NCBI GenBank assembly: GCA_028748925.1
Contig: JAQTPE010000001.1
Coordinates: 12,065 to 58,103, forward strand
Source: Candidatus Omnitrophota bacterium
Lineage (GTDB): Bacteria; Omnitrophota; Gorgyraeia; 2-01-FULL-45-10
Direction of reading: 5' to 3'
Length of the DNA: 46,039 nt
Below, piece after piece: positions 1-46,039 of this stretch. Position 1 is the first letter of the stretch, and each line of letters opens with the position of its first letter. The notes beneath the pieces are model-generated. The model was given only the letters and a program-made list of their open reading frames with translations. It had not been told where the DNA came from and ran no database searches. The translations under genes and the position numbers were made by a program.

Positions 1-127
1 TAACTCTTATACACGCCGCGGTAGAATACGCCGTAAAGAAGACCGCAGGCACAAAATGGGACACAGACCTCGCCGATAAATCCCACGCTCTCGCTCTGGA
101 AACGGAGACGAGATTAGGCCAGGCGTT
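1..127 (+). repeat. 127-bp exact direct repeat, copy 1 (window edge)
   Basis: Bases 1-127 are identical to 2314-2440 and the two copies diverge at the next base (G at 128, A at 2441). The offset of 2313 is a multiple of three, so both copies read in the same frame of the same open reading frame. The repeat starts at base 1 and its length equals a common maximum assembler k-mer (127). The simplest reading is a de Bruijn graph fork at a contig end. A true intragenic duplication that created the fork is also possible. Confidence 0.95.
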
Positions 128-3100
128 GAAACGCATCCTGATTCCGTACGAAGACCTTCTGCTTAAGTTCTCAGACAGGGGTAAGGATACCGCCATATTA
201 GAAGAGTTATTGGCTGACCCCTCAAGAGATCTGGAATTAGAGGATCGCATAAACCACATGAATGCGGCAGTGCGTATCCTGCCTAAGCTCAAGACATTAA
301 CGCCGGCCAAGCCAGTTATTTTTGAGGACGGAAGAGAAGCTCTCGATATCCATACCCAAAAGGCGGTAGATTCTTTAATCAATGGAGAGAACGCCGTAAT
401 CCTGTTTGCCGCAGGCGAGGCAAATAGATGCACGAATTCTTTAGTTGCCGCAGGCATTATTACGGAGGAAGAGGCGCAAGGACCTGATTACAAACTATGG
501 AATCAGAACCTGTGGGATATCGCCACTCGTTACAACGATAGGAGGGATAAAGACCTAACCGAAGAAAGAATCAAAGAGTTAGGCCTGAAGACACCCAGGC
601 AATATGCCATACCGTCTTACACGCGTAATCTTACGCTGGGCGTGCGGCATATCAAGGCTTACTTGGGAGGCATCGAAGATGAAATAATAAGATTAGGCGG
701 AGGTGACCGTGACGTCCAGAAAGCAAAGAAAAACCTGAAATTCGTAATCACCGTAAATAACGATATCATAAGAGATGTTGAAAAAGATATGATCGATAAT
801 CACTTCTTTGGGCTTGATCCGTCCAATGTGATACTTGTGTTAAATGACCTGGCAAACGGCTTTGTTATTAAGGATGGGAAATACGTGCTGTCGCAGGATC
901 CTAAACATAGGACGAACTATAACCATGGCTTCAATCTCATAAACGGTAATATACCCGGCTTCAGCTATAAGTACGATCAAAGTCAGAGAAAATTTGTACC
1001 CATGATTGAGGTGAGCGGGTTCGACTACATAAAAGGTAAAGGCGCGAAAACAGCCATAGTCCATAGAGTAAATGATCTTATACTTTTAGTAGGCAAGCAC
1101 GCCGTTGATATAGATATGCTGGCCTTGTGGCAGAAATTGCGCGCCGAAAAGGGTGCCAACTGCATGTTCGAGGTAATGAATAATCCAAACAAACAGAAAG
1201 GCGGGTTAGCCTTTACTGAAAATGGATTCGACTTCCTCGTAGAAGGCACCTCTATCAAGTCGACTATTGTTGAGGCGGCCATGGGTAAACTGAATGACAA
1301 AATTGCCAAGGACCCGGGATCTCAGCTCTTGCGCGGCGTTCCTTATAACAGGTTATATATGTATTTTGATATCGCTGAAATCCAGGAGGCTCTTAATGAA
1401 AACGACGGCCTCATGCCTATGTCCATAAAACATAAAAATGGCGCTATCTCTCCTGAAATACCAACAGGCGATATTACCAGCATGCCTGGCGTAAAGGCTC
1501 TGTCAATAATACGTAAGAACGATCCCTTGATAGATGAAGAAATCATCAGTCCAAATAAGGATTATCCAACCCGCGGTGTCGGAACAGGAGCTACCGTTCA
1601 TGACTTTAAGGAGTTAGCTAATTTAGAGGAAGCCCTGGAGATACTCGCAAAAGTAGATAACGCTACCGTTGAATGGTACTTGCATAACGGTGTAAGTGAG
1701 TACGGGTATAGAGAGCGCGAGGAACTCTCTGAAAAGATCGGAGTGCCGGTCCAGGATATGCTTGCCAGGTTCAATATGTCCGAAGAAGTTGTGAGGTTCT
1801 ACAGAGACAAGGCTGACCCGGAAGTGAAAAAGCTCATTATGATGCTTCTCTATTCCGCGGAGAAAGAGAGAATCGACACCTTTGTTTATAAGGCCGCTTC
1901 CTGGGTCATAAGAGAATTAAAGCTGCCCAGACCCAACATCTCCGATACAGGTGATATGTCCGAAGCAGCCCATATGGAGATTAATCATGAGATAGCTTTA
2001 GCCCGGTCAGAAGGACGCGGCTACCTGTTAAAGGGAGATATCGCCGGATGGCAGAAAGCTCAGGACCATGACATGTCAAGGGTAAATAACATTATAGAAC
2101 ACCTGAATGCGATACCCGTCCAGTCACGGATGGTCAATTTACCCCAGGCCTTGGGAGAAGTTAACTTATATGATATTCTCAGAACCGCCAACGTAGTCCT
2201 TATCAATCCATCGTCTACCGCTCCGCCCCAGAAGGACCACGCGGGAGTTACTTACGAAAGTATATATATAATAGCGCCTTCACTCGACCACTTCACCGAT
2301 AACGAACTCGCATTAACTCTTATACACGCCGCGGTAGAATACGCCGTAAAGAAGACCGCAGGCACAAAATGGGACACAGACCTCGCCGATAAATCCCACG
2401 CTCTCGCTCTGGAAACGGAGACGAGATTAGGCCAGGCGTTATCCAATCTTATTCCTGTTGCCGATTCCGGTCTCCTGCCGGTCCCTGAAAGGGAATACAT
2501 ATTAGAACAGAAAATTCTTGGAGTCATAGAGAAGACCAGGGGCTTGTCAGCCGATCTGCCGGGCGGATTAGGCAGAGTGGATATACATGAAGCTCTGAGA
2601 TCGGCCGGTATTACCTGGGCAAAGGCAAAAGTATCGGCACAGGCTACTGACCTGGAGATTTTACAGGTAATCCTTGAGAAGATAGTCGAAACAGAAGCTA
2701 AGAAAATAGATCCCGCTTGCCAGATCGATGACTTTATTTACGGACGTATGAGCTGGTGGCTTGGGCAATTAATAGCAGAAGGAAGATTGGATTTTGATAA
2801 TACGGTTCAGGAATTATGGGACCAAAGAATGCGCCGCGGAGGGGTATTCAGTTATACCTTTGACGCTGTCATGAACAAAAAGGCAGGCGAATTTGGAGTA
2901 TCATATGTTGCCGGCCGCACCGAATATGATAAGGCGTCGGGGAGAAAGCAGTCTTTAGAAGCCGGCTCTGTTATACCTCCGCCTGTCGACCCTAATAAAA
3001 ATTTCAATAAATTCCTGGAAACGGAAGGCCCTCAGAGGCGTTTACTCGATTTGGCTATAAATGGAATGCATATTGCTATTGATGTGAATAAAAACCCTAT

Positions 3101-5438
3101 TATTGGGTATGGTTTTCTTATTATTCCGGAACCCGAAAAAGAACATCCGCAGTATTTTACGGATATTGCTCTTGAAGCACTTATAGCCGTGAAAAGATTG
3201 AGTAAGTCTGGAAATCTTAAAATAGGATTCAATTCGTGGGGCGGATCAGCTTCCATAAATCATTTACATCTTCAGGCAGGCTACTATAATGAAGACGCGC
3301 CTATTCAAAACGCGCAGAAGAAGACTGAATTTAATATAGATGGTCTAAGGGCAGGTATCTTAACTGGCTATCCTGCATCTGCTGTTTGGTTTGAGATAGA
3401 CAGCAACGGCGAGTTTGTAAAACCATTTCTTGCATATCTTAAATTGGTTCAGGGCGAAAATCTTACACATCCGATTTCAATATTGGGCGATTATATCTAT
3501 ATCTGGCCGCAGGGAAAGTGGACAGGAGAATCTGTGTTTAGGTCCGACCGCCTGGGAAGTAACGAATTTGACGGCCTAATGTATGTAATGAAGCAAGATG
3601 ATTTTAATAAAATAGATACAGAAGGCGTTGAACGTGAAATGAGGATACTTAATGTTAAGGAAGGTAAATTCGGAGAATTATTAGAGAGCTTTAGGGGTTC
3701 TCTACAGCCGAAAAATATCGATATAATGAAATTAGTAAGAGAAGCCTGTGATGCATGCGATAGAAGACATGATATGGATTGGGCCGATGTTGTAAATGCC
3801 AAGGACCAATATGAAAGAATTGTGCTCAGAGGCAATGCTACAGAAGACCATCTTGCGGCTCAGGTTAATTTGCCCGTGGTTTCTCGGGCTTTACAGGTTT
3901 TGATCAGCGGTGCGCTTGCGGCCAACTACAAAAAAGAGTCGCCTCATATTTATGTAAATGTGAACCGGAAAGATTCTCTTGCGGAGATCGAAATATCATA
4001 CAACGGATTTAAAGAGATAGATATGCCGAAAGAGATATCGGACGCTCTTAATAAATCCGGAGCAAGCCTTACGATAAGGCCTAAATACTATAATGATGTT
4101 ACCAGTATTACTTTACGTTTGCCGCTTGCAAATAAAAAAGCAATAGAGCCCCGGGTTGGGTTGGATGTCAACGTGGTCGCTACATCTATGTTGTTGGGAT
4201 TCGCGTATAAAGCGATTTTTGGCCAAAAGGCCAATGATATAGCCGGTCATATGTATGCAGGGCTCTTTAGCGGCATACCGACCTCGATATTAGTTGCGGG
4301 CGCAGTTATTCTCGGCATCGCGATCATCGCCGCGCTCGTGATACGGTTGACTTCTCTGCGCCGGGCAGCTCATCCGGTCAGAGCAGGCCCGGATTTTGTC
4401 GTTGGTATTCTACGCACTACCCCCAATGACAGAGAGGCCGACGTGCGGGCCGCTTTCGCAGGTATGGGAATGACAAATGTCATTGTAGATAGGGTTGTTT
4501 CGCCCAAGAACTTTATGCCTCCAGCGGGCAAAGTCGGCATATTTATAAGTGACGACGTAAATCTGAAATACATCACCCTAGAATCGATTAAGGCTATAGA
4601 GCTTACCGCGAATTACCGCATTATACTTGCCATGACGAATATCGATCCCGATACGCGTGACCGTATAGCTAAGCTGATCAAAGAGATGCTTGGCGAAGTA
4701 AAGAGCATAGACGCGGCCGATATATTTAAAGCGGCCCAAGACCGCATGAAGAGAGATCCCAATTTTGCCGGAAAGGTCGGAGAATTAAGTTCGCTGGTCC
4801 AAACAAGAAGGGATGAGATAAGAGATGTCTATAATGACATGCCGATACCGACCGAAGCCCAGATAAATGGCAGGACTTTTGCGGTGGCAACTACAGAAAA
4901 AGTGGCAATGTCCGATATCTGCTTCGGTGAAAATGCAAGCCTTGCGACCAAGAAAGGCATAAAGAATGCATTTATATACGGAGATGATCTGAAGACCGAT
5001 AAAGAAGCGCGCAACTTCGTGGTAGCATCAGGTTATACCGGTAATCTCGAGGAGATGATTTTCATCAATAAGAATGGACAGACATATGAGAGCATTGTCA
5101 ACTACATCACGGGTCTTCCCGGAATAGGTGCGAGTGCCAAAGATGTTGGCGTAAGGGCAATCGAGGGGGAATTAAATATCGTCGCAACAAGGGAAGTGCC
5201 CGGTAAGTTGCTACAGATACAGTCGATAGAGATGAACGGCAAGCCCGTATATGCAACGATAAACTCTTATCAGACATTGTTAAATATGCTAGTGGCAGAA
5301 GGAGAATTGCCTCCAGGAGTTAAGGAGAGTGATGTAAAAGGCGTATTCAGATACATGCCGCGAACGTTGCCGATAGATTACGAAAAGGAGATCAGGACTT
5401 ATATTGAAGCTATCGCTGTGATACGTACAGCGGCATAA
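3..5438 (+). CDS. Giant multidomain protein, 5'-partial: UDPGP-like, GalT/HIT-like and GHKL-like regions with membrane segments
   Basis: The track starts this ORF at a TTG at 126, but the frame is open to the first bases and no ribosome site supports the TTG, so the gene is 5'-partial. Near 402-430 the segment FAAGEANRC, and near 798-848 NHFFGLDPSNVILV, resemble the UDPGP uridylyltransferase family (G-rich loop and FGL motif). Near 3225-3275, NSWGGSASINHLHLQ carries the HxHxQ motif of GalT/HIT enzymes and most resembles GDP-hexose phosphorylases (VTC2 type). Around 3840-4130, LQVLISGALAAN to TLRLPL resembles a degenerate histidine-kinase ATPase fold. Two hydrophobic stretches at about 4160-4350 look like membrane segments, followed by a soluble tail of about 360 residues. 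The domain calls come from motifs only and catalytic competence is uncertain. Alternative: an Omnitrophota hypothetical giant protein with inactive enzyme-like domains. Confidence 0.8.
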   Translation, partial: TLIHAAVEYAVKKTAGTKWDTDLADKSHALALETETRLGQALKRILIPYEDLLLKFSDRGKDTAILEELLADPSRDLELEDRINHMNAAVRILPKLKTLTPAKPVIFEDGREALDIHTQKAVDSLINGENAVILFAAGEANRCTNSLVAAGIITEEEAQGPDYKLWNQNLWDIATRYNDRRDKDLTEERIKELGLKTPRQYAIPSYTRNLTLGVRHIKAYLGGIEDEIIRLGGGDRDVQKAKKNLKFVITVNNDIIRDVEKDMIDNHFFGLDPSNVILVLNDLANGFVIKDGKYVLSQDPKHRTNYNHGFNLINGNIPGFSYKYDQSQRKFVPMIEVSGFDYIKGKGAKTAIVHRVNDLILLVGKHAVDIDMLALWQKLRAEKGANCMFEVMNNPNKQKGGLAFTENGFDFLVEGTSIKSTIVEAAMGKLNDKIAKDPGSQLLRGVPYNRLYMYFDIAEIQEALNENDGLMPMSIKHKNGAISPEIPTGDITSMPGVKALSIIRKNDPLIDEEIISPNKDYPTRGVGTGATVHDFKELANLEEALEILAKVDNATVEWYLHNGVSEYGYREREELSEKIGVPVQDMLARFNMSEEVVRFYRDKADPEVKKLIMMLLYSAEKERIDTFVYKAASWVIRELKLPRPNISDTGDMSEAAHMEINHEIALARSEGRGYLLKGDIAGWQKAQDHDMSRVNNIIEHLNAIPVQSRMVNLPQALGEVNLYDILRTANVVLINPSSTAPPQKDHAGVTYESIYIIAPSLDHFTDNELALTLIHAAVEYAVKKTAGTKWDTDLADKSHALALETETRLGQALSNLIPVADSGLLPVPEREYILEQKILGVIEKTRGLSADLPGGLGRVDIHEALRSAGITWAKAKVSAQATDLEILQVILEKIVETEAKKIDPACQIDDFIYGRMSWWLGQLIAEGRLDFDNTVQELWDQRMRRGGVFSYTFDAVMNKKAGEFGVSYVAGRTEYDKASGRKQSLEAGSVIPPPVDPNKNFNKFLETEGPQRRLLDLAINGMHIAIDVNKNPIIGYGFLIIPEPEKEHPQYFTDIALEALIAVKRLSKSGNLKIGFNSWGGSASINHLHLQAGYYNEDAPIQNAQKKTEFNIDGLRAGILTGYPASAVWFEIDSNGEFVKPFLAYLKLVQGENLTHPISILGDYIYIWPQGKWTGESVFRSDRLGSNEFDGLMYVMKQDDFNKIDTEGVEREMRILNVKEGKFGELLESFRGSLQPKNIDIMKLVREACDACDRRHDMDWADVVNAKDQYERIVLRGNATEDHLAAQVNLPVVSRALQVLISGALAANYKKESPHIYVNVNRKDSLAEIEISYNGFKEIDMPKEISDALNKSGASLTIRPKYYNDVTSITLRLPLANKKAIEPRVGLDVNVVATSMLLGFAYKAIFGQKANDIAGHMYAGLFSGIPTSILVAGAVILGIAIIAALVIRLTSLRRAAHPVRAGPDFVVGILRTTPNDREADVRAAFAGMGMTNVIVDRVVSPKNFMPPAGKVGIFISDDVNLKYITLESIKAIELTANYRIILAMTNIDPDTRDRIAKLIKEMLGEVKSIDAADIFKAAQDRMKRDPNFAGKVGELSSLVQTRRDEIRDVYNDMPIPTEAQINGRTFAVATTEKVAMSDICFGENASLATKKGIKNAFIYGDDLKTDKEARNFVVASGYTGNLEEMIFINKNGQTYESIVNYITGLPGIGASAKDVGVRAIEGELNIVATREVPGKLLQIQSIEMNGKPVYATINSYQTLLNMLVAEGELPPGVKESDVKGVFRYMPRTLPIDYEKEIRTYIEAIAVIRTAA
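2314..2440 (+). repeat. 127-bp exact direct repeat, copy 2 (inside giant gene)
   Basis: This is the internal copy of the 127-bp sequence found at the window start. It encodes a helical segment beginning LTLIHAAVEYAVKK, which corresponds in position and pattern to the metallopeptidase-like HEIAH segment of the 3,362-residue protein downstream. It is followed by SNLIPVADSG, whereas the first copy is followed by KRILIPYEDL. Confidence 0.95.
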
Positions 5439-5441
5439 CGA

Positions 5442-5538
5442 AATTATGTAGCATGGGGATTACCCCCTCGTCTGCCTTCGCTTTTCTCAAAGGGGCCGCC
5501 AAGCACTCTTTGGGGAGGCGGAGGCAGGCTACATAATT
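5442..5538. repeat. Nested inverted repeat (hairpin) after the first giant gene
   Basis: AATTATGTAGC at 5442-5452 is perfectly complementary to GCTACATAATT at 5528-5538. Inside it, CTGCCTTCGC at 5472-5481 pairs with GCGGAGGCAG at 5518-5527 with one G-T wobble. The element lies three bases after the stop codon. It has no T-tract, so it is more likely a dispersed palindromic element or an mRNA 3'-end structure than a standard terminator. Confidence 0.7.
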
Positions 5539-5563
5539 AGTTGCTCGTGAATCTTTCAGATAG

Positions 5564-5589
5564 GTAGGGCAGATTAAAACCTGCCCTAC
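5564..5589. repeat. Short perfect hairpin, 9-bp stem
   Basis: GTAGGGCAG (5564-5572) and CTGCCCTAC (5581-5589) form a perfect 9-bp stem with an 8-base loop. No T-run follows. Its GGGCAG core resembles the hairpin at 23330-23393, so both may belong to one dispersed family. Confidence 0.65.
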
Positions 5590-5642
5590 GGTTGTCTCAG
5601 GGTAAGTGAAAATTTTTAAAAAGACCTTAACCAGGAGGTGAT

Positions 5643-6209
5643 GTGACAAAGATAATAAAGCATATCATAACGGTTACGAAGCTCGCCAGGATCATCGACA
5701 CGAGCGATGCCTGCCGGCGCCGCCACTCCTATAAGGTAGAGCGCTATTCACTACTCATCTGCAGAAGACTGAAACTCCCGGAACAGGAGATTAAGGTAAT
5801 CAAGATAGCGAGCATGCTTCATGATATAGGCAAGATCGGCATAGATCTTACAATAATCAAGAAACCGGCAAAGTTAACCATTGAAGAATGGGAGCAGGTA
5901 AAGAGGCATCCTGAAATCGGCGCGAATATAGTCAGTCAACTGGGTTTCTTTGGAGAGGTTTCGGATGTTATAAGGCACCATCATTCCCGTTTTACCGGAG
6001 GCGGATATCCGGACGCGTCATTATCCGGGAATAGGATCCCGATCGGATCACGCATAATAGCTGTTACCGACGCTTTCGACGCTATGATCAGTGACAGGCC
6101 ATATCGTAAAGCAATGTCTAAGGAGGCGGCGGTAAAGGAACTTGCGAGATGTTCAGGTACTCAATTTGATCCCTGTATAGTGGATGCATTTTTATCGGTA
6201 AATAAATAA
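5643..6209 (+). CDS. HD-GYP domain protein (putative cyclic-di-GMP phosphodiesterase)
   Basis: This stand-alone HD-GYP domain of 188 residues has no receiver or membrane sensor. The motifs are in order: a helical lead-in, MLHDIGKIGI (HD metal site, about residues 59-68), then RHHHSRFTGGGYPD (HHxxxxGxGYP, about residues 115-128), then an RIIAVTDAFDAM segment typical of the family. HD-GYP proteins hydrolyse cyclic-di-GMP or related dinucleotides in the cytoplasm. The start is GTG at 5643 because the strong AGGAGGTGAT ribosome site at 5633-5642 abuts it; the ATG at 5641 would run straight into TGA. It lies alone between two giant genes, so its target is unknown. The family call is firm; the substrate is inferred. 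Confidence 0.9.
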   Translation: MTKIIKHIITVTKLARIIDTSDACRRRHSYKVERYSLLICRRLKLPEQEIKVIKIASMLHDIGKIGIDLTIIKKPAKLTIEEWEQVKRHPEIGANIVSQLGFFGEVSDVIRHHHSRFTGGGYPDASLSGNRIPIGSRIIAVTDAFDAMISDRPYRKAMSKEAAVKELARCSGTQFDPCIVDAFLSVNK

Positions 6210-6254
6210 TGATAGAGATACTTGTTAAAAAATAAAAAACTTAGTTTATTTTAG

Positions 6255-6282
6255 TTGACATGCAATTCACAAATGATATAAT
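6255..6282 (+). promoter_or_regulatory. Consensus sigma-70-type promoter for the 3,362-residue gene
   Basis: TTGACA at 6255-6260 and TATAAT at 6277-6282 are perfect consensus hexamers with a 16-base spacer. They lie about 70 bases upstream of the GTG at 6355, which has an AGGAGAG ribosome site at 6341-6347. The surrounding DNA is AT-rich. This is the strongest promoter match noticed in the window. Confidence 0.8.
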
Positions 6283-6354
6283 ATACCATACAAGATAGTA
6301 AAAAGTTAGTTATTTACAGAGCCCATTAATTAAGAAACAAAGGAGAGACCTTAA

Positions 6355-9300
6355 GTGATCTTAACAAATCTGCCGTTGTATAGACACATTAAGAGAGCAG
6401 TATCGCTTCTTGTCGTAGTCTCATTTGTATTCTCCAATGTCGCATTTGCCGATATTTCAAAAACTACCAGCCTTGATGCCAAAAAACCTGTAGAAATTAC
6501 CACTGATCCGGATAAGATCGTCATCCCCCGTGATTACGGTCTCATAAAGTCCAAATATACAGCCAGAGATTCCAAGAGACTTGTCATTCACATCCAGGAC
6601 GCGCACTGCAATTATGAAGCTCAATCCAATATAATAAAGATATTGGAGTGCCTTGTTAAGAATGACGGCTTGAGCCTGGTGTCGGTGGAAGGCGCCGATG
6701 GTTTCATCGATACCTCATGGTTTAAGGCTTTCCCGGACGCCGATATAAGGAAAGAGGTTGCCGATTATTTTATGAAAAAGGGCGAGATCACCGGCCCGGA
6801 ATTCCTGTCCATAACGAGCGATCTGCCGATAAAATTATTCGGCGCCGAGACGCGTTCCTATTATATAGATAACCTCAATGCTTTTACCTCCAGCTATCCG
6901 CTCAAAGAAGACACCGAAAGATATTTTAACCGGATAAAAGCGGTCCTTAATAAACTAAAGATCACTATATACAGCGAAGAGCTGAAGGAATTTGACCAAA
7001 AGACGCAGGATTATGAGTCCAAGAAGATATCCTTCACGGATTATATAAAATATCTGGAGATCCTGGCAGCCCGGTATAAGGTGAGTCTGCGCCGGTACGA
7101 AAACCTCTTCAAACTCGTAAGCGTCCTTATTTATGAAAAGAAGATAGATTTTAACGTAGTGGATAAAGAGCGCGCCGCGCTGATCGATGCCATTACAAAA
7201 AAGCTCGATAAGGATCAACTGGCGGAGCTTGTTAACAAGTCGCTTGAATTCAAGGTCGGCAAGATCTCATCGGTTGAGTATTACAATTATCTTAGAGCGC
7301 TCGCCGCGAAATACGGGATCACGCTATCTTCGGAATATCCGAATCTCTTTAATTACATCATATACAATTCCGTATATTCAAGGATAGAGAACGAACATCT
7401 GTTTAACGATATCAAGAAGTTTGAAGAGGCCCTGAAAGAGAGGATGTTTGCCGATGATGACCAACGTACGCTCGACAAATTATCGCGCCACATAAACATA
7501 TTACTTGGCCTTACCAATATAAAGTTATTGAACGGAGACTTTGATTATTACAAAGAGCGCAAGGAAGAGTTCTCCCATGAGGTATTCGCCGGTTTCATAA
7601 ATAGGATGGCGGCGAAATTCGGTTTTGCTTATGAGATAGATCCTCCGTCCGAAGCGGTTGTCGAGAGCATGCCTAAACTGGAAGATTTCTATGCTATAGC
7701 GATAAAGCGCGATAAGGCGCTCGTTGACAATACGATGCAGGCTATGAAGAAGGAGAATGCGCAAATCTCCGTTTTAGTAACGGGCGGTTTTCATTCGGAA
7801 GGCATAACGAAGCTTTTAGAGAAACAGGGCGTATCGTACTTAGTCATCTGCCCGAATATAACAAAAGATGTCGAGACGCCTTATATAAAGATACTCACCA
7901 ATCAGCGCACCCCCCTGGAGGAGATACTCTCCGATACGGGTGCCGCAACAGCCGATGCTAAGAATGTAAAGGGCAGCATGCTCGCGCCTTACCTTATTAC
8001 TGCGGCCAGGACAGCTAAGATAGAAGAGATAGCGGATAGAACAAGAGAAGATCTTGAGCTGTGGGCCAGGATGAATATATCCCCATGGATTCCGGTAGCA
8101 TTGTCCGATCTTGTAAAGATGGGGATCCAGCCAAAGGCGGCGATCCTTGTAGTCCGTTTTAACAGCGATGTGGACGCGGCCCTCAAAAGATACGCCAAGG
8201 AAAATGAATTGGAAGGGAAGGATCTCGAGGCTTTTAAGAAGAGCGCCAAAGAGGTTAAGAAAATAGCCAAAGGCATAATAGCCGAATTAATGGAGAGACA
8301 GTCCGCTTATACCGTTTCGGGTGCAAAGAAAATAGAATGGCCGGATCCGAAAGATGTGACTCCCGATAAACGTATAGTCATGCTTATTAGTGGAGGTGAA
8401 GCGCCGGGCGTTAATGAGTACTTCTGGCGCGACGCCGAGATGCACGCGGAACTGGGCTATTCTGTAGAGGTGATGCATTTCGGATTGAAAGGGCTATTAA
8501 AAGGAAAGCTGGAAGTTGGTAATAACGGGCGGACCTGGGTGAATTGGGAAAGAGCTCGGGGTATAAATGGAATGCCCGGGGCTTTTGCCGGCACTTCAAG
8601 AGTCAAGATGAGCAAGAGCGAGATATTCAAGATGTTATGGGATGCCGCGGATTACACTAAGACATTAGAGTTTATAGGTGGCAACGACCATTTAGGGGAG
8701 GCGGCCAAAGTAGGAGAGATAATTAATCAGATAACGGGAGCAGATGATTACGCAGATTTTAAAGGGGAAAAAGAGGAATTCGTTAAAGCACTGAAAGATA
8801 TATTGAACAAAGCTGACATTTCACAATCTGAAATCGAGAGCGTCTTTAATGAATTGCATAAAAAGCTCAAGGATATGCTCGTCATCGCTTTGCCCAAGAC
8901 TATAGATGGCGATACCAAAGTCTATCCGATGGGCGCGAGTACCGCTCATGACAGGAACGAGGAGCTCATCAGGCGTGCCGCGCATAATCCGTTCACTAAA
9001 GAAGAGATCGCGGCGGGCAAGAGGGCGTGTTCGGTTGTACAGGTAATGGGCAGGGATAACGGTTATCTTGCCGTGGTCGATGGCAATCCAACTTACCTAT
9101 TATTACTGCCCGAATGGAGCCGGGGCGTTAAATGGGATACGGTACGCGAAGCCGTGAAGAGCAGATTGGATAAATACGGCGTCTGCACCGTGGTGACGTC
9201 CGAAGGTTTTGGCATAGAGTACAATGAAAAAGGCAAGGTCTCCGGTTGGCCGATTATAGATGAGATATTGGAGAGGTATCATAATCCTGTGCTTCAGGCA

Positions 9301-12300
9301 AAATATGATAACTTAGGCCGTGATGACCAGGGCAACCCGCTTGTTACCGAGCTTGCTTTCGCGGATTTTGTAGCTACAGCTTTAGGCGCGGATAAAGAGA
9401 TGGGCCTTAAAAAACGCGGTCATGATAAGAATCTTTTCCTTGAGAATCCCGCATATAGTTTCAGGGATACGGAGCCAAACGATATCGATAAGGCGGTAGC
9501 TGAATTTGCTATTCCTATTGCCATAGATATAAGTACAAATCCAGCCTTGAGGCGGGAGTGGATAAGTAGAGGTGGAGTGTGTATAGCCGCGGACGCAGGC
9601 GCTATGACAATGGAAAAGATTAGGGATACGATGAAAGCGCGTTCGCTTACGGAAGTGACGGGCAAGATCAGTCTGAAAGATGACGTGATCTTTACGGAAG
9701 ACGAACTGAACGAGATGAATATCATAGGTCATTCTGATTCGGCGGTGAATAGTCTGCCGGATATCAAAGATATTAAGGTTAAAGAGAGGCCCGCAGGCGT
9801 CAGTTTTAAGACGGCTGAATGGGCCACCGACTCTCAGGCTGAATCATTGCTGGATATGGCGCGGCCGGACTCTCGCATGATAAATATATGCGTAATATCG
9901 CGCAAAGACGAAAGCGAAGGCAATGCCCTTATAGGGGCGCTCAGGGATAGAAAGCCTGCCATGTTTAGTCCCGCGGAATATGTAAGGAATAGAACGAAAT
10001 CCGTGGCATCCTATGTTACATCCGCAGAAGACATGACGCTCTATGAGTTGGCTAAAAGGATCGCCGGTTCTGTAGATAAAAAAAATATGGCGCATCTAAT
10101 TATCTCGGATAAATTTAAGGTACACAAAGATGACGCGTTAATAAAACGATTGATGAAGAATCCTATATGTGCCACACTTCTTAGTAATGCTCAGGTAACC
10201 GAAGACGGAAAGAGTTATATCTTCGGCGCCCGGCTTGCGGACCTTCTCGACTATGCCTTTAAAGAAGCGCTGGGCAAAAAGATAAAGAAGATACGATCCA
10301 ACATCCTCGGTGAGTCGCTCAACATGCTTCCGGGTGAGGAAGCAGGTCCGACCGCTCTCGGCGCGATACGCGCAAACGGCGGCGCATCCGAGCAGGGCGC
10401 AATTACTGTAGATGGCGCAGAGCTTACTGACTCGCAAAAAATCGAAATTAATGGTAAAATAAGATCTGATTTCGAGAGCGGCAAGGCCAGGCTTGTAGAG
10501 ACCATAAATGGTGTTGAAATATATGAGATCCCGGGCCTGGAAGATCTTACATATCTGGTGGCCCATCCCGGCCGCGGCGGAGACGCATGTGATCATAAAG
10601 CGCGCCGTATATATCTTTCACCCAGTAAAGTAAGAGTATATAACAGCCTTTCACCGATAAATAAGGAGAAGTTCTTGAAGCACGAAATAGCTCACCTGGA
10701 TAACCCAAGATTGGCCGAAGATATTATTGAAGTTCTTGCGCCGTCACATGATGTTCGCCTGGAGATTTTGACAAAGGATATGTCGGGCTCGCAGAAAAAA
10801 GCTATCGATGAAGTCTACAGCGATGTATACAAAAAAGCGGTAAATGGCGGAAAAGAATACGCGCCGGAAAATGTAGCAAGCGAATACGGAATATCCGTGG
10901 ATATAGCGCGAGCATTACTGGATAAGATAGCCGAGGAGTCCGGGTACAACGCGATAAAGAGGGATATGTATCAATCCGTTATATCCAATACTCCGGCCGC
11001 CATAAAAGAGAGCTCTCTTTTAGACGTGTCAGAAAAGGGCAGGATGACTATCGAGTTTACGAGAGAGAATCTCGAAGACTTTGATCCGGTTAAAAATCCC
11101 AAAGGTATGAATCTGAAAAGTTGGCTTAAGAAATACAAGAAAGAAGCTTCCGTATCTACAGCCGGAATAAGAGGTCTGCAGAATATCTTGTTTCCTAATG
11201 ATCCGCGGGAACTCATGGGGGAAAAAGCGATTATCCTAGCTAACGTAGCCAAGGCGCTCGTCGCCCGTTCTTCATACTCCGGTGAAGAGATACATAAATT
11301 TGCTTCTTCGGAAGTAAGGTTTAATTCAAGAGAATATGTAGAGTGTATAGCCCGTATACAGGCGGCATTAGGAATAAAGACGTGTGTACCGTTGGACGGA
11401 GCGACTACGCCTATATGGATGGCGTCATTCCTGATATTCAAATATGATCTGATGGGCGGCGAATATGTAACATCGAGCCACGCTATCAGCAAAAAGATCG
11501 CGACAAAAGACCTTAATTCAGAGGGTAGCCAGTTTACACCGGATGAATCCATACTGTTCGTGAAAAAGATCGAAGAGATAATAGCCCAGATCGAAGATAA
11601 AGGCGTATATTCCGTAATATTGGCCGCGATGAATGACGAGAATATAGATCAGGTCTTTATGAGAAAGGTCAATAATGGCATCGAAGATTATGTTAAATAC
11701 CTTAAGACCGGTATAGCTACGCGTAACAATATTCAACTAATCAAAGAAGGTGAAAATAAGATCTTCATAGACGTTGTCGGTGGTTGTATGTACAGGACTA
11801 TGAGTAAGGTATTCAACAAACTTGGTATAACTGAAAAATTTAGATGGCTGCACATAAAAGAAGATCCGTATTTTCATGGAATAGGCAAATCATGCTACAG
11901 GCTGAATACGGAAAATGGCAAATTGGGCTTCGAGGATCTTTCCTGCGATACCAGCATAGTCGCCATCAACGAAAAAGAGGATGTTGAAAGGATCATGGGC
12001 TTTGTAGAGAAATTCAAAGATAGTATATCCAAAAAAGCGGTGGGAACACAAATTTTGATACCGGTGCCTGGATCAAACAGCAAGATCTTCGGGCAGATAA
12101 GGGCTTCTAATGATCCGGATTTGAGGCTTTTGAAGAATGTCGTATCTGTAGATCTGGGCGAAGGGAAGCTTTTTGTGTGCGAAACAGGGATAAGGATATT
12201 GCCCGTTATCAAGACGATGGGCTATAAGCAGAGCCTTAAAGACGCGCCTGTGGGTACGGTTATAGAGCTGACCGATCCTGACGGAGATCGTCTTATAACG

Positions 12301-15300
12301 GCTCAGATAGTGAATATAGAAAAAAGAGAGATGCTCGAGAAGCTGGGATTGGCGTATGAAATACTCGATTCCAGAAGAGTGCTGGTGGTATTTATGCCTA
12401 ACCAGTCTTTCCTGATGACGATCGATTTCAGGAAAGAGATGCTCAAGAGGGACGGGGAGTGGGCAAAGCGTAATTGGTTCATGATAAAGACTACCGCTTC
12501 AGCCGCCGCATGGGATGATTGGGCCGCTGCTCAGAGCGATAAATCGTACAAAATAAAATACACGGGAACGAATGATTGGGTTGACGCAAAGGGAGTTCCC
12601 GTGATAAACACTCCGGTCGGGTTTAAAGAGATAGCGAGCATTATGAAGAAAGCTGAGAAACAGATGCGCGAAGCGCCGGATCGGGATGTCATAATAGAGG
12701 ACGTATTCGGAAATCAGATTAATCTGGGTGTTCAGCCCAGGCTTTTATTTGCCGGTGAGGAATCTGGCGGCGAGATATTCGGGCCTACGGAGTTGATCGA
12801 GAGCGTGAATGGCAGAAGAGCGCTCGCCATGAGAGAAAAGAGCGCGGGTGAAGCTATGGTTATAACGAGCGCTATGGCCGCCGACCTCGAAGCAAAAGGT
12901 ATGACGTTGGTAGATTATTTAGTGAATATTAATAGTGAGAATAAGATCGTCAATCGTTTTGACTATAGGGAAGACATTATTTATTTCAATGAGAGCGAGC
13001 CGGATATCAATGTCAGGAAGGCGGCGGAGGCAGAAGGCCTGAAGATGAAAGAGGAGAACGATTTCTTCTTCCTGGCGATCGCCATCGCGTTGAGAGACGG
13101 TAAAATTACATTCGATCAGGCATCTGTCTTTTTAAGGAAGTTGTTCCCCGCGGTAGATTTCGAAGAACTTAAAGGCGTATATTTTGTCGGAGATGGTGTA
13201 TATCTGAAGTTTACCGATAGGGTAGTTGAGATAAGGCCATCCGGGACAGAAGCTAAGACTAAGGGTTATGCCATGGGGGCGAGCCCCACTATGTTGGTAA
13301 ATGACGCTAAGGCGCTTGCCGGATATTATTCAAATGAGATGAGAGACCGGTTAGTGGATCTCTTGGGCGCGGAAACGCATGCGGCATATTTTAAAGAATC
13401 GGAATTCATGGGCACGAAAATGCCGGCTGTAAAAGTGAGAGCTATGGAAATTTATAGCGCATACCTTGCAAATGGTGCGGAGACTAAACAATTTGTGCCG
13501 CCCACGGATTATAAGTATTTGAATGTGCCAATTTGGGCAAAATCAGAGAAAGAGAATGCCTCTTTTATAAGCCAGAAGCTTCATACGCCGCTCGTTGCCG
13601 CTACGCCCGAAATGGCGGCGCGATTTATGCAAGGCGGATATAACCAGGTTGGTTATGGTCTTCCCGCAGGTGCGGCGATAGACGGATCGTTCGCTATAGG
13701 CCAGGAAGGCAACCAGGGGTATTATGTAGATGGCGGCAAAAAGATATTCCTGGATACCGTCCAGAGCATGAAAGATTTCTTTGCCAGGAGAGAAGCAAGA
13801 CTTGGTAAACAGATCAAATATGTCATAAAGCCGGGAATAGGCGGGCAGCATACTCCGTTCCAGGGTATCGCGGACGCGTTCCAGCTTATCGATGTTGCGA
13901 CAGGAAAGGTCGTAGGAGAGTATGAGCTCGGTAAGGATTACGAGGCGGCCCTATCGGCTAACTTAAAAGAGCTCGGCTCCCGATGGGATCAGATCGCGGT
14001 TATTCCGAGTTCAAAATCCGGCTCTACCGATGAGACGATGATGATATTTACAGAGATATTCTATGTTCTCTTGAAGAATGTAGCCGCGGAAAAGGGAGTT
14101 AACGGCGAACTCTTCGCGCAATCGGTGCTCGACACTATGCATGATGTGAATTTTGCGAACGGCATAGAGCGTCCGGCAAAAGACTTATTTAAAGGATTCA
14201 GCGCCGCTTTGGTGGCGAACAAATTTGACGGCAGGCTGGGAGTCGGAGGAGTGAAGCAGATATTGGATATAGTGCTGGGGAATATGTTCTTCGAGACCAC
14301 AGATAGGCCCCAACAGAGCCGCCTTTCGGCTTTTATAAGGAATTCGGAATTAACAAAGGAGCTTGATAAAGAAGATATCCCGGGATTCGGCGCCATGTTC
14401 GACAATGTCGGTGGGCGCTGGACGGCGGATCTTCATATGATGACATTTCTTGCGTATCATAAATTAGACGCCGAAGGATATTGGAATACTCGTTATGAGG
14501 GCATAAAAAAGGTACGTGAAGGAACTCATAAGGCAAATGAATTAGCCGATATAATATCGAATGAAAGTATTACGGACATAGCCCTTGTCGTTCCGGATGA
14601 GTTGTTCTGGTTCGGAAAAGCTATGGAACAGAATTTTAACGAGAGTATCTGGCAGAACGGTTTCGCGAACCTCGTAGCTATTAAGGAGAGCGCATGGGAA
14701 GTTCAAAAATCTCATTATGCCGGGGAGGCTTCAAGGCTCGTTATAAATATCTCAAGCCTTGATATTCCAGCAGCCTCATTTAATACCGCGCCTCTTGGTG
14801 AATTCAAGCTAGATGGCGTAGGAAAGCAGAAACTTGCAGACTCGCTGGGCGAATTATTTACGACATTCTACGGCATGACCCATAATGTGGGTAACAGGCT
14901 TATAGCAAGAGCGCTTGCCGAGAAAGGTTTTGCTCCGGAAGATGTAGATATAAATGATCTCGATAATCCTGTTACCAGGATATTCCAGCAGAACCTGTAT
15001 GTGCGCCAGCCTTATGTAGAGCTTGGCAAGGGATTACTGGAGCATAAACTTAAGACCCTGCAGGCGAAGGGGCAGCATGCTATAGATGAGGAATTGAACA
15101 GAATAAAGGCCGCGGCGCGCGACAGGGAGATAGAGTCGAATACCCCGGAACTGAATCTTCCGGGTAAGATCGCCGATGTGGAACAGCTAACCGCCGCTAT
15201 AATACAGGCCGCGGAGTTTGCCAAAGAGAGCGGACGGAAGTTCGTGCCGTTCATTTATCTCGAAGGCGAAAAGTTCCTCGAGATTAGGGAGCTATTGATA

Positions 15301-16443
15301 AGCTTAGGCGTTGAATGGGTCATGCAGGGTACCGGTGACCAGCATATAAGTTATCAGCAGCCCCTCGCTCAACCGCAGAAATACCTGCCTTTCATAATCT
15401 CTTTTGTCCCGGAGAATACGCTTTCAGGTCGTCCGGCGGTAGGATTTGCGAAAGGCTATCTGAATAATGTAAGCCCCAACATGGTGCGCGATCTTTTTGC
15501 CGAAGCTTCCTATAAAGCATTGACCGCTTATAGAAAGAATGAGGCCGGCGAGCATGTTAAGGGCGCGGCAGGGATATTCTTGCGCCTTACCGACTCAGAT
15601 GATGATCGTAATATGCTTATAGAATCTTTTAAGGCAGCTATCAAAGCTCTTAAACCTGTGGAAGATAGCGCAGAAGAGCTGTCTCCTGTATCATCTGAGA
15701 CATCTTCGATCGGAGATGAGATGGTGAGGATGATTGAAGAGAGAGAGCCGGAGCTTGCGCAAAATCCAAACTATCAGAAGTATGTAAGACCGTACATCGC
15801 CAATTTTATGGAGACGTTGGCTTCAACAGGATTTGATAACAAGACTAAAGAGGATGTCACTACGGTTTTAGCCCACGATACCGCGATAAGTCTTGAGCAG
15901 CAGGAGGCTGTGCAATTGATGCACAAACTTCTCGCGAAATATCTTGGCAAGTCGGTTATCACTGTAAGAGGAACGGGCGCCGCGCTCGTCGGGGCAATCG
16001 ATGATAATATAAGATCACTACGCGCGTCCGGCAAAAAATTTGCCGTAATAGCGATGACAGGGAAAGATACATTTGACAAATACGGCCAGGGGGCAGATGG
16101 GCTTCTTGCAAAAATAAATGATGTGAATGGCTATATGAAGACTACGTTTAAGGAGGACGCAGAAAAGCTTCCGATCAGCGCGGTATTGAATGTACAGGAT
16201 CGCATGCCGCTCATGCCGTTGTATGATGTAGCGTTGCGTTTGGCATATAATTTGGGCAGTGAGAAGATCCTCGAAGGCTTAAGAGCTGTAGCGAGAGACG
16301 AGAATAATCAACCCTTCACGAAAGATAACCTGCTCGAATTCTTGAAAAGAGGTTATATCTGCTTGAAGCCTATCGTGCCGATCGATTTCAACGCGGCTAT
16401 CGAGGCTTCCAAAGCAGAATCCGCCGCTCTGAGATCATTGTAA
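6355..16443 (+). CDS. Giant secreted-type fusion: phosphofructokinase-, phosphohexomutase- and phosphoglucose isomerase-like domains
   Basis: 3,362 residues, GTG start set by AGGAGAG at 6341. Residues 1-32 form a signal peptide (basic RHIKR, hydrophobic core, SNVAFA cleavage region). Residues about 75-490 have motifs HIQDAH, SVEGADG and TGGFHSEG, a weak match to the EreA/ChaN/TIKI superfamily. Residues 670-1140 are PFK-like: SGGEAPGVN, GGND, PKTIDGD, MGRDNGYLA, TSEGF; the GD of PKTIDGD favours PPi-PFK relatives. HEIAH at 1443 is a metallopeptidase motif. Residues 1590-2310 are phosphohexomutase-like: STAGIRG, TSSHAIS, DPDGDR, GEESGG, RPSGTE. Residues 2480-3000 are isomerase-like: GIGGQH, SSKSGSTDETM, DNVGGR. 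The last 250 or so residues are unrecognised. Together the three enzyme domains would turn hexose-1-P into fructose-1,6-bisphosphate. Most key motifs are intact, but PFK has N where GGD is usual. A signal peptide on such enzymes is unexpected. Confidence 0.85.
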   Translation: MILTNLPLYRHIKRAVSLLVVVSFVFSNVAFADISKTTSLDAKKPVEITTDPDKIVIPRDYGLIKSKYTARDSKRLVIHIQDAHCNYEAQSNIIKILECLVKNDGLSLVSVEGADGFIDTSWFKAFPDADIRKEVADYFMKKGEITGPEFLSITSDLPIKLFGAETRSYYIDNLNAFTSSYPLKEDTERYFNRIKAVLNKLKITIYSEELKEFDQKTQDYESKKISFTDYIKYLEILAARYKVSLRRYENLFKLVSVLIYEKKIDFNVVDKERAALIDAITKKLDKDQLAELVNKSLEFKVGKISSVEYYNYLRALAAKYGITLSSEYPNLFNYIIYNSVYSRIENEHLFNDIKKFEEALKERMFADDDQRTLDKLSRHINILLGLTNIKLLNGDFDYYKERKEEFSHEVFAGFINRMAAKFGFAYEIDPPSEAVVESMPKLEDFYAIAIKRDKALVDNTMQAMKKENAQISVLVTGGFHSEGITKLLEKQGVSYLVICPNITKDVETPYIKILTNQRTPLEEILSDTGAATADAKNVKGSMLAPYLITAARTAKIEEIADRTREDLELWARMNISPWIPVALSDLVKMGIQPKAAILVVRFNSDVDAALKRYAKENELEGKDLEAFKKSAKEVKKIAKGIIAELMERQSAYTVSGAKKIEWPDPKDVTPDKRIVMLISGGEAPGVNEYFWRDAEMHAELGYSVEVMHFGLKGLLKGKLEVGNNGRTWVNWERARGINGMPGAFAGTSRVKMSKSEIFKMLWDAADYTKTLEFIGGNDHLGEAAKVGEIINQITGADDYADFKGEKEEFVKALKDILNKADISQSEIESVFNELHKKLKDMLVIALPKTIDGDTKVYPMGASTAHDRNEELIRRAAHNPFTKEEIAAGKRACSVVQVMGRDNGYLAVVDGNPTYLLLLPEWSRGVKWDTVREAVKSRLDKYGVCTVVTSEGFGIEYNEKGKVSGWPIIDEILERYHNPVLQAKYDNLGRDDQGNPLVTELAFADFVATALGADKEMGLKKRGHDKNLFLENPAYSFRDTEPNDIDKAVAEFAIPIAIDISTNPALRREWISRGGVCIAADAGAMTMEKIRDTMKARSLTEVTGKISLKDDVIFTEDELNEMNIIGHSDSAVNSLPDIKDIKVKERPAGVSFKTAEWATDSQAESLLDMARPDSRMINICVISRKDESEGNALIGALRDRKPAMFSPAEYVRNRTKSVASYVTSAEDMTLYELAKRIAGSVDKKNMAHLIISDKFKVHKDDALIKRLMKNPICATLLSNAQVTEDGKSYIFGARLADLLDYAFKEALGKKIKKIRSNILGESLNMLPGEEAGPTALGAIRANGGASEQGAITVDGAELTDSQKIEINGKIRSDFESGKARLVETINGVEIYEIPGLEDLTYLVAHPGRGGDACDHKARRIYLSPSKVRVYNSLSPINKEKFLKHEIAHLDNPRLAEDIIEVLAPSHDVRLEILTKDMSGSQKKAIDEVYSDVYKKAVNGGKEYAPENVASEYGISVDIARALLDKIAEESGYNAIKRDMYQSVISNTPAAIKESSLLDVSEKGRMTIEFTRENLEDFDPVKNPKGMNLKSWLKKYKKEASVSTAGIRGLQNILFPNDPRELMGEKAIILANVAKALVARSSYSGEEIHKFASSEVRFNSREYVECIARIQAALGIKTCVPLDGATTPIWMASFLIFKYDLMGGEYVTSSHAISKKIATKDLNSEGSQFTPDESILFVKKIEEIIAQIEDKGVYSVILAAMNDENIDQVFMRKVNNGIEDYVKYLKTGIATRNNIQLIKEGENKIFIDVVGGCMYRTMSKVFNKLGITEKFRWLHIKEDPYFHGIGKSCYRLNTENGKLGFEDLSCDTSIVAINEKEDVERIMGFVEKFKDSISKKAVGTQILIPVPGSNSKIFGQIRASNDPDLRLLKNVVSVDLGEGKLFVCETGIRILPVIKTMGYKQSLKDAPVGTVIELTDPDGDRLITAQIVNIEKREMLEKLGLAYEILDSRRVLVVFMPNQSFLMTIDFRKEMLKRDGEWAKRNWFMIKTTASAAAWDDWAAAQSDKSYKIKYTGTNDWVDAKGVPVINTPVGFKEIASIMKKAEKQMREAPDRDVIIEDVFGNQINLGVQPRLLFAGEESGGEIFGPTELIESVNGRRALAMREKSAGEAMVITSAMAADLEAKGMTLVDYLVNINSENKIVNRFDYREDIIYFNESEPDINVRKAAEAEGLKMKEENDFFFLAIAIALRDGKITFDQASVFLRKLFPAVDFEELKGVYFVGDGVYLKFTDRVVEIRPSGTEAKTKGYAMGASPTMLVNDAKALAGYYSNEMRDRLVDLLGAETHAAYFKESEFMGTKMPAVKVRAMEIYSAYLANGAETKQFVPPTDYKYLNVPIWAKSEKENASFISQKLHTPLVAATPEMAARFMQGGYNQVGYGLPAGAAIDGSFAIGQEGNQGYYVDGGKKIFLDTVQSMKDFFARREARLGKQIKYVIKPGIGGQHTPFQGIADAFQLIDVATGKVVGEYELGKDYEAALSANLKELGSRWDQIAVIPSSKSGSTDETMMIFTEIFYVLLKNVAAEKGVNGELFAQSVLDTMHDVNFANGIERPAKDLFKGFSAALVANKFDGRLGVGGVKQILDIVLGNMFFETTDRPQQSRLSAFIRNSELTKELDKEDIPGFGAMFDNVGGRWTADLHMMTFLAYHKLDAEGYWNTRYEGIKKVREGTHKANELADIISNESITDIALVVPDELFWFGKAMEQNFNESIWQNGFANLVAIKESAWEVQKSHYAGEASRLVINISSLDIPAASFNTAPLGEFKLDGVGKQKLADSLGELFTTFYGMTHNVGNRLIARALAEKGFAPEDVDINDLDNPVTRIFQQNLYVRQPYVELGKGLLEHKLKTLQAKGQHAIDEELNRIKAAARDREIESNTPELNLPGKIADVEQLTAAIIQAAEFAKESGRKFVPFIYLEGEKFLEIRELLISLGVEWVMQGTGDQHISYQQPLAQPQKYLPFIISFVPENTLSGRPAVGFAKGYLNNVSPNMVRDLFAEASYKALTAYRKNEAGEHVKGAAGIFLRLTDSDDDRNMLIESFKAAIKALKPVEDSAEELSPVSSETSSIGDEMVRMIEEREPELAQNPNYQKYVRPYIANFMETLASTGFDNKTKEDVTTVLAHDTAISLEQQEAVQLMHKLLAKYLGKSVITVRGTGAALVGAIDDNIRSLRASGKKFAVIAMTGKDTFDKYGQGADGLLAKINDVNGYMKTTFKEDAEKLPISAVLNVQDRMPLMPLYDVALRLAYNLGSEKILEGLRAVARDENNQPFTKDNLLEFLKRGYICLKPIVPIDFNAAIEASKAESAALRSL

Positions 16444-16452
16444 TAAATACTT

Positions 16453-16500
16453 AAAAGGGGTCAGGCGCTTTTTACATAGGCACCTGGCTCCTTTTTCTTT
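16453..16500 (+). terminator. REP-like hairpin plus T-tract, terminator of the giant gene
   Basis: AAAAGGGGTCAGGCGC (16453-16468) pairs with GCACCTGGCTCCTTTT (16480-16495) over 16 positions with one mismatch and two wobbles. The loop is 11 bases, and a T-rich run (TTTCTTTTTTT) follows. It lies 10 bases after the giant gene's stop. The same element is repeated in inverted orientation at the end of the transposase gene downstream, so it appears to be a REP copy that also works as a terminator. Confidence 0.75.
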
Positions 16501-16665
16501 TTTTCATCGTACCCTACCGATATTCCCTGATCAACTAACCAAGTTTCTAACTTTCGTTTAAACTTTTTTCCCGCACAATTTAAGTATTTTGCAACAATTT
16601 ACCTACTTTTTCCGTCTTATAGTATAGGGAGACATAACGCCTGTAAGGCAGAAAGGGTATGGTAT

Positions 16666-16839
16666 ATGAAAGCACTTATTCCGCAGGAAGTTGTGGAGAA
16701 GAGAATATTTTTTATAAGAGGCCAAAAGGTTTTAATGGATAGAGACTTGGCTGAACTTTATGGTGTGACCACAAGGCACCTTAAGAGGCAGGTAAGGCGC
16801 AATATTCAGCGTTTCTCCGAAAATTTTAGAGAGAGGTGA
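16666..16839 (+). pseudogene. ORF6N-domain protein remnant (57 codons)
   Basis: This ORF is too short for the ORF track. It reads ATG at 16666 to TGA at 16837-16839 and contains FFIRGQKVLMDRDLAELYG and RRNIQRF, the signature of ORF6N domains found in phage-type and DNA-binding proteins. Family members normally run on for about another hundred residues, but this one stops right after FSENFRE. It reads as the 5' remnant of a gene cut when the transposase gene arrived. The last bases GAGAGGTGA double as the ribosome site for the transposase. It could also be a short coupled leader ORF. Confidence 0.7.
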
Positions 16840-16843
16840 TTTT

Positions 16844-17533
16844 ATGCCGAGAGCACAAAGGGTCTGTTTTTCCGGAGCGTTGTATCATGTTTATCAAAGA
16901 GGTAACAATAAACAGGACATTTTTATTGACGACACGGATAGATGGCACATTCTGAAACTTTTTCTAGAGTCTAAAAAGAAATTTGATTATCTTTTGCATT
17001 GTTATGTATTGATGAGAAATCATTTTCACATAACGATCGAAACGTCGAACGCAACACCTGTTTCTAAAATCATGCATTACATAGACGCCGGTTATGCAGC
17101 GTATTTTAACGCCAGACATAATAAAAAGGGGCACTTGTTTCAAGGGAGATTCAAAGCGTCCTTGGTTGAGAAAGATTATTATCTTTTGGAATTATCCCGT
17201 TATATTCATCTGAATCCGGTCAGAGCGGGACTTGTCTCGATGCCCGAGGATTATAGTTGGAGTAGCTATCGAGTATATATTGGATGCAAAAAGGATGCTT
17301 TGGTTGACACCGAAACTGTGCTTGGATACTTTGATGCCTACGATAAAGAAAGAGCCCAGAGAGAATATAGAAAGTTCGTTGAAAGTGCTATTTCTTCGGT
17401 ATTTGAGAAGAAGGATTGGATCGAAGAGAATTTAAAAAGACAGCGTTTTATCGGATCGACAGACTTTGTGAGAAAATATCTAACTAAAGAAATTTCAAAA
17501 GAAGCGCCAGGCGCCTACCTAAAAAGCGCCTGA
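16844..17533 (+). CDS. REP-associated tyrosine transposase (RAYT, Y1_Tnp / IS200-like)
   Basis: This Y1-family single-strand transposase has 229 residues. Key features are the N-terminal YHVYQRGNNKQDIF segment, then MRNHFHITIE with the HxH (here HFH) metal site, and GHLFQGRFKASLVEKDYYLLELSRYIHLNPVRAGLV, which carries the catalytic-tyrosine region. The extended C-terminus is usual for RAYTs. The start ATG 16844 has the GAGAGGTGA ribosome site, which overlaps the stop of the ORF6N remnant. The C-terminal residues (APGAYLKSA) are encoded by the downstream REP hairpin itself, so element and gene overlap. RAYTs are thought to spread REP hairpins rather than whole insertion sequences. Length and motifs are intact, so the enzyme may be active. 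Confidence 0.92.
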   Translation: MPRAQRVCFSGALYHVYQRGNNKQDIFIDDTDRWHILKLFLESKKKFDYLLHCYVLMRNHFHITIETSNATPVSKIMHYIDAGYAAYFNARHNKKGHLFQGRFKASLVEKDYYLLELSRYIHLNPVRAGLVSMPEDYSWSSYRVYIGCKKDALVDTETVLGYFDAYDKERAQREYRKFVESAISSVFEKKDWIEENLKRQRFIGSTDFVRKYLTKEISKEAPGAYLKSA

Positions 17534-17542
17534 CCCCTTTTA
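17497..17542 (-). repeat. REP-like hairpin, inverted copy overlapping the RAYT 3' end
   Basis: GCGCCAGGCGCC (17504-17515) and AAAAAGCGCCTGACCCC (17521-17537) belong to the reverse complement of the upstream element at 16452-16495. A CAGGCGC/GCGCCTG stem closes over an 11-base loop. The transposase stop codon TGA is inside the element, and a TTTTA follows. Confidence 0.75.
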
Positions 17543-17552
17543 TTATTTCCGC

Positions 17553-17566
17553 TGTTATGATATACT
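17553..17566 (+). promoter_or_regulatory. Possible extended -10 promoter for the HAMP/glycoamylase gene pair
   Basis: Two overlapping extended -10 candidates occur, TGTTATGAT (17553-17561) and TGATATACT (17558-17566). Both lie 45-55 bases before the HAMP gene start. No convincing -35 hexamer was seen. Confidence 0.35.
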
Positions 17567-17610
17567 CGTGAGCATAGAGTATAACCCTGCTGTATAAAAG
17601 GAGGATGCAT

Positions 17611-18222
17611 ATGACACATGAAATGCACAGGCGGACTCATTATCTGGTAAAGAAGAATTTTCAACTCAAGTACACTCTTGCGATAGTGATAATGATATTA
17701 TCGGTAATGCTCGTAAGCGGCGCAGGGATATATGTCGGCATGTGGTCTTCCATAATAGAGAATTTTTCGAAGTTCAAGGTTTCCGAGAACCTCGAGACGG
17801 CCGAACGTATAGCGGGTTATGAGGAAGCGAGATATGGCAAAGGCGACTTCAGATTAGAGAAGATCTTCAGAGAAGCGGAATTGCTGAGCGCCCAGGAACG
17901 GGATACCCTACATAACGCTTTAAATTCAGTCAATAGGGCGCTTCTTCCCAAGATAATAATACTCGTAGCGATAATATTTATCGGCGGCATATTCGTCTCA
18001 CACAGGATAGCCGGGCCGATGTACCATTTTGAAAAATCGGCGCGGGCGATACGCGACGGGGATCTGAACGTAAACTTCAATATAAGAAAGACGGATGAGA
18101 TGAGGGATGTCGCCGTAGACCTGGAGAAGATGGTTGAGTCGCTGCATGACGACATCGCAAAGATAAAAAAAATAAATCACGATCCGGAGATTGCCGGAAT
18201 ATTGTCTAAATATAAGACATAA
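17611..18222 (+). CDS. Two-TM HAMP-domain protein without an output domain
   Basis: 203 residues. A basic N-terminus is followed by TM1 (about residues 20-45), a short periplasmic segment of about 65 residues, TM2 (about 110-130), then a HAMP domain beginning HRIAGPMYHFEKSARAIRDG, and a coiled segment that ends the protein. HAMP domains relay signals from membrane sensors to kinases or chemoreceptor tips, but here no output domain follows. The track begins at 17605, but AAGGAGG at 17598-17604 would touch that ATG; the ATG at 17611 gives the normal 6-base spacing and is preferred. The stop overlaps the next gene's ATG (TAATG), implying translational coupling with the secreted glycoamylase-like protein. 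It may be a signalling adaptor; function unknown. Confidence 0.8.
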   Translation: MTHEMHRRTHYLVKKNFQLKYTLAIVIMILSVMLVSGAGIYVGMWSSIIENFSKFKVSENLETAERIAGYEEARYGKGDFRLEKIFREAELLSAQERDTLHNALNSVNRALLPKIIILVAIIFIGGIFVSHRIAGPMYHFEKSARAIRDGDLNVNFNIRKTDEMRDVAVDLEKMVESLHDDIAKIKKINHDPEIAGILSKYKT

Positions 18223-19496
18223 TGTCAAATAGAATAGTTGCGTTAATTCTTGCCGCGGTCTTCTCAGCAGGCATTTTATCCGCTCAAACCAATGATAGCG
18301 TTCTTTCCACTTCCGGCGTGGAAACAGGTTCTTCGGATGAGAAGTTCCTCGATAAGATCGAATACGATTCCATCCTCTATTTTGTGCGCGAAATGAACCC
18401 CGCAAACGGCCTTATCAAGGATAGTTCGCGGCCCGGATCTCCCGCGAGCGTGGCGGCGGCCGGATTCGGGCTTACGGCGATATGCGTCGGTGAATCCCGC
18501 GGCTGGATCGCCAGGGACGACGCATACTATCTGGTGCTGAAGATCCTGAAGACATTCCGTGACAACGTCCCTAACGAAAGAGGCTTCTTCTATCATTTTC
18601 TTGATATGAGAACCGGTAACAGGGCATGGAATTCCGAGGTCTCATCGATAGATACCGCCCTCTTTCTTGCCGGAGCGCTCTTTGCCGGCGAATACTATAA
18701 AGGCAGTGAGGCCGAAGCGATAGCAAAAGAATTATATGAGCGTGTGGAATGGCCGTGGATGCTTAACGGCAAAAAGATCCTTTGTATGGGTTGGAAGCCC
18801 GAAGAGGGTTTCCTGCGGTACTATTGGGATTCTTATTCCGAGGCGATGATATTGTATGCGCTCGCCATAGGATCTCCGACATATCCGATCCCCGCGGAAT
18901 GCTGGTTCGAATGGAAACGGCCTGTCGATTCTTACAAGGATTACAAGGTCATCTATTGCACCACGGGAAGCATATTTACGTATCAATATTCGCATGCGTG
19001 GATAGATTTTCGTGAACTCTATGAAGGCGATACGAATTATTTCAATAATTCCATCAGCGCCGTTAAGGCTAACAGGCAGTTCTGTATCGATAATTCCGGT
19101 CTCTACAAAACATACGGTGAAAATTCATGGGGATTGAGCGCCTGTCTGGGGCCGGAAGGATACAGGGGCTATGGCGCCAAACCCGGAGAGGCTTTTAACG
19201 ATGGTACTGTACCGCCCTGCGGTATCGCGGGATCGTTTCCGTTCGATCCTATAGCGTCCCTGAACGGCTTGAAAAGATTATACACCGACCATAAAGATTT
19301 TCTATACGGCAAATATGGCTTTAAGGATGCTTTTAATCTCGATAAGAACTGGTGGGCGGAGGAGTATCTCGGTATAGATGTCGGTATCACCGTCTTAATG
19401 GTAGAGAACTACAGATCGGGCCTTGTGTGGGATAAATTTATGTCTATTGCTCCAATAGAGAACTGGACCCTTGCATGTTTTGCAAAGAGGGAATAA
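18222..19496 (+). CDS. Secreted glycoamylase-like protein (PF10091/GH144-type), putative beta-glucan hydrolase
   Basis: 424 residues. A signal peptide (VALILAAVFSAGILSAQ) precedes one (alpha/alpha)6-type domain. Family signatures include GFGLTAICVGESRGW, RGFFYHFLDM, DTALFLAGALFAGEY, DSYSEAMILYALAIGSPTYP and FTYQYSHAWIDFR. The glycoamylase-like family (PF10091) includes GH144 endo-beta-1,2-glucanases and the processing domain of cyclic beta-1,2-glucan synthases, and the DSYSE glutamate matches the YNE-type position of the family. It probably works in the periplasm or outside the cell. It is the first of three such genes here and a close relative of the C-terminal domain of the 757-residue protein. 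Substrate specificity is inferred; other beta-glucans remain possible. Confidence 0.85.
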   Translation: MSNRIVALILAAVFSAGILSAQTNDSVLSTSGVETGSSDEKFLDKIEYDSILYFVREMNPANGLIKDSSRPGSPASVAAAGFGLTAICVGESRGWIARDDAYYLVLKILKTFRDNVPNERGFFYHFLDMRTGNRAWNSEVSSIDTALFLAGALFAGEYYKGSEAEAIAKELYERVEWPWMLNGKKILCMGWKPEEGFLRYYWDSYSEAMILYALAIGSPTYPIPAECWFEWKRPVDSYKDYKVIYCTTGSIFTYQYSHAWIDFRELYEGDTNYFNNSISAVKANRQFCIDNSGLYKTYGENSWGLSACLGPEGYRGYGAKPGEAFNDGTVPPCGIAGSFPFDPIASLNGLKRLYTDHKDFLYGKYGFKDAFNLDKNWWAEEYLGIDVGITVLMVENYRSGLVWDKFMSIAPIENWTLACFAKRE

Positions 19497-19605
19497 TGGC
19501 AGTCGGTGTTTAAATGTTAGCTGTAATATGTTGTTGGATAGCGTAAGTCATTGCTGTTTGGATAGTTACGTAAATAGTGAACATAAATAAAAGTTAGAAC
19601 AGATA

Positions 19606-19636
19606 TTGACAAAAGACCAAATTATGGTAATATAAT
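19606..19636 (+). promoter_or_regulatory. Promoter just before the beta-barrel gene
   Basis: TTGACA at 19606-19611 and TATAAT at 19631-19636 have a 19-base spacer; the overlapping TAATAT at 19628-19633 gives 16. The ATG at 19642 lies only 5-8 bases beyond the -10, so the transcript would be leaderless or nearly so. An AGGAGG at 19669-19674 lies inside the ORF but is followed by ATT/ATC codons, not a standard start. Confidence 0.6.
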
Positions 19637-19641
19637 ATAGT

Positions 19642-21360
19642 ATGTATAGACCTACACAAAACGGGCATAGGAGGATCATTATCCTCATCGGCATAGCAGC
19701 TCTATTACTGATTACCGTATATGGGGATTATGCTGATGGGGCCGACTTCAAAAGCGAAGATGAGCTTATCGATGAGACGCGGGCGAAGGTTGAAAGGCAT
19801 TTGAAGGATGAGTTTAGGGCGTCATCCCATACGGTTAAAGAAGAGAATGCTTTTGAAGAGCCGAAAATAATCAAAGAAGCTCCTGTAGCGATGAATGAGC
19901 CTGTGCCTGCAAAAGAAGCGCCAGCGTCCGTGCCGGCGGCTGAAAATAAGCCGGTCATCATAGAAACTCCTGTAGCAGTACAAGCTCCGCTATTGCCGAA
20001 AGATCCACCGGCAGTGCAAGCTCAGCCCATCTTGCCGAAGAAAGATCCGCCTGTAGCGCAGGATCCGTCGAACGCAGTAAAAAAAGAAGATCTCCCGTCC
20101 GATGTTATCACGATAGATCCTGAAAGCAATTCTGTAACTAAGAGCGACAAAGAGGCCATTGGTGAAGATATAGAATTTATATCCGGCATTAAAAATCCGG
20201 TACAGGTTAAGCCGCTTGTGGAACCTGTGCTAAAAAAGATGGACGTCAGCAAGATAGGGGCGAGTCCGTATTATGAGACTTATGAGGGCTTGAGGCTCTT
20301 AAAATATTTTACTGTGGCGCAGAGAGTTGAGATATACCAGGAGGCCAGGCCTATCGATTCGTATATACTGGATGCGTTCGCTATAAGATATGGAAATTGG
20401 CCTCATTCTCGATGGAATGCCAAGAGCGACTATAGGAGCCAGCTCACTCCGATATTCACCCGTGCATACGGGACCGAGATCACGATGAGTAATCCAAAGA
20501 ATAAAGAGGGTCAGATTCGGTATACTCATGACTATCGTGAGATATACAGGAACTATTATCCGAAATGGCCGCAAATAAAGAGAGAGATGTGGGACCAGAA
20601 CGAAGTGCTCTTCATGCATTCCAAGCAGATAGAGCCCATAGGCTGGAACTACACATCCAACCTGGGGTATAGATATTCTACTCTGAGCGATAAAGAAGCT
20701 CCGGCAAATATTTATAACTCTTATTACAATATCAGGCAGACATATTTTGGCAGCCTGTCGCTTGCGCCTAACGAGAAACTGGAATGGTTCGGCCAGGCGG
20801 AATATTATAAGAGCAAATACGTAAAATGCTCATGGGCCTATAGTCCCGATCATTTCCTGGGAAGGACCGAGCTCAGGATAAAATCGAACGACATGAAGAC
20901 GCTCTACGTGCCGTCATTCAGTTATTCTAAAGACTACTATTATCCGTTTGCGAATACATACCAGAAGTATGAGATACAATTCAGGGTAGGACGTGATTTC
21001 ACAAAGCGGTTCAGCGCGACGAGCACTATTAAGTACGCGATGGGTTTAAGGGATGAGCCGGACCATGACGATTGGCCGGGCGGGGTACGTACAAGGAGTC
21101 CGTTCAACGATAAAGCTTATGCCATTTCGCTGGAAAACAGATTTAGTTACAATATATACGATAGGCTTTATCTGCAGGGAGGCCTCGATATTTCAAACGG
21201 CCTCAACTGGTCGATCTTTGATAATTTTGCCATGTTAGCGGGCCTTGAGTATTACGCGCCCGGCATGATCAGGGTCGATTTTGGATGGACAGGAAACTAC
21301 TATTATAATCTGCAGGACTTTATGTCCTCTCTTTACTTTAAATTTTACCTGTTCATGTAA
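19642..21360 (+). CDS. Putative outer-membrane beta-barrel protein with a proline-rich linker
   Basis: 572 residues. A basic start (GHRR) and hydrophobic core (IIILIGIAALLLITV) form a signal peptide. A Pro/Ala/Lys/Glu-rich, low-complexity linker follows at about residues 70-165 (repeats such as LPKKDPPVAQ). The C-terminal 350 or so residues alternate aromatic and polar residues in amphipathic strands and end in LYFKFYLFM, like an outer-membrane barrel. No family was recognised. It sits first in a run of secreted glycan-handling proteins, ahead of a sugar-binding lipoprotein, so an outer-membrane route for oligosaccharides is a fair guess. The linker could span the periplasm or bind peptidoglycan. 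The start gives the full signal peptide but has no ribosome site. Confidence 0.65.
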   Translation: MYRPTQNGHRRIIILIGIAALLLITVYGDYADGADFKSEDELIDETRAKVERHLKDEFRASSHTVKEENAFEEPKIIKEAPVAMNEPVPAKEAPASVPAAENKPVIIETPVAVQAPLLPKDPPAVQAQPILPKKDPPVAQDPSNAVKKEDLPSDVITIDPESNSVTKSDKEAIGEDIEFISGIKNPVQVKPLVEPVLKKMDVSKIGASPYYETYEGLRLLKYFTVAQRVEIYQEARPIDSYILDAFAIRYGNWPHSRWNAKSDYRSQLTPIFTRAYGTEITMSNPKNKEGQIRYTHDYREIYRNYYPKWPQIKREMWDQNEVLFMHSKQIEPIGWNYTSNLGYRYSTLSDKEAPANIYNSYYNIRQTYFGSLSLAPNEKLEWFGQAEYYKSKYVKCSWAYSPDHFLGRTELRIKSNDMKTLYVPSFSYSKDYYYPFANTYQKYEIQFRVGRDFTKRFSATSTIKYAMGLRDEPDHDDWPGGVRTRSPFNDKAYAISLENRFSYNIYDRLYLQGGLDISNGLNWSIFDNFAMLAGLEYYAPGMIRVDFGWTGNYYYNLQDFMSSLYFKFYLFM

Positions 21361-21369
21361 GGGTATTCT

Positions 21370-22701
21370 ATGCGATCGATCGGATCTTCGGTCTTTGTAT
21401 TGGTTATATGTTCTTTGATAGCTATGAATTCAGGATGTTCAAGTTCCTCGTCGTCTAAAGCTTCCGCTTCCGGCGGCAAAGGCGCCGTCGAGGTTAGAGT
21501 CGCTTTCTGGGGCTCGCCCGATGAAGTCAATATAGTTAACGACATCATCGGCGCCTGGCAAAAATCGCATCCCGAGATAATAGTGAAACTGGACCATACG
21601 CCATATCGCGGTTATGTCGATAAGCTGCTTACCAGGATCGCCGGGCGTTCGGCTCCCGATATAATATGCACGGAGGTAGACCTCTTCGTAACGTTCCAGT
21701 CAAAGGATGTGCTGCTTGATCTGACGCCTTTTATGAAAGCCAACCCGGAATTCAGCACAAAGCAGTTCTATCCTGAAATAATTAACAGATTCACGGTTGA
21801 CGGCAAACTATACGCGATCCCTAGAGACACAGCGCCTTTTGCCTGTGTCTATTACAACAAAAAGCTCTTTGATGAAGCGGGCGTTCCTTATCCGAAGGAT
21901 GATTGGAACCTGGACGACTTATTGGATAAAGCACGGAAGTTGACGAAGACGGACAAGGACGGGCGGGTCACTCAATACGGATTCTACGCTTGGGCGTGGC
22001 CGAATTTTGTATACGCCTTTGGCGGAAGCATGGTTGACGATGTTAAGAACCCGTCCAAGTGTACGCTAAATTCCGGGAAATCGATCGCGGGGCTGCAATT
22101 CTATTCGGATTTGATAAATAAGTATAAGGTGCATCCGACTTCGACCGCTATGACGAATCTCGCTATGGGCGTTCAGGGAATGTTCATGACAGGAAGGCTC
22201 GCGATGTTCTCATCCGGCATATGGGAGACGCCGGGTTTGAGGAAGATGGCGTCACTCGATTGGGATGTAGCGATGTTTCCCAAAGGCCCCGGCGGCATAA
22301 GGGCTTTCGGTACGGGCGGTTCAGGTTACTGCATATTGAAAGAGACGAAGAATCCCGAGGCCGCTTTTGAGGTGATAAAAGCGCTTGCCGGCAGATCCGG
22401 TCAGACGATGTTAGCCGATACGGGCCTCGCGCAACCGGCCATAAAAGATATAGCACAGAGCGGGCATTGGGCGTTTGACAATAAGAAGCCCAAGAATAAA
22501 TCTATGCTTGACGAGGCGATGAAGTATGTCATATATGAACCTTTTCATCCCGCATGGAGAGAGGCCAAGGAGTTATATATAAATCCCGAACTTGATATGG
22601 TCTTCAGCGGGAAGAGGAGCGTGGAGGATGCGGTAGAGAATTTTACCGTTAAAGTGGATCGTTTGTTGAAAAACTTGGGGAAAAATGGAAAGGGGGAGTA
22701 G
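21370..22701 (+). CDS. ABC sugar transporter, substrate-binding lipoprotein (family 1 solute-binding)
   Basis: 443 residues. A lipoprotein signal (VLVICSLIAMNSGC) is followed by a serine-rich tether (SSSSSSKAS) and a typical MalE/UgpB-type binding protein fold: EVRVAFWGSPDEVNIVNDII, APDIICTEVD, KLYAIPRDTAPFACVYYNKKLFDEAGVPYP, VQGMFMTGRLAMFSSGIWETP. These proteins capture oligosaccharides in the periplasm for MalF/MalG-type permeases. The matching permeases are found about 7 kb downstream at 29557-31339, separated by secreted glycan proteins, so the importer is split within one locus. The start ATG 21370 follows GTAAGGG. The ligand is unknown; the neighbouring glycoamylase-like genes suggest glucan oligosaccharides. 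Confidence 0.9.
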   Translation: MRSIGSSVFVLVICSLIAMNSGCSSSSSSKASASGGKGAVEVRVAFWGSPDEVNIVNDIIGAWQKSHPEIIVKLDHTPYRGYVDKLLTRIAGRSAPDIICTEVDLFVTFQSKDVLLDLTPFMKANPEFSTKQFYPEIINRFTVDGKLYAIPRDTAPFACVYYNKKLFDEAGVPYPKDDWNLDDLLDKARKLTKTDKDGRVTQYGFYAWAWPNFVYAFGGSMVDDVKNPSKCTLNSGKSIAGLQFYSDLINKYKVHPTSTAMTNLAMGVQGMFMTGRLAMFSSGIWETPGLRKMASLDWDVAMFPKGPGGIRAFGTGGSGYCILKETKNPEAAFEVIKALAGRSGQTMLADTGLAQPAIKDIAQSGHWAFDNKKPKNKSMLDEAMKYVIYEPFHPAWREAKELYINPELDMVFSGKRSVEDAVENFTVKVDRLLKNLGKNGKGE

Positions 22702-22703
22702 TT

Positions 22704-23312
22704 ATGTTTAAAAGAAGCATGTGTATCGCGATGATTGCTGTCTTGTTGGCTGCGTTCGCGCCGGTCAGCTCTTTCGCGGCAGTAAAGTCGAGTTCGAGTG
22801 AGCTCATGGTGGCCGATTTCAATACCGGCGACAAGCCCAGCAATATCGGGGGTGATTTCGGATCGTGGAATAAAGATCCCGCGGACTTCACCCAGGGCTG
22901 CACCGAAGCCTTCGACAGCGCCAACAGGCATGGCGATGCGGGGTTCGCAATGAAGCTCGAGTATAGCGTAGATTCCAAGAACCCGGCGTATAACGGATTC
23001 TGGATGGCGCTTCCAAATATCGATGTCTCCGGATACGATAATTTGGCTTTCTGGGTGAAGGGAGATGCGAAGTCCGGATACACCACCGTATTTAAAGTCG
23101 AGCTTAAGAATGCCGGAAAACAGATCGGTCGTTACTATGCAACGAATGTTACCGACCAGTGGCAGGAAGTAGTTATACCTTTATCCGAATTCAAGGGCTT
23201 GACGGACACTTCCAATCTGACGGAGTTCGTCATAGTATTTGAAGACAGGATAGCTTCGAATAAGAAGGGCATCATTTATATAGATGATGTCAGGTTTACG
23301 AAGAATAAATAA
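22704..23312 (+). CDS. Secreted jelly-roll protein (CBM11/CIA30-like carbohydrate-binding fold)
   Basis: 202 residues with a signal peptide (CIAMIAVLLAAFAPVSSFA) and one beta-sandwich domain. The domain starts MVADFNTGDKPSNIGG, contains NGFWMALPNIDVSGYDNLAFWVKGD, and ends KGIIYIDDVRFTK. This start-to-finish pattern resembles galactose-binding-like modules such as CBM11 or CIA30. Very similar modules occur in four other proteins of the locus, and the closest paralogue is the lipoprotein at 31443. It begins two bases after the binding-protein gene, with AGGGGGAG as ribosome site, so the two are in one operon. A free periplasmic or extracellular lectin that concentrates substrate is the likely role; binding has not been shown. 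Confidence 0.75.
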   Translation: MFKRSMCIAMIAVLLAAFAPVSSFAAVKSSSSELMVADFNTGDKPSNIGGDFGSWNKDPADFTQGCTEAFDSANRHGDAGFAMKLEYSVDSKNPAYNGFWMALPNIDVSGYDNLAFWVKGDAKSGYTTVFKVELKNAGKQIGRYYATNVTDQWQEVVIPLSEFKGLTDTSNLTEFVIVFEDRIASNKKGIIYIDDVRFTKNK

Positions 23313-23329
23313 GGGGTTGTTAAACTGAA

Positions 23330-23393
23330 GATAGCGGGGCAGGTTTACCTGTCCGCCGTAATCCTGGCGAAGGCGAAAACCCGCCCTGCTATC
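23330..23393. repeat. Palindromic intergenic element with 17-bp imperfect stem
   Basis: GATAGCGGGGCAGGTTT (23330-23346) pairs with AAACCCGCCCTGCTATC (23377-23393), with two imperfect positions. The apical part contains CGCCGTAATCCTGGCG, itself able to pair. There is no T-run. It fills most of the gap between two genes and resembles dispersed palindromes in other uncultivated-lineage genomes. Confidence 0.65.
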
Positions 23394-23416
23394 TATCATC
23401 AAAACTAAAACAATTT

Positions 23417-25690
23417 ATGAGAAAAATATTATTTTTTTGCTTACTTTTTACCGCCTTTTTAAATAGATCGTCCTATGCGCAGGATACCGCGGATTATAAA
23501 TTTATACCTCCGCTCGTCCTCTCTGATTATAACGATGGATCCACAATGAACAATCTTGGGGGTATTTCCGGAGGAGACGCGGAGCTGCCCGGTACGGCAT
23601 ATGCCGCGATAGTTTCGGATAACAGTTTCCGCCGCGGCGAATCCGGCTCGGCTCTCAGGATAGATTACGATGTGCCGCTTCCGGGAGATTACTCTTTCTA
23701 CTGGATCAAGATGGGCAAAGAACTCTACGGTAAGCCGGGCGTCACAGCGGCATTCGACATGGGGCTTTATAATTATCTCTCTTTCTGGATAAAAGGGGAC
23801 CCCGATATCAAGAATATTAAGGTAGAGGTTCACCAGGATGTCGATAATAACGGCATATTTGTATTTGGCAAAGATGTTACGGCCTTCGTATATACGGATC
23901 CATATATGGACGGCGTTGTTGATAAGAACTGGAAGAAGGTAGTGATACCGCTGGCGGATTTCCCCTTGATAAAAGACTGGTCCAAGATAATCGAGATCGT
24001 CTTTGTCTTTGAGAACAAGAACGGTACCCCGAAAGGCACGCTATATTTGGATGATATGATCCTCGGCTATAGGCCCCCTCCTGTGTTGATGTCAAAAGAT
24101 ATAAAGGAGATAGCCGCTCCGATAGAGTCATCATTCAAAGTGAACGGCGCAAATTCCAAACAATGTCTTACATTCAAGGGTTCGAATGTTCTTACTATAA
24201 ACACCGGGAACGTATACGATAATCCATATATTGAAAGTTTCAGGTTTGAATACAGCGCAGATAAAGGAGATACATGGAGGACCATAGGGACTGATTATGA
24301 TGTTTCAAAAAATACGCATAATTTGAATTGGAATCCGGATAATTCGAGAGAACTTCTGCGTTATCAGGTGAGGGCCGTCGCTTCCGATATCCGCGGCAAT
24401 GATAAGGCGACCCGGGTCCTGATAGACTGTCCCGTGCAGCCTATTACCGACGATGAATTCCTCGATATGATAGAGAAGAAAGCATTTGACTTCTTCCTTG
24501 ACCACCAGAACCTGGGCACAGGGTTATTCTCCGACACTACCGGGGGCGGTGACGCGAGTATCGCTTCCACGGGTTTCGGGCTCGCCGCTCTGTGTATAGG
24601 GGCCGAGCGCGGATGGATCTCAAAGTATGACGCCCAGAAGAGGATCATACTTGCGCTTGACGCTTTTCTGCCTAAACCCGGAAACGAAGAGTCTATGGCC
24701 GCCGGAAGATACGGGTTCTTCTACCATTTTCTGGATATTAATACCGGTAAACGAGCCGGAAAGAGCGAGATATCCACTGTCGATACCGCCATACTTGTGT
24801 GCGGAGCCATAACGGCCGGGGAATATTTCGGAGGCGATATTAAGAAGAAAGCGGATAAGATATATGAGAGGGTGGAGTGGGAGAAATTTTTATGCCGGGA
24901 CAAAGGCCCGTTTCTTAATATATTCTCGATGGGCTGGTCTCCCGAGCGGGGGATGCTGGAGTCGTACTGGGACTATTACACAGATGAAGTTATAATCATA
25001 GATCTCCTGGCTATAGGGTCTCCCACGCATCCGGTTCCTCCGGAGGCATTCTACGCGTGGATTAGAAATAAGGGCTCTTACGGCGGCGGGAAAGAATTCA
25101 TATACACATGGCATGGCGCCCTCTTCTCTTATCAGTATGCCAATGCATGGTTCGATTTTAGGAACCTGGTGGATAAGAATGGCGTCAACTGGTTCGATAA
25201 TTCCACGAACGCGACTTTGGCTAACAGGCAGTTCTGCATCGATAATGCCGATAAGTTTAAAGGGTATGGCCCTAATGGCTGGGGCATTACTTCAATGGCG
25301 AGGCCGGAAGCCTACACCATGCATTTTGGAGTTCCTCCTACGGGGAACGGAGAGCCGGAATACGACGGCACACTGTCTCCTACCGGCCCGGCCGGATCGA
25401 TAGTATTCACTCCGTATCTTTCTCTCTCCGCGCTGAAAACCATGTATATGAATTATCCCCGGCTCTGGGGACAGTACGGTATGAAGGACTCATTTGACGC
25501 GGATAAGAACTGGTATTCGATGACATATTACGGTATCGGCGAAGCGATGATACTGCTGCCGATAGAGAATTTTCGGACAGGATTTGTCTGGAAATATTTC
25601 ATGAAGAGCCCGTTTATCCAGGATGCTCTTAAGAAAGCGGGATTTACCAAAGTTAAAAAACGCCTGCCTGCCCGGCAGGCAGGGAGGTAA
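23417..25690 (+). CDS. Secreted two-module protein: jelly-roll binding domain plus glycoamylase-like (GH144-type) domain
   Basis: 757 residues. Signal peptide 1-21 (FCLLFTAFLNRSSYAQ), then a jelly-roll module (about 35-215; LVLSDYNDGSTMNNLGG to KGTLYLDDMILG). A beta-rich linker (about 220-345) contains an Ig/FN3-like stretch (RFEYSADKGDTWRTIG). The catalytic domain (about 350-745) has GFGLAALCIGAERGW, YGFFYHFLDINTGK, DYYTDEVIIIDLLAIGSPTHP and FSYQYANAWFDFR. The last domain closely parallels the 424-residue protein at 18222, making them paralogues with and without a binding module. The C-terminus LPARQAGR is encoded by a palindromic repeat and is probably an add-on. There is no clear ribosome site at ATG 23417. 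Likely periplasmic or secreted beta-glucan hydrolase; the substrate is inferred. Confidence 0.85.
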   Translation: MRKILFFCLLFTAFLNRSSYAQDTADYKFIPPLVLSDYNDGSTMNNLGGISGGDAELPGTAYAAIVSDNSFRRGESGSALRIDYDVPLPGDYSFYWIKMGKELYGKPGVTAAFDMGLYNYLSFWIKGDPDIKNIKVEVHQDVDNNGIFVFGKDVTAFVYTDPYMDGVVDKNWKKVVIPLADFPLIKDWSKIIEIVFVFENKNGTPKGTLYLDDMILGYRPPPVLMSKDIKEIAAPIESSFKVNGANSKQCLTFKGSNVLTINTGNVYDNPYIESFRFEYSADKGDTWRTIGTDYDVSKNTHNLNWNPDNSRELLRYQVRAVASDIRGNDKATRVLIDCPVQPITDDEFLDMIEKKAFDFFLDHQNLGTGLFSDTTGGGDASIASTGFGLAALCIGAERGWISKYDAQKRIILALDAFLPKPGNEESMAAGRYGFFYHFLDINTGKRAGKSEISTVDTAILVCGAITAGEYFGGDIKKKADKIYERVEWEKFLCRDKGPFLNIFSMGWSPERGMLESYWDYYTDEVIIIDLLAIGSPTHPVPPEAFYAWIRNKGSYGGGKEFIYTWHGALFSYQYANAWFDFRNLVDKNGVNWFDNSTNATLANRQFCIDNADKFKGYGPNGWGITSMARPEAYTMHFGVPPTGNGEPEYDGTLSPTGPAGSIVFTPYLSLSALKTMYMNYPRLWGQYGMKDSFDADKNWYSMTYYGIGEAMILLPIENFRTGFVWKYFMKSPFIQDALKKAGFTKVKKRLPARQAGR
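25663..25683. repeat. Perfect 21-bp palindrome at a gene end (LPARQAGR-type repeat)
   Basis: CCTGCCTGCC and GGCAGGCAGG are 10-bp perfect arms around one central C. The element encodes the last residues of the upstream protein (LPARQAGR), and its right arm runs into AGGGAGGTAA, the ribosome site of the next gene. Such CTGCCTGCC-type palindromes recur at gene ends in many uncultivated bacterial genomes. Confidence 0.8.
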
Positions 25691-25694
25691 TTCT

Positions 25695-27470
25695 ATGAAA
25701 AGAAGCCCTGCCGCGGTTCTTTTAGCCGCATCATTAATGGTTTTCCTGTGCGCATCCTCTGCTTTTTCACAGGAAGAGGGTACCGGGACAGAGGCTGTTT
25801 CACCCGTTGCCGCTATAAAGAGCGCCCAGGATTGGGATGGAGCCAGGGCAGAAAGCGAGAAGGCGATAAATGCCTGTAAATCCTACGATGATTATGAGAA
25901 GCTTGCTTCCGAGATTAAGAAGGCGGGCCTAAGGTCCGTAAAAGAGCCCAAATATTCAGACATACTCTACTATATGTGCGCTAAGAACAGGGTCAAGGAG
26001 CTGTCGTATCTGACAAAAAAGAACGATATAGATTCGGGCCGCATATATATGTCCGTCAGCGAAAAGTACTACAACGACGCCCTTACCTGTCTCGATAAAG
26101 CCTTACAGGCTACGAAGTCCAAGGACCTGAGCCTCGACATATGTTTCTTAAGGTTCCTTATATTCAAGGAGATGTTCCAGACGGAAAAGATGGACGCGGT
26201 CTTCGGTGAAATGATCGAAAAAATAGCTTCTTATTCTCCGGATACTTCGAAGAATGTGGCGAAACTGAACGAGCTTTCGCAGCTATTTAGCGAAGAGGGG
26301 CTGGGTGACTATGCGATGAAGCTGAAGCTCCTGTACGCCTCAAAGGTTGACGCCGACAGCGCCAGGATGATCGCCGACGACATAAAGGCAAGCGCCGATA
26401 AATATTTCGACGCGGGCCGCGCCAAAGAGGCTCTCGCGACTTATGACACATATCTGCAGCTTGCGGAAAATTATTATGACAAGGACGCATATGGGCCGAA
26501 AATAATGGATGTTGCGGAGAGGTATTTTAATAAGAACCATTATAAAGAGGCCGTAAAATATTATTCGGTCTACCTCTTTAAATACAGTGATTCGCCGGTC
26601 GCAGATTATTGCAGCTACAGGCTTGGTATGTCGCTGTACTACAATAAGGAATACAAAAAGGCCATAGAGAAACTCGAGGAGTTCCTGAATACTTATCAGA
26701 ATAGTGTGTGGTTTGAAAAAGCTTTTGAGAGCCTATGTAAACTCTATTACGAAAATCTGGGCATAGATGACGCCATAGAGGCTCTTCAGAAGATATCGGA
26801 TAAATATCCGCGCAGGGACTCGAGAGATTATGCGTATCTGCTTATGGGTATACTCTATTACAACAATACGGATTACGATAAGTCGGCCCAGACGCTTAAA
26901 AAGATAGAGAGCGATTTTCCGAGAAGCGTCTATATTTACGCATCGCGACAACTTATACAGGATATAGGCGATATAAAGAAAGGCGCGGCTCCGTCCTACA
27001 GTTTCGGCTCAAAAGATCTGTATAAGATCTGGGAGCCTTATATGTATATAAACTGCGATATAACTGTGAGTGATGGCGCCGAAACCGTTAAAGATAAAGA
27101 TTCAAAACCCGGGGAGATATTCATAAAGACCGCGCCCGGAGCCAAAGTTACATTTAATATGACCGGCCTCGAGGATATGGACAGGTTCAACGAATATATG
27201 CAGGACAAAGAGGACCAGTCGAGATTGCCGCGCAAGATCAGGGATGGAACGGAGAAGGATCTCGTATTCTTTTCATGGGCCGGACCCGAAGGCGGTAAGT
27301 TTATGGATGATAAGCAGGCGCTCTCAAGGGTTTGGCAAGCACCCAATGAGCCGGGTAATTACACCATGACCATCAATATAGGCGATCTTGGACTTATTCG
27401 TCCGCCTGATACCGGCGCAAAAAAAGATCCTGCGAAGACCCTTACCGTGCATATCAGCGTAGAAAAATAA
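25695..27470 (+). CDS. Secreted TPR-repeat protein with a C-terminal beta-rich domain
   Basis: 591 residues from the ATG at 25695. The track's earlier start (25623) reads through the palindrome, whereas 25695 follows GGGAGG and opens directly into a signal peptide (AAVLLAASLMVFLCASSAFS). Residues about 100-440 are helical repeats of the TPR type, for example YFDAGRAKEALATYDTYLQL, HYKEAVKYYSVYLFKYSDSP and EYKKAIEKLEEFLNTYQNS, resembling the periplasmic scaffold proteins YbgF and BamD. The last 120 or so residues form a beta-rich domain starting YMYINCDITVSDG. It sits between two glycoamylase-like genes, so it may organise the secreted enzymes or the outer-membrane protein. No specific family was recognised. 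Confidence 0.8.
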   Translation: MKRSPAAVLLAASLMVFLCASSAFSQEEGTGTEAVSPVAAIKSAQDWDGARAESEKAINACKSYDDYEKLASEIKKAGLRSVKEPKYSDILYYMCAKNRVKELSYLTKKNDIDSGRIYMSVSEKYYNDALTCLDKALQATKSKDLSLDICFLRFLIFKEMFQTEKMDAVFGEMIEKIASYSPDTSKNVAKLNELSQLFSEEGLGDYAMKLKLLYASKVDADSARMIADDIKASADKYFDAGRAKEALATYDTYLQLAENYYDKDAYGPKIMDVAERYFNKNHYKEAVKYYSVYLFKYSDSPVADYCSYRLGMSLYYNKEYKKAIEKLEEFLNTYQNSVWFEKAFESLCKLYYENLGIDDAIEALQKISDKYPRRDSRDYAYLLMGILYYNNTDYDKSAQTLKKIESDFPRSVYIYASRQLIQDIGDIKKGAAPSYSFGSKDLYKIWEPYMYINCDITVSDGAETVKDKDSKPGEIFIKTAPGAKVTFNMTGLEDMDRFNEYMQDKEDQSRLPRKIRDGTEKDLVFFSWAGPEGGKFMDDKQALSRVWQAPNEPGNYTMTINIGDLGLIRPPDTGAKKDPAKTLTVHISVEK

Positions 27471-27483
27471 CTTATGGCACTTT

Positions 27484-29532
27484 ATGCGTAGGCTTAAGCC
27501 CGCTTCGTTAATAGTTTTTATAAGCCTGTTTCTTTTCAGACCTCAGGTTCTTTCCGGCGCCGAGTCCAATAAGCCTGAGCCCGCGACCTTCATAATAGCC
27601 GATTTTAATAATGGAGCCATGTTCAGCAATCTGCAAACTGAAATGGGCACTTGGGAGATGAACCCCGAGGATGAAGCCCAGAGCATAGAAGCCTCATTGG
27701 ACAAAAATATAAAAATGGGTAAGAGCGGCTATTCGTTAAAGATAGACTACAATGTCGGTTCCCCAAAGAATGCCGTCAACGGTTTCTGGATGCAGATGAG
27801 ATTTTTTGACGCTTCACCGTATGATCATTTTGAGTTTTATGTAAAGGGCGATAAGGATAAGGGCTCTACCGGCGTATTCAAGATAGAATTCAAGAAATTG
27901 AATAGGAGCTCTGACGGCGAAGAAGAGACGGTAAGGGGGAGTTTTATAGTAAAGGGCGTCACCGGCGAATGGCGTAAGATATCTATCCCGCTGAATGTTA
28001 TGAACGGGATAACCGACTGGAAACAGATGGGAGAATTTGTAATCACTTTTGAGAAGAGGCGCGTCGATAGTCTTAAAGGCACTCTGTATTTTGACGATTT
28101 AGCGTTTGTGAAGACCGGATCTCCCGGGCCAAGTATCAGTGATCCCGTAGAGCATAAGGCCAAGAAGACGAAGACTGCTCTCCCGCCGGCCGAATTCGCG
28201 AAATTTTTGATCAAGAGGCTCAAGGGTTTTCCATCGAAAGTATTTTTGGATAAAACTTTCCCGAAAGACGATAGGGCCATGTTGATGGAGATAGCAAAAG
28301 ATACGTGGAACTATTTTGACATGTTTGTAGACAAGAATTATCAGCTCCCGATAGATAATGTTGAGTTCGCGGCGGACGGAACGGTTTCCGGCGGGACAAA
28401 AATAGGGGACTATACTAATATCACGAATGTAGGGCTCTATCTAATGTGTATCGTGGCAGGATACGATTTCAAATTTATAACTAAAGAGGACGCTGTCAAC
28501 AGGCTTAATCTTACGCTCGATTCGATAGAGAAGCTGGAGAAGTACAAAAATTTTCCGTATAATTATTATGATATTACGATATTCCAGAGGACGAGCAACT
28601 TCGTCTCTTTTGTGGATTCAGGCTGGCTCGCCGCGGGTATCGTAGTGATAAAGAACGCGTTCCCGGAAATTTTAGGCGAAAGATGCCGGAAGATACTGGA
28701 TGGTATGGACTTCTCTTTTTTTTATGACGAAGTGGAAGAAGAGATGTATCATGGATTTTACACAAACATAAACCATTATTCCGATTACAATTACGGCGTG
28801 CTCTACACCGAGCCCAGAGCGATCAGTTATCTTGCCATAGGCAAGGGCGACGTTCCGAAGGATCACTGGTTTAAATTGGCAAGGACTTTTCCAGATACGT
28901 GGGCCTGGCAGACCCAGATGCCGAAAGGCAGGAGAGAGAAGACTTACCTGGGATGCGTTACCGAAGGCGGGTATTATACTTATAATAACACGAAATTTGT
29001 TCCCAGTTGGGGCGGCAGCATGTTCGAAGCGTTAATGCCAACCATCATAATCGATGAGAAGAGGCTGGCTCCGAAAGGACTGGGCGCGAACGATGAAAGA
29101 CATGTTAATATCCAGATTAAATATGCGCTCGAGAAACTATCATATCCTGTATTTGGAATGTCTCCTTCTTCCATACCGGAAGGCGGCTACAGTGAGTATG
29201 GAGTAAAGCCTCTCGGTATAAAAGGCTATAAACCGGGTGTGGTCACTCCGCATGCGACATTCCTGGCGCTTGAATTCGCCCCAAAAGAGTGCATAGCCAA
29301 TATACGCAAGATGCTGAAGCTCTATAATGTTTATGGAGAGTGCGGATTTTACGACGCCATAAACGTGGAGACGGGTAAAGTGGCGATCAAATATCTGTGT
29401 CTGGACCAGGCGATGTCATTTCTGGCGCTCGATAATTATTTGAATGACGGGGCCATACGCAGGCGTTTTGCCGCGGATTCTATAAACAGGCGCGCGGTGG
29501 AATTACTGAAAGTAGAGGATTTCTTTGATTAA
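27484..29532 (+). CDS. Secreted jelly-roll plus glycoamylase-like protein (cyclic-glucan-synthase-type C-terminal domain)
   Basis: 682 residues. Signal peptide about 1-26, then a jelly-roll module (about 35-215; FIIADFNNGAMFSNLQ to KGTLYFDDLAFVK). A short basic linker leads to an (alpha/alpha)6-type catalytic region (about 255-680). Signatures NITNVGLYLMCIVAGYDF, FVSFVDSGWLAAG, PSWGGSMFEALMP, TPHATFLALEFAPKE and YGECGFYDAINVETG closely follow the glycoamylase domain of NdvB-type cyclic beta-1,2-glucan synthases and related glycosidases. It is a different subgroup from the two other glycoamylase-like proteins here. It follows the TPR gene by 13 bases. The similarity to beta-1,2-glucan enzymes is the main reason for suggesting that substrate. 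Confidence 0.85.
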   Translation: MRRLKPASLIVFISLFLFRPQVLSGAESNKPEPATFIIADFNNGAMFSNLQTEMGTWEMNPEDEAQSIEASLDKNIKMGKSGYSLKIDYNVGSPKNAVNGFWMQMRFFDASPYDHFEFYVKGDKDKGSTGVFKIEFKKLNRSSDGEEETVRGSFIVKGVTGEWRKISIPLNVMNGITDWKQMGEFVITFEKRRVDSLKGTLYFDDLAFVKTGSPGPSISDPVEHKAKKTKTALPPAEFAKFLIKRLKGFPSKVFLDKTFPKDDRAMLMEIAKDTWNYFDMFVDKNYQLPIDNVEFAADGTVSGGTKIGDYTNITNVGLYLMCIVAGYDFKFITKEDAVNRLNLTLDSIEKLEKYKNFPYNYYDITIFQRTSNFVSFVDSGWLAAGIVVIKNAFPEILGERCRKILDGMDFSFFYDEVEEEMYHGFYTNINHYSDYNYGVLYTEPRAISYLAIGKGDVPKDHWFKLARTFPDTWAWQTQMPKGRREKTYLGCVTEGGYYTYNNTKFVPSWGGSMFEALMPTIIIDEKRLAPKGLGANDERHVNIQIKYALEKLSYPVFGMSPSSIPEGGYSEYGVKPLGIKGYKPGVVTPHATFLALEFAPKECIANIRKMLKLYNVYGECGFYDAINVETGKVAIKYLCLDQAMSFLALDNYLNDGAIRRRFAADSINRRAVELLKVEDFFD

Positions 29533-29535
29533 TTA

Positions 29536-29544
29536 TGATATAAT
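29536..29544 (+). promoter_or_regulatory. Extended -10 promoter (TGATATAAT) before the permease genes
   Basis: TG-A-TATAAT at 29536-29544 lies exactly 12 bases before the ATG at 29557. This would give a leader of about 5-6 bases and no ribosome site. The same layout occurs before the HypF-like gene at 38464. Confidence 0.5.
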
Positions 29545-29556
29545 CCTGAAATTATC

Positions 29557-30495
29557 ATGTTAAGAAGCTCTGCTAAAGAAACGGCGGCCGGATATCTGTT
29601 TCTACTGCCAAATCTTCTGGGATTTTTGGTATTTACGCTTGTCCCCGTCGCATTGTCGCTCGCTTTAAGTCTCGTTGATTGGGATATGCTCTCGGCCCCT
29701 AAATTTGTCGGGCTGGCAAATTTTGTCAATCTTTTGGGTTTCCATACCGAGAACGGGTCATTTATCCCAAACGATCCGCTATTCTGGAAATGTGTAGGCA
29801 ACACCCTCTTCTTGATGATAATAATACCTGTCGAGATGATGGTGGCGTTATTATTGGCGCTGGCTATGAACCAGAAGATAAAAGGGGTGAAGTTATTCAG
29901 AACTTTATATTTTCTTCCGACGATAACAAATGGCGTGGCCATATGCCTTCTCTGGGCATGGCTCTACAATTATGATTTCGGTTTGTTGAACGGCCTTATA
30001 ATAAAACTGGGCGGTTTTTTGAATTTAAGTTTTAAAGGGATACCCTGGCTGACCTCTACGGTATGGTCGAAGCCTTCGCTGATGATAATGGGCTTATGGA
30101 TAGCTATGGGCGGTTATAATATGATACTGTTTGTGGCCGCCCTCCAGGGGGTCCCCAGAGAGCTCTATGAGGCCGCCGAAATAGACGGAGCGGATCCGTG
30201 GCATAAATTCTGGTCCGTAACATGGCCGATGATAAGCCCTACTACATTTTTTATCGCTATAATGGCGGTCATAGGAGGGTTCCAGGGCGGGTTCATGCAG
30301 GCATATGTCATGACAGGCGGCGGACCCCAGCGGTCTACAACGACTCTGGAATATCTTATATATAATCATCTCTACAGCTGGCAGCATGTCGGATACGCGG
30401 CGTCCATAGCATGGTTCGTATTCGTTATCGTGTTCGTCATAACTTTATTCAATTGGCGTTTTGGCGGTAAATTAGTGCAGTATTACCACTACTGA
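29557..30495 (+). CDS. ABC sugar transporter permease (MalF/UgpA type)
   Basis: 312 residues with about six membrane segments, beginning GYLFLLPNLLGFLVFTLVPVALS. The EAA loop that docks the ATPase reads ELYEAAEIDGADPWHKFWSVTWP. With the MalG-type partner that starts one base after its stop, it forms the inner-membrane channel for the binding lipoprotein at 21370. No ATPase gene is in the window, so a shared MsmK/UgpC-type ATPase from elsewhere is presumably used. The start lacks a ribosome site and lies just after an extended -10. Confidence 0.92.
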   Translation: MLRSSAKETAAGYLFLLPNLLGFLVFTLVPVALSLALSLVDWDMLSAPKFVGLANFVNLLGFHTENGSFIPNDPLFWKCVGNTLFLMIIIPVEMMVALLLALAMNQKIKGVKLFRTLYFLPTITNGVAICLLWAWLYNYDFGLLNGLIIKLGGFLNLSFKGIPWLTSTVWSKPSLMIMGLWIAMGGYNMILFVAALQGVPRELYEAAEIDGADPWHKFWSVTWPMISPTTFFIAIMAVIGGFQGGFMQAYVMTGGGPQRSTTTLEYLIYNHLYSWQHVGYAASIAWFVFVIVFVITLFNWRFGGKLVQYYHY

Positions 30496-30496
30496 T

Positions 30497-31339
30497 ATGG
30501 TATATAGAAATATCCTGCGGAAAACTTTTTCCTATAGCTTCCTTATCATGGGAGCCGTTACCATGGTGTTGCCTTTCGCCTGGATGGTGTCCACATCGCT
30601 TAAATCTTATAGTTCGGTCTTCATATTCGATATTAACGAAATCAATTGGATACCCAATCCTGTATACTGGAAAAACTATATAGACGTCTGGAAGGTAGTA
30701 CCGTTCGCCAGATTCTACTTTAACAGCCTATTTGTTTGTATCACCGTAACTTTAGCGCAGGTCGCGACGAGCGCTTTGGCCGCATACTCTTTTTCGAGAT
30801 TAAAATTTCCGGGCAGGGAGAAGATATTCTTTTCTTATCTGGCCACTATGATGATACCCGGATCCGTTACGATGATACCGGTCTTTGTGCTTATGAGGAT
30901 GTTTGGCTGGATCGATTCGTACAAGGCGTTGATAATACCGGCGGCTTTCTCGGCGTACGGCACCTTCATGCTGCGCCAATTTTTTATGACGATACCGAGG
31001 GATCTGGAAGATGCCGCCAAGATAGACGGATGCAATCACTGGAGCATATTCTGCAAAGTCATACTGCCGCTGTCGAAAACGGCGCTCGCCACGCTTACCG
31101 TATTCGTGGCTCTTGGAAATTGGGTGAGCTTCATGTGGCCTCTGTTAGTCACTAACTCGCTGGAAAAGAGGACGCTTCCCGTGGGGCTGGCTTATTTCCA
31201 GGAGATGTATCAATACGCCCAGCCCGACTGGGGGCTCTTGATGGCCGGGTCACTCGTTACGATGATTCCGATCATAGTGATTTTTATATTCGGCCAGAAA
31301 TTCTTTGTGGAAGGAATTAAGTTAACCGGATTAAAATAG
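30497..31339 (+). CDS. ABC sugar transporter permease (MalG/UgpE type)
   Basis: 280 residues with six predicted membrane segments (for example FLIMGAVTMVLPFAWMVSTS and a C-terminal GSLVTMIPIIVIFIFGQKFF). The EAA loop is DLEDAAKIDGCNHWSIFCKVILP. The C-terminal KFFVEGIKLTGLK motif is typical of MalG homologues. It starts one base after the MalF-type gene, without its own clear ribosome site, so translation is probably coupled. The substrate is inferred to be an oligosaccharide released by the neighbouring hydrolases. Confidence 0.92.
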   Translation: MVYRNILRKTFSYSFLIMGAVTMVLPFAWMVSTSLKSYSSVFIFDINEINWIPNPVYWKNYIDVWKVVPFARFYFNSLFVCITVTLAQVATSALAAYSFSRLKFPGREKIFFSYLATMMIPGSVTMIPVFVLMRMFGWIDSYKALIIPAAFSAYGTFMLRQFFMTIPRDLEDAAKIDGCNHWSIFCKVILPLSKTALATLTVFVALGNWVSFMWPLLVTNSLEKRTLPVGLAYFQEMYQYAQPDWGLLMAGSLVTMIPIIVIFIFGQKFFVEGIKLTGLK

Positions 31340-31364
31340 GAACAGACGCCTGTTCTAAATAATA

Positions 31365-31421
31365 GTATTGTGTATCGTGTATATAATATACACGCAATAC
31401 TCAATACACTATACTCAATAC
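31365..31421. promoter_or_regulatory. AT-rich palindrome and direct repeats, possible operator
   Basis: CGTGTATAT-A-ATATACACG (31376-31394) is a perfect 9-bp-arm palindrome flanked by GTATTG (31365) and CAATAC (31395). ATACTCAATAC occurs twice, at 31397-31407 and 31411-31421. The block lies just upstream of the lipoprotein gene at 31443. It could bind the ROK regulator encoded 1.6 kb downstream, or it could be a dispersed low-complexity repeat. Confidence 0.45.
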
Positions 31422-31442
31422 GAAAAAGGAGGAGAGGTAAAG

Positions 31443-32246
31443 ATGAAGAGGATAATGGTTTTATTATTAGCGTTATTGTTCGTAGTTCCTTTAGTGGCGG
31501 GATGCGGCCAGAGCCGGCAGCCTCAGGATGAAAAGAAGCCTATAGAGATAAAGCCGGATAATGCGGTTATGGATGATGAAGAGGTCACGGAACCGGAAGA
31601 GGCGTCGGACGCTGTTGCTGAGTCGACCTTAGAAAAACCGGAAACTCAGGCTATATATCCGAAAGAAACCTCCGCAACGGCCCAAGCGCCAAATCCGGCA
31701 GCGCCTGAGTATTCCGAGGAGATTATTGTGGCAGATTTCAATAGTGGGGAGAAGCCGAATAATCTCGGAGGGAATTTCGGAGCGTGGAATAAGGATCCGT
31801 CCGATCCGACTCAGTGGTGCAAAGAGGGTTTTGACAATGTATCCAGGCATGGAGATACCGGATTCGCGATGAAACTTGACTACAGCGTGGACTCGCCCAA
31901 TCCGGCTTACAATGGGTTTTGGATGGTGCTTCCCAATTTTGACGCTACAAAGTACGATGCCCTGAATATGTGGATTAAGGGGGACTCCAAGGCCGGATAC
32001 ACGACGGTACTTAAACTGGAATTGAAGAATGCCGGTAAGCAGATAGGACGCTACTATATCTCTAATGTGAGCGATCAGTGGCAGGATATCTCTATACCTT
32101 TATCCGAATTTAAGGGCTTGATCGACAGGTCGAGTCTGACTGAATTCGTCGTTGTATTCGAGGATAGGATGGCTTCGAATAAGAAGGGCGTGCTTTATAT
32201 AGACGATATAAGGTTCGTAAAATTTGCTTCTGCCGACAAGGTTTAG
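31443..32246 (+). CDS. Jelly-roll lipoprotein (CBM11/CIA30-like)
   Basis: 267 residues from ATG 31443, chosen over the track's 31368 because AAAGGAGGAGAGG precedes it and the lipobox signal (LLFVVPLVAGC) follows directly. After a charged, acidic linker (about 20-95, rich in E, P and A), a single jelly-roll module begins IIVADFNSGEKPNNLGG and ends KGVLYIDDIRFVK. The module is highly similar throughout to the free secreted protein at 22704, so the two are recent paralogues, one soluble and one lipid-anchored. The likely role is holding glycan at a membrane surface. Ligand unknown. Confidence 0.8.
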   Translation: MKRIMVLLLALLFVVPLVAGCGQSRQPQDEKKPIEIKPDNAVMDDEEVTEPEEASDAVAESTLEKPETQAIYPKETSATAQAPNPAAPEYSEEIIVADFNSGEKPNNLGGNFGAWNKDPSDPTQWCKEGFDNVSRHGDTGFAMKLDYSVDSPNPAYNGFWMVLPNFDATKYDALNMWIKGDSKAGYTTVLKLELKNAGKQIGRYYISNVSDQWQDISIPLSEFKGLIDRSSLTEFVVVFEDRMASNKKGVLYIDDIRFVKFASADKV

Positions 32247-32284
32247 TAACAAGAAAACCATGGCAGGGCCTCACTGAAATTTCA

Positions 32285-32297
32285 CCGCCGAAGGCGG
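32285..32297. repeat. Short GC-rich palindrome
   Basis: CCGCC-GAA-GGCGG (32285-32297), preceded by CACTGAAATTTCA, lies in the short gap before the 249-residue gene. It resembles the compact palindromic pieces seen at 23330 and 25663. Confidence 0.45.
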
Positions 32298-32300
32298 CGG

Positions 32301-33050
32301 ATGAATGCGGGAAATAACGTCTATATGAACAAGCGCGTAGATATCCAGGACGAGATAGCGAAAACATATTTTAGCGCCATGCCTAAAAAGCATGGTAAGA
32401 AGAAGCCGAAATGGAGATCGTTCCTGCCCTGGGCGGTGGCTATACTGGCTCTCTTCTTTGCGGCGGCGATATTGATCTTTAATAGTTCCATAGAGGTCAA
32501 AGTGCGTTTCCTTGGAGAGATACCCTCTTTGCCGATTGACAAAGGTGCGTATAAGATCGGCGAAAATCTCGATAAGGGGATATTTCTTGTAGAAGCCGGA
32601 GTGCCGAACAAGGATATAGTAAAGAACGCTTACTTTATGGGAGACGCCAAAGAGTTCAGCATCGATAGGCCGGATGAGCTGGTTCTTTGTAACTCCAGGG
32701 GATCCGGCTGGGCAAATTACACTATAGAGCTTAAAGAGCCCATAGATCTGGATAAACTGGATATAAGGTATATGGCGAGAGGCGTCCGGGGAGATGAATT
32801 CCTATCTCTTGTTATAGTGGACAGCAATAAGCGCAGTTACAGGCTTGAAAAAGATCTTTCGTCGGCCATGGGCAAGGATTGGCAGAGGTATACGATAAGT
32901 TTCAGGCGGGTTAAGAAAGCCGTGGATATTTCGAATATATCTACGATAAAATTTGAGTTTGGCACTCTGACCGTCGGAAATTATCCGAGCGCGGTTATGT
33001 CGCTGAAAGATGTGTATATAACAAAAACAGGAAGGTTGAAATGGCTGTAA
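32301..33050 (+). CDS. Inner-membrane-anchored jelly-roll protein
   Basis: 249 residues. A basic cytoplasmic N-terminus (KKHGKKKPKWR) precedes one membrane segment (WAVAILALFFAAAILIF, about residues 48-65), then a periplasmic beta-sandwich of about 180 residues with DELVLCNSRGSGWANYTIEL, DWQRYTISFRR and SLKDVYITKTG. The pattern follows the carbohydrate-binding-like modules of the locus but is more distant from them. The start is unsure: ATG 32301 (weak GGCGG upstream) or ATG 32325 (no ribosome site). It overlaps the ROK gene by 10 bases, suggesting joint control, and could present ligand near the importer. Function is not established. Confidence 0.7.
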   Translation: MNAGNNVYMNKRVDIQDEIAKTYFSAMPKKHGKKKPKWRSFLPWAVAILALFFAAAILIFNSSIEVKVRFLGEIPSLPIDKGAYKIGENLDKGIFLVEAGVPNKDIVKNAYFMGDAKEFSIDRPDELVLCNSRGSGWANYTIELKEPIDLDKLDIRYMARGVRGDEFLSLVIVDSNKRSYRLEKDLSSAMGKDWQRYTISFRRVKKAVDISNISTIKFEFGTLTVGNYPSAVMSLKDVYITKTGRLKWL

Positions 33051-34270
33051 AAAGAGAGAGCGTCTTTACCTATCATGTTTCGCAGGACAGGCAGCGCAAA
33101 AACTTATCTATCCTGGAGCTCATAAGGAAGAAGGGCCCTATTTCGAGAGCCGACATATCCAGAGTGCTTGGGCTTAATATAGTGAGCGTATCGAATTATC
33201 TCGATTTTTATATTAATAAGAAGATGATACTTGAAGTAGGGTACGATGTTTCGAGCGGAGGGCGCAGGCCGGAACTGTTGGAGCTCAACGCGAAGAGCGC
33301 TTATATAGTGGGCGTTGATATAGGCCCGGACAACATGAAAGCCGTGGTGACCGATCTGCAGGTAAACGTTGTCTCCAGCGCATACGCTCCGAGGCCGAAC
33401 GTCGGCTTGGAAGATCTTCCCGGGTATGTATTAAAAGTGATCGAAGAGGCCGTTTATAAAAGCAAGCTTGATAAGAGCGCCTTAAAGAATATAGGTATAG
33501 GCACATCCGGCATTATAGATTATGTCATGGGGACTATTCATGATACGGACCCTGTAAGGGGCAGGAGCAAGACGAGCCTTCTGAAGTTCTGTAAAGCTAT
33601 AGAACAGAAGTTCTATGTACCCGTATATATAGGTAACGACGCGTCCTGCGCGGCGTTCGGAGAGAAGACGCTGAATCACGCCGCGGATGTGGAGAATATG
33701 CTTTATATATATTCCGACATAGGCCTGGGGATAATTATGCAGAACGATGTATATTGCGGATCGAGCGGCTGCGCCGGAGAGATACAGCTCGTATTTTCAG
33801 GCCTTCAGAAAGATGAAAAGAGTATTATGAAGGAATATACCCACATGAGGCCGTGGGGCGTGGATCTGGGTGTGGTTATGGAAGCTATGAGAGCGATAGA
33901 TAAAGGCGTTTCAACCGAGATCCTCGGTATGGCAGGCGGTGATGTTACCAAACTTACGAAAGAGATTGTCATAGCCGCCGCTAAAAAGAGGGATAAACTG
34001 GCGGTAGAGCTTGTCTCGAATGCCGCCAGGAATCTCGGGGTGAGAGTGGCGTATCTGGTGAATATATTCAATCCGGATATAGTGGTCATAGGCGGCGGAA
34101 TTGAGAAATCCGGAGAGGTATTTATGGATGCCATAAAAGAGATGGTGAAGAAGTTCTCCTTTGAAGAGCCTGCGAGCATGGTCAGGATAGTTCCGACGCT
34201 CCTGGAGGATAATTCGGTTGTGCTGGGCGCGGCGGCACTCGCGGCAAGAGAAGTCTTTATCGAAGCGTAA
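33041..34270 (+). CDS. ROK-family transcriptional regulator (NagC/XylR type)
   Basis: 409 residues. An N-terminal winged helix-turn-helix (about 15-70; IRKKGPISRADISRVLGL) is followed by a two-lobed ROK domain: GVDIGPDNMKAVVTDL, GIGTSGIIDYVMGTI, YIGNDASCAAFGE and VVIGGGIEKSGE. Members sense sugars and repress sugar-use genes. The zinc-type cysteine cluster of many ROK proteins is not evident; only GSSGCAGE remains. The start at ATG 33041 overlaps the preceding gene by 10 bases. Its place at the end of the glycan-use genes makes it the likely local regulator, with possible binding at the palindrome near 31376. It could alternatively be a sugar kinase fusion, but the DNA-binding part favours regulation. 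Confidence 0.88.
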   Translation: MAVKRESVFTYHVSQDRQRKNLSILELIRKKGPISRADISRVLGLNIVSVSNYLDFYINKKMILEVGYDVSSGGRRPELLELNAKSAYIVGVDIGPDNMKAVVTDLQVNVVSSAYAPRPNVGLEDLPGYVLKVIEEAVYKSKLDKSALKNIGIGTSGIIDYVMGTIHDTDPVRGRSKTSLLKFCKAIEQKFYVPVYIGNDASCAAFGEKTLNHAADVENMLYIYSDIGLGIIMQNDVYCGSSGCAGEIQLVFSGLQKDEKSIMKEYTHMRPWGVDLGVVMEAMRAIDKGVSTEILGMAGGDVTKLTKEIVIAAAKKRDKLAVELVSNAARNLGVRVAYLVNIFNPDIVVIGGGIEKSGEVFMDAIKEMVKKFSFEEPASMVRIVPTLLEDNSVVLGAAALAAREVFIEA

Positions 34271-34302
34271 TATTTAAATCGGTTAGATTTAAGGAGGCAG
34301 TA

Positions 34303-35268
34303 ATGTGGCACTTAAGGCTCAGGATGTATATATTGATGGCGGTATTATTCGCGATCATTTATGCCGTGGTATCTATGATAAGTTTTCATCTCGGCGTAAC
34401 AAATTTCTATTTCTACCTGATATTATCTCTTGTGATAATGCTCATACAATATATGCTGGGTCCGAAGATCGTAGAGTGGTCGATGGGCGTGCATTATATA
34501 AAAGAGAGCGAATACCCCGCGCTTTATCAGACGGTACGGTCTCTCGCGGCTATGGCCAAGATCCCGATGCCCAGGGTGGGTATCTCCGATCTGGCGATAC
34601 CCAACGCGTTCGCTTTCGGCAGGTCGATCAAGGACGGCAGGATATGCGTTACACGCGGTATAATGGGCCTGCTGAACAGCGAAGAGTTGCGCGCGGTATT
34701 GGGACACGAAATGAGCCATATAAAGAACAGGGATGTTTTGACTATAACGATTCTTTCCGTAATACCGATGATATTATACCGCATTGCGTGGCAATTCCTC
34801 TTTTTCGGGAACAGGCGCGACAGGAGCCAGGGCTCCAGCGCCATGATGGTTGGCCTGGTAGCTTTTCTCTTCTATTTTGTGACGAACCTTCTCGTTCTAT
34901 ATGCGTCGAGAATAAGAGAATACTTTGCCGATAAAGGATCGGTCGATCTGGGAAACAATCCGGCTCTTCTCGCGTCCGCATTGTATAAACTTGTGTACGG
35001 GTCCGCGAGGATGCCCAAGGACGCGCTTAAAACGGCGGAAGGCATGAAGGCTTTCTTCGTTAATGATCCGTCAAGGGCCCTAAATGAATTGAAAGACCTG
35101 AGAGAGCTCGACCTCGACAGGTCAGGCACTATATCGCCACAGGAACTCGACACTCTCAGGAACAAGAGTATAAAATTGAATTTCGGCGATAAATTGCTCG
35201 AAGCGTTCTCAACGCACCCAAATATGCTGAAGCGTATAAAGCGTTTAAGCGATTGGCGGTATACTTAA
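34303..35268 (+). CDS. htpX: HtpX-like M48 membrane metalloprotease with an EF-hand loop
   Basis: 321 residues. Two N-terminal membrane segments precede HEMSH (residues 135-139), the M48 zinc site, and further membrane segments; IREYFADKGS supplies the third-ligand region. Family members degrade misfolded membrane proteins. Unusually, residues 270-281 read DLDRSGTISPQE, a canonical calcium-binding EF-hand loop (D1, D3, S5, G6, I8, E12), placed in the cytoplasm-facing C-terminal part before the usual HPxxxxRIxxL-like end (THPNMLKRIKRL). AAGGAGG precedes the ATG. The protease call is strong; calcium control is inferred from one loop and no second hand was seen. Confidence 0.88.
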   Translation: MWHLRLRMYILMAVLFAIIYAVVSMISFHLGVTNFYFYLILSLVIMLIQYMLGPKIVEWSMGVHYIKESEYPALYQTVRSLAAMAKIPMPRVGISDLAIPNAFAFGRSIKDGRICVTRGIMGLLNSEELRAVLGHEMSHIKNRDVLTITILSVIPMILYRIAWQFLFFGNRRDRSQGSSAMMVGLVAFLFYFVTNLLVLYASRIREYFADKGSVDLGNNPALLASALYKLVYGSARMPKDALKTAEGMKAFFVNDPSRALNELKDLRELDLDRSGTISPQELDTLRNKSIKLNFGDKLLEAFSTHPNMLKRIKRLSDWRYT

Positions 35269-35295
35269 ATTTATCCGCTTTCGGCGGGATTAATT
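35268..35295. repeat. Intergenic hairpin between htpX and the MetE-like gene
   Basis: AATTTATCCGC (35268-35278) and GGCGGGATTAATT (35283-35295) pair with two imperfections around a TTTC loop. No T-run follows, so termination is doubtful. The element lies just upstream of the AAGGA ribosome site of the next gene. Confidence 0.45.
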
Positions 35296-35305
35296 ACAAG
35301 GAAAA

Positions 35306-36325
35306 ATGAAATTCAATTTCGAGGCCACGGGCATAGGAAGTCTTCCTTTTAAAGATCCGAAAGCCGCGTGCCGGCTCATATTCGACAATTTCAAATCCAT
35401 ACCTTTCTGGCCCCAGCTTAACAATCGTTCCTTCAAAGAACACATGTATTGCCAGTTTTCCGAAGGGCTTCCGGGTGTGGTGATCGACGAAACGAAGAGG
35501 GCTATATATATCGATTCCAAAGAAGCTTCTTCCGGTATGGAAAAAGTTTATCAAAAGTATCTCGATCAGGATGTGGATTATTTTAAGATCTCAAGCTCTT
35601 TCGCCGAAGGCTTCTATGAGTTTACAGGCTCTTTTAAAAAAGAAGCGCCTTCGGCAAAATTTGTAAAAGGCCACATCACAGGTCCGGTAAGTTTCGCGCT
35701 CTTTGTGACAGATAAAGACAAGAGATCGCTGATCTACGATAAAGACCTATTCGATGTAGTTACAAAGGTTCTCGCGATGAAGGCGAGGTGGCAGATACGC
35801 GAGCTTAAGAAACTGTCTAAAGATGTCATCATATTCATAGATGAGCCGTATCTCGTATCCATAGGTTCAAGTTATGTCAATATCCCGATAGACGATGTAA
35901 CAAGATCTCTCGATGAGATATTTTCCGCGATAAGGGAAGAAGGCGCTTTATCGGGCGTACATTGTTGTGGAAATACGGATTGGCCGCTCTTGCTCAAAAG
36001 AGGCGTTGACATATTGAACTTTGACGCTTATAATTTCATGAAAGAGTTTTTTCTTTACCATCAGGATATAAAGGATTTTATCAAAAGGGGTTCCACGATA
36101 GCATGGGGGATAGTCCCCTCATCTTCCGCCGTGGATTCGGAGTCCCCCGAGAGCGTCGCGGAAAAACTTAGAGCCGCCCTGAAGTTGTTGAAAGATAAAG
36201 GCGTCGACGGATTTTTAGTCTCTTCGCTCGTGACTTCAAGCTGCGGTCTTGGGACTCTCGATGAACAAAGGGCGAAGAGAATAATAGAGATGGTCAACAG
36301 AGTGTCGGATATTCTTAAAAATTGA
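35306..36325 (+). CDS. MetE-like methyltransferase (cobalamin-independent methionine synthase superfamily, core-MetE-like)
   Basis: 339 residues, equal to only the C-terminal catalytic half of full MetE (about 750 residues). It begins with the family-like TGIGSLPFKDP. HCCGNTDWPLL (about residues 215-225) gives the His and Cys zinc ligands, and SSLVTSSCGLGTL near residue 310 gives the second Cys. FIDEPYL (around residue 175) matches the conserved DEP segment. Short core-MetE proteins take methyl groups from corrinoid donors rather than folate, so a role in methionine formation or another corrinoid/thiol methyl transfer is plausible. Start ATG 35306 follows AAGGA. It is 12 bases upstream of agmatinase, hinting at a shared transcript. 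Confidence 0.75.
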   Translation: MKFNFEATGIGSLPFKDPKAACRLIFDNFKSIPFWPQLNNRSFKEHMYCQFSEGLPGVVIDETKRAIYIDSKEASSGMEKVYQKYLDQDVDYFKISSSFAEGFYEFTGSFKKEAPSAKFVKGHITGPVSFALFVTDKDKRSLIYDKDLFDVVTKVLAMKARWQIRELKKLSKDVIIFIDEPYLVSIGSSYVNIPIDDVTRSLDEIFSAIREEGALSGVHCCGNTDWPLLLKRGVDILNFDAYNFMKEFFLYHQDIKDFIKRGSTIAWGIVPSSSAVDSESPESVAEKLRAALKLLKDKGVDGFLVSSLVTSSCGLGTLDEQRAKRIIEMVNRVSDILKN

Positions 36326-36337
36326 TTAAAATTTTAT

Positions 36338-37225
36338 ATGGAAGATAAAAACAGGATAAAAAATTATACAGCGCTGGAAGAGGAGTACTCCAGCTTGAAA
36401 AAATCGAAAGTTGTGGTGATACAGGTTCCTTATGACAAGACGGCCACATATCTTAAAGGGGCCGTTAACGGGCCCGAAGCCATAATAGACGCTTCAAAAA
36501 AGATGGAGCTATTCGATGAAGAGCTTAATCAGGAGACATATAAGATAGGCATACATACTATGGATCCGTTGCCGGTACAGGACCTGCCTCCGGAGGCGAT
36601 GATAGATAAAGTTTATAGTTCTACGATAGAACTGTTGAAGGCGGGCAAATTTCCAGTTCTTCTGGGTGGCGAACATTCTCTGACCATAGGATCTATAAGA
36701 GCCTTTAAAGAGGCCTATCCGGATATATCTGTACTGCATCTCGACGCGCATTACGATATGAGAGACGAGTATTTCGGTTCCAAATTCAACCATGGGTGCG
36801 TTGCGCGCAGGATCAGCGAGATATGCCCTATAATTCAGGCCGGGACCCGCAGCTTATCGAAAGAGGAGAAGGATTTTCTCGCTACCCAGGCGAACGGCAG
36901 GATCAAGACGGTGAATGTCTACGATATACTGGAGATGCCCTTATGGAAAGATTTCATCTCGCGCAGTTTGAGCGAGCATGTCTATGTTAGCATAGACCTC
37001 GATGTCTTCGACCCGTCGCTTATGCCGGCTGTCGGGACTCCTGAGCCGGGCGGTATAGGCTGGTACGAGACACTCGATCTTTTGCGCGAGGTATCCAAAG
37101 ATAAAAAGATAGTGGGATTCGATGTCGTGGAGTTGTGTCCCATAAAAGGCCAGGTCTCGTCGGATTTCCTGGCGGCGAAGCTCATTTACAGGCTTTTGGG
37201 ATATATATTTCCAACAAAGAAATAG
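36338..37225 (+). CDS. speB: Agmatinase (ureohydrolase family)
   Basis: 295 residues. The binuclear manganese-site motifs are intact: GGEHSLT (about residue 109), LHLDAHYDMRDEY (about 130-145) and SIDLDVFDPS (about 215-224). The loop NHGCVARRI matches the agmatinase/arginase family. The enzyme splits agmatine to putrescine and urea. The gene directly after it makes agmatine from arginine, so the pair forms a two-step putrescine route. There is no strong ribosome site; the ATG follows an AT-rich stretch 12 bases after the MetE-like gene. The neighbour argues for agmatinase over other ureohydrolases such as guanidinobutyrase. Confidence 0.92.
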   Translation: MEDKNRIKNYTALEEEYSSLKKSKVVVIQVPYDKTATYLKGAVNGPEAIIDASKKMELFDEELNQETYKIGIHTMDPLPVQDLPPEAMIDKVYSSTIELLKAGKFPVLLGGEHSLTIGSIRAFKEAYPDISVLHLDAHYDMRDEYFGSKFNHGCVARRISEICPIIQAGTRSLSKEEKDFLATQANGRIKTVNVYDILEMPLWKDFISRSLSEHVYVSIDLDVFDPSLMPAVGTPEPGGIGWYETLDLLREVSKDKKIVGFDVVELCPIKGQVSSDFLAAKLIYRLLGYIFPTKK

Positions 37226-37233
37226 GAGTTTAA

Positions 37234-37803
37234 ATGCTGCTGGTCCCGAGAAAAAATTTGCTCGTTCCGAAGAAGATGTTCCTGACGAAAGGCGTCGGCG
37301 TCCACAAGGCGGAGCTCAGGAGCTTCGAGCTGGCATTGCGCGATGCGGGAATCGAAAAGTGCAATCTCGTTCATGTATCAAGCATACTTCCTCCCGAATG
37401 CAAAGTCATTTCCAAGAATGAGGGACTGAAGGAGCTTGTGCCAGGCATGATAACTTATGCCGTCGTCTCCAGATGTTTTTCGAACGAACCGCATAGGCTT
37501 ATTGCGGCGGGCGTCGGCTGCGCGGTTCCGGCCGATCCGAACGCGCACGGCTACTTAAGCGAGCATCATTCTTTCGGCGAGAATGAAAAGGTCGCGGGCG
37601 ATATCGCCGAAGATCTGGCCGTAGAAATGTTGGCATCCACGCTCGGATTGGAGTTCGATGAAGATAAGTCATGGGATGAAAATAAAGAGATATATCAGCT
37701 CAAGGACAAGATCATCCGCACTTCCAATATCACGCAGACCGCGATAATCGGTCCCGAAGGTAACTACGCCACCGTCGTAGCCTCAGCAGTATTCCTGTTC
37801 TAA
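37234..37803 (+). CDS. pdaD: Pyruvoyl-dependent arginine decarboxylase
   Basis: 189 residues, a usual size for the family. HVSSILPPECK contains the serine self-cleavage site that leaves the pyruvoyl cofactor. AAGVGCAVPADPNAHGYLSEHH and a C-terminal EGNYATVVASAVFLF are family signatures. It converts arginine to agmatine, the substrate of the upstream agmatinase. Start ATG 37234 follows TAGGAG, nine bases after the agmatinase stop. No PLP-dependent decarboxylase is nearby, so this appears to be the polyamine entry enzyme. Confidence 0.93.
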   Translation: MLLVPRKNLLVPKKMFLTKGVGVHKAELRSFELALRDAGIEKCNLVHVSSILPPECKVISKNEGLKELVPGMITYAVVSRCFSNEPHRLIAAGVGCAVPADPNAHGYLSEHHSFGENEKVAGDIAEDLAVEMLASTLGLEFDEDKSWDENKEIYQLKDKIIRTSNITQTAIIGPEGNYATVVASAVFLF

Positions 37804-37859
37804 TAATTTTTTCCTGCCACCCCTCCAGGCCTTTGTTCGCGGCTTAGAATTTTTCCGCC

Positions 37860-37993
37860 GTGTGCTTCGGTTTACGTCTCGCTCATTTGCAGGAATTCCT
37901 TCGTCCGCTCTTTTAATTTTGCTTTTCGCAAAATTATAGCAAAGAGCGTCCTCAGTCAGTTCCTGCATTCGCTCGACGTAAATCCTCGCACAC
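37860..37993. repeat. Long imperfect hairpin A, about 60-bp arms
   Basis: The arms 37860-37922 and 37928-37993 are separated by only 5 bases (TTTTC). Perfectly paired blocks include GTGTGC/GCACAC, TTTACGTC/GACGTAAA, TGCAGGAA/TTCCTGCA, CGCTCTTT/AAAGAGCG and AATTTTGC/GCAAAATT. Transcribed in either direction it would fold into one long stem. Confidence 0.8.
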
Positions 37994-38062
37994 CGACATA
38001 TAGTAGGATTATGCCGAAAAAATTCAATAAGCCGCTCACAAAGTCCTGTAGTGGTGTCAGGT

Positions 38063-38107
38063 TGTTAGCCCAGGCAGTGAGCGATAAGCGAACTGCCTGG
38101 GCTAACA
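38063..38107. repeat. Hairpin B, perfect 16-bp stem
   Basis: TGTTAGCCCAGGCAGT (38063-38078) and ACTGCCTGGGCTAACA (38092-38107) are perfectly complementary with a 13-base loop. Flanking GTAG-GTGT and ACAC-CTAC blocks extend the stem imperfectly. Confidence 0.85.
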
Positions 38108-38122
38108 GAACACTGCTACGGG

Positions 38123-38350
38123 AATTTTTATGGGTGATGCTCCTGAAGCTTTTCTTGATATGGGCTCGCATGGGATGGGGGTGTCCGCTGATTAGGATTA
38201 CTGAGGCTTATGCAATAGCTATTGAGATGCCATATAAGGAGGTAATCCTGCGGACATACAGATACTACAAGGCTACCTACATATCTATTGTACACCCCAT
38301 GCGAGCCCTAGAAAAGAAAAGCTGAAGGAGCAGCAGGACCCATAAAAATT
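38123..38350. repeat. Inverted repeat C, about 60-bp arms around a 107-bp core
   Basis: AATTTTTATGGGT (38123-38135) matches ACCCATAAAAATT (38338-38350), and GGGCTCGCATGGG (38162-38174) matches CCCATGCGAGCCC (38296-38308); AGCTTTTCTT pairs between them. The core holds further palindromes, including CAATAGCTATTG and an AGGATTAC/GTAATCCT pair. The layout is MITE-like or RNA-like. Confidence 0.8.
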
Positions 38351-38442
38351 ATTTGACTAGTGGCGCCATGTTTGGTGGCTTGTGAGGCTTAGGTTTGAAG
38401 AGCAGAGCCTGAAAAATAGAGGAAGTCAGGGAGGGGGAAATC

Positions 38443-38451
38443 TGCTATAAT
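38443..38451 (+). promoter_or_regulatory. Extended -10 promoter (TGCTATAAT) before the HypF-like gene
   Basis: TG-C-TATAAT at 38443-38451, with no clear -35. The ATG at 38464 lies 12 bases after the -10, so the transcript would have only about 5-6 leader bases and no ribosome site. Confidence 0.55.
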
Positions 38452-38463
38452 ATTAAGATACAT

Positions 38464-39567
38464 ATGAAGAGATTGACGCTGCCATTTAGGGTGAAGGGGC
38501 CCATCTTAGCCTGCGGAGCTGACTTAAAAGGCGCTTTTGCGCTCGCTAAAGGCAGAGATGCGTATCTCTTTGACGGTTTTGGTGATCTTTCGGATCTTGA
38601 TAATTACACAAGGTATGGAAGAGCGATCAAGGCCGCGGGGAAAAAGCTTGGTATAAGGCCGCAGATAGTAGTCTGCGATCTGCACCCCGGTTATTTTTCC
38701 ACACAATTCGCGAAAGAATATACGCAGTACGTAGTACGTTGTACGCTGTATGAAACACAGCATCACGAGGCTCATATAGCAAGCGCGATCATCGATAACA
38801 GGATAAGCGGTGAAGTGCTGGGGGCCGCATTTGACGGGACGGGATACGGCACCGATGGCAATATATGGGGCGGGGAGTTTTTTACGGGTGATGCCGGGAG
38901 TTTCAAAAGAATCGCCCATTTAGATTATATACCGATGCCCGGAGGCGAGGCGTGTATTAGAGAGCCATGGCGTATGGCCGTGAGTTACTTATATTCGGCT
39001 TTTGGCCGGGACTTTCTGAATCTTGAGACAGATCTACTGAAGAGCGTCGATAAAAAGAGCCGGATTATATTGAAAGAGATGATCGATAAGAGAATAAATT
39101 CGCCTTTCACGTCGAGCATGGGAAGGTTTTTTGACGCGGCAGGCAGTCTCATATTAAACAGAAGAGATGCTTTCTTTGAGGCAGAATTGCCGGTAGAGCT
39201 GGAGAGGATAGCGAAAGCGAATATCGATAGCAGTTACGGTTCAATCGATTCGATTAAAATTATCAAGGGAATAGTCCGCGATATCGAAAAGAGAGTGGCC
39301 GCTCCGGTGATCTCGGCGAAATTTCATAATTCGATAGCCGGTATGATATTGAACGCGGCCGGAACCGCGAAGGTAAAAAAAGTTGTATTGTCGGGCGGAG
39401 TATTCCAGAATAGATATTTGAAGGACAGGGCGACGAAGCTATTAAGCAAAAATGGCTTTAAGGTTTATTTGCATTCTAATGTCGAGACGAATGACGCGGG
39501 TATACCGCTGGGGCAGATCGCTATAGCGAATGCGAGGGCCTCCGCCTTCGCATTCAACAAGCAATAG
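38464..39567 (+). CDS. hypF: HypF C-terminal half (Kae1-like carbamoyltransferase domain only)
   Basis: 367 residues, against about 750 for full HypF. The protein starts at the point where the Kae1-like domain normally begins: GPILACGADLKGAFALAKG, then CDLHPGYFSTQFAKEY, QHHEAHIASAI, AFDGTGYGTDG, GRFFDAAGSL, FHNSIAGMI and VVLSGGVFQNRYL. Missing are the acylphosphatase, zinc-finger and YrdC parts that make carbamoyl-adenylate from carbamoyl phosphate. HypF supplies the carbamoyl group for the cyanide ligands of [NiFe] hydrogenases. Either the front half is encoded elsewhere, or it was lost when the hairpin island upstream formed. hypC, hypD and hypE follow in order. Family call firm; completeness in doubt. 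Confidence 0.9.
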   Translation: MKRLTLPFRVKGPILACGADLKGAFALAKGRDAYLFDGFGDLSDLDNYTRYGRAIKAAGKKLGIRPQIVVCDLHPGYFSTQFAKEYTQYVVRCTLYETQHHEAHIASAIIDNRISGEVLGAAFDGTGYGTDGNIWGGEFFTGDAGSFKRIAHLDYIPMPGGEACIREPWRMAVSYLYSAFGRDFLNLETDLLKSVDKKSRIILKEMIDKRINSPFTSSMGRFFDAAGSLILNRRDAFFEAELPVELERIAKANIDSSYGSIDSIKIIKGIVRDIEKRVAAPVISAKFHNSIAGMILNAAGTAKVKKVVLSGGVFQNRYLKDRATKLLSKNGFKVYLHSNVETNDAGIPLGQIAIANARASAFAFNKQ

Positions 39568-39617
39568 ACATAGTGCTTCGGCGGATTTCGCGTTGAAGTA
39601 TTAACGGAGAGCTACAC

Positions 39618-39824
39618 ATGTGTTTAGCAGTGCCGATGAAGATAATCGAGATAAATGGCGACGAAGGGTTCGTCGAGTCGTCCGGCCTGAAGCGGAAAGC
39701 GAATTTCTCGCTCCTGAAAAATCCTAAAATCGGCGAGTACGTGCTTCTTCATGCGGGATTTGCGATAGAGAGGGTCAAAGCAAAAGAGGCGCAAAAGACC
39801 CTTAGAATGTTTGAGAGTATATAA
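39618..39824 (+). CDS. hypC: Hydrogenase assembly chaperone HypC
   Basis: 68 residues beginning MCLAVPMKI, the defining N-terminus of HypC/HupF; Cys2 carries the Fe(CN)2CO unit with HypD. GEYVLLHAGFAIERV is the conserved core. The ATG follows GGAG, and the stop overlaps hypD by one base (TAATG), so the two partners are translationally coupled. Confidence 0.95.
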   Translation: MCLAVPMKIIEINGDEGFVESSGLKRKANFSLLKNPKIGEYVLLHAGFAIERVKAKEAQKTLRMFESI

Positions 39825-40921
39825 TGAAATACGTCGATGAGTTCAGGAATAGGCGATTAATAGAGAGGGTGGCGGGTCAGATCCGCGGCGCCGTAAACCC
39901 TGATTGCGCTTACAATATTATGGAGGTCTGCGGTACTCATACGATGAGCATATTCAGGTTTGGGCTGCGCGATATTCTGCCGCCCAATATACGGTTAATC
40001 TCCGGCCCGGGATGCCCGGTCTGCGTGACGCCGAACGAATTTATCGATAAGGCCATGGCCATCGCTAATATGAAGAACGTGATTATCATGACGTTTGGCG
40101 ATATGATCAAAGTTCCGGGGTCGCGCTCAAGCCTTGAGAAAGAGAAGGCCGGCGGCGCGGATGTAAGGATAGCCTATTCGAGCCTCGACGCTCTCGAGCT
40201 GGCGAAGAAACATCCGGATAAAGAGATAGTATTTTTGGGAATAGGTTTTGAGACGACGGCTCCGACCGTGGCGCAGTCTCTGATAATAGCAAAAAAAACC
40301 AAATTAAAGAACTACTCGGTGCTTTGCGGGCACAAGACGATGCCCGAAGTTATGGAGACGCTCGTAAAAGACGGCTCTATAAAAGTGGACGCTTTTATGC
40401 TTCCAGGCCATGTAAGTGCTATAATAGGCCTTAAGCCTTACGGATTTTTGAGTAAAATTTATAAGAAGCGCTGTGTGATATCCGGTTTCGAACCGCTCGA
40501 TATAATGCAGTCTATCCTCATGATAGTAAGACAGCGCAAGCCGGAGATCGAGGTCCAATACGGAAGGATCATAGAGAGAGACGGCAATCCGCTGGCTCAA
40601 AAATGCATGAACGATATTTTTGAAAAATTCCCATCTGTCTGGCGCGGTATAGGATGCGTTAAAGATAGCGGTTTTAAGATAAAAAAATCTTACGGGGTAT
40701 TTGACGCGGAACTGAAATTCAGACCGCGTATCGAAAGACCAAAAGATAATATAAGATGTTTCTGCGGATATATACTGAAAGGTACGAAGACGCCGTACGA
40801 TTGTCCTTCTTTTGCCGGGAGGTGCACTCCGGAAAATCCGGTGGGCGCATGCATGGTATCGGGCGAAGGGACATGCGCGGCGTATTATAAATATGGAAAA
40901 GATACTGTTAGCTCACGGTAG
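39824..40921 (+). CDS. hypD: Hydrogenase iron-cofactor scaffold HypD
   Basis: 365 residues. The family motifs are CGTHTMSIFRFGLRDILP, SGPGCPVCVTP, GFETTAPT and a C-terminal cysteine set (RCFCGYILKG, CPSFAGRCTP) for its [4Fe-4S] cluster. HypD works with HypC to build the Fe(CN)2CO group for [NiFe] hydrogenases in the cytoplasm. It overlaps hypC by one base and hypE by 29 bases. No hypA or hypB is present in the window. Confidence 0.96.
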   Translation: MKYVDEFRNRRLIERVAGQIRGAVNPDCAYNIMEVCGTHTMSIFRFGLRDILPPNIRLISGPGCPVCVTPNEFIDKAMAIANMKNVIIMTFGDMIKVPGSRSSLEKEKAGGADVRIAYSSLDALELAKKHPDKEIVFLGIGFETTAPTVAQSLIIAKKTKLKNYSVLCGHKTMPEVMETLVKDGSIKVDAFMLPGHVSAIIGLKPYGFLSKIYKKRCVISGFEPLDIMQSILMIVRQRKPEIEVQYGRIIERDGNPLAQKCMNDIFEKFPSVWRGIGCVKDSGFKIKKSYGVFDAELKFRPRIERPKDNIRCFCGYILKGTKTPYDCPSFAGRCTPENPVGACMVSGEGTCAAYYKYGKDTVSSR

Positions 40922-41894
40922 CGGCGGGATGTTGATGCACAAATTGATAGACTCTCTATTCATAGAGAGATTCGGCGGCAGTGTGCTTAAAGAAAAGAAA
41001 GATTCCGCCATCATAAGGATGGGCGGTAAAGAGGTAGCTTTTACTACCGATTCATATGTTGTGGATCCGGTATTTTTTCCGGGCGGGGACATAGGAAGCC
41101 TGGCTCTTTACGGTACCGTCAACGACCTGTCCGTATGCGGGGCAAAACCTTTATTCATATCCCTGGCTATGATAATAGAGGAGGGGCTGGACAGGGATGC
41201 GCTGGAAAAGATAGCATCTTCCATCAAAAACGCAGCCAGGGCCGCAGGTGTAGAGATAGTTACCGGCGATACGAAAGTAGTGGAGAGAGGATCGTGCGAT
41301 AAGATATTCATAAATACCAGCGGTATAGGCGAGATATATTATCCGGGGCTCTCGGTGGATAGGATAAGGCCCGGAGACAGCATTATCTTAAGCGGTACGA
41401 TGGGAGAACACGCGATAAGCGTGCTCTCGAAGAGGGAAGGTATATCTTTTTTATCAAAAGTTAAGAGCGATTCCGCGCCCTTGAATGGCCTGATCTTCAG
41501 GGTGTTGAAGGCCTCGAAGATGGTTAAATTCATGAGGGACCCGACAAGGGGAGGCGTAGCCACTACATTAAATGAAATAGCCGCCGGCGGAAATTTCGGG
41601 ATAGCGATAGATGAGAGCAGTTTGCCTGTGGCACCAGGTGTCAGAAGCGCTTGCGAGCTTCTGGGATTCGATCCTCTCTATCTGGCGTGCGAGGGCAGGG
41701 TGATCATGGTCGTGCGTAGAGGTGATGAGGGTAAAATATTAAGAGCTATGAAGAGAGATCCTATAGGGAAAAGCGCTTGCGTCATAGGCAAGGTGATAGC
41801 CCAAGGCCGCGGCAAGGTATATCTAAATACCGCCTCGGGTGGCAAGCGGATCGTGAGTATGTTAACAGGTGAACAACTGCCGAGGATATGTTAA
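40893..41894 (+). CDS. hypE: Hydrogenase maturation protein HypE
   Basis: 333 residues from ATG 40893 (MEKILLAHGSGGMLMHKLI); the track's start at 40812 would add an unrelated extension inside hypD. PurM/AIR-synthase-type motifs are TTDSYVVDPVFFPGGDIG, GTVNDLSVCGA and TGDTKVVERG. The C-terminus ends PRIC, whose last cysteine is carbamoylated by HypF and dehydrated to thiocyanate as the cyanide source. It overlaps hypD by 29 bases in another frame. Confidence 0.96.
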   Translation: MEKILLAHGSGGMLMHKLIDSLFIERFGGSVLKEKKDSAIIRMGGKEVAFTTDSYVVDPVFFPGGDIGSLALYGTVNDLSVCGAKPLFISLAMIIEEGLDRDALEKIASSIKNAARAAGVEIVTGDTKVVERGSCDKIFINTSGIGEIYYPGLSVDRIRPGDSIILSGTMGEHAISVLSKREGISFLSKVKSDSAPLNGLIFRVLKASKMVKFMRDPTRGGVATTLNEIAAGGNFGIAIDESSLPVAPGVRSACELLGFDPLYLACEGRVIMVVRRGDEGKILRAMKRDPIGKSACVIGKVIAQGRGKVYLNTASGGKRIVSMLTGEQLPRIC

Positions 41895-41900
41895 AATACC

Positions 41901-42623
41901 ATGTATAAGGAAAGGTCTTACAGGCAATGGGTGAAGAGCGAAGGCCTCGTTACTTTTGAGGTTAAAGAACTTGAAACCGATCTGCTCATATCGACCGGAA
42001 AGAACCTGGAAAATAAGGCGCGTGAATCCGTCTTAAATTACAGAGAAGAGATACGTTCTTACGTAGAAAAGAACAGAGATTTTTTTACAGCGCTCAAACC
42101 GGTAGATGTAGGGGCTTGCGCTCCAGGGATAGTAAGGGCGATGGCGAATGCCGGCAGGAAGGCGTCCGTAGGGCCCATGGCTGCTGTTGCCGGAGCGATA
42201 GCGGAATTTGTGGGAAGGGACCTGCTGACATATACCGATGAAGTTATAGTGGAAAACGGCGGGGACATATTTATTAAGACGAAAGCTAATAGAACCCTCG
42301 GTATTTATGCCGGAGAGAATTCTCCTTTTAGCGGCAAGCTGGCCATCGAGATATCTCCTTCGGATAAGGGGTTGGGCATATGCACTTCGAGCGGTACAGT
42401 GAGCCATTCTTTGAGTTTTGGGAAAGCCGATGCGGCAGTGATCTTATCAGATGACACGGCGCTCGCGGATGCGGCGGCCACGGCTATGGGCAATATTGTA
42501 AAGAACGAAGATTGTATAGAGAAGGGGATAGAATTTGCTAAATCGATAGACGCCGTAAGGGGCGCGTTGGTTATCGTAGGGGATAAACTCGGCAGTTGGG
42601 GGAATATAAAACTAGTAAAGTAA
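41901..42623 (+). CDS. UPF0280 family protein (ApbE-like)
   Basis: 240 residues matching the UPF0280 family, which is distantly related to ApbE FAD:protein FMN transferases: VGACAPGIVRAMANAG, VGPMAAVAGAIAEFVG, IVENGGDIFIK and ICTSSGTVSHSLSFG. No confirmed role is known to me; family members often lie beside the NIL-ferredoxin gene that follows here. It begins 6 bases after hypE. No ribosome site is present; an extended -10-like TGTTAAAAT sits 3 bases upstream, too close to serve this ATG. It could flavinylate or otherwise mature a redox partner of the hydrogenase, but this is only suggested by context. Confidence 0.85.
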   Translation: MYKERSYRQWVKSEGLVTFEVKELETDLLISTGKNLENKARESVLNYREEIRSYVEKNRDFFTALKPVDVGACAPGIVRAMANAGRKASVGPMAAVAGAIAEFVGRDLLTYTDEVIVENGGDIFIKTKANRTLGIYAGENSPFSGKLAIEISPSDKGLGICTSSGTVSHSLSFGKADAAVILSDDTALADAAATAMGNIVKNEDCIEKGIEFAKSIDAVRGALVIVGDKLGSWGNIKLVK

Positions 42624-42654
42624 CAAGACGAAACCCTCTACAAGGAGGTTATAA

Positions 42655-43062
42655 ATGGTATCAAAGAGGATAGTCTTAACATTTCCGCATAAACTCGTAG
42701 ATAGGCCCATAGTCTATAAGCTGGTAAAGGATTTTGACCTCGTCTTCAATATTTTACAGGCAAAGATCACACAGCAGGAAGAGGGGCTCCTGATCCTGGA
42801 GCTAACCGGCACAAAAGAGCATTACGCGAACGGCATAAAATATCTTACGGAGTTAGGCGTCAATATCCAGCCGTTAAGCAAAGACGTTACCAGGAACGAT
42901 GACCGTTGCACGCATTGCGGCGCCTGTGTTACCATATGTCCCACGGGAGCGCTATATATGGATAAGAATACGATGAAAGTCGTATTCGATTCCGATAAAT
43001 GTATCGCATGCGAGCTCTGTGTAAGGGCTTGTCCTCCGCGCGCTATGATAGTAAAACTCTAA
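42655..43062 (+). CDS. NIL-domain [4Fe-4S] ferredoxin
   Basis: 135 residues. The N-terminal 75 or so form a NIL domain (a small ligand-binding fold, often in methionine transporter ATPases), and the C-terminal half is an 8-iron ferredoxin with CTHCGACVTICPTG and CIACELCVRACPP. The ATG has a good AGGAGG ribosome site. The protein probably carries low-potential electrons, with the NIL part as a possible sensor. Its position between the UPF0280 gene and the hydrogenase operon suggests a shared redox task. Confidence 0.9.
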   Translation: MVSKRIVLTFPHKLVDRPIVYKLVKDFDLVFNILQAKITQQEEGLLILELTGTKEHYANGIKYLTELGVNIQPLSKDVTRNDDRCTHCGACVTICPTGALYMDKNTMKVVFDSDKCIACELCVRACPPRAMIVKL

Positions 43063-43077
43063 AATACCGCGTTGACG

Positions 43078-43106
43078 TTGACTTAGAACGTGAAATGCAT
43101 TAAAAT
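43078..43106 (+). promoter_or_regulatory. Promoter of the hydrogenase operon
   Basis: TTGACT (43078-43083) and TAAAAT (43101-43106) have a 17-base spacer; TTGACG just upstream (43072) is an alternative -35. It lies about 29 bases before the ATG at 43135, in an AT-rich gap. Confidence 0.55.
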
Positions 43107-43134
43107 AGAACACTTTATAAGATAATCACAGTAT

Positions 43135-44238
43135 ATGTTAGTTACTCATTACTCCATAACGAAGAGCGACCTATTCGATCTTTTAGCGCGTCTGGCGCAA
43201 ACGAGCAGGGTCTTCGTGCCCTACAGTTGTGATAGCCAGAGATCCGAGAATATCAGGTTTTATTTTGGCGAATTCGACCCTTCCAGGGAATCTGCGGTAG
43301 AATTGGGCGGCGTCAGGCAGAGCCAGCCTTTTAAATCGTTCATAAGCCCTGCCAGAGAGACGGTTATGGGCGGGAACGAGCCTGGCCCGAAGCCGGCCCA
43401 GCGCCACTCGCTTCGTTCGGGTACGGGGCGCGTAATAGTAGCGGGCGTTAAAGCCTGTGATCTGTCGAGCCTTATCCTGCAGGATTACGTATATTTAAAA
43501 GGCGACGTTAAAGATCCTTTTTACGCTTTTCGCCGCGATAACACCCTGATAATATCCTGTGACTGTACATACGCAAAAGAGACCTGCTTCTGCGTAGCTA
43601 TGGGCGGGCGTCCTTATCCGACAAAAGATTTCGATCTTAACCTCTCTCCGCAGGATGGTTTTTTTGTGGTAGAGGTGGGCAGCGATAAGGGCAGGGAGAT
43701 CGTGGATAGCTACAAGACATTCTTTAAAAATTGTAAAAACAGAGACTTCTCCGGACGTGACAGTATGCGCGAGAATGTCGGTCTTCAGATACAGGATTTT
43801 ATAAAAAAAAGAGGCACTCCGGATACGGCAGCCATAAACGGTAATGTGAAAAAGAGCTATGATAATCTGCCTCTTTGGCAGGATGCCGCGTCCACGTGTG
43901 TGGAATGCGGAGCGTGTAATCTTGTTTGCCCGACCTGCCACTGCTTTTTGCTGTTCGATGAGAGCGCCCGGCAGAAGATAGGCAGAGGAAAAGTTTGGGA
44001 TGCCTGCCTGTACAAAACGTTCGCCAAAGTCGCCGGAAATCATAACCCGAGGAAGTATCTTTATGAAAGGATGCGTAACAGGTTCGACAAGAAGTTCGCG
44101 TTCTTTCCCGAGGTGCTCGGCTATTTTGCCTGTACCGGATGCGGCCGATGTATAGAAGCGTGTCCCGGGAATATAGATATAAGAGAAGTGCTTAAAGGCG
44201 TAGTTACGGGAAAGTGGAAAAAACCGCCTCATGATTAA
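43135..44238 (+). CDS. Hydrogenase beta-subunit-like iron-sulfur protein (HydB/AsrA family)
   Basis: 367 residues. An N-terminal region with AGVKACDLSSLILQDYVY and CDCTYAKETCFCVAMGG is typical of the HydB/AsrA family. Two C-terminal [4Fe-4S] sites are CVECGACNLVCPTCHC (about 257-272) and CTGCGRCIEACPG (about 333-345). In sulfhydrogenases and anaerobic sulfite reductase, this subunit passes electrons between the NAD(P)H-oxidising HydG/AsrB flavoprotein and the active-site subunit. Here it leads the operon and overlaps the HydG-like gene by 8 bases. The partner downstream is a membrane NuoH-like subunit rather than an obvious sulfite reductase, favouring hydrogenase. No ribosome site is evident. 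Confidence 0.88.
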   Translation: MLVTHYSITKSDLFDLLARLAQTSRVFVPYSCDSQRSENIRFYFGEFDPSRESAVELGGVRQSQPFKSFISPARETVMGGNEPGPKPAQRHSLRSGTGRVIVAGVKACDLSSLILQDYVYLKGDVKDPFYAFRRDNTLIISCDCTYAKETCFCVAMGGRPYPTKDFDLNLSPQDGFFVVEVGSDKGREIVDSYKTFFKNCKNRDFSGRDSMRENVGLQIQDFIKKRGTPDTAAINGNVKKSYDNLPLWQDAASTCVECGACNLVCPTCHCFLLFDESARQKIGRGKVWDACLYKTFAKVAGNHNPRKYLYERMRNRFDKKFAFFPEVLGYFACTGCGRCIEACPGNIDIREVLKGVVTGKWKKPPHD

Positions 44239-45058
44239 TTGTAAAAACCCATATTCGTATATAGAAGCCGAGATCCTTAATATTACGACGGAGACGTCCA
44301 ATATAAAGACTTTTACGTTAAAGCCCCGCGAAACTATTCCGTTTCTGGCGGGCCAATTCATGGATGTATCCGTACCGGGTGTAGGCGAGGCCCCGTTCAC
44401 GCCTTCATCGAACCATAAGATTGCGGATAAACTGGATTTTACGATAATGAACGTAGGGCGCGTTACCGGATTATTGCATGAAATGGAAAAAGGGAAGACG
44501 GTGGGGCTCCGCGGTCCGTACGGGACCGCATATCCTATAGCAGAATGGAAGAATAAGGAGATATTTATCGTTGGCGGCGGGGTGGGCCTGGCGCCTCTAA
44601 GAGCTCTGTTATATGCGTTATTCAATAATATAGACGATTATAAAAAAATAATCCTCAGATACGGCGCGAGGACTTATAAAGATATAGTCTACATAAATGA
44701 GATAGAAACATGGAAGAAGAGGGCGGCCAATGTCGACATAGGGGTTACGGTCGATGTAGGGGATGAACTATGGAAAGGTAATGTAGGTCTCGTTACCACT
44801 GTGCTGAAAGATTCGGGGGTTGATATCAATAACGCAGTCAGCATAGTCTGCGGTCCTCCTATAATGATGAAGTTCGTTACCTTTAAACTTCTCGATATGG
44901 GATTTAAAGATAATCAGATATATTTATCGATGGAGAAGAATATGTCGTGCGGCATAGGAAAGTGCGGCCATTGCAGGATAGGGCCCTATTACGCGTGCAA
45001 AGACGGGCCGGTTTTCACATACGACAAGTTGAAGAATTTACCAAATATCTGGGATTAG
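44231..45058 (+). CDS. Hydrogenase gamma-subunit-like FAD/NAD(P)-binding protein (HydG/AsrB family)
   Basis: 275 residues of ferredoxin-reductase type. An FAD-binding barrel (FLAGQFMDVSVPG, FTIMNVGRVT) is followed by a nucleotide-binding part (FIVGGGVGLAPLRALLY) and a C-terminal [2Fe-2S] motif with four cysteines (CGIGKCGHC and a later YYAC). Family members oxidise or reduce NAD(P)H. It overlaps the HydB-like gene by 8 bases. Together the pair forms a diaphorase module that could link NAD(P)H to the hydrogenase. Cofactor preference, NADH or NADPH, cannot be told from the sequence alone. Confidence 0.9.
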   Translation: MINCKNPYSYIEAEILNITTETSNIKTFTLKPRETIPFLAGQFMDVSVPGVGEAPFTPSSNHKIADKLDFTIMNVGRVTGLLHEMEKGKTVGLRGPYGTAYPIAEWKNKEIFIVGGGVGLAPLRALLYALFNNIDDYKKIILRYGARTYKDIVYINEIETWKKRAANVDIGVTVDVGDELWKGNVGLVTTVLKDSGVDINNAVSIVCGPPIMMKFVTFKLLDMGFKDNQIYLSMEKNMSCGIGKCGHCRIGPYYACKDGPVFTYDKLKNLPNIWD

Positions 45059-45082
45059 ATAGCTGAAAGCTGAAAGCAAACG

Positions 45083-45586
45083 ATGAAACGACTGCTAATA
45101 GACTTGGACATATGTTCGAAATGCAAAGAGTGCGGGATGCTCTGCAGTTATATTCAGCACCCGGGCAATAACGGCATAATGACATTAAGAGAATTTGCGC
45201 ACTTCGCTGTGGTCTGCAGGCGCTGCGATGACGCGCCATGCGTCTCTTCGTGCCCATGGGAAGCCCTTGAACTTCAACCTTCTAATATGCTGAAGCGGTA
45301 TATGATGAGATGCACATCCTGCAAGAATTGTTCCAGGGCGTGTCCCTTCGGAGTGATATATCCGGAGACGATACCTTTTGTTATATCAAGGTGTGATTAC
45401 TGCATGGGAAGATTAAAAGACGGTGAAGTTCCGATATGCCTGCAATCCTGCACTCATGGCGGTATCCAATACGGCGAATTCGAAGAGAAGAAGGAAGATG
45501 GCATCTTTAAGGCGTCGGATCATCTGATGGTCAAAACCGTCTTTAAATGGGAGAGAGCGGAGGAGATTCCGCCTAAAAAAAAGTAG
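45083..45586 (+). CDS. HycB/HydN-like polyferredoxin subunit
   Basis: 167 residues with four cysteine groups: CSKCKECGMLC, CRRCDDAPCVSSCP, CTSCKNCSRACPFG and CDYCMGRLKDGEVPICLQSC. The layout matches electron-transfer subunits of formate hydrogenlyase and related complexes (HycB, HydN, DmsB-like). It lies 24 bases after the HydG-like gene and 3 bases before the membrane subunit gene. It probably wires the diaphorase pair to the membrane hydrogenase. Confidence 0.9.
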   Translation: MKRLLIDLDICSKCKECGMLCSYIQHPGNNGIMTLREFAHFAVVCRRCDDAPCVSSCPWEALELQPSNMLKRYMMRCTSCKNCSRACPFGVIYPETIPFVISRCDYCMGRLKDGEVPICLQSCTHGGIQYGEFEEKKEDGIFKASDHLMVKTVFKWERAEEIPPKKK

Positions 45587-45589
45587 GCT

Positions 45590-46039
45590 ATGCTCGAGAA
45601 TCTTTTTAAATTTATGGTTTATCCCGGATTTTTGTTTTCCGGCGCTATAGGTCTTTTGGCCGGGTGGTTCGACAGGAAGATTACGGCGCGCCTGCAATGG
45701 AGGGTCGGGCCCCATTGGTATCAGAATTTTATGGATATAGCAAAACTCTTTTTGAAGGAGACGCTTATACCCGATGGCGCTTCAAGGATGGTATTCTTTG
45801 CCATGCCTTTATTAGCGATAGCCGGCTCGACGCTCGCTTCAACGATAATCATGGTTATCAATCAAACCCCCGGAGTTACATTCATAGGCGATCTTATAGT
45901 GGTTGTTTATCTGATGTTGATACCTCCGCTTGCTCTCATGCTGGGAGGGTTTGCATCCGGTAATCCGCTAGCTTCTCTGGGCGGGTCAAGAGAGATGAAG
46001 CTGATGCTCTCTTACGAACTCCCGTTTCTCCTGGCGCTT
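45590..46039 (+). CDS. NuoH/HycD-like membrane subunit of a group 4-type hydrogenase or complex I relative (3'-partial)
   Basis: 150 codons, open at the window end, so absent from the ORF track. The start ATG 45590 lies 3 bases after the polyferredoxin stop. Membrane segments begin GFLFSGAIGLLAGWFDRKITARLQWRVGP, the signature of the NuoH/EchB/HycD family (ERKxxxRxQxRxGP-type), and GGSREMKLMLSYELPF is the conserved cytoplasmic loop that contacts the catalytic module. This subunit anchors the hydrogenase or oxidoreductase in the membrane and takes part in proton or sodium movement. The remaining membrane and catalytic subunits should lie beyond the window. Confidence 0.92.
   Translation, partial: MLENLFKFMVYPGFLFSGAIGLLAGWFDRKITARLQWRVGPHWYQNFMDIAKLFLKETLIPDGASRMVFFAMPLLAIAGSTLASTIIMVINQTPGVTFIGDLIVVVYLMLIPPLALMLGGFASGNPLASLGGSREMKLMLSYELPFLLAL

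What the first reader, a model, noticed from the sequence alone, without database searches (positions are those of the whole stretch)
17611..34270. Putative beta-1,2-glucan capture and import locus
Three glycoamylase-like (GH144/NdvB-type) secreted proteins, five jelly-roll binding-like modules, a beta-barrel, a split ABC importer, a TPR scaffold and a ROK regulator sit in one 17-kb run, all on one strand. No SusC/SusD pair is present, so it would be a different layout from Bacteroidota polysaccharide loci.
Basis: partly seen in the sequence, partly recalled or inferred. Interest (0 to 1): 0.75.

Follow-up and report, generated by a model that had tools for sequence, protein, structure and literature searches.

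The report
Omnitrophota beta-1,2-glucan degradation and uptake locus
This stretch of an uncultured Omnitrophota genome most likely encodes secreted enzymes, sugar-binding proteins and an importer for cutting up and taking in beta-1,2-glucan, a sugar polymer made by other bacteria; it is a new variant of a known kind of locus, not a new kind of system.

Summary
The window belongs to an uncultured Omnitrophota bacterium. Genes at 17605-34270, all on the + strand, encode a HAMP membrane protein, three SGL-clan (beta-1,2-glucanase clan) enzymes, an outer-membrane-type barrel, a sugar-binding protein, two ABC permeases, CBM11-like proteins, a TPR protein and a ROK regulator. Two enzymes fall in GH144 with strong tree support. 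The third lies beside GH189 but lacks the GH189 nucleophile, histidine pair and helical insert; it groups with stand-alone Gram-positive and haloarchaeal proteins, as described for the beta-1,2-glucanase family GH193. Gene order is conserved; two locus enzymes are both present in 13 and both absent in 13 of 26 relatives. Several relatives carry a GH94 phosphorylase inside the locus beside the binding protein. Best explanation: secreted beta-1,2-glucan depolymerisation plus ABC uptake, powered by a shared MalK-type ATPase encoded elsewhere. SGL + GH94 + ABC importer clusters are already published (Ignavibacterium album), so the layout is a variant, not new. Oddities: no GH94, GH3 or GH35 was found in this genome, and relatives have a polytopic membrane protein ending in GH94. 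Substrate and transport are inferred, not measured.

The parts
17605..18222 (+). HAMP protein: two TM helices, HAMP domain, no kinase; overlaps the next gene
   Evidence: PF00672 E 4e-8; TMs; HAMP-GH144 pair kept in many Omnitrophota and in Elusimicrobia
18222..19496 (+). GHa: GH144-type enzyme with signal peptide; acid E207, candidate base D144, F252
   Evidence: PF10091 1e-71; best PDB XcSGL 8xul 5e-70; GH144 clade
19642..21360 (+). Outer-membrane-type beta-barrel, about 16 strands, after a disordered N-terminal stretch
   Evidence: AlphaFold2 model pLDDT 69; Foldseek OmpG and other OM barrels
21370..22701 (+). Extracellular solute-binding protein of the importer, probable lipoprotein
   Evidence: PF01547 2e-39; PDB sugar-binding proteins, best arabino-oligosaccharide binding 3e-44, Lin1841 2e-16
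22704..23312 (+). CBM11-like secreted protein
   Evidence: PF03425 5e-9
23329..23394 (+). Strong hairpin between CBM11a and GHb; not conserved in sequence
   Evidence: MFE -40.2 kcal/mol, z -4.5; relatives compared
23417..25690 (+). GHb: N-terminal CBM11-like jelly roll, middle domain, GH144 catalytic domain; acid E524, candidate base D456, F570
   Evidence: PF10091 1e-61; 8xul 2e-67; conserved residues; GH144 clade
25623..27470 (+). TPR protein (YbgF/BamD-like repeats), secreted; likely start downstream of the first ATG, which lies in the GHb overlap
   Evidence: TPR_6 2e-9; NCBIfam below cut-off to YbgF and BamD
27484..29532 (+). GHc: CBM11-like jelly roll plus SGL-clan domain; acid E443, candidate base D378, F514; P561 at the GH189 nucleophile position
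   Evidence: PF10091 2e-21
29557..30495 (+). ABC permease 1
   Evidence: PF00528 2e-14
30497..31339 (+). ABC permease 2
   Evidence: PF00528 5e-20
31368..32246 (+). CBM11-like lipoprotein; the real start is probably the internal ATG before MKRIMVLLLA, with lipobox VAGC
   Evidence: PF03425 8e-7; lipobox
32301..33050 (+). Single-TM protein with a possible jelly-roll domain
   Evidence: no Pfam match; hhalign to CBM11 group E 1e-4
33041..34270 (+). ROK-family regulator with winged HTH
   Evidence: PF00480 2e-39; NagC/Mlc models below cut-off

Best explanation
A beta-1,2-glucan utilisation locus of an Omnitrophota bacterium. Secreted GH144 and GH193-like enzymes, two of them with CBM11-like modules, cut beta-1,2-glucan into short oligosaccharides (Sop_n). 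The barrel lets glucan or oligosaccharides cross the outer membrane; CBM11-like proteins and the TPR protein hold substrate or enzymes at the envelope. The SBP hands oligosaccharides to the two permeases, powered by the shared MalK-type ATPase encoded elsewhere. The ROK protein controls the operon. In several relatives a GH94 phosphorylase encoded in the locus would then release glucose 1-phosphate. Shown: gene content, family placement, catalytic residues, synteny, co-occurrence. Inferred: substrate, direction of transport, roles of barrel and TPR protein, regulation.
For: GHa and GHb: best PDB match XcSGL, GH144 clade 100/100, acid/base/Phe kept. GHc: SGL-clan profile and fold matches, clan residues kept, grouped with GH193-like stand-alone proteins. 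All characterised enzymes of GH144 and GH193 in PMC12102758 are specific for beta-1,2-glucan. Conserved order in relatives. GHb and GHc both present in 13 and both absent in 13 of 26 relatives. [quoted passage not shown] Same elements in Ignavibacteria-type, Bacillota and haloarchaeal loci and in the published I. album cluster. MalK-type ATPase present.
Against: The SBP is nearer an arabino-oligosaccharide binder than the Sop-binding Lin1841. No GH94, GH3 or GH35 found in the window genome, so the fate of imported sugar is open. CBM11 in the known example binds mixed-linkage beta-glucan, another possible ligand. No activity data.
Confidence: 0.72

Rival explanations
1. The locus trims or recycles a beta-1,2-glucan that the cell itself makes: the enzymes set chain length in the periplasm and the importer salvages fragments.
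For: Relatives carry a 2060-aa membrane protein with an NdvB-like GH94 end in or near the locus; further SGL-clan domains sit elsewhere in the genome.
Against: No glycosyltransferase domain was recognised in the 2060-aa protein. Every PF10091 match in G000 was listed and none lies in a GT-GH189-GH94 synthase; no GH94 in G000. SBP, permeases, binding lipoproteins and ROK fit uptake better.
Confidence: 0.12
2. The true substrate is another beta-glucan (for example mixed-linkage or substituted glucan) or a decorated beta-1,2-glucan, with SGL-clan enzymes of shifted specificity.
For: CBM11-like modules; the structural match is the CBM11 that binds beta-1,3-1,4-glucan. SBP resembles several oligosaccharide binders.
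Against: [quoted passage not shown] catalytic residues are kept; [quoted passage not shown]
Confidence: 0.12
3. The locus serves attack on other cells: GHa with the HAMP protein and the giant protein upstream opens the envelope of prey, and import is secondary.
For: The giant gene lies directly upstream of HAMP-GHa in four relatives; the HAMP-GH144 pair exists without the rest of the locus in other Omnitrophota; predation or parasitism is proposed for the phylum (PMC10066038).
Against: Adjacency only; the giant gene was not detected beside the locus in G092. It is compatible with, more than an alternative to, the uptake reading.
Confidence: 0.04

Closest known systems
Ignavibacterium album SGL gene cluster (PMC8861115)
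   Same: Two GH144 enzymes, an ABC importer with a putative Sop_n-binding protein and a GH94 related to the cyclic glucan synthase domain; no SusC/SusD-based layout is required; Omnitrophota relatives of the window share all of these
   Different: I. album has GH35 (IaSGT), and no CBM11-like proteins, TPR, HAMP protein or GH193-like enzyme are described there in the text read; the window's own copy has no GH94 or GH35
Listeria innocua lin1839-1841 cluster (SOGP, GH3, Sop_n-binding protein)
   Same: ABC uptake of beta-1,2-glucooligosaccharides followed by intracellular phosphorolysis or hydrolysis (as summarised in PMC8861115)
   Different: Gram-positive; the window genome shows no GH94 or GH3, and its SBP is only distantly like Lin1841
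[quoted passage not shown]
   Same: GHc matches it best by sequence and shares the acid Glu, the VDSG Asp and the clan Phe
   Different: GHc lacks the nucleophile Glu, the His pair and the GH189-only insert and is a stand-alone secreted protein
GH193 (SkSGL group; PMC12102758)
   Same: Sister to GH189, no helical insert, no nucleophile Glu, stand-alone relatives in Gram-positives
   Different: SkSGL sequence was not at hand, so direct grouping is untested; GHc carries an N-terminal CBM11-like module
Bacteroidota polysaccharide utilisation loci
   Same: Co-localised enzymes, binding proteins, outer-membrane protein and regulator
   Different: No SusC/SusD; uptake by a CUT1-type ABC importer with a porin-like barrel instead

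Membership tests
GH144 (GHa 18222-19496, GHb 23417-25690) | Groups with characterised GH144 enzymes (CpSGL, XcSGL) | tested here: met
   100/100 clade with CpSGL, XcSGL, BDI_3064; phmmer 5e-70 and 2e-67 to XcSGL
GH144 (GHa, GHb) | Clan residues: general-acid Glu, Phe near the nucleophilic water, stacking Tyr, acidic residue at the CpSGL E142 position | tested here: met
   GHa E207, F252, D144 and Y314 or Y317; GHb E524, F570, D456; in GHb the Tyr position is Y633 or F637 depending on the alignment
GH144 (GHa, GHb) | Inverting endo-beta-1,2-glucanase activity | not testable with these tools
   needs purified enzyme
GH189 (GHc 27484-29532) | Nucleophile Glu (TiCGS E1442) | tested here: not met
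   Pro or Ser at that position in all orthologues; role of E1442 from PMC10834661
GH189 (GHc) | Extra helices between alpha4 and alpha5, found only in GH189 | tested here: not met
   about 160 residues of 8wy1 (146-303) have no counterpart; feature from PMC12102758
GH193 (GHc) | Sister of GH189 without insert and nucleophile, found mainly in Gram-positives | tested here: met
   groups with Fictibacillus, Alkalihalobacillus, Haladaptatus and Nonomuraea stand-alone proteins outside the 100/100 GH189 clade; the internal order of this group is unresolved
GH193 (GHc) | Direct grouping with SkSGL | not testable with these tools
   SkSGL sequence not obtainable here
Beta-1,2-glucan utilisation cluster (I. 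album or Listeria type) | SGL enzyme with an ABC importer (SBP and permeases) | tested here: met
Beta-1,2-glucan utilisation cluster (I. album or Listeria type) | Cytosolic Sop_n-processing enzyme (GH94, GH3 or GH35) | tested here: not met
   none found in G000; GH94 present in the locus of several relatives; assembly 92% complete
Beta-1,2-glucan utilisation cluster | SBP binds Sop_n | tested here: inconclusive
   Lin1841 is matched at 2e-16, but others score higher
Bacteroidota PUL | SusC/SusD pair | tested here: not met
   no such family match in any locus gene

The most novel reading that the evidence does not exclude
Omnitrophota cells use this locus to harvest osmoregulated beta-1,2-glucans of prey or host bacteria, and the membrane protein conserved in locus-bearing relatives (periplasmic jelly roll, polytopic membrane domain, GH94 end that looks cytosolic by the positive-inside rule) couples uptake to phosphorolysis, a design not described for beta-1,2-glucan.
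Probability: 0.15. Interest if true: 0.7.

Novelty: new variant of a known kind. Interest (0 to 1): 0.42.

Why it matters
No paper in the library searched mentions GH144 together with Omnitrophota, so this gives a concrete, testable food source for part of an uncultured phylum suspected of predation or parasitism: beta-1,2-glucans are made by bacteria. It extends the SGL clan to new architectures (CBM11 fusions, a GH193-like secreted enzyme) and points to an uncharacterised membrane-bound GH94 protein seen in all 13 locus-bearing relatives tested and, at full length, in none of the locus-negative ones.

Tried and rejected
GHc as an active GH189 transglycosylase: rejected on nucleophile, His pair and insert. 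A new importer layout: rejected, known from I. album and Listeria. A split cyclic glucan synthase: no glycosyltransferase domain recognised in the 2060-aa membrane protein. The hairpin between CBM11a and GHb as a conserved RNA element: sequences differ between relatives and some have none; no Rfam match in the window. Promoter and terminator scans were near the shuffled background. The whole genome was not available as a file, so own-genome statements rest on family searches. A phylum-wide Gram-positive search could not be centred on a locus and was replaced.

Full report
Context. The window is G000:C1:12065-58103 of a 1.58-Mb, 158-contig assembly, 92.1% complete. Orthologous loci come from records titled Candidatus Omnitrophota, so the window is placed in that phylum.

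Observation. The run 17605-34270 is all on the + strand with short gaps or overlaps. Pfam gives HAMP, three Glycoamylase (PF10091) proteins, SBP, two permeases, two CBM11-like proteins, TPR and ROK. The barrel rests on an AlphaFold2 model of moderate confidence and Foldseek. Four jelly rolls are well supported; the fifth is weak. No ATPase is in the run; one MalK-type ATPase lies at G000:C68, and most relatives have one too.

The three enzymes. GHa and GHb match XcSGL best and fall in a 100/100 GH144 clade with CpSGL and XcSGL. GHa has acid E207, candidate base D144 and F252; GHb has E524, D456 and F570. GHc matches TiCGS (GH189) best, but the GH189 nucleophile E1442 (role: PMC10834661) is replaced by Pro or Ser in all orthologues, the His pair of the synthases is replaced by Leu-Asp, and the GH189-only insert is missing. 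It falls with stand-alone proteins of Fictibacillus, Alkalihalobacillus, Haladaptatus and Nonomuraea, all with Pro at the nucleophile position, outside a 100/100 GH189 clade; the order inside that group is unresolved. This fits the published description of GH193 (PMC12102758), though SkSGL itself could not be included. The GHc model has moderate confidence (pLDDT 68); Foldseek returns SGL-clan enzymes for it and CBM11 for its N-terminus.

Synteny and co-occurrence. The order HAMP-GHa-barrel-SBP-CBM11a-GHb-TPR-GHc-permeases-(CBM11b)-249 aa-ROK recurs in about a dozen genomes, in some only as contig-limited parts. GHb and GHc orthologues are both present in 13 and both absent in 13 of 26 relatives; because of relatedness these are not 26 independent cases. 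Genera g15 and g18 and G092 from another family have extra genes in the locus: in some a soluble GH94 of about 795 aa next to the SBP (G021, G024, G092, L097), in some a response regulator and histidine kinase, and a protein of about 2060 aa (signal peptide, jelly roll, many TMs, GH94) before GHc. In g1, g8 and g10 relatives the 2060-aa protein is encoded elsewhere. It was seen, whole or in part, in all 13 locus-bearing relatives; the locus-negative relatives tested have at most a distant GH94 of about 800-900 aa, and G000 shows none. As genus-mates G002 and G003 have it, its absence from G000 may be an assembly gap. Its last TM is followed by RALSRRSRKRR, which suggests a cytosolic GH94 (inference).

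Function. The enzymes tested in PMC12102758 from GH144, GH192, GH193 and GH194 are specific for beta-1,2-glucan. [quoted passage not shown] The published I. album cluster has the same elements. The most likely function is therefore extracellular or periplasmic beta-1,2-glucan depolymerisation and ABC uptake of the oligosaccharides. Weak points: the SBP is not closest to the Sop-binding Lin1841, and the window genome shows no GH94, GH3 or GH35, so the step after import is unknown here.

Novelty. A layout without SusC/SusD is known (I. album, Listeria, and a Haladaptatus cluster with ABC genes and GH3). What is new is its presence and make-up in Omnitrophota: CBM11-like fusions and lipoprotein, barrel, TPR, HAMP protein, a GH193-like third enzyme and, in relatives, a membrane GH94. 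No held paper mentions GH144 with Omnitrophota. The link to predation (PMC10066038) is an inference.

Noticed in passing
L149 residues 1384-1819, L150 1575-2009, L151 1667-2098, L152 291-725 (giant frames of G020, G017, G021, G014): SGL-clan domain in giant proteins appears circularly permuted: the GHc profile's C-terminal part (about 555-683) precedes the N-terminal part (about 262-556) with a short link, in four genomes.
   Followed up: partly
L007 2-12064 and window 126-5438: Frame of more than 4021 aa (HEAT repeats, divergent PF10091 in normal order) runs from the contig edge into an N gap just before the window; window ORF 126-5438 (1770 aa) may be its continuation.
   Followed up: partly
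window 6355-16443: 3362-aa protein with PFK-like and weak phosphoglucomutase-like domains; its N-terminal part, and in G021 also a C-terminal part, is conserved directly upstream of the HAMP gene in G002, G007, G020 and G021.
   Followed up: partly
L101, L103, L105, L108, L114, L126, L132, L135, L146 (Omnitrophota); L083, L087 (Elusimicrobia): The HAMP-protein and GH144 gene pair occurs without the rest of the locus; in the Elusimicrobia loci CBM11-like genes and a protein that reads like GH35 sit beside it (GH35 judged by eye).
   Followed up: no
window 25663-25683: Palindrome CCTGCCTGCC C GGCAGGCAGG at the 3' end of GHb; it gives the unusual LPARQAGR tail that orthologues lack and overlaps the annotated start of the TPR gene.
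   Followed up: partly
window 23329-23394 and the same gap in G002, G012, G017, G020, G023: Strong hairpins of unrelated sequence recur in the CBM11a-GHb gap; G003, G010 and G021 have none. Unexplained.
   Followed up: partly
window 34303-37803: M48 peptidase, a 339-aa protein without Pfam match, arginase-family and pyruvoyl-dependent arginine decarboxylase genes follow the locus; parts of this block keep their place in G012, G021 and G092.
   Followed up: no
window 16844-17533: IS200-like (Y1) transposase-family gene directly upstream of the locus.
   Followed up: no
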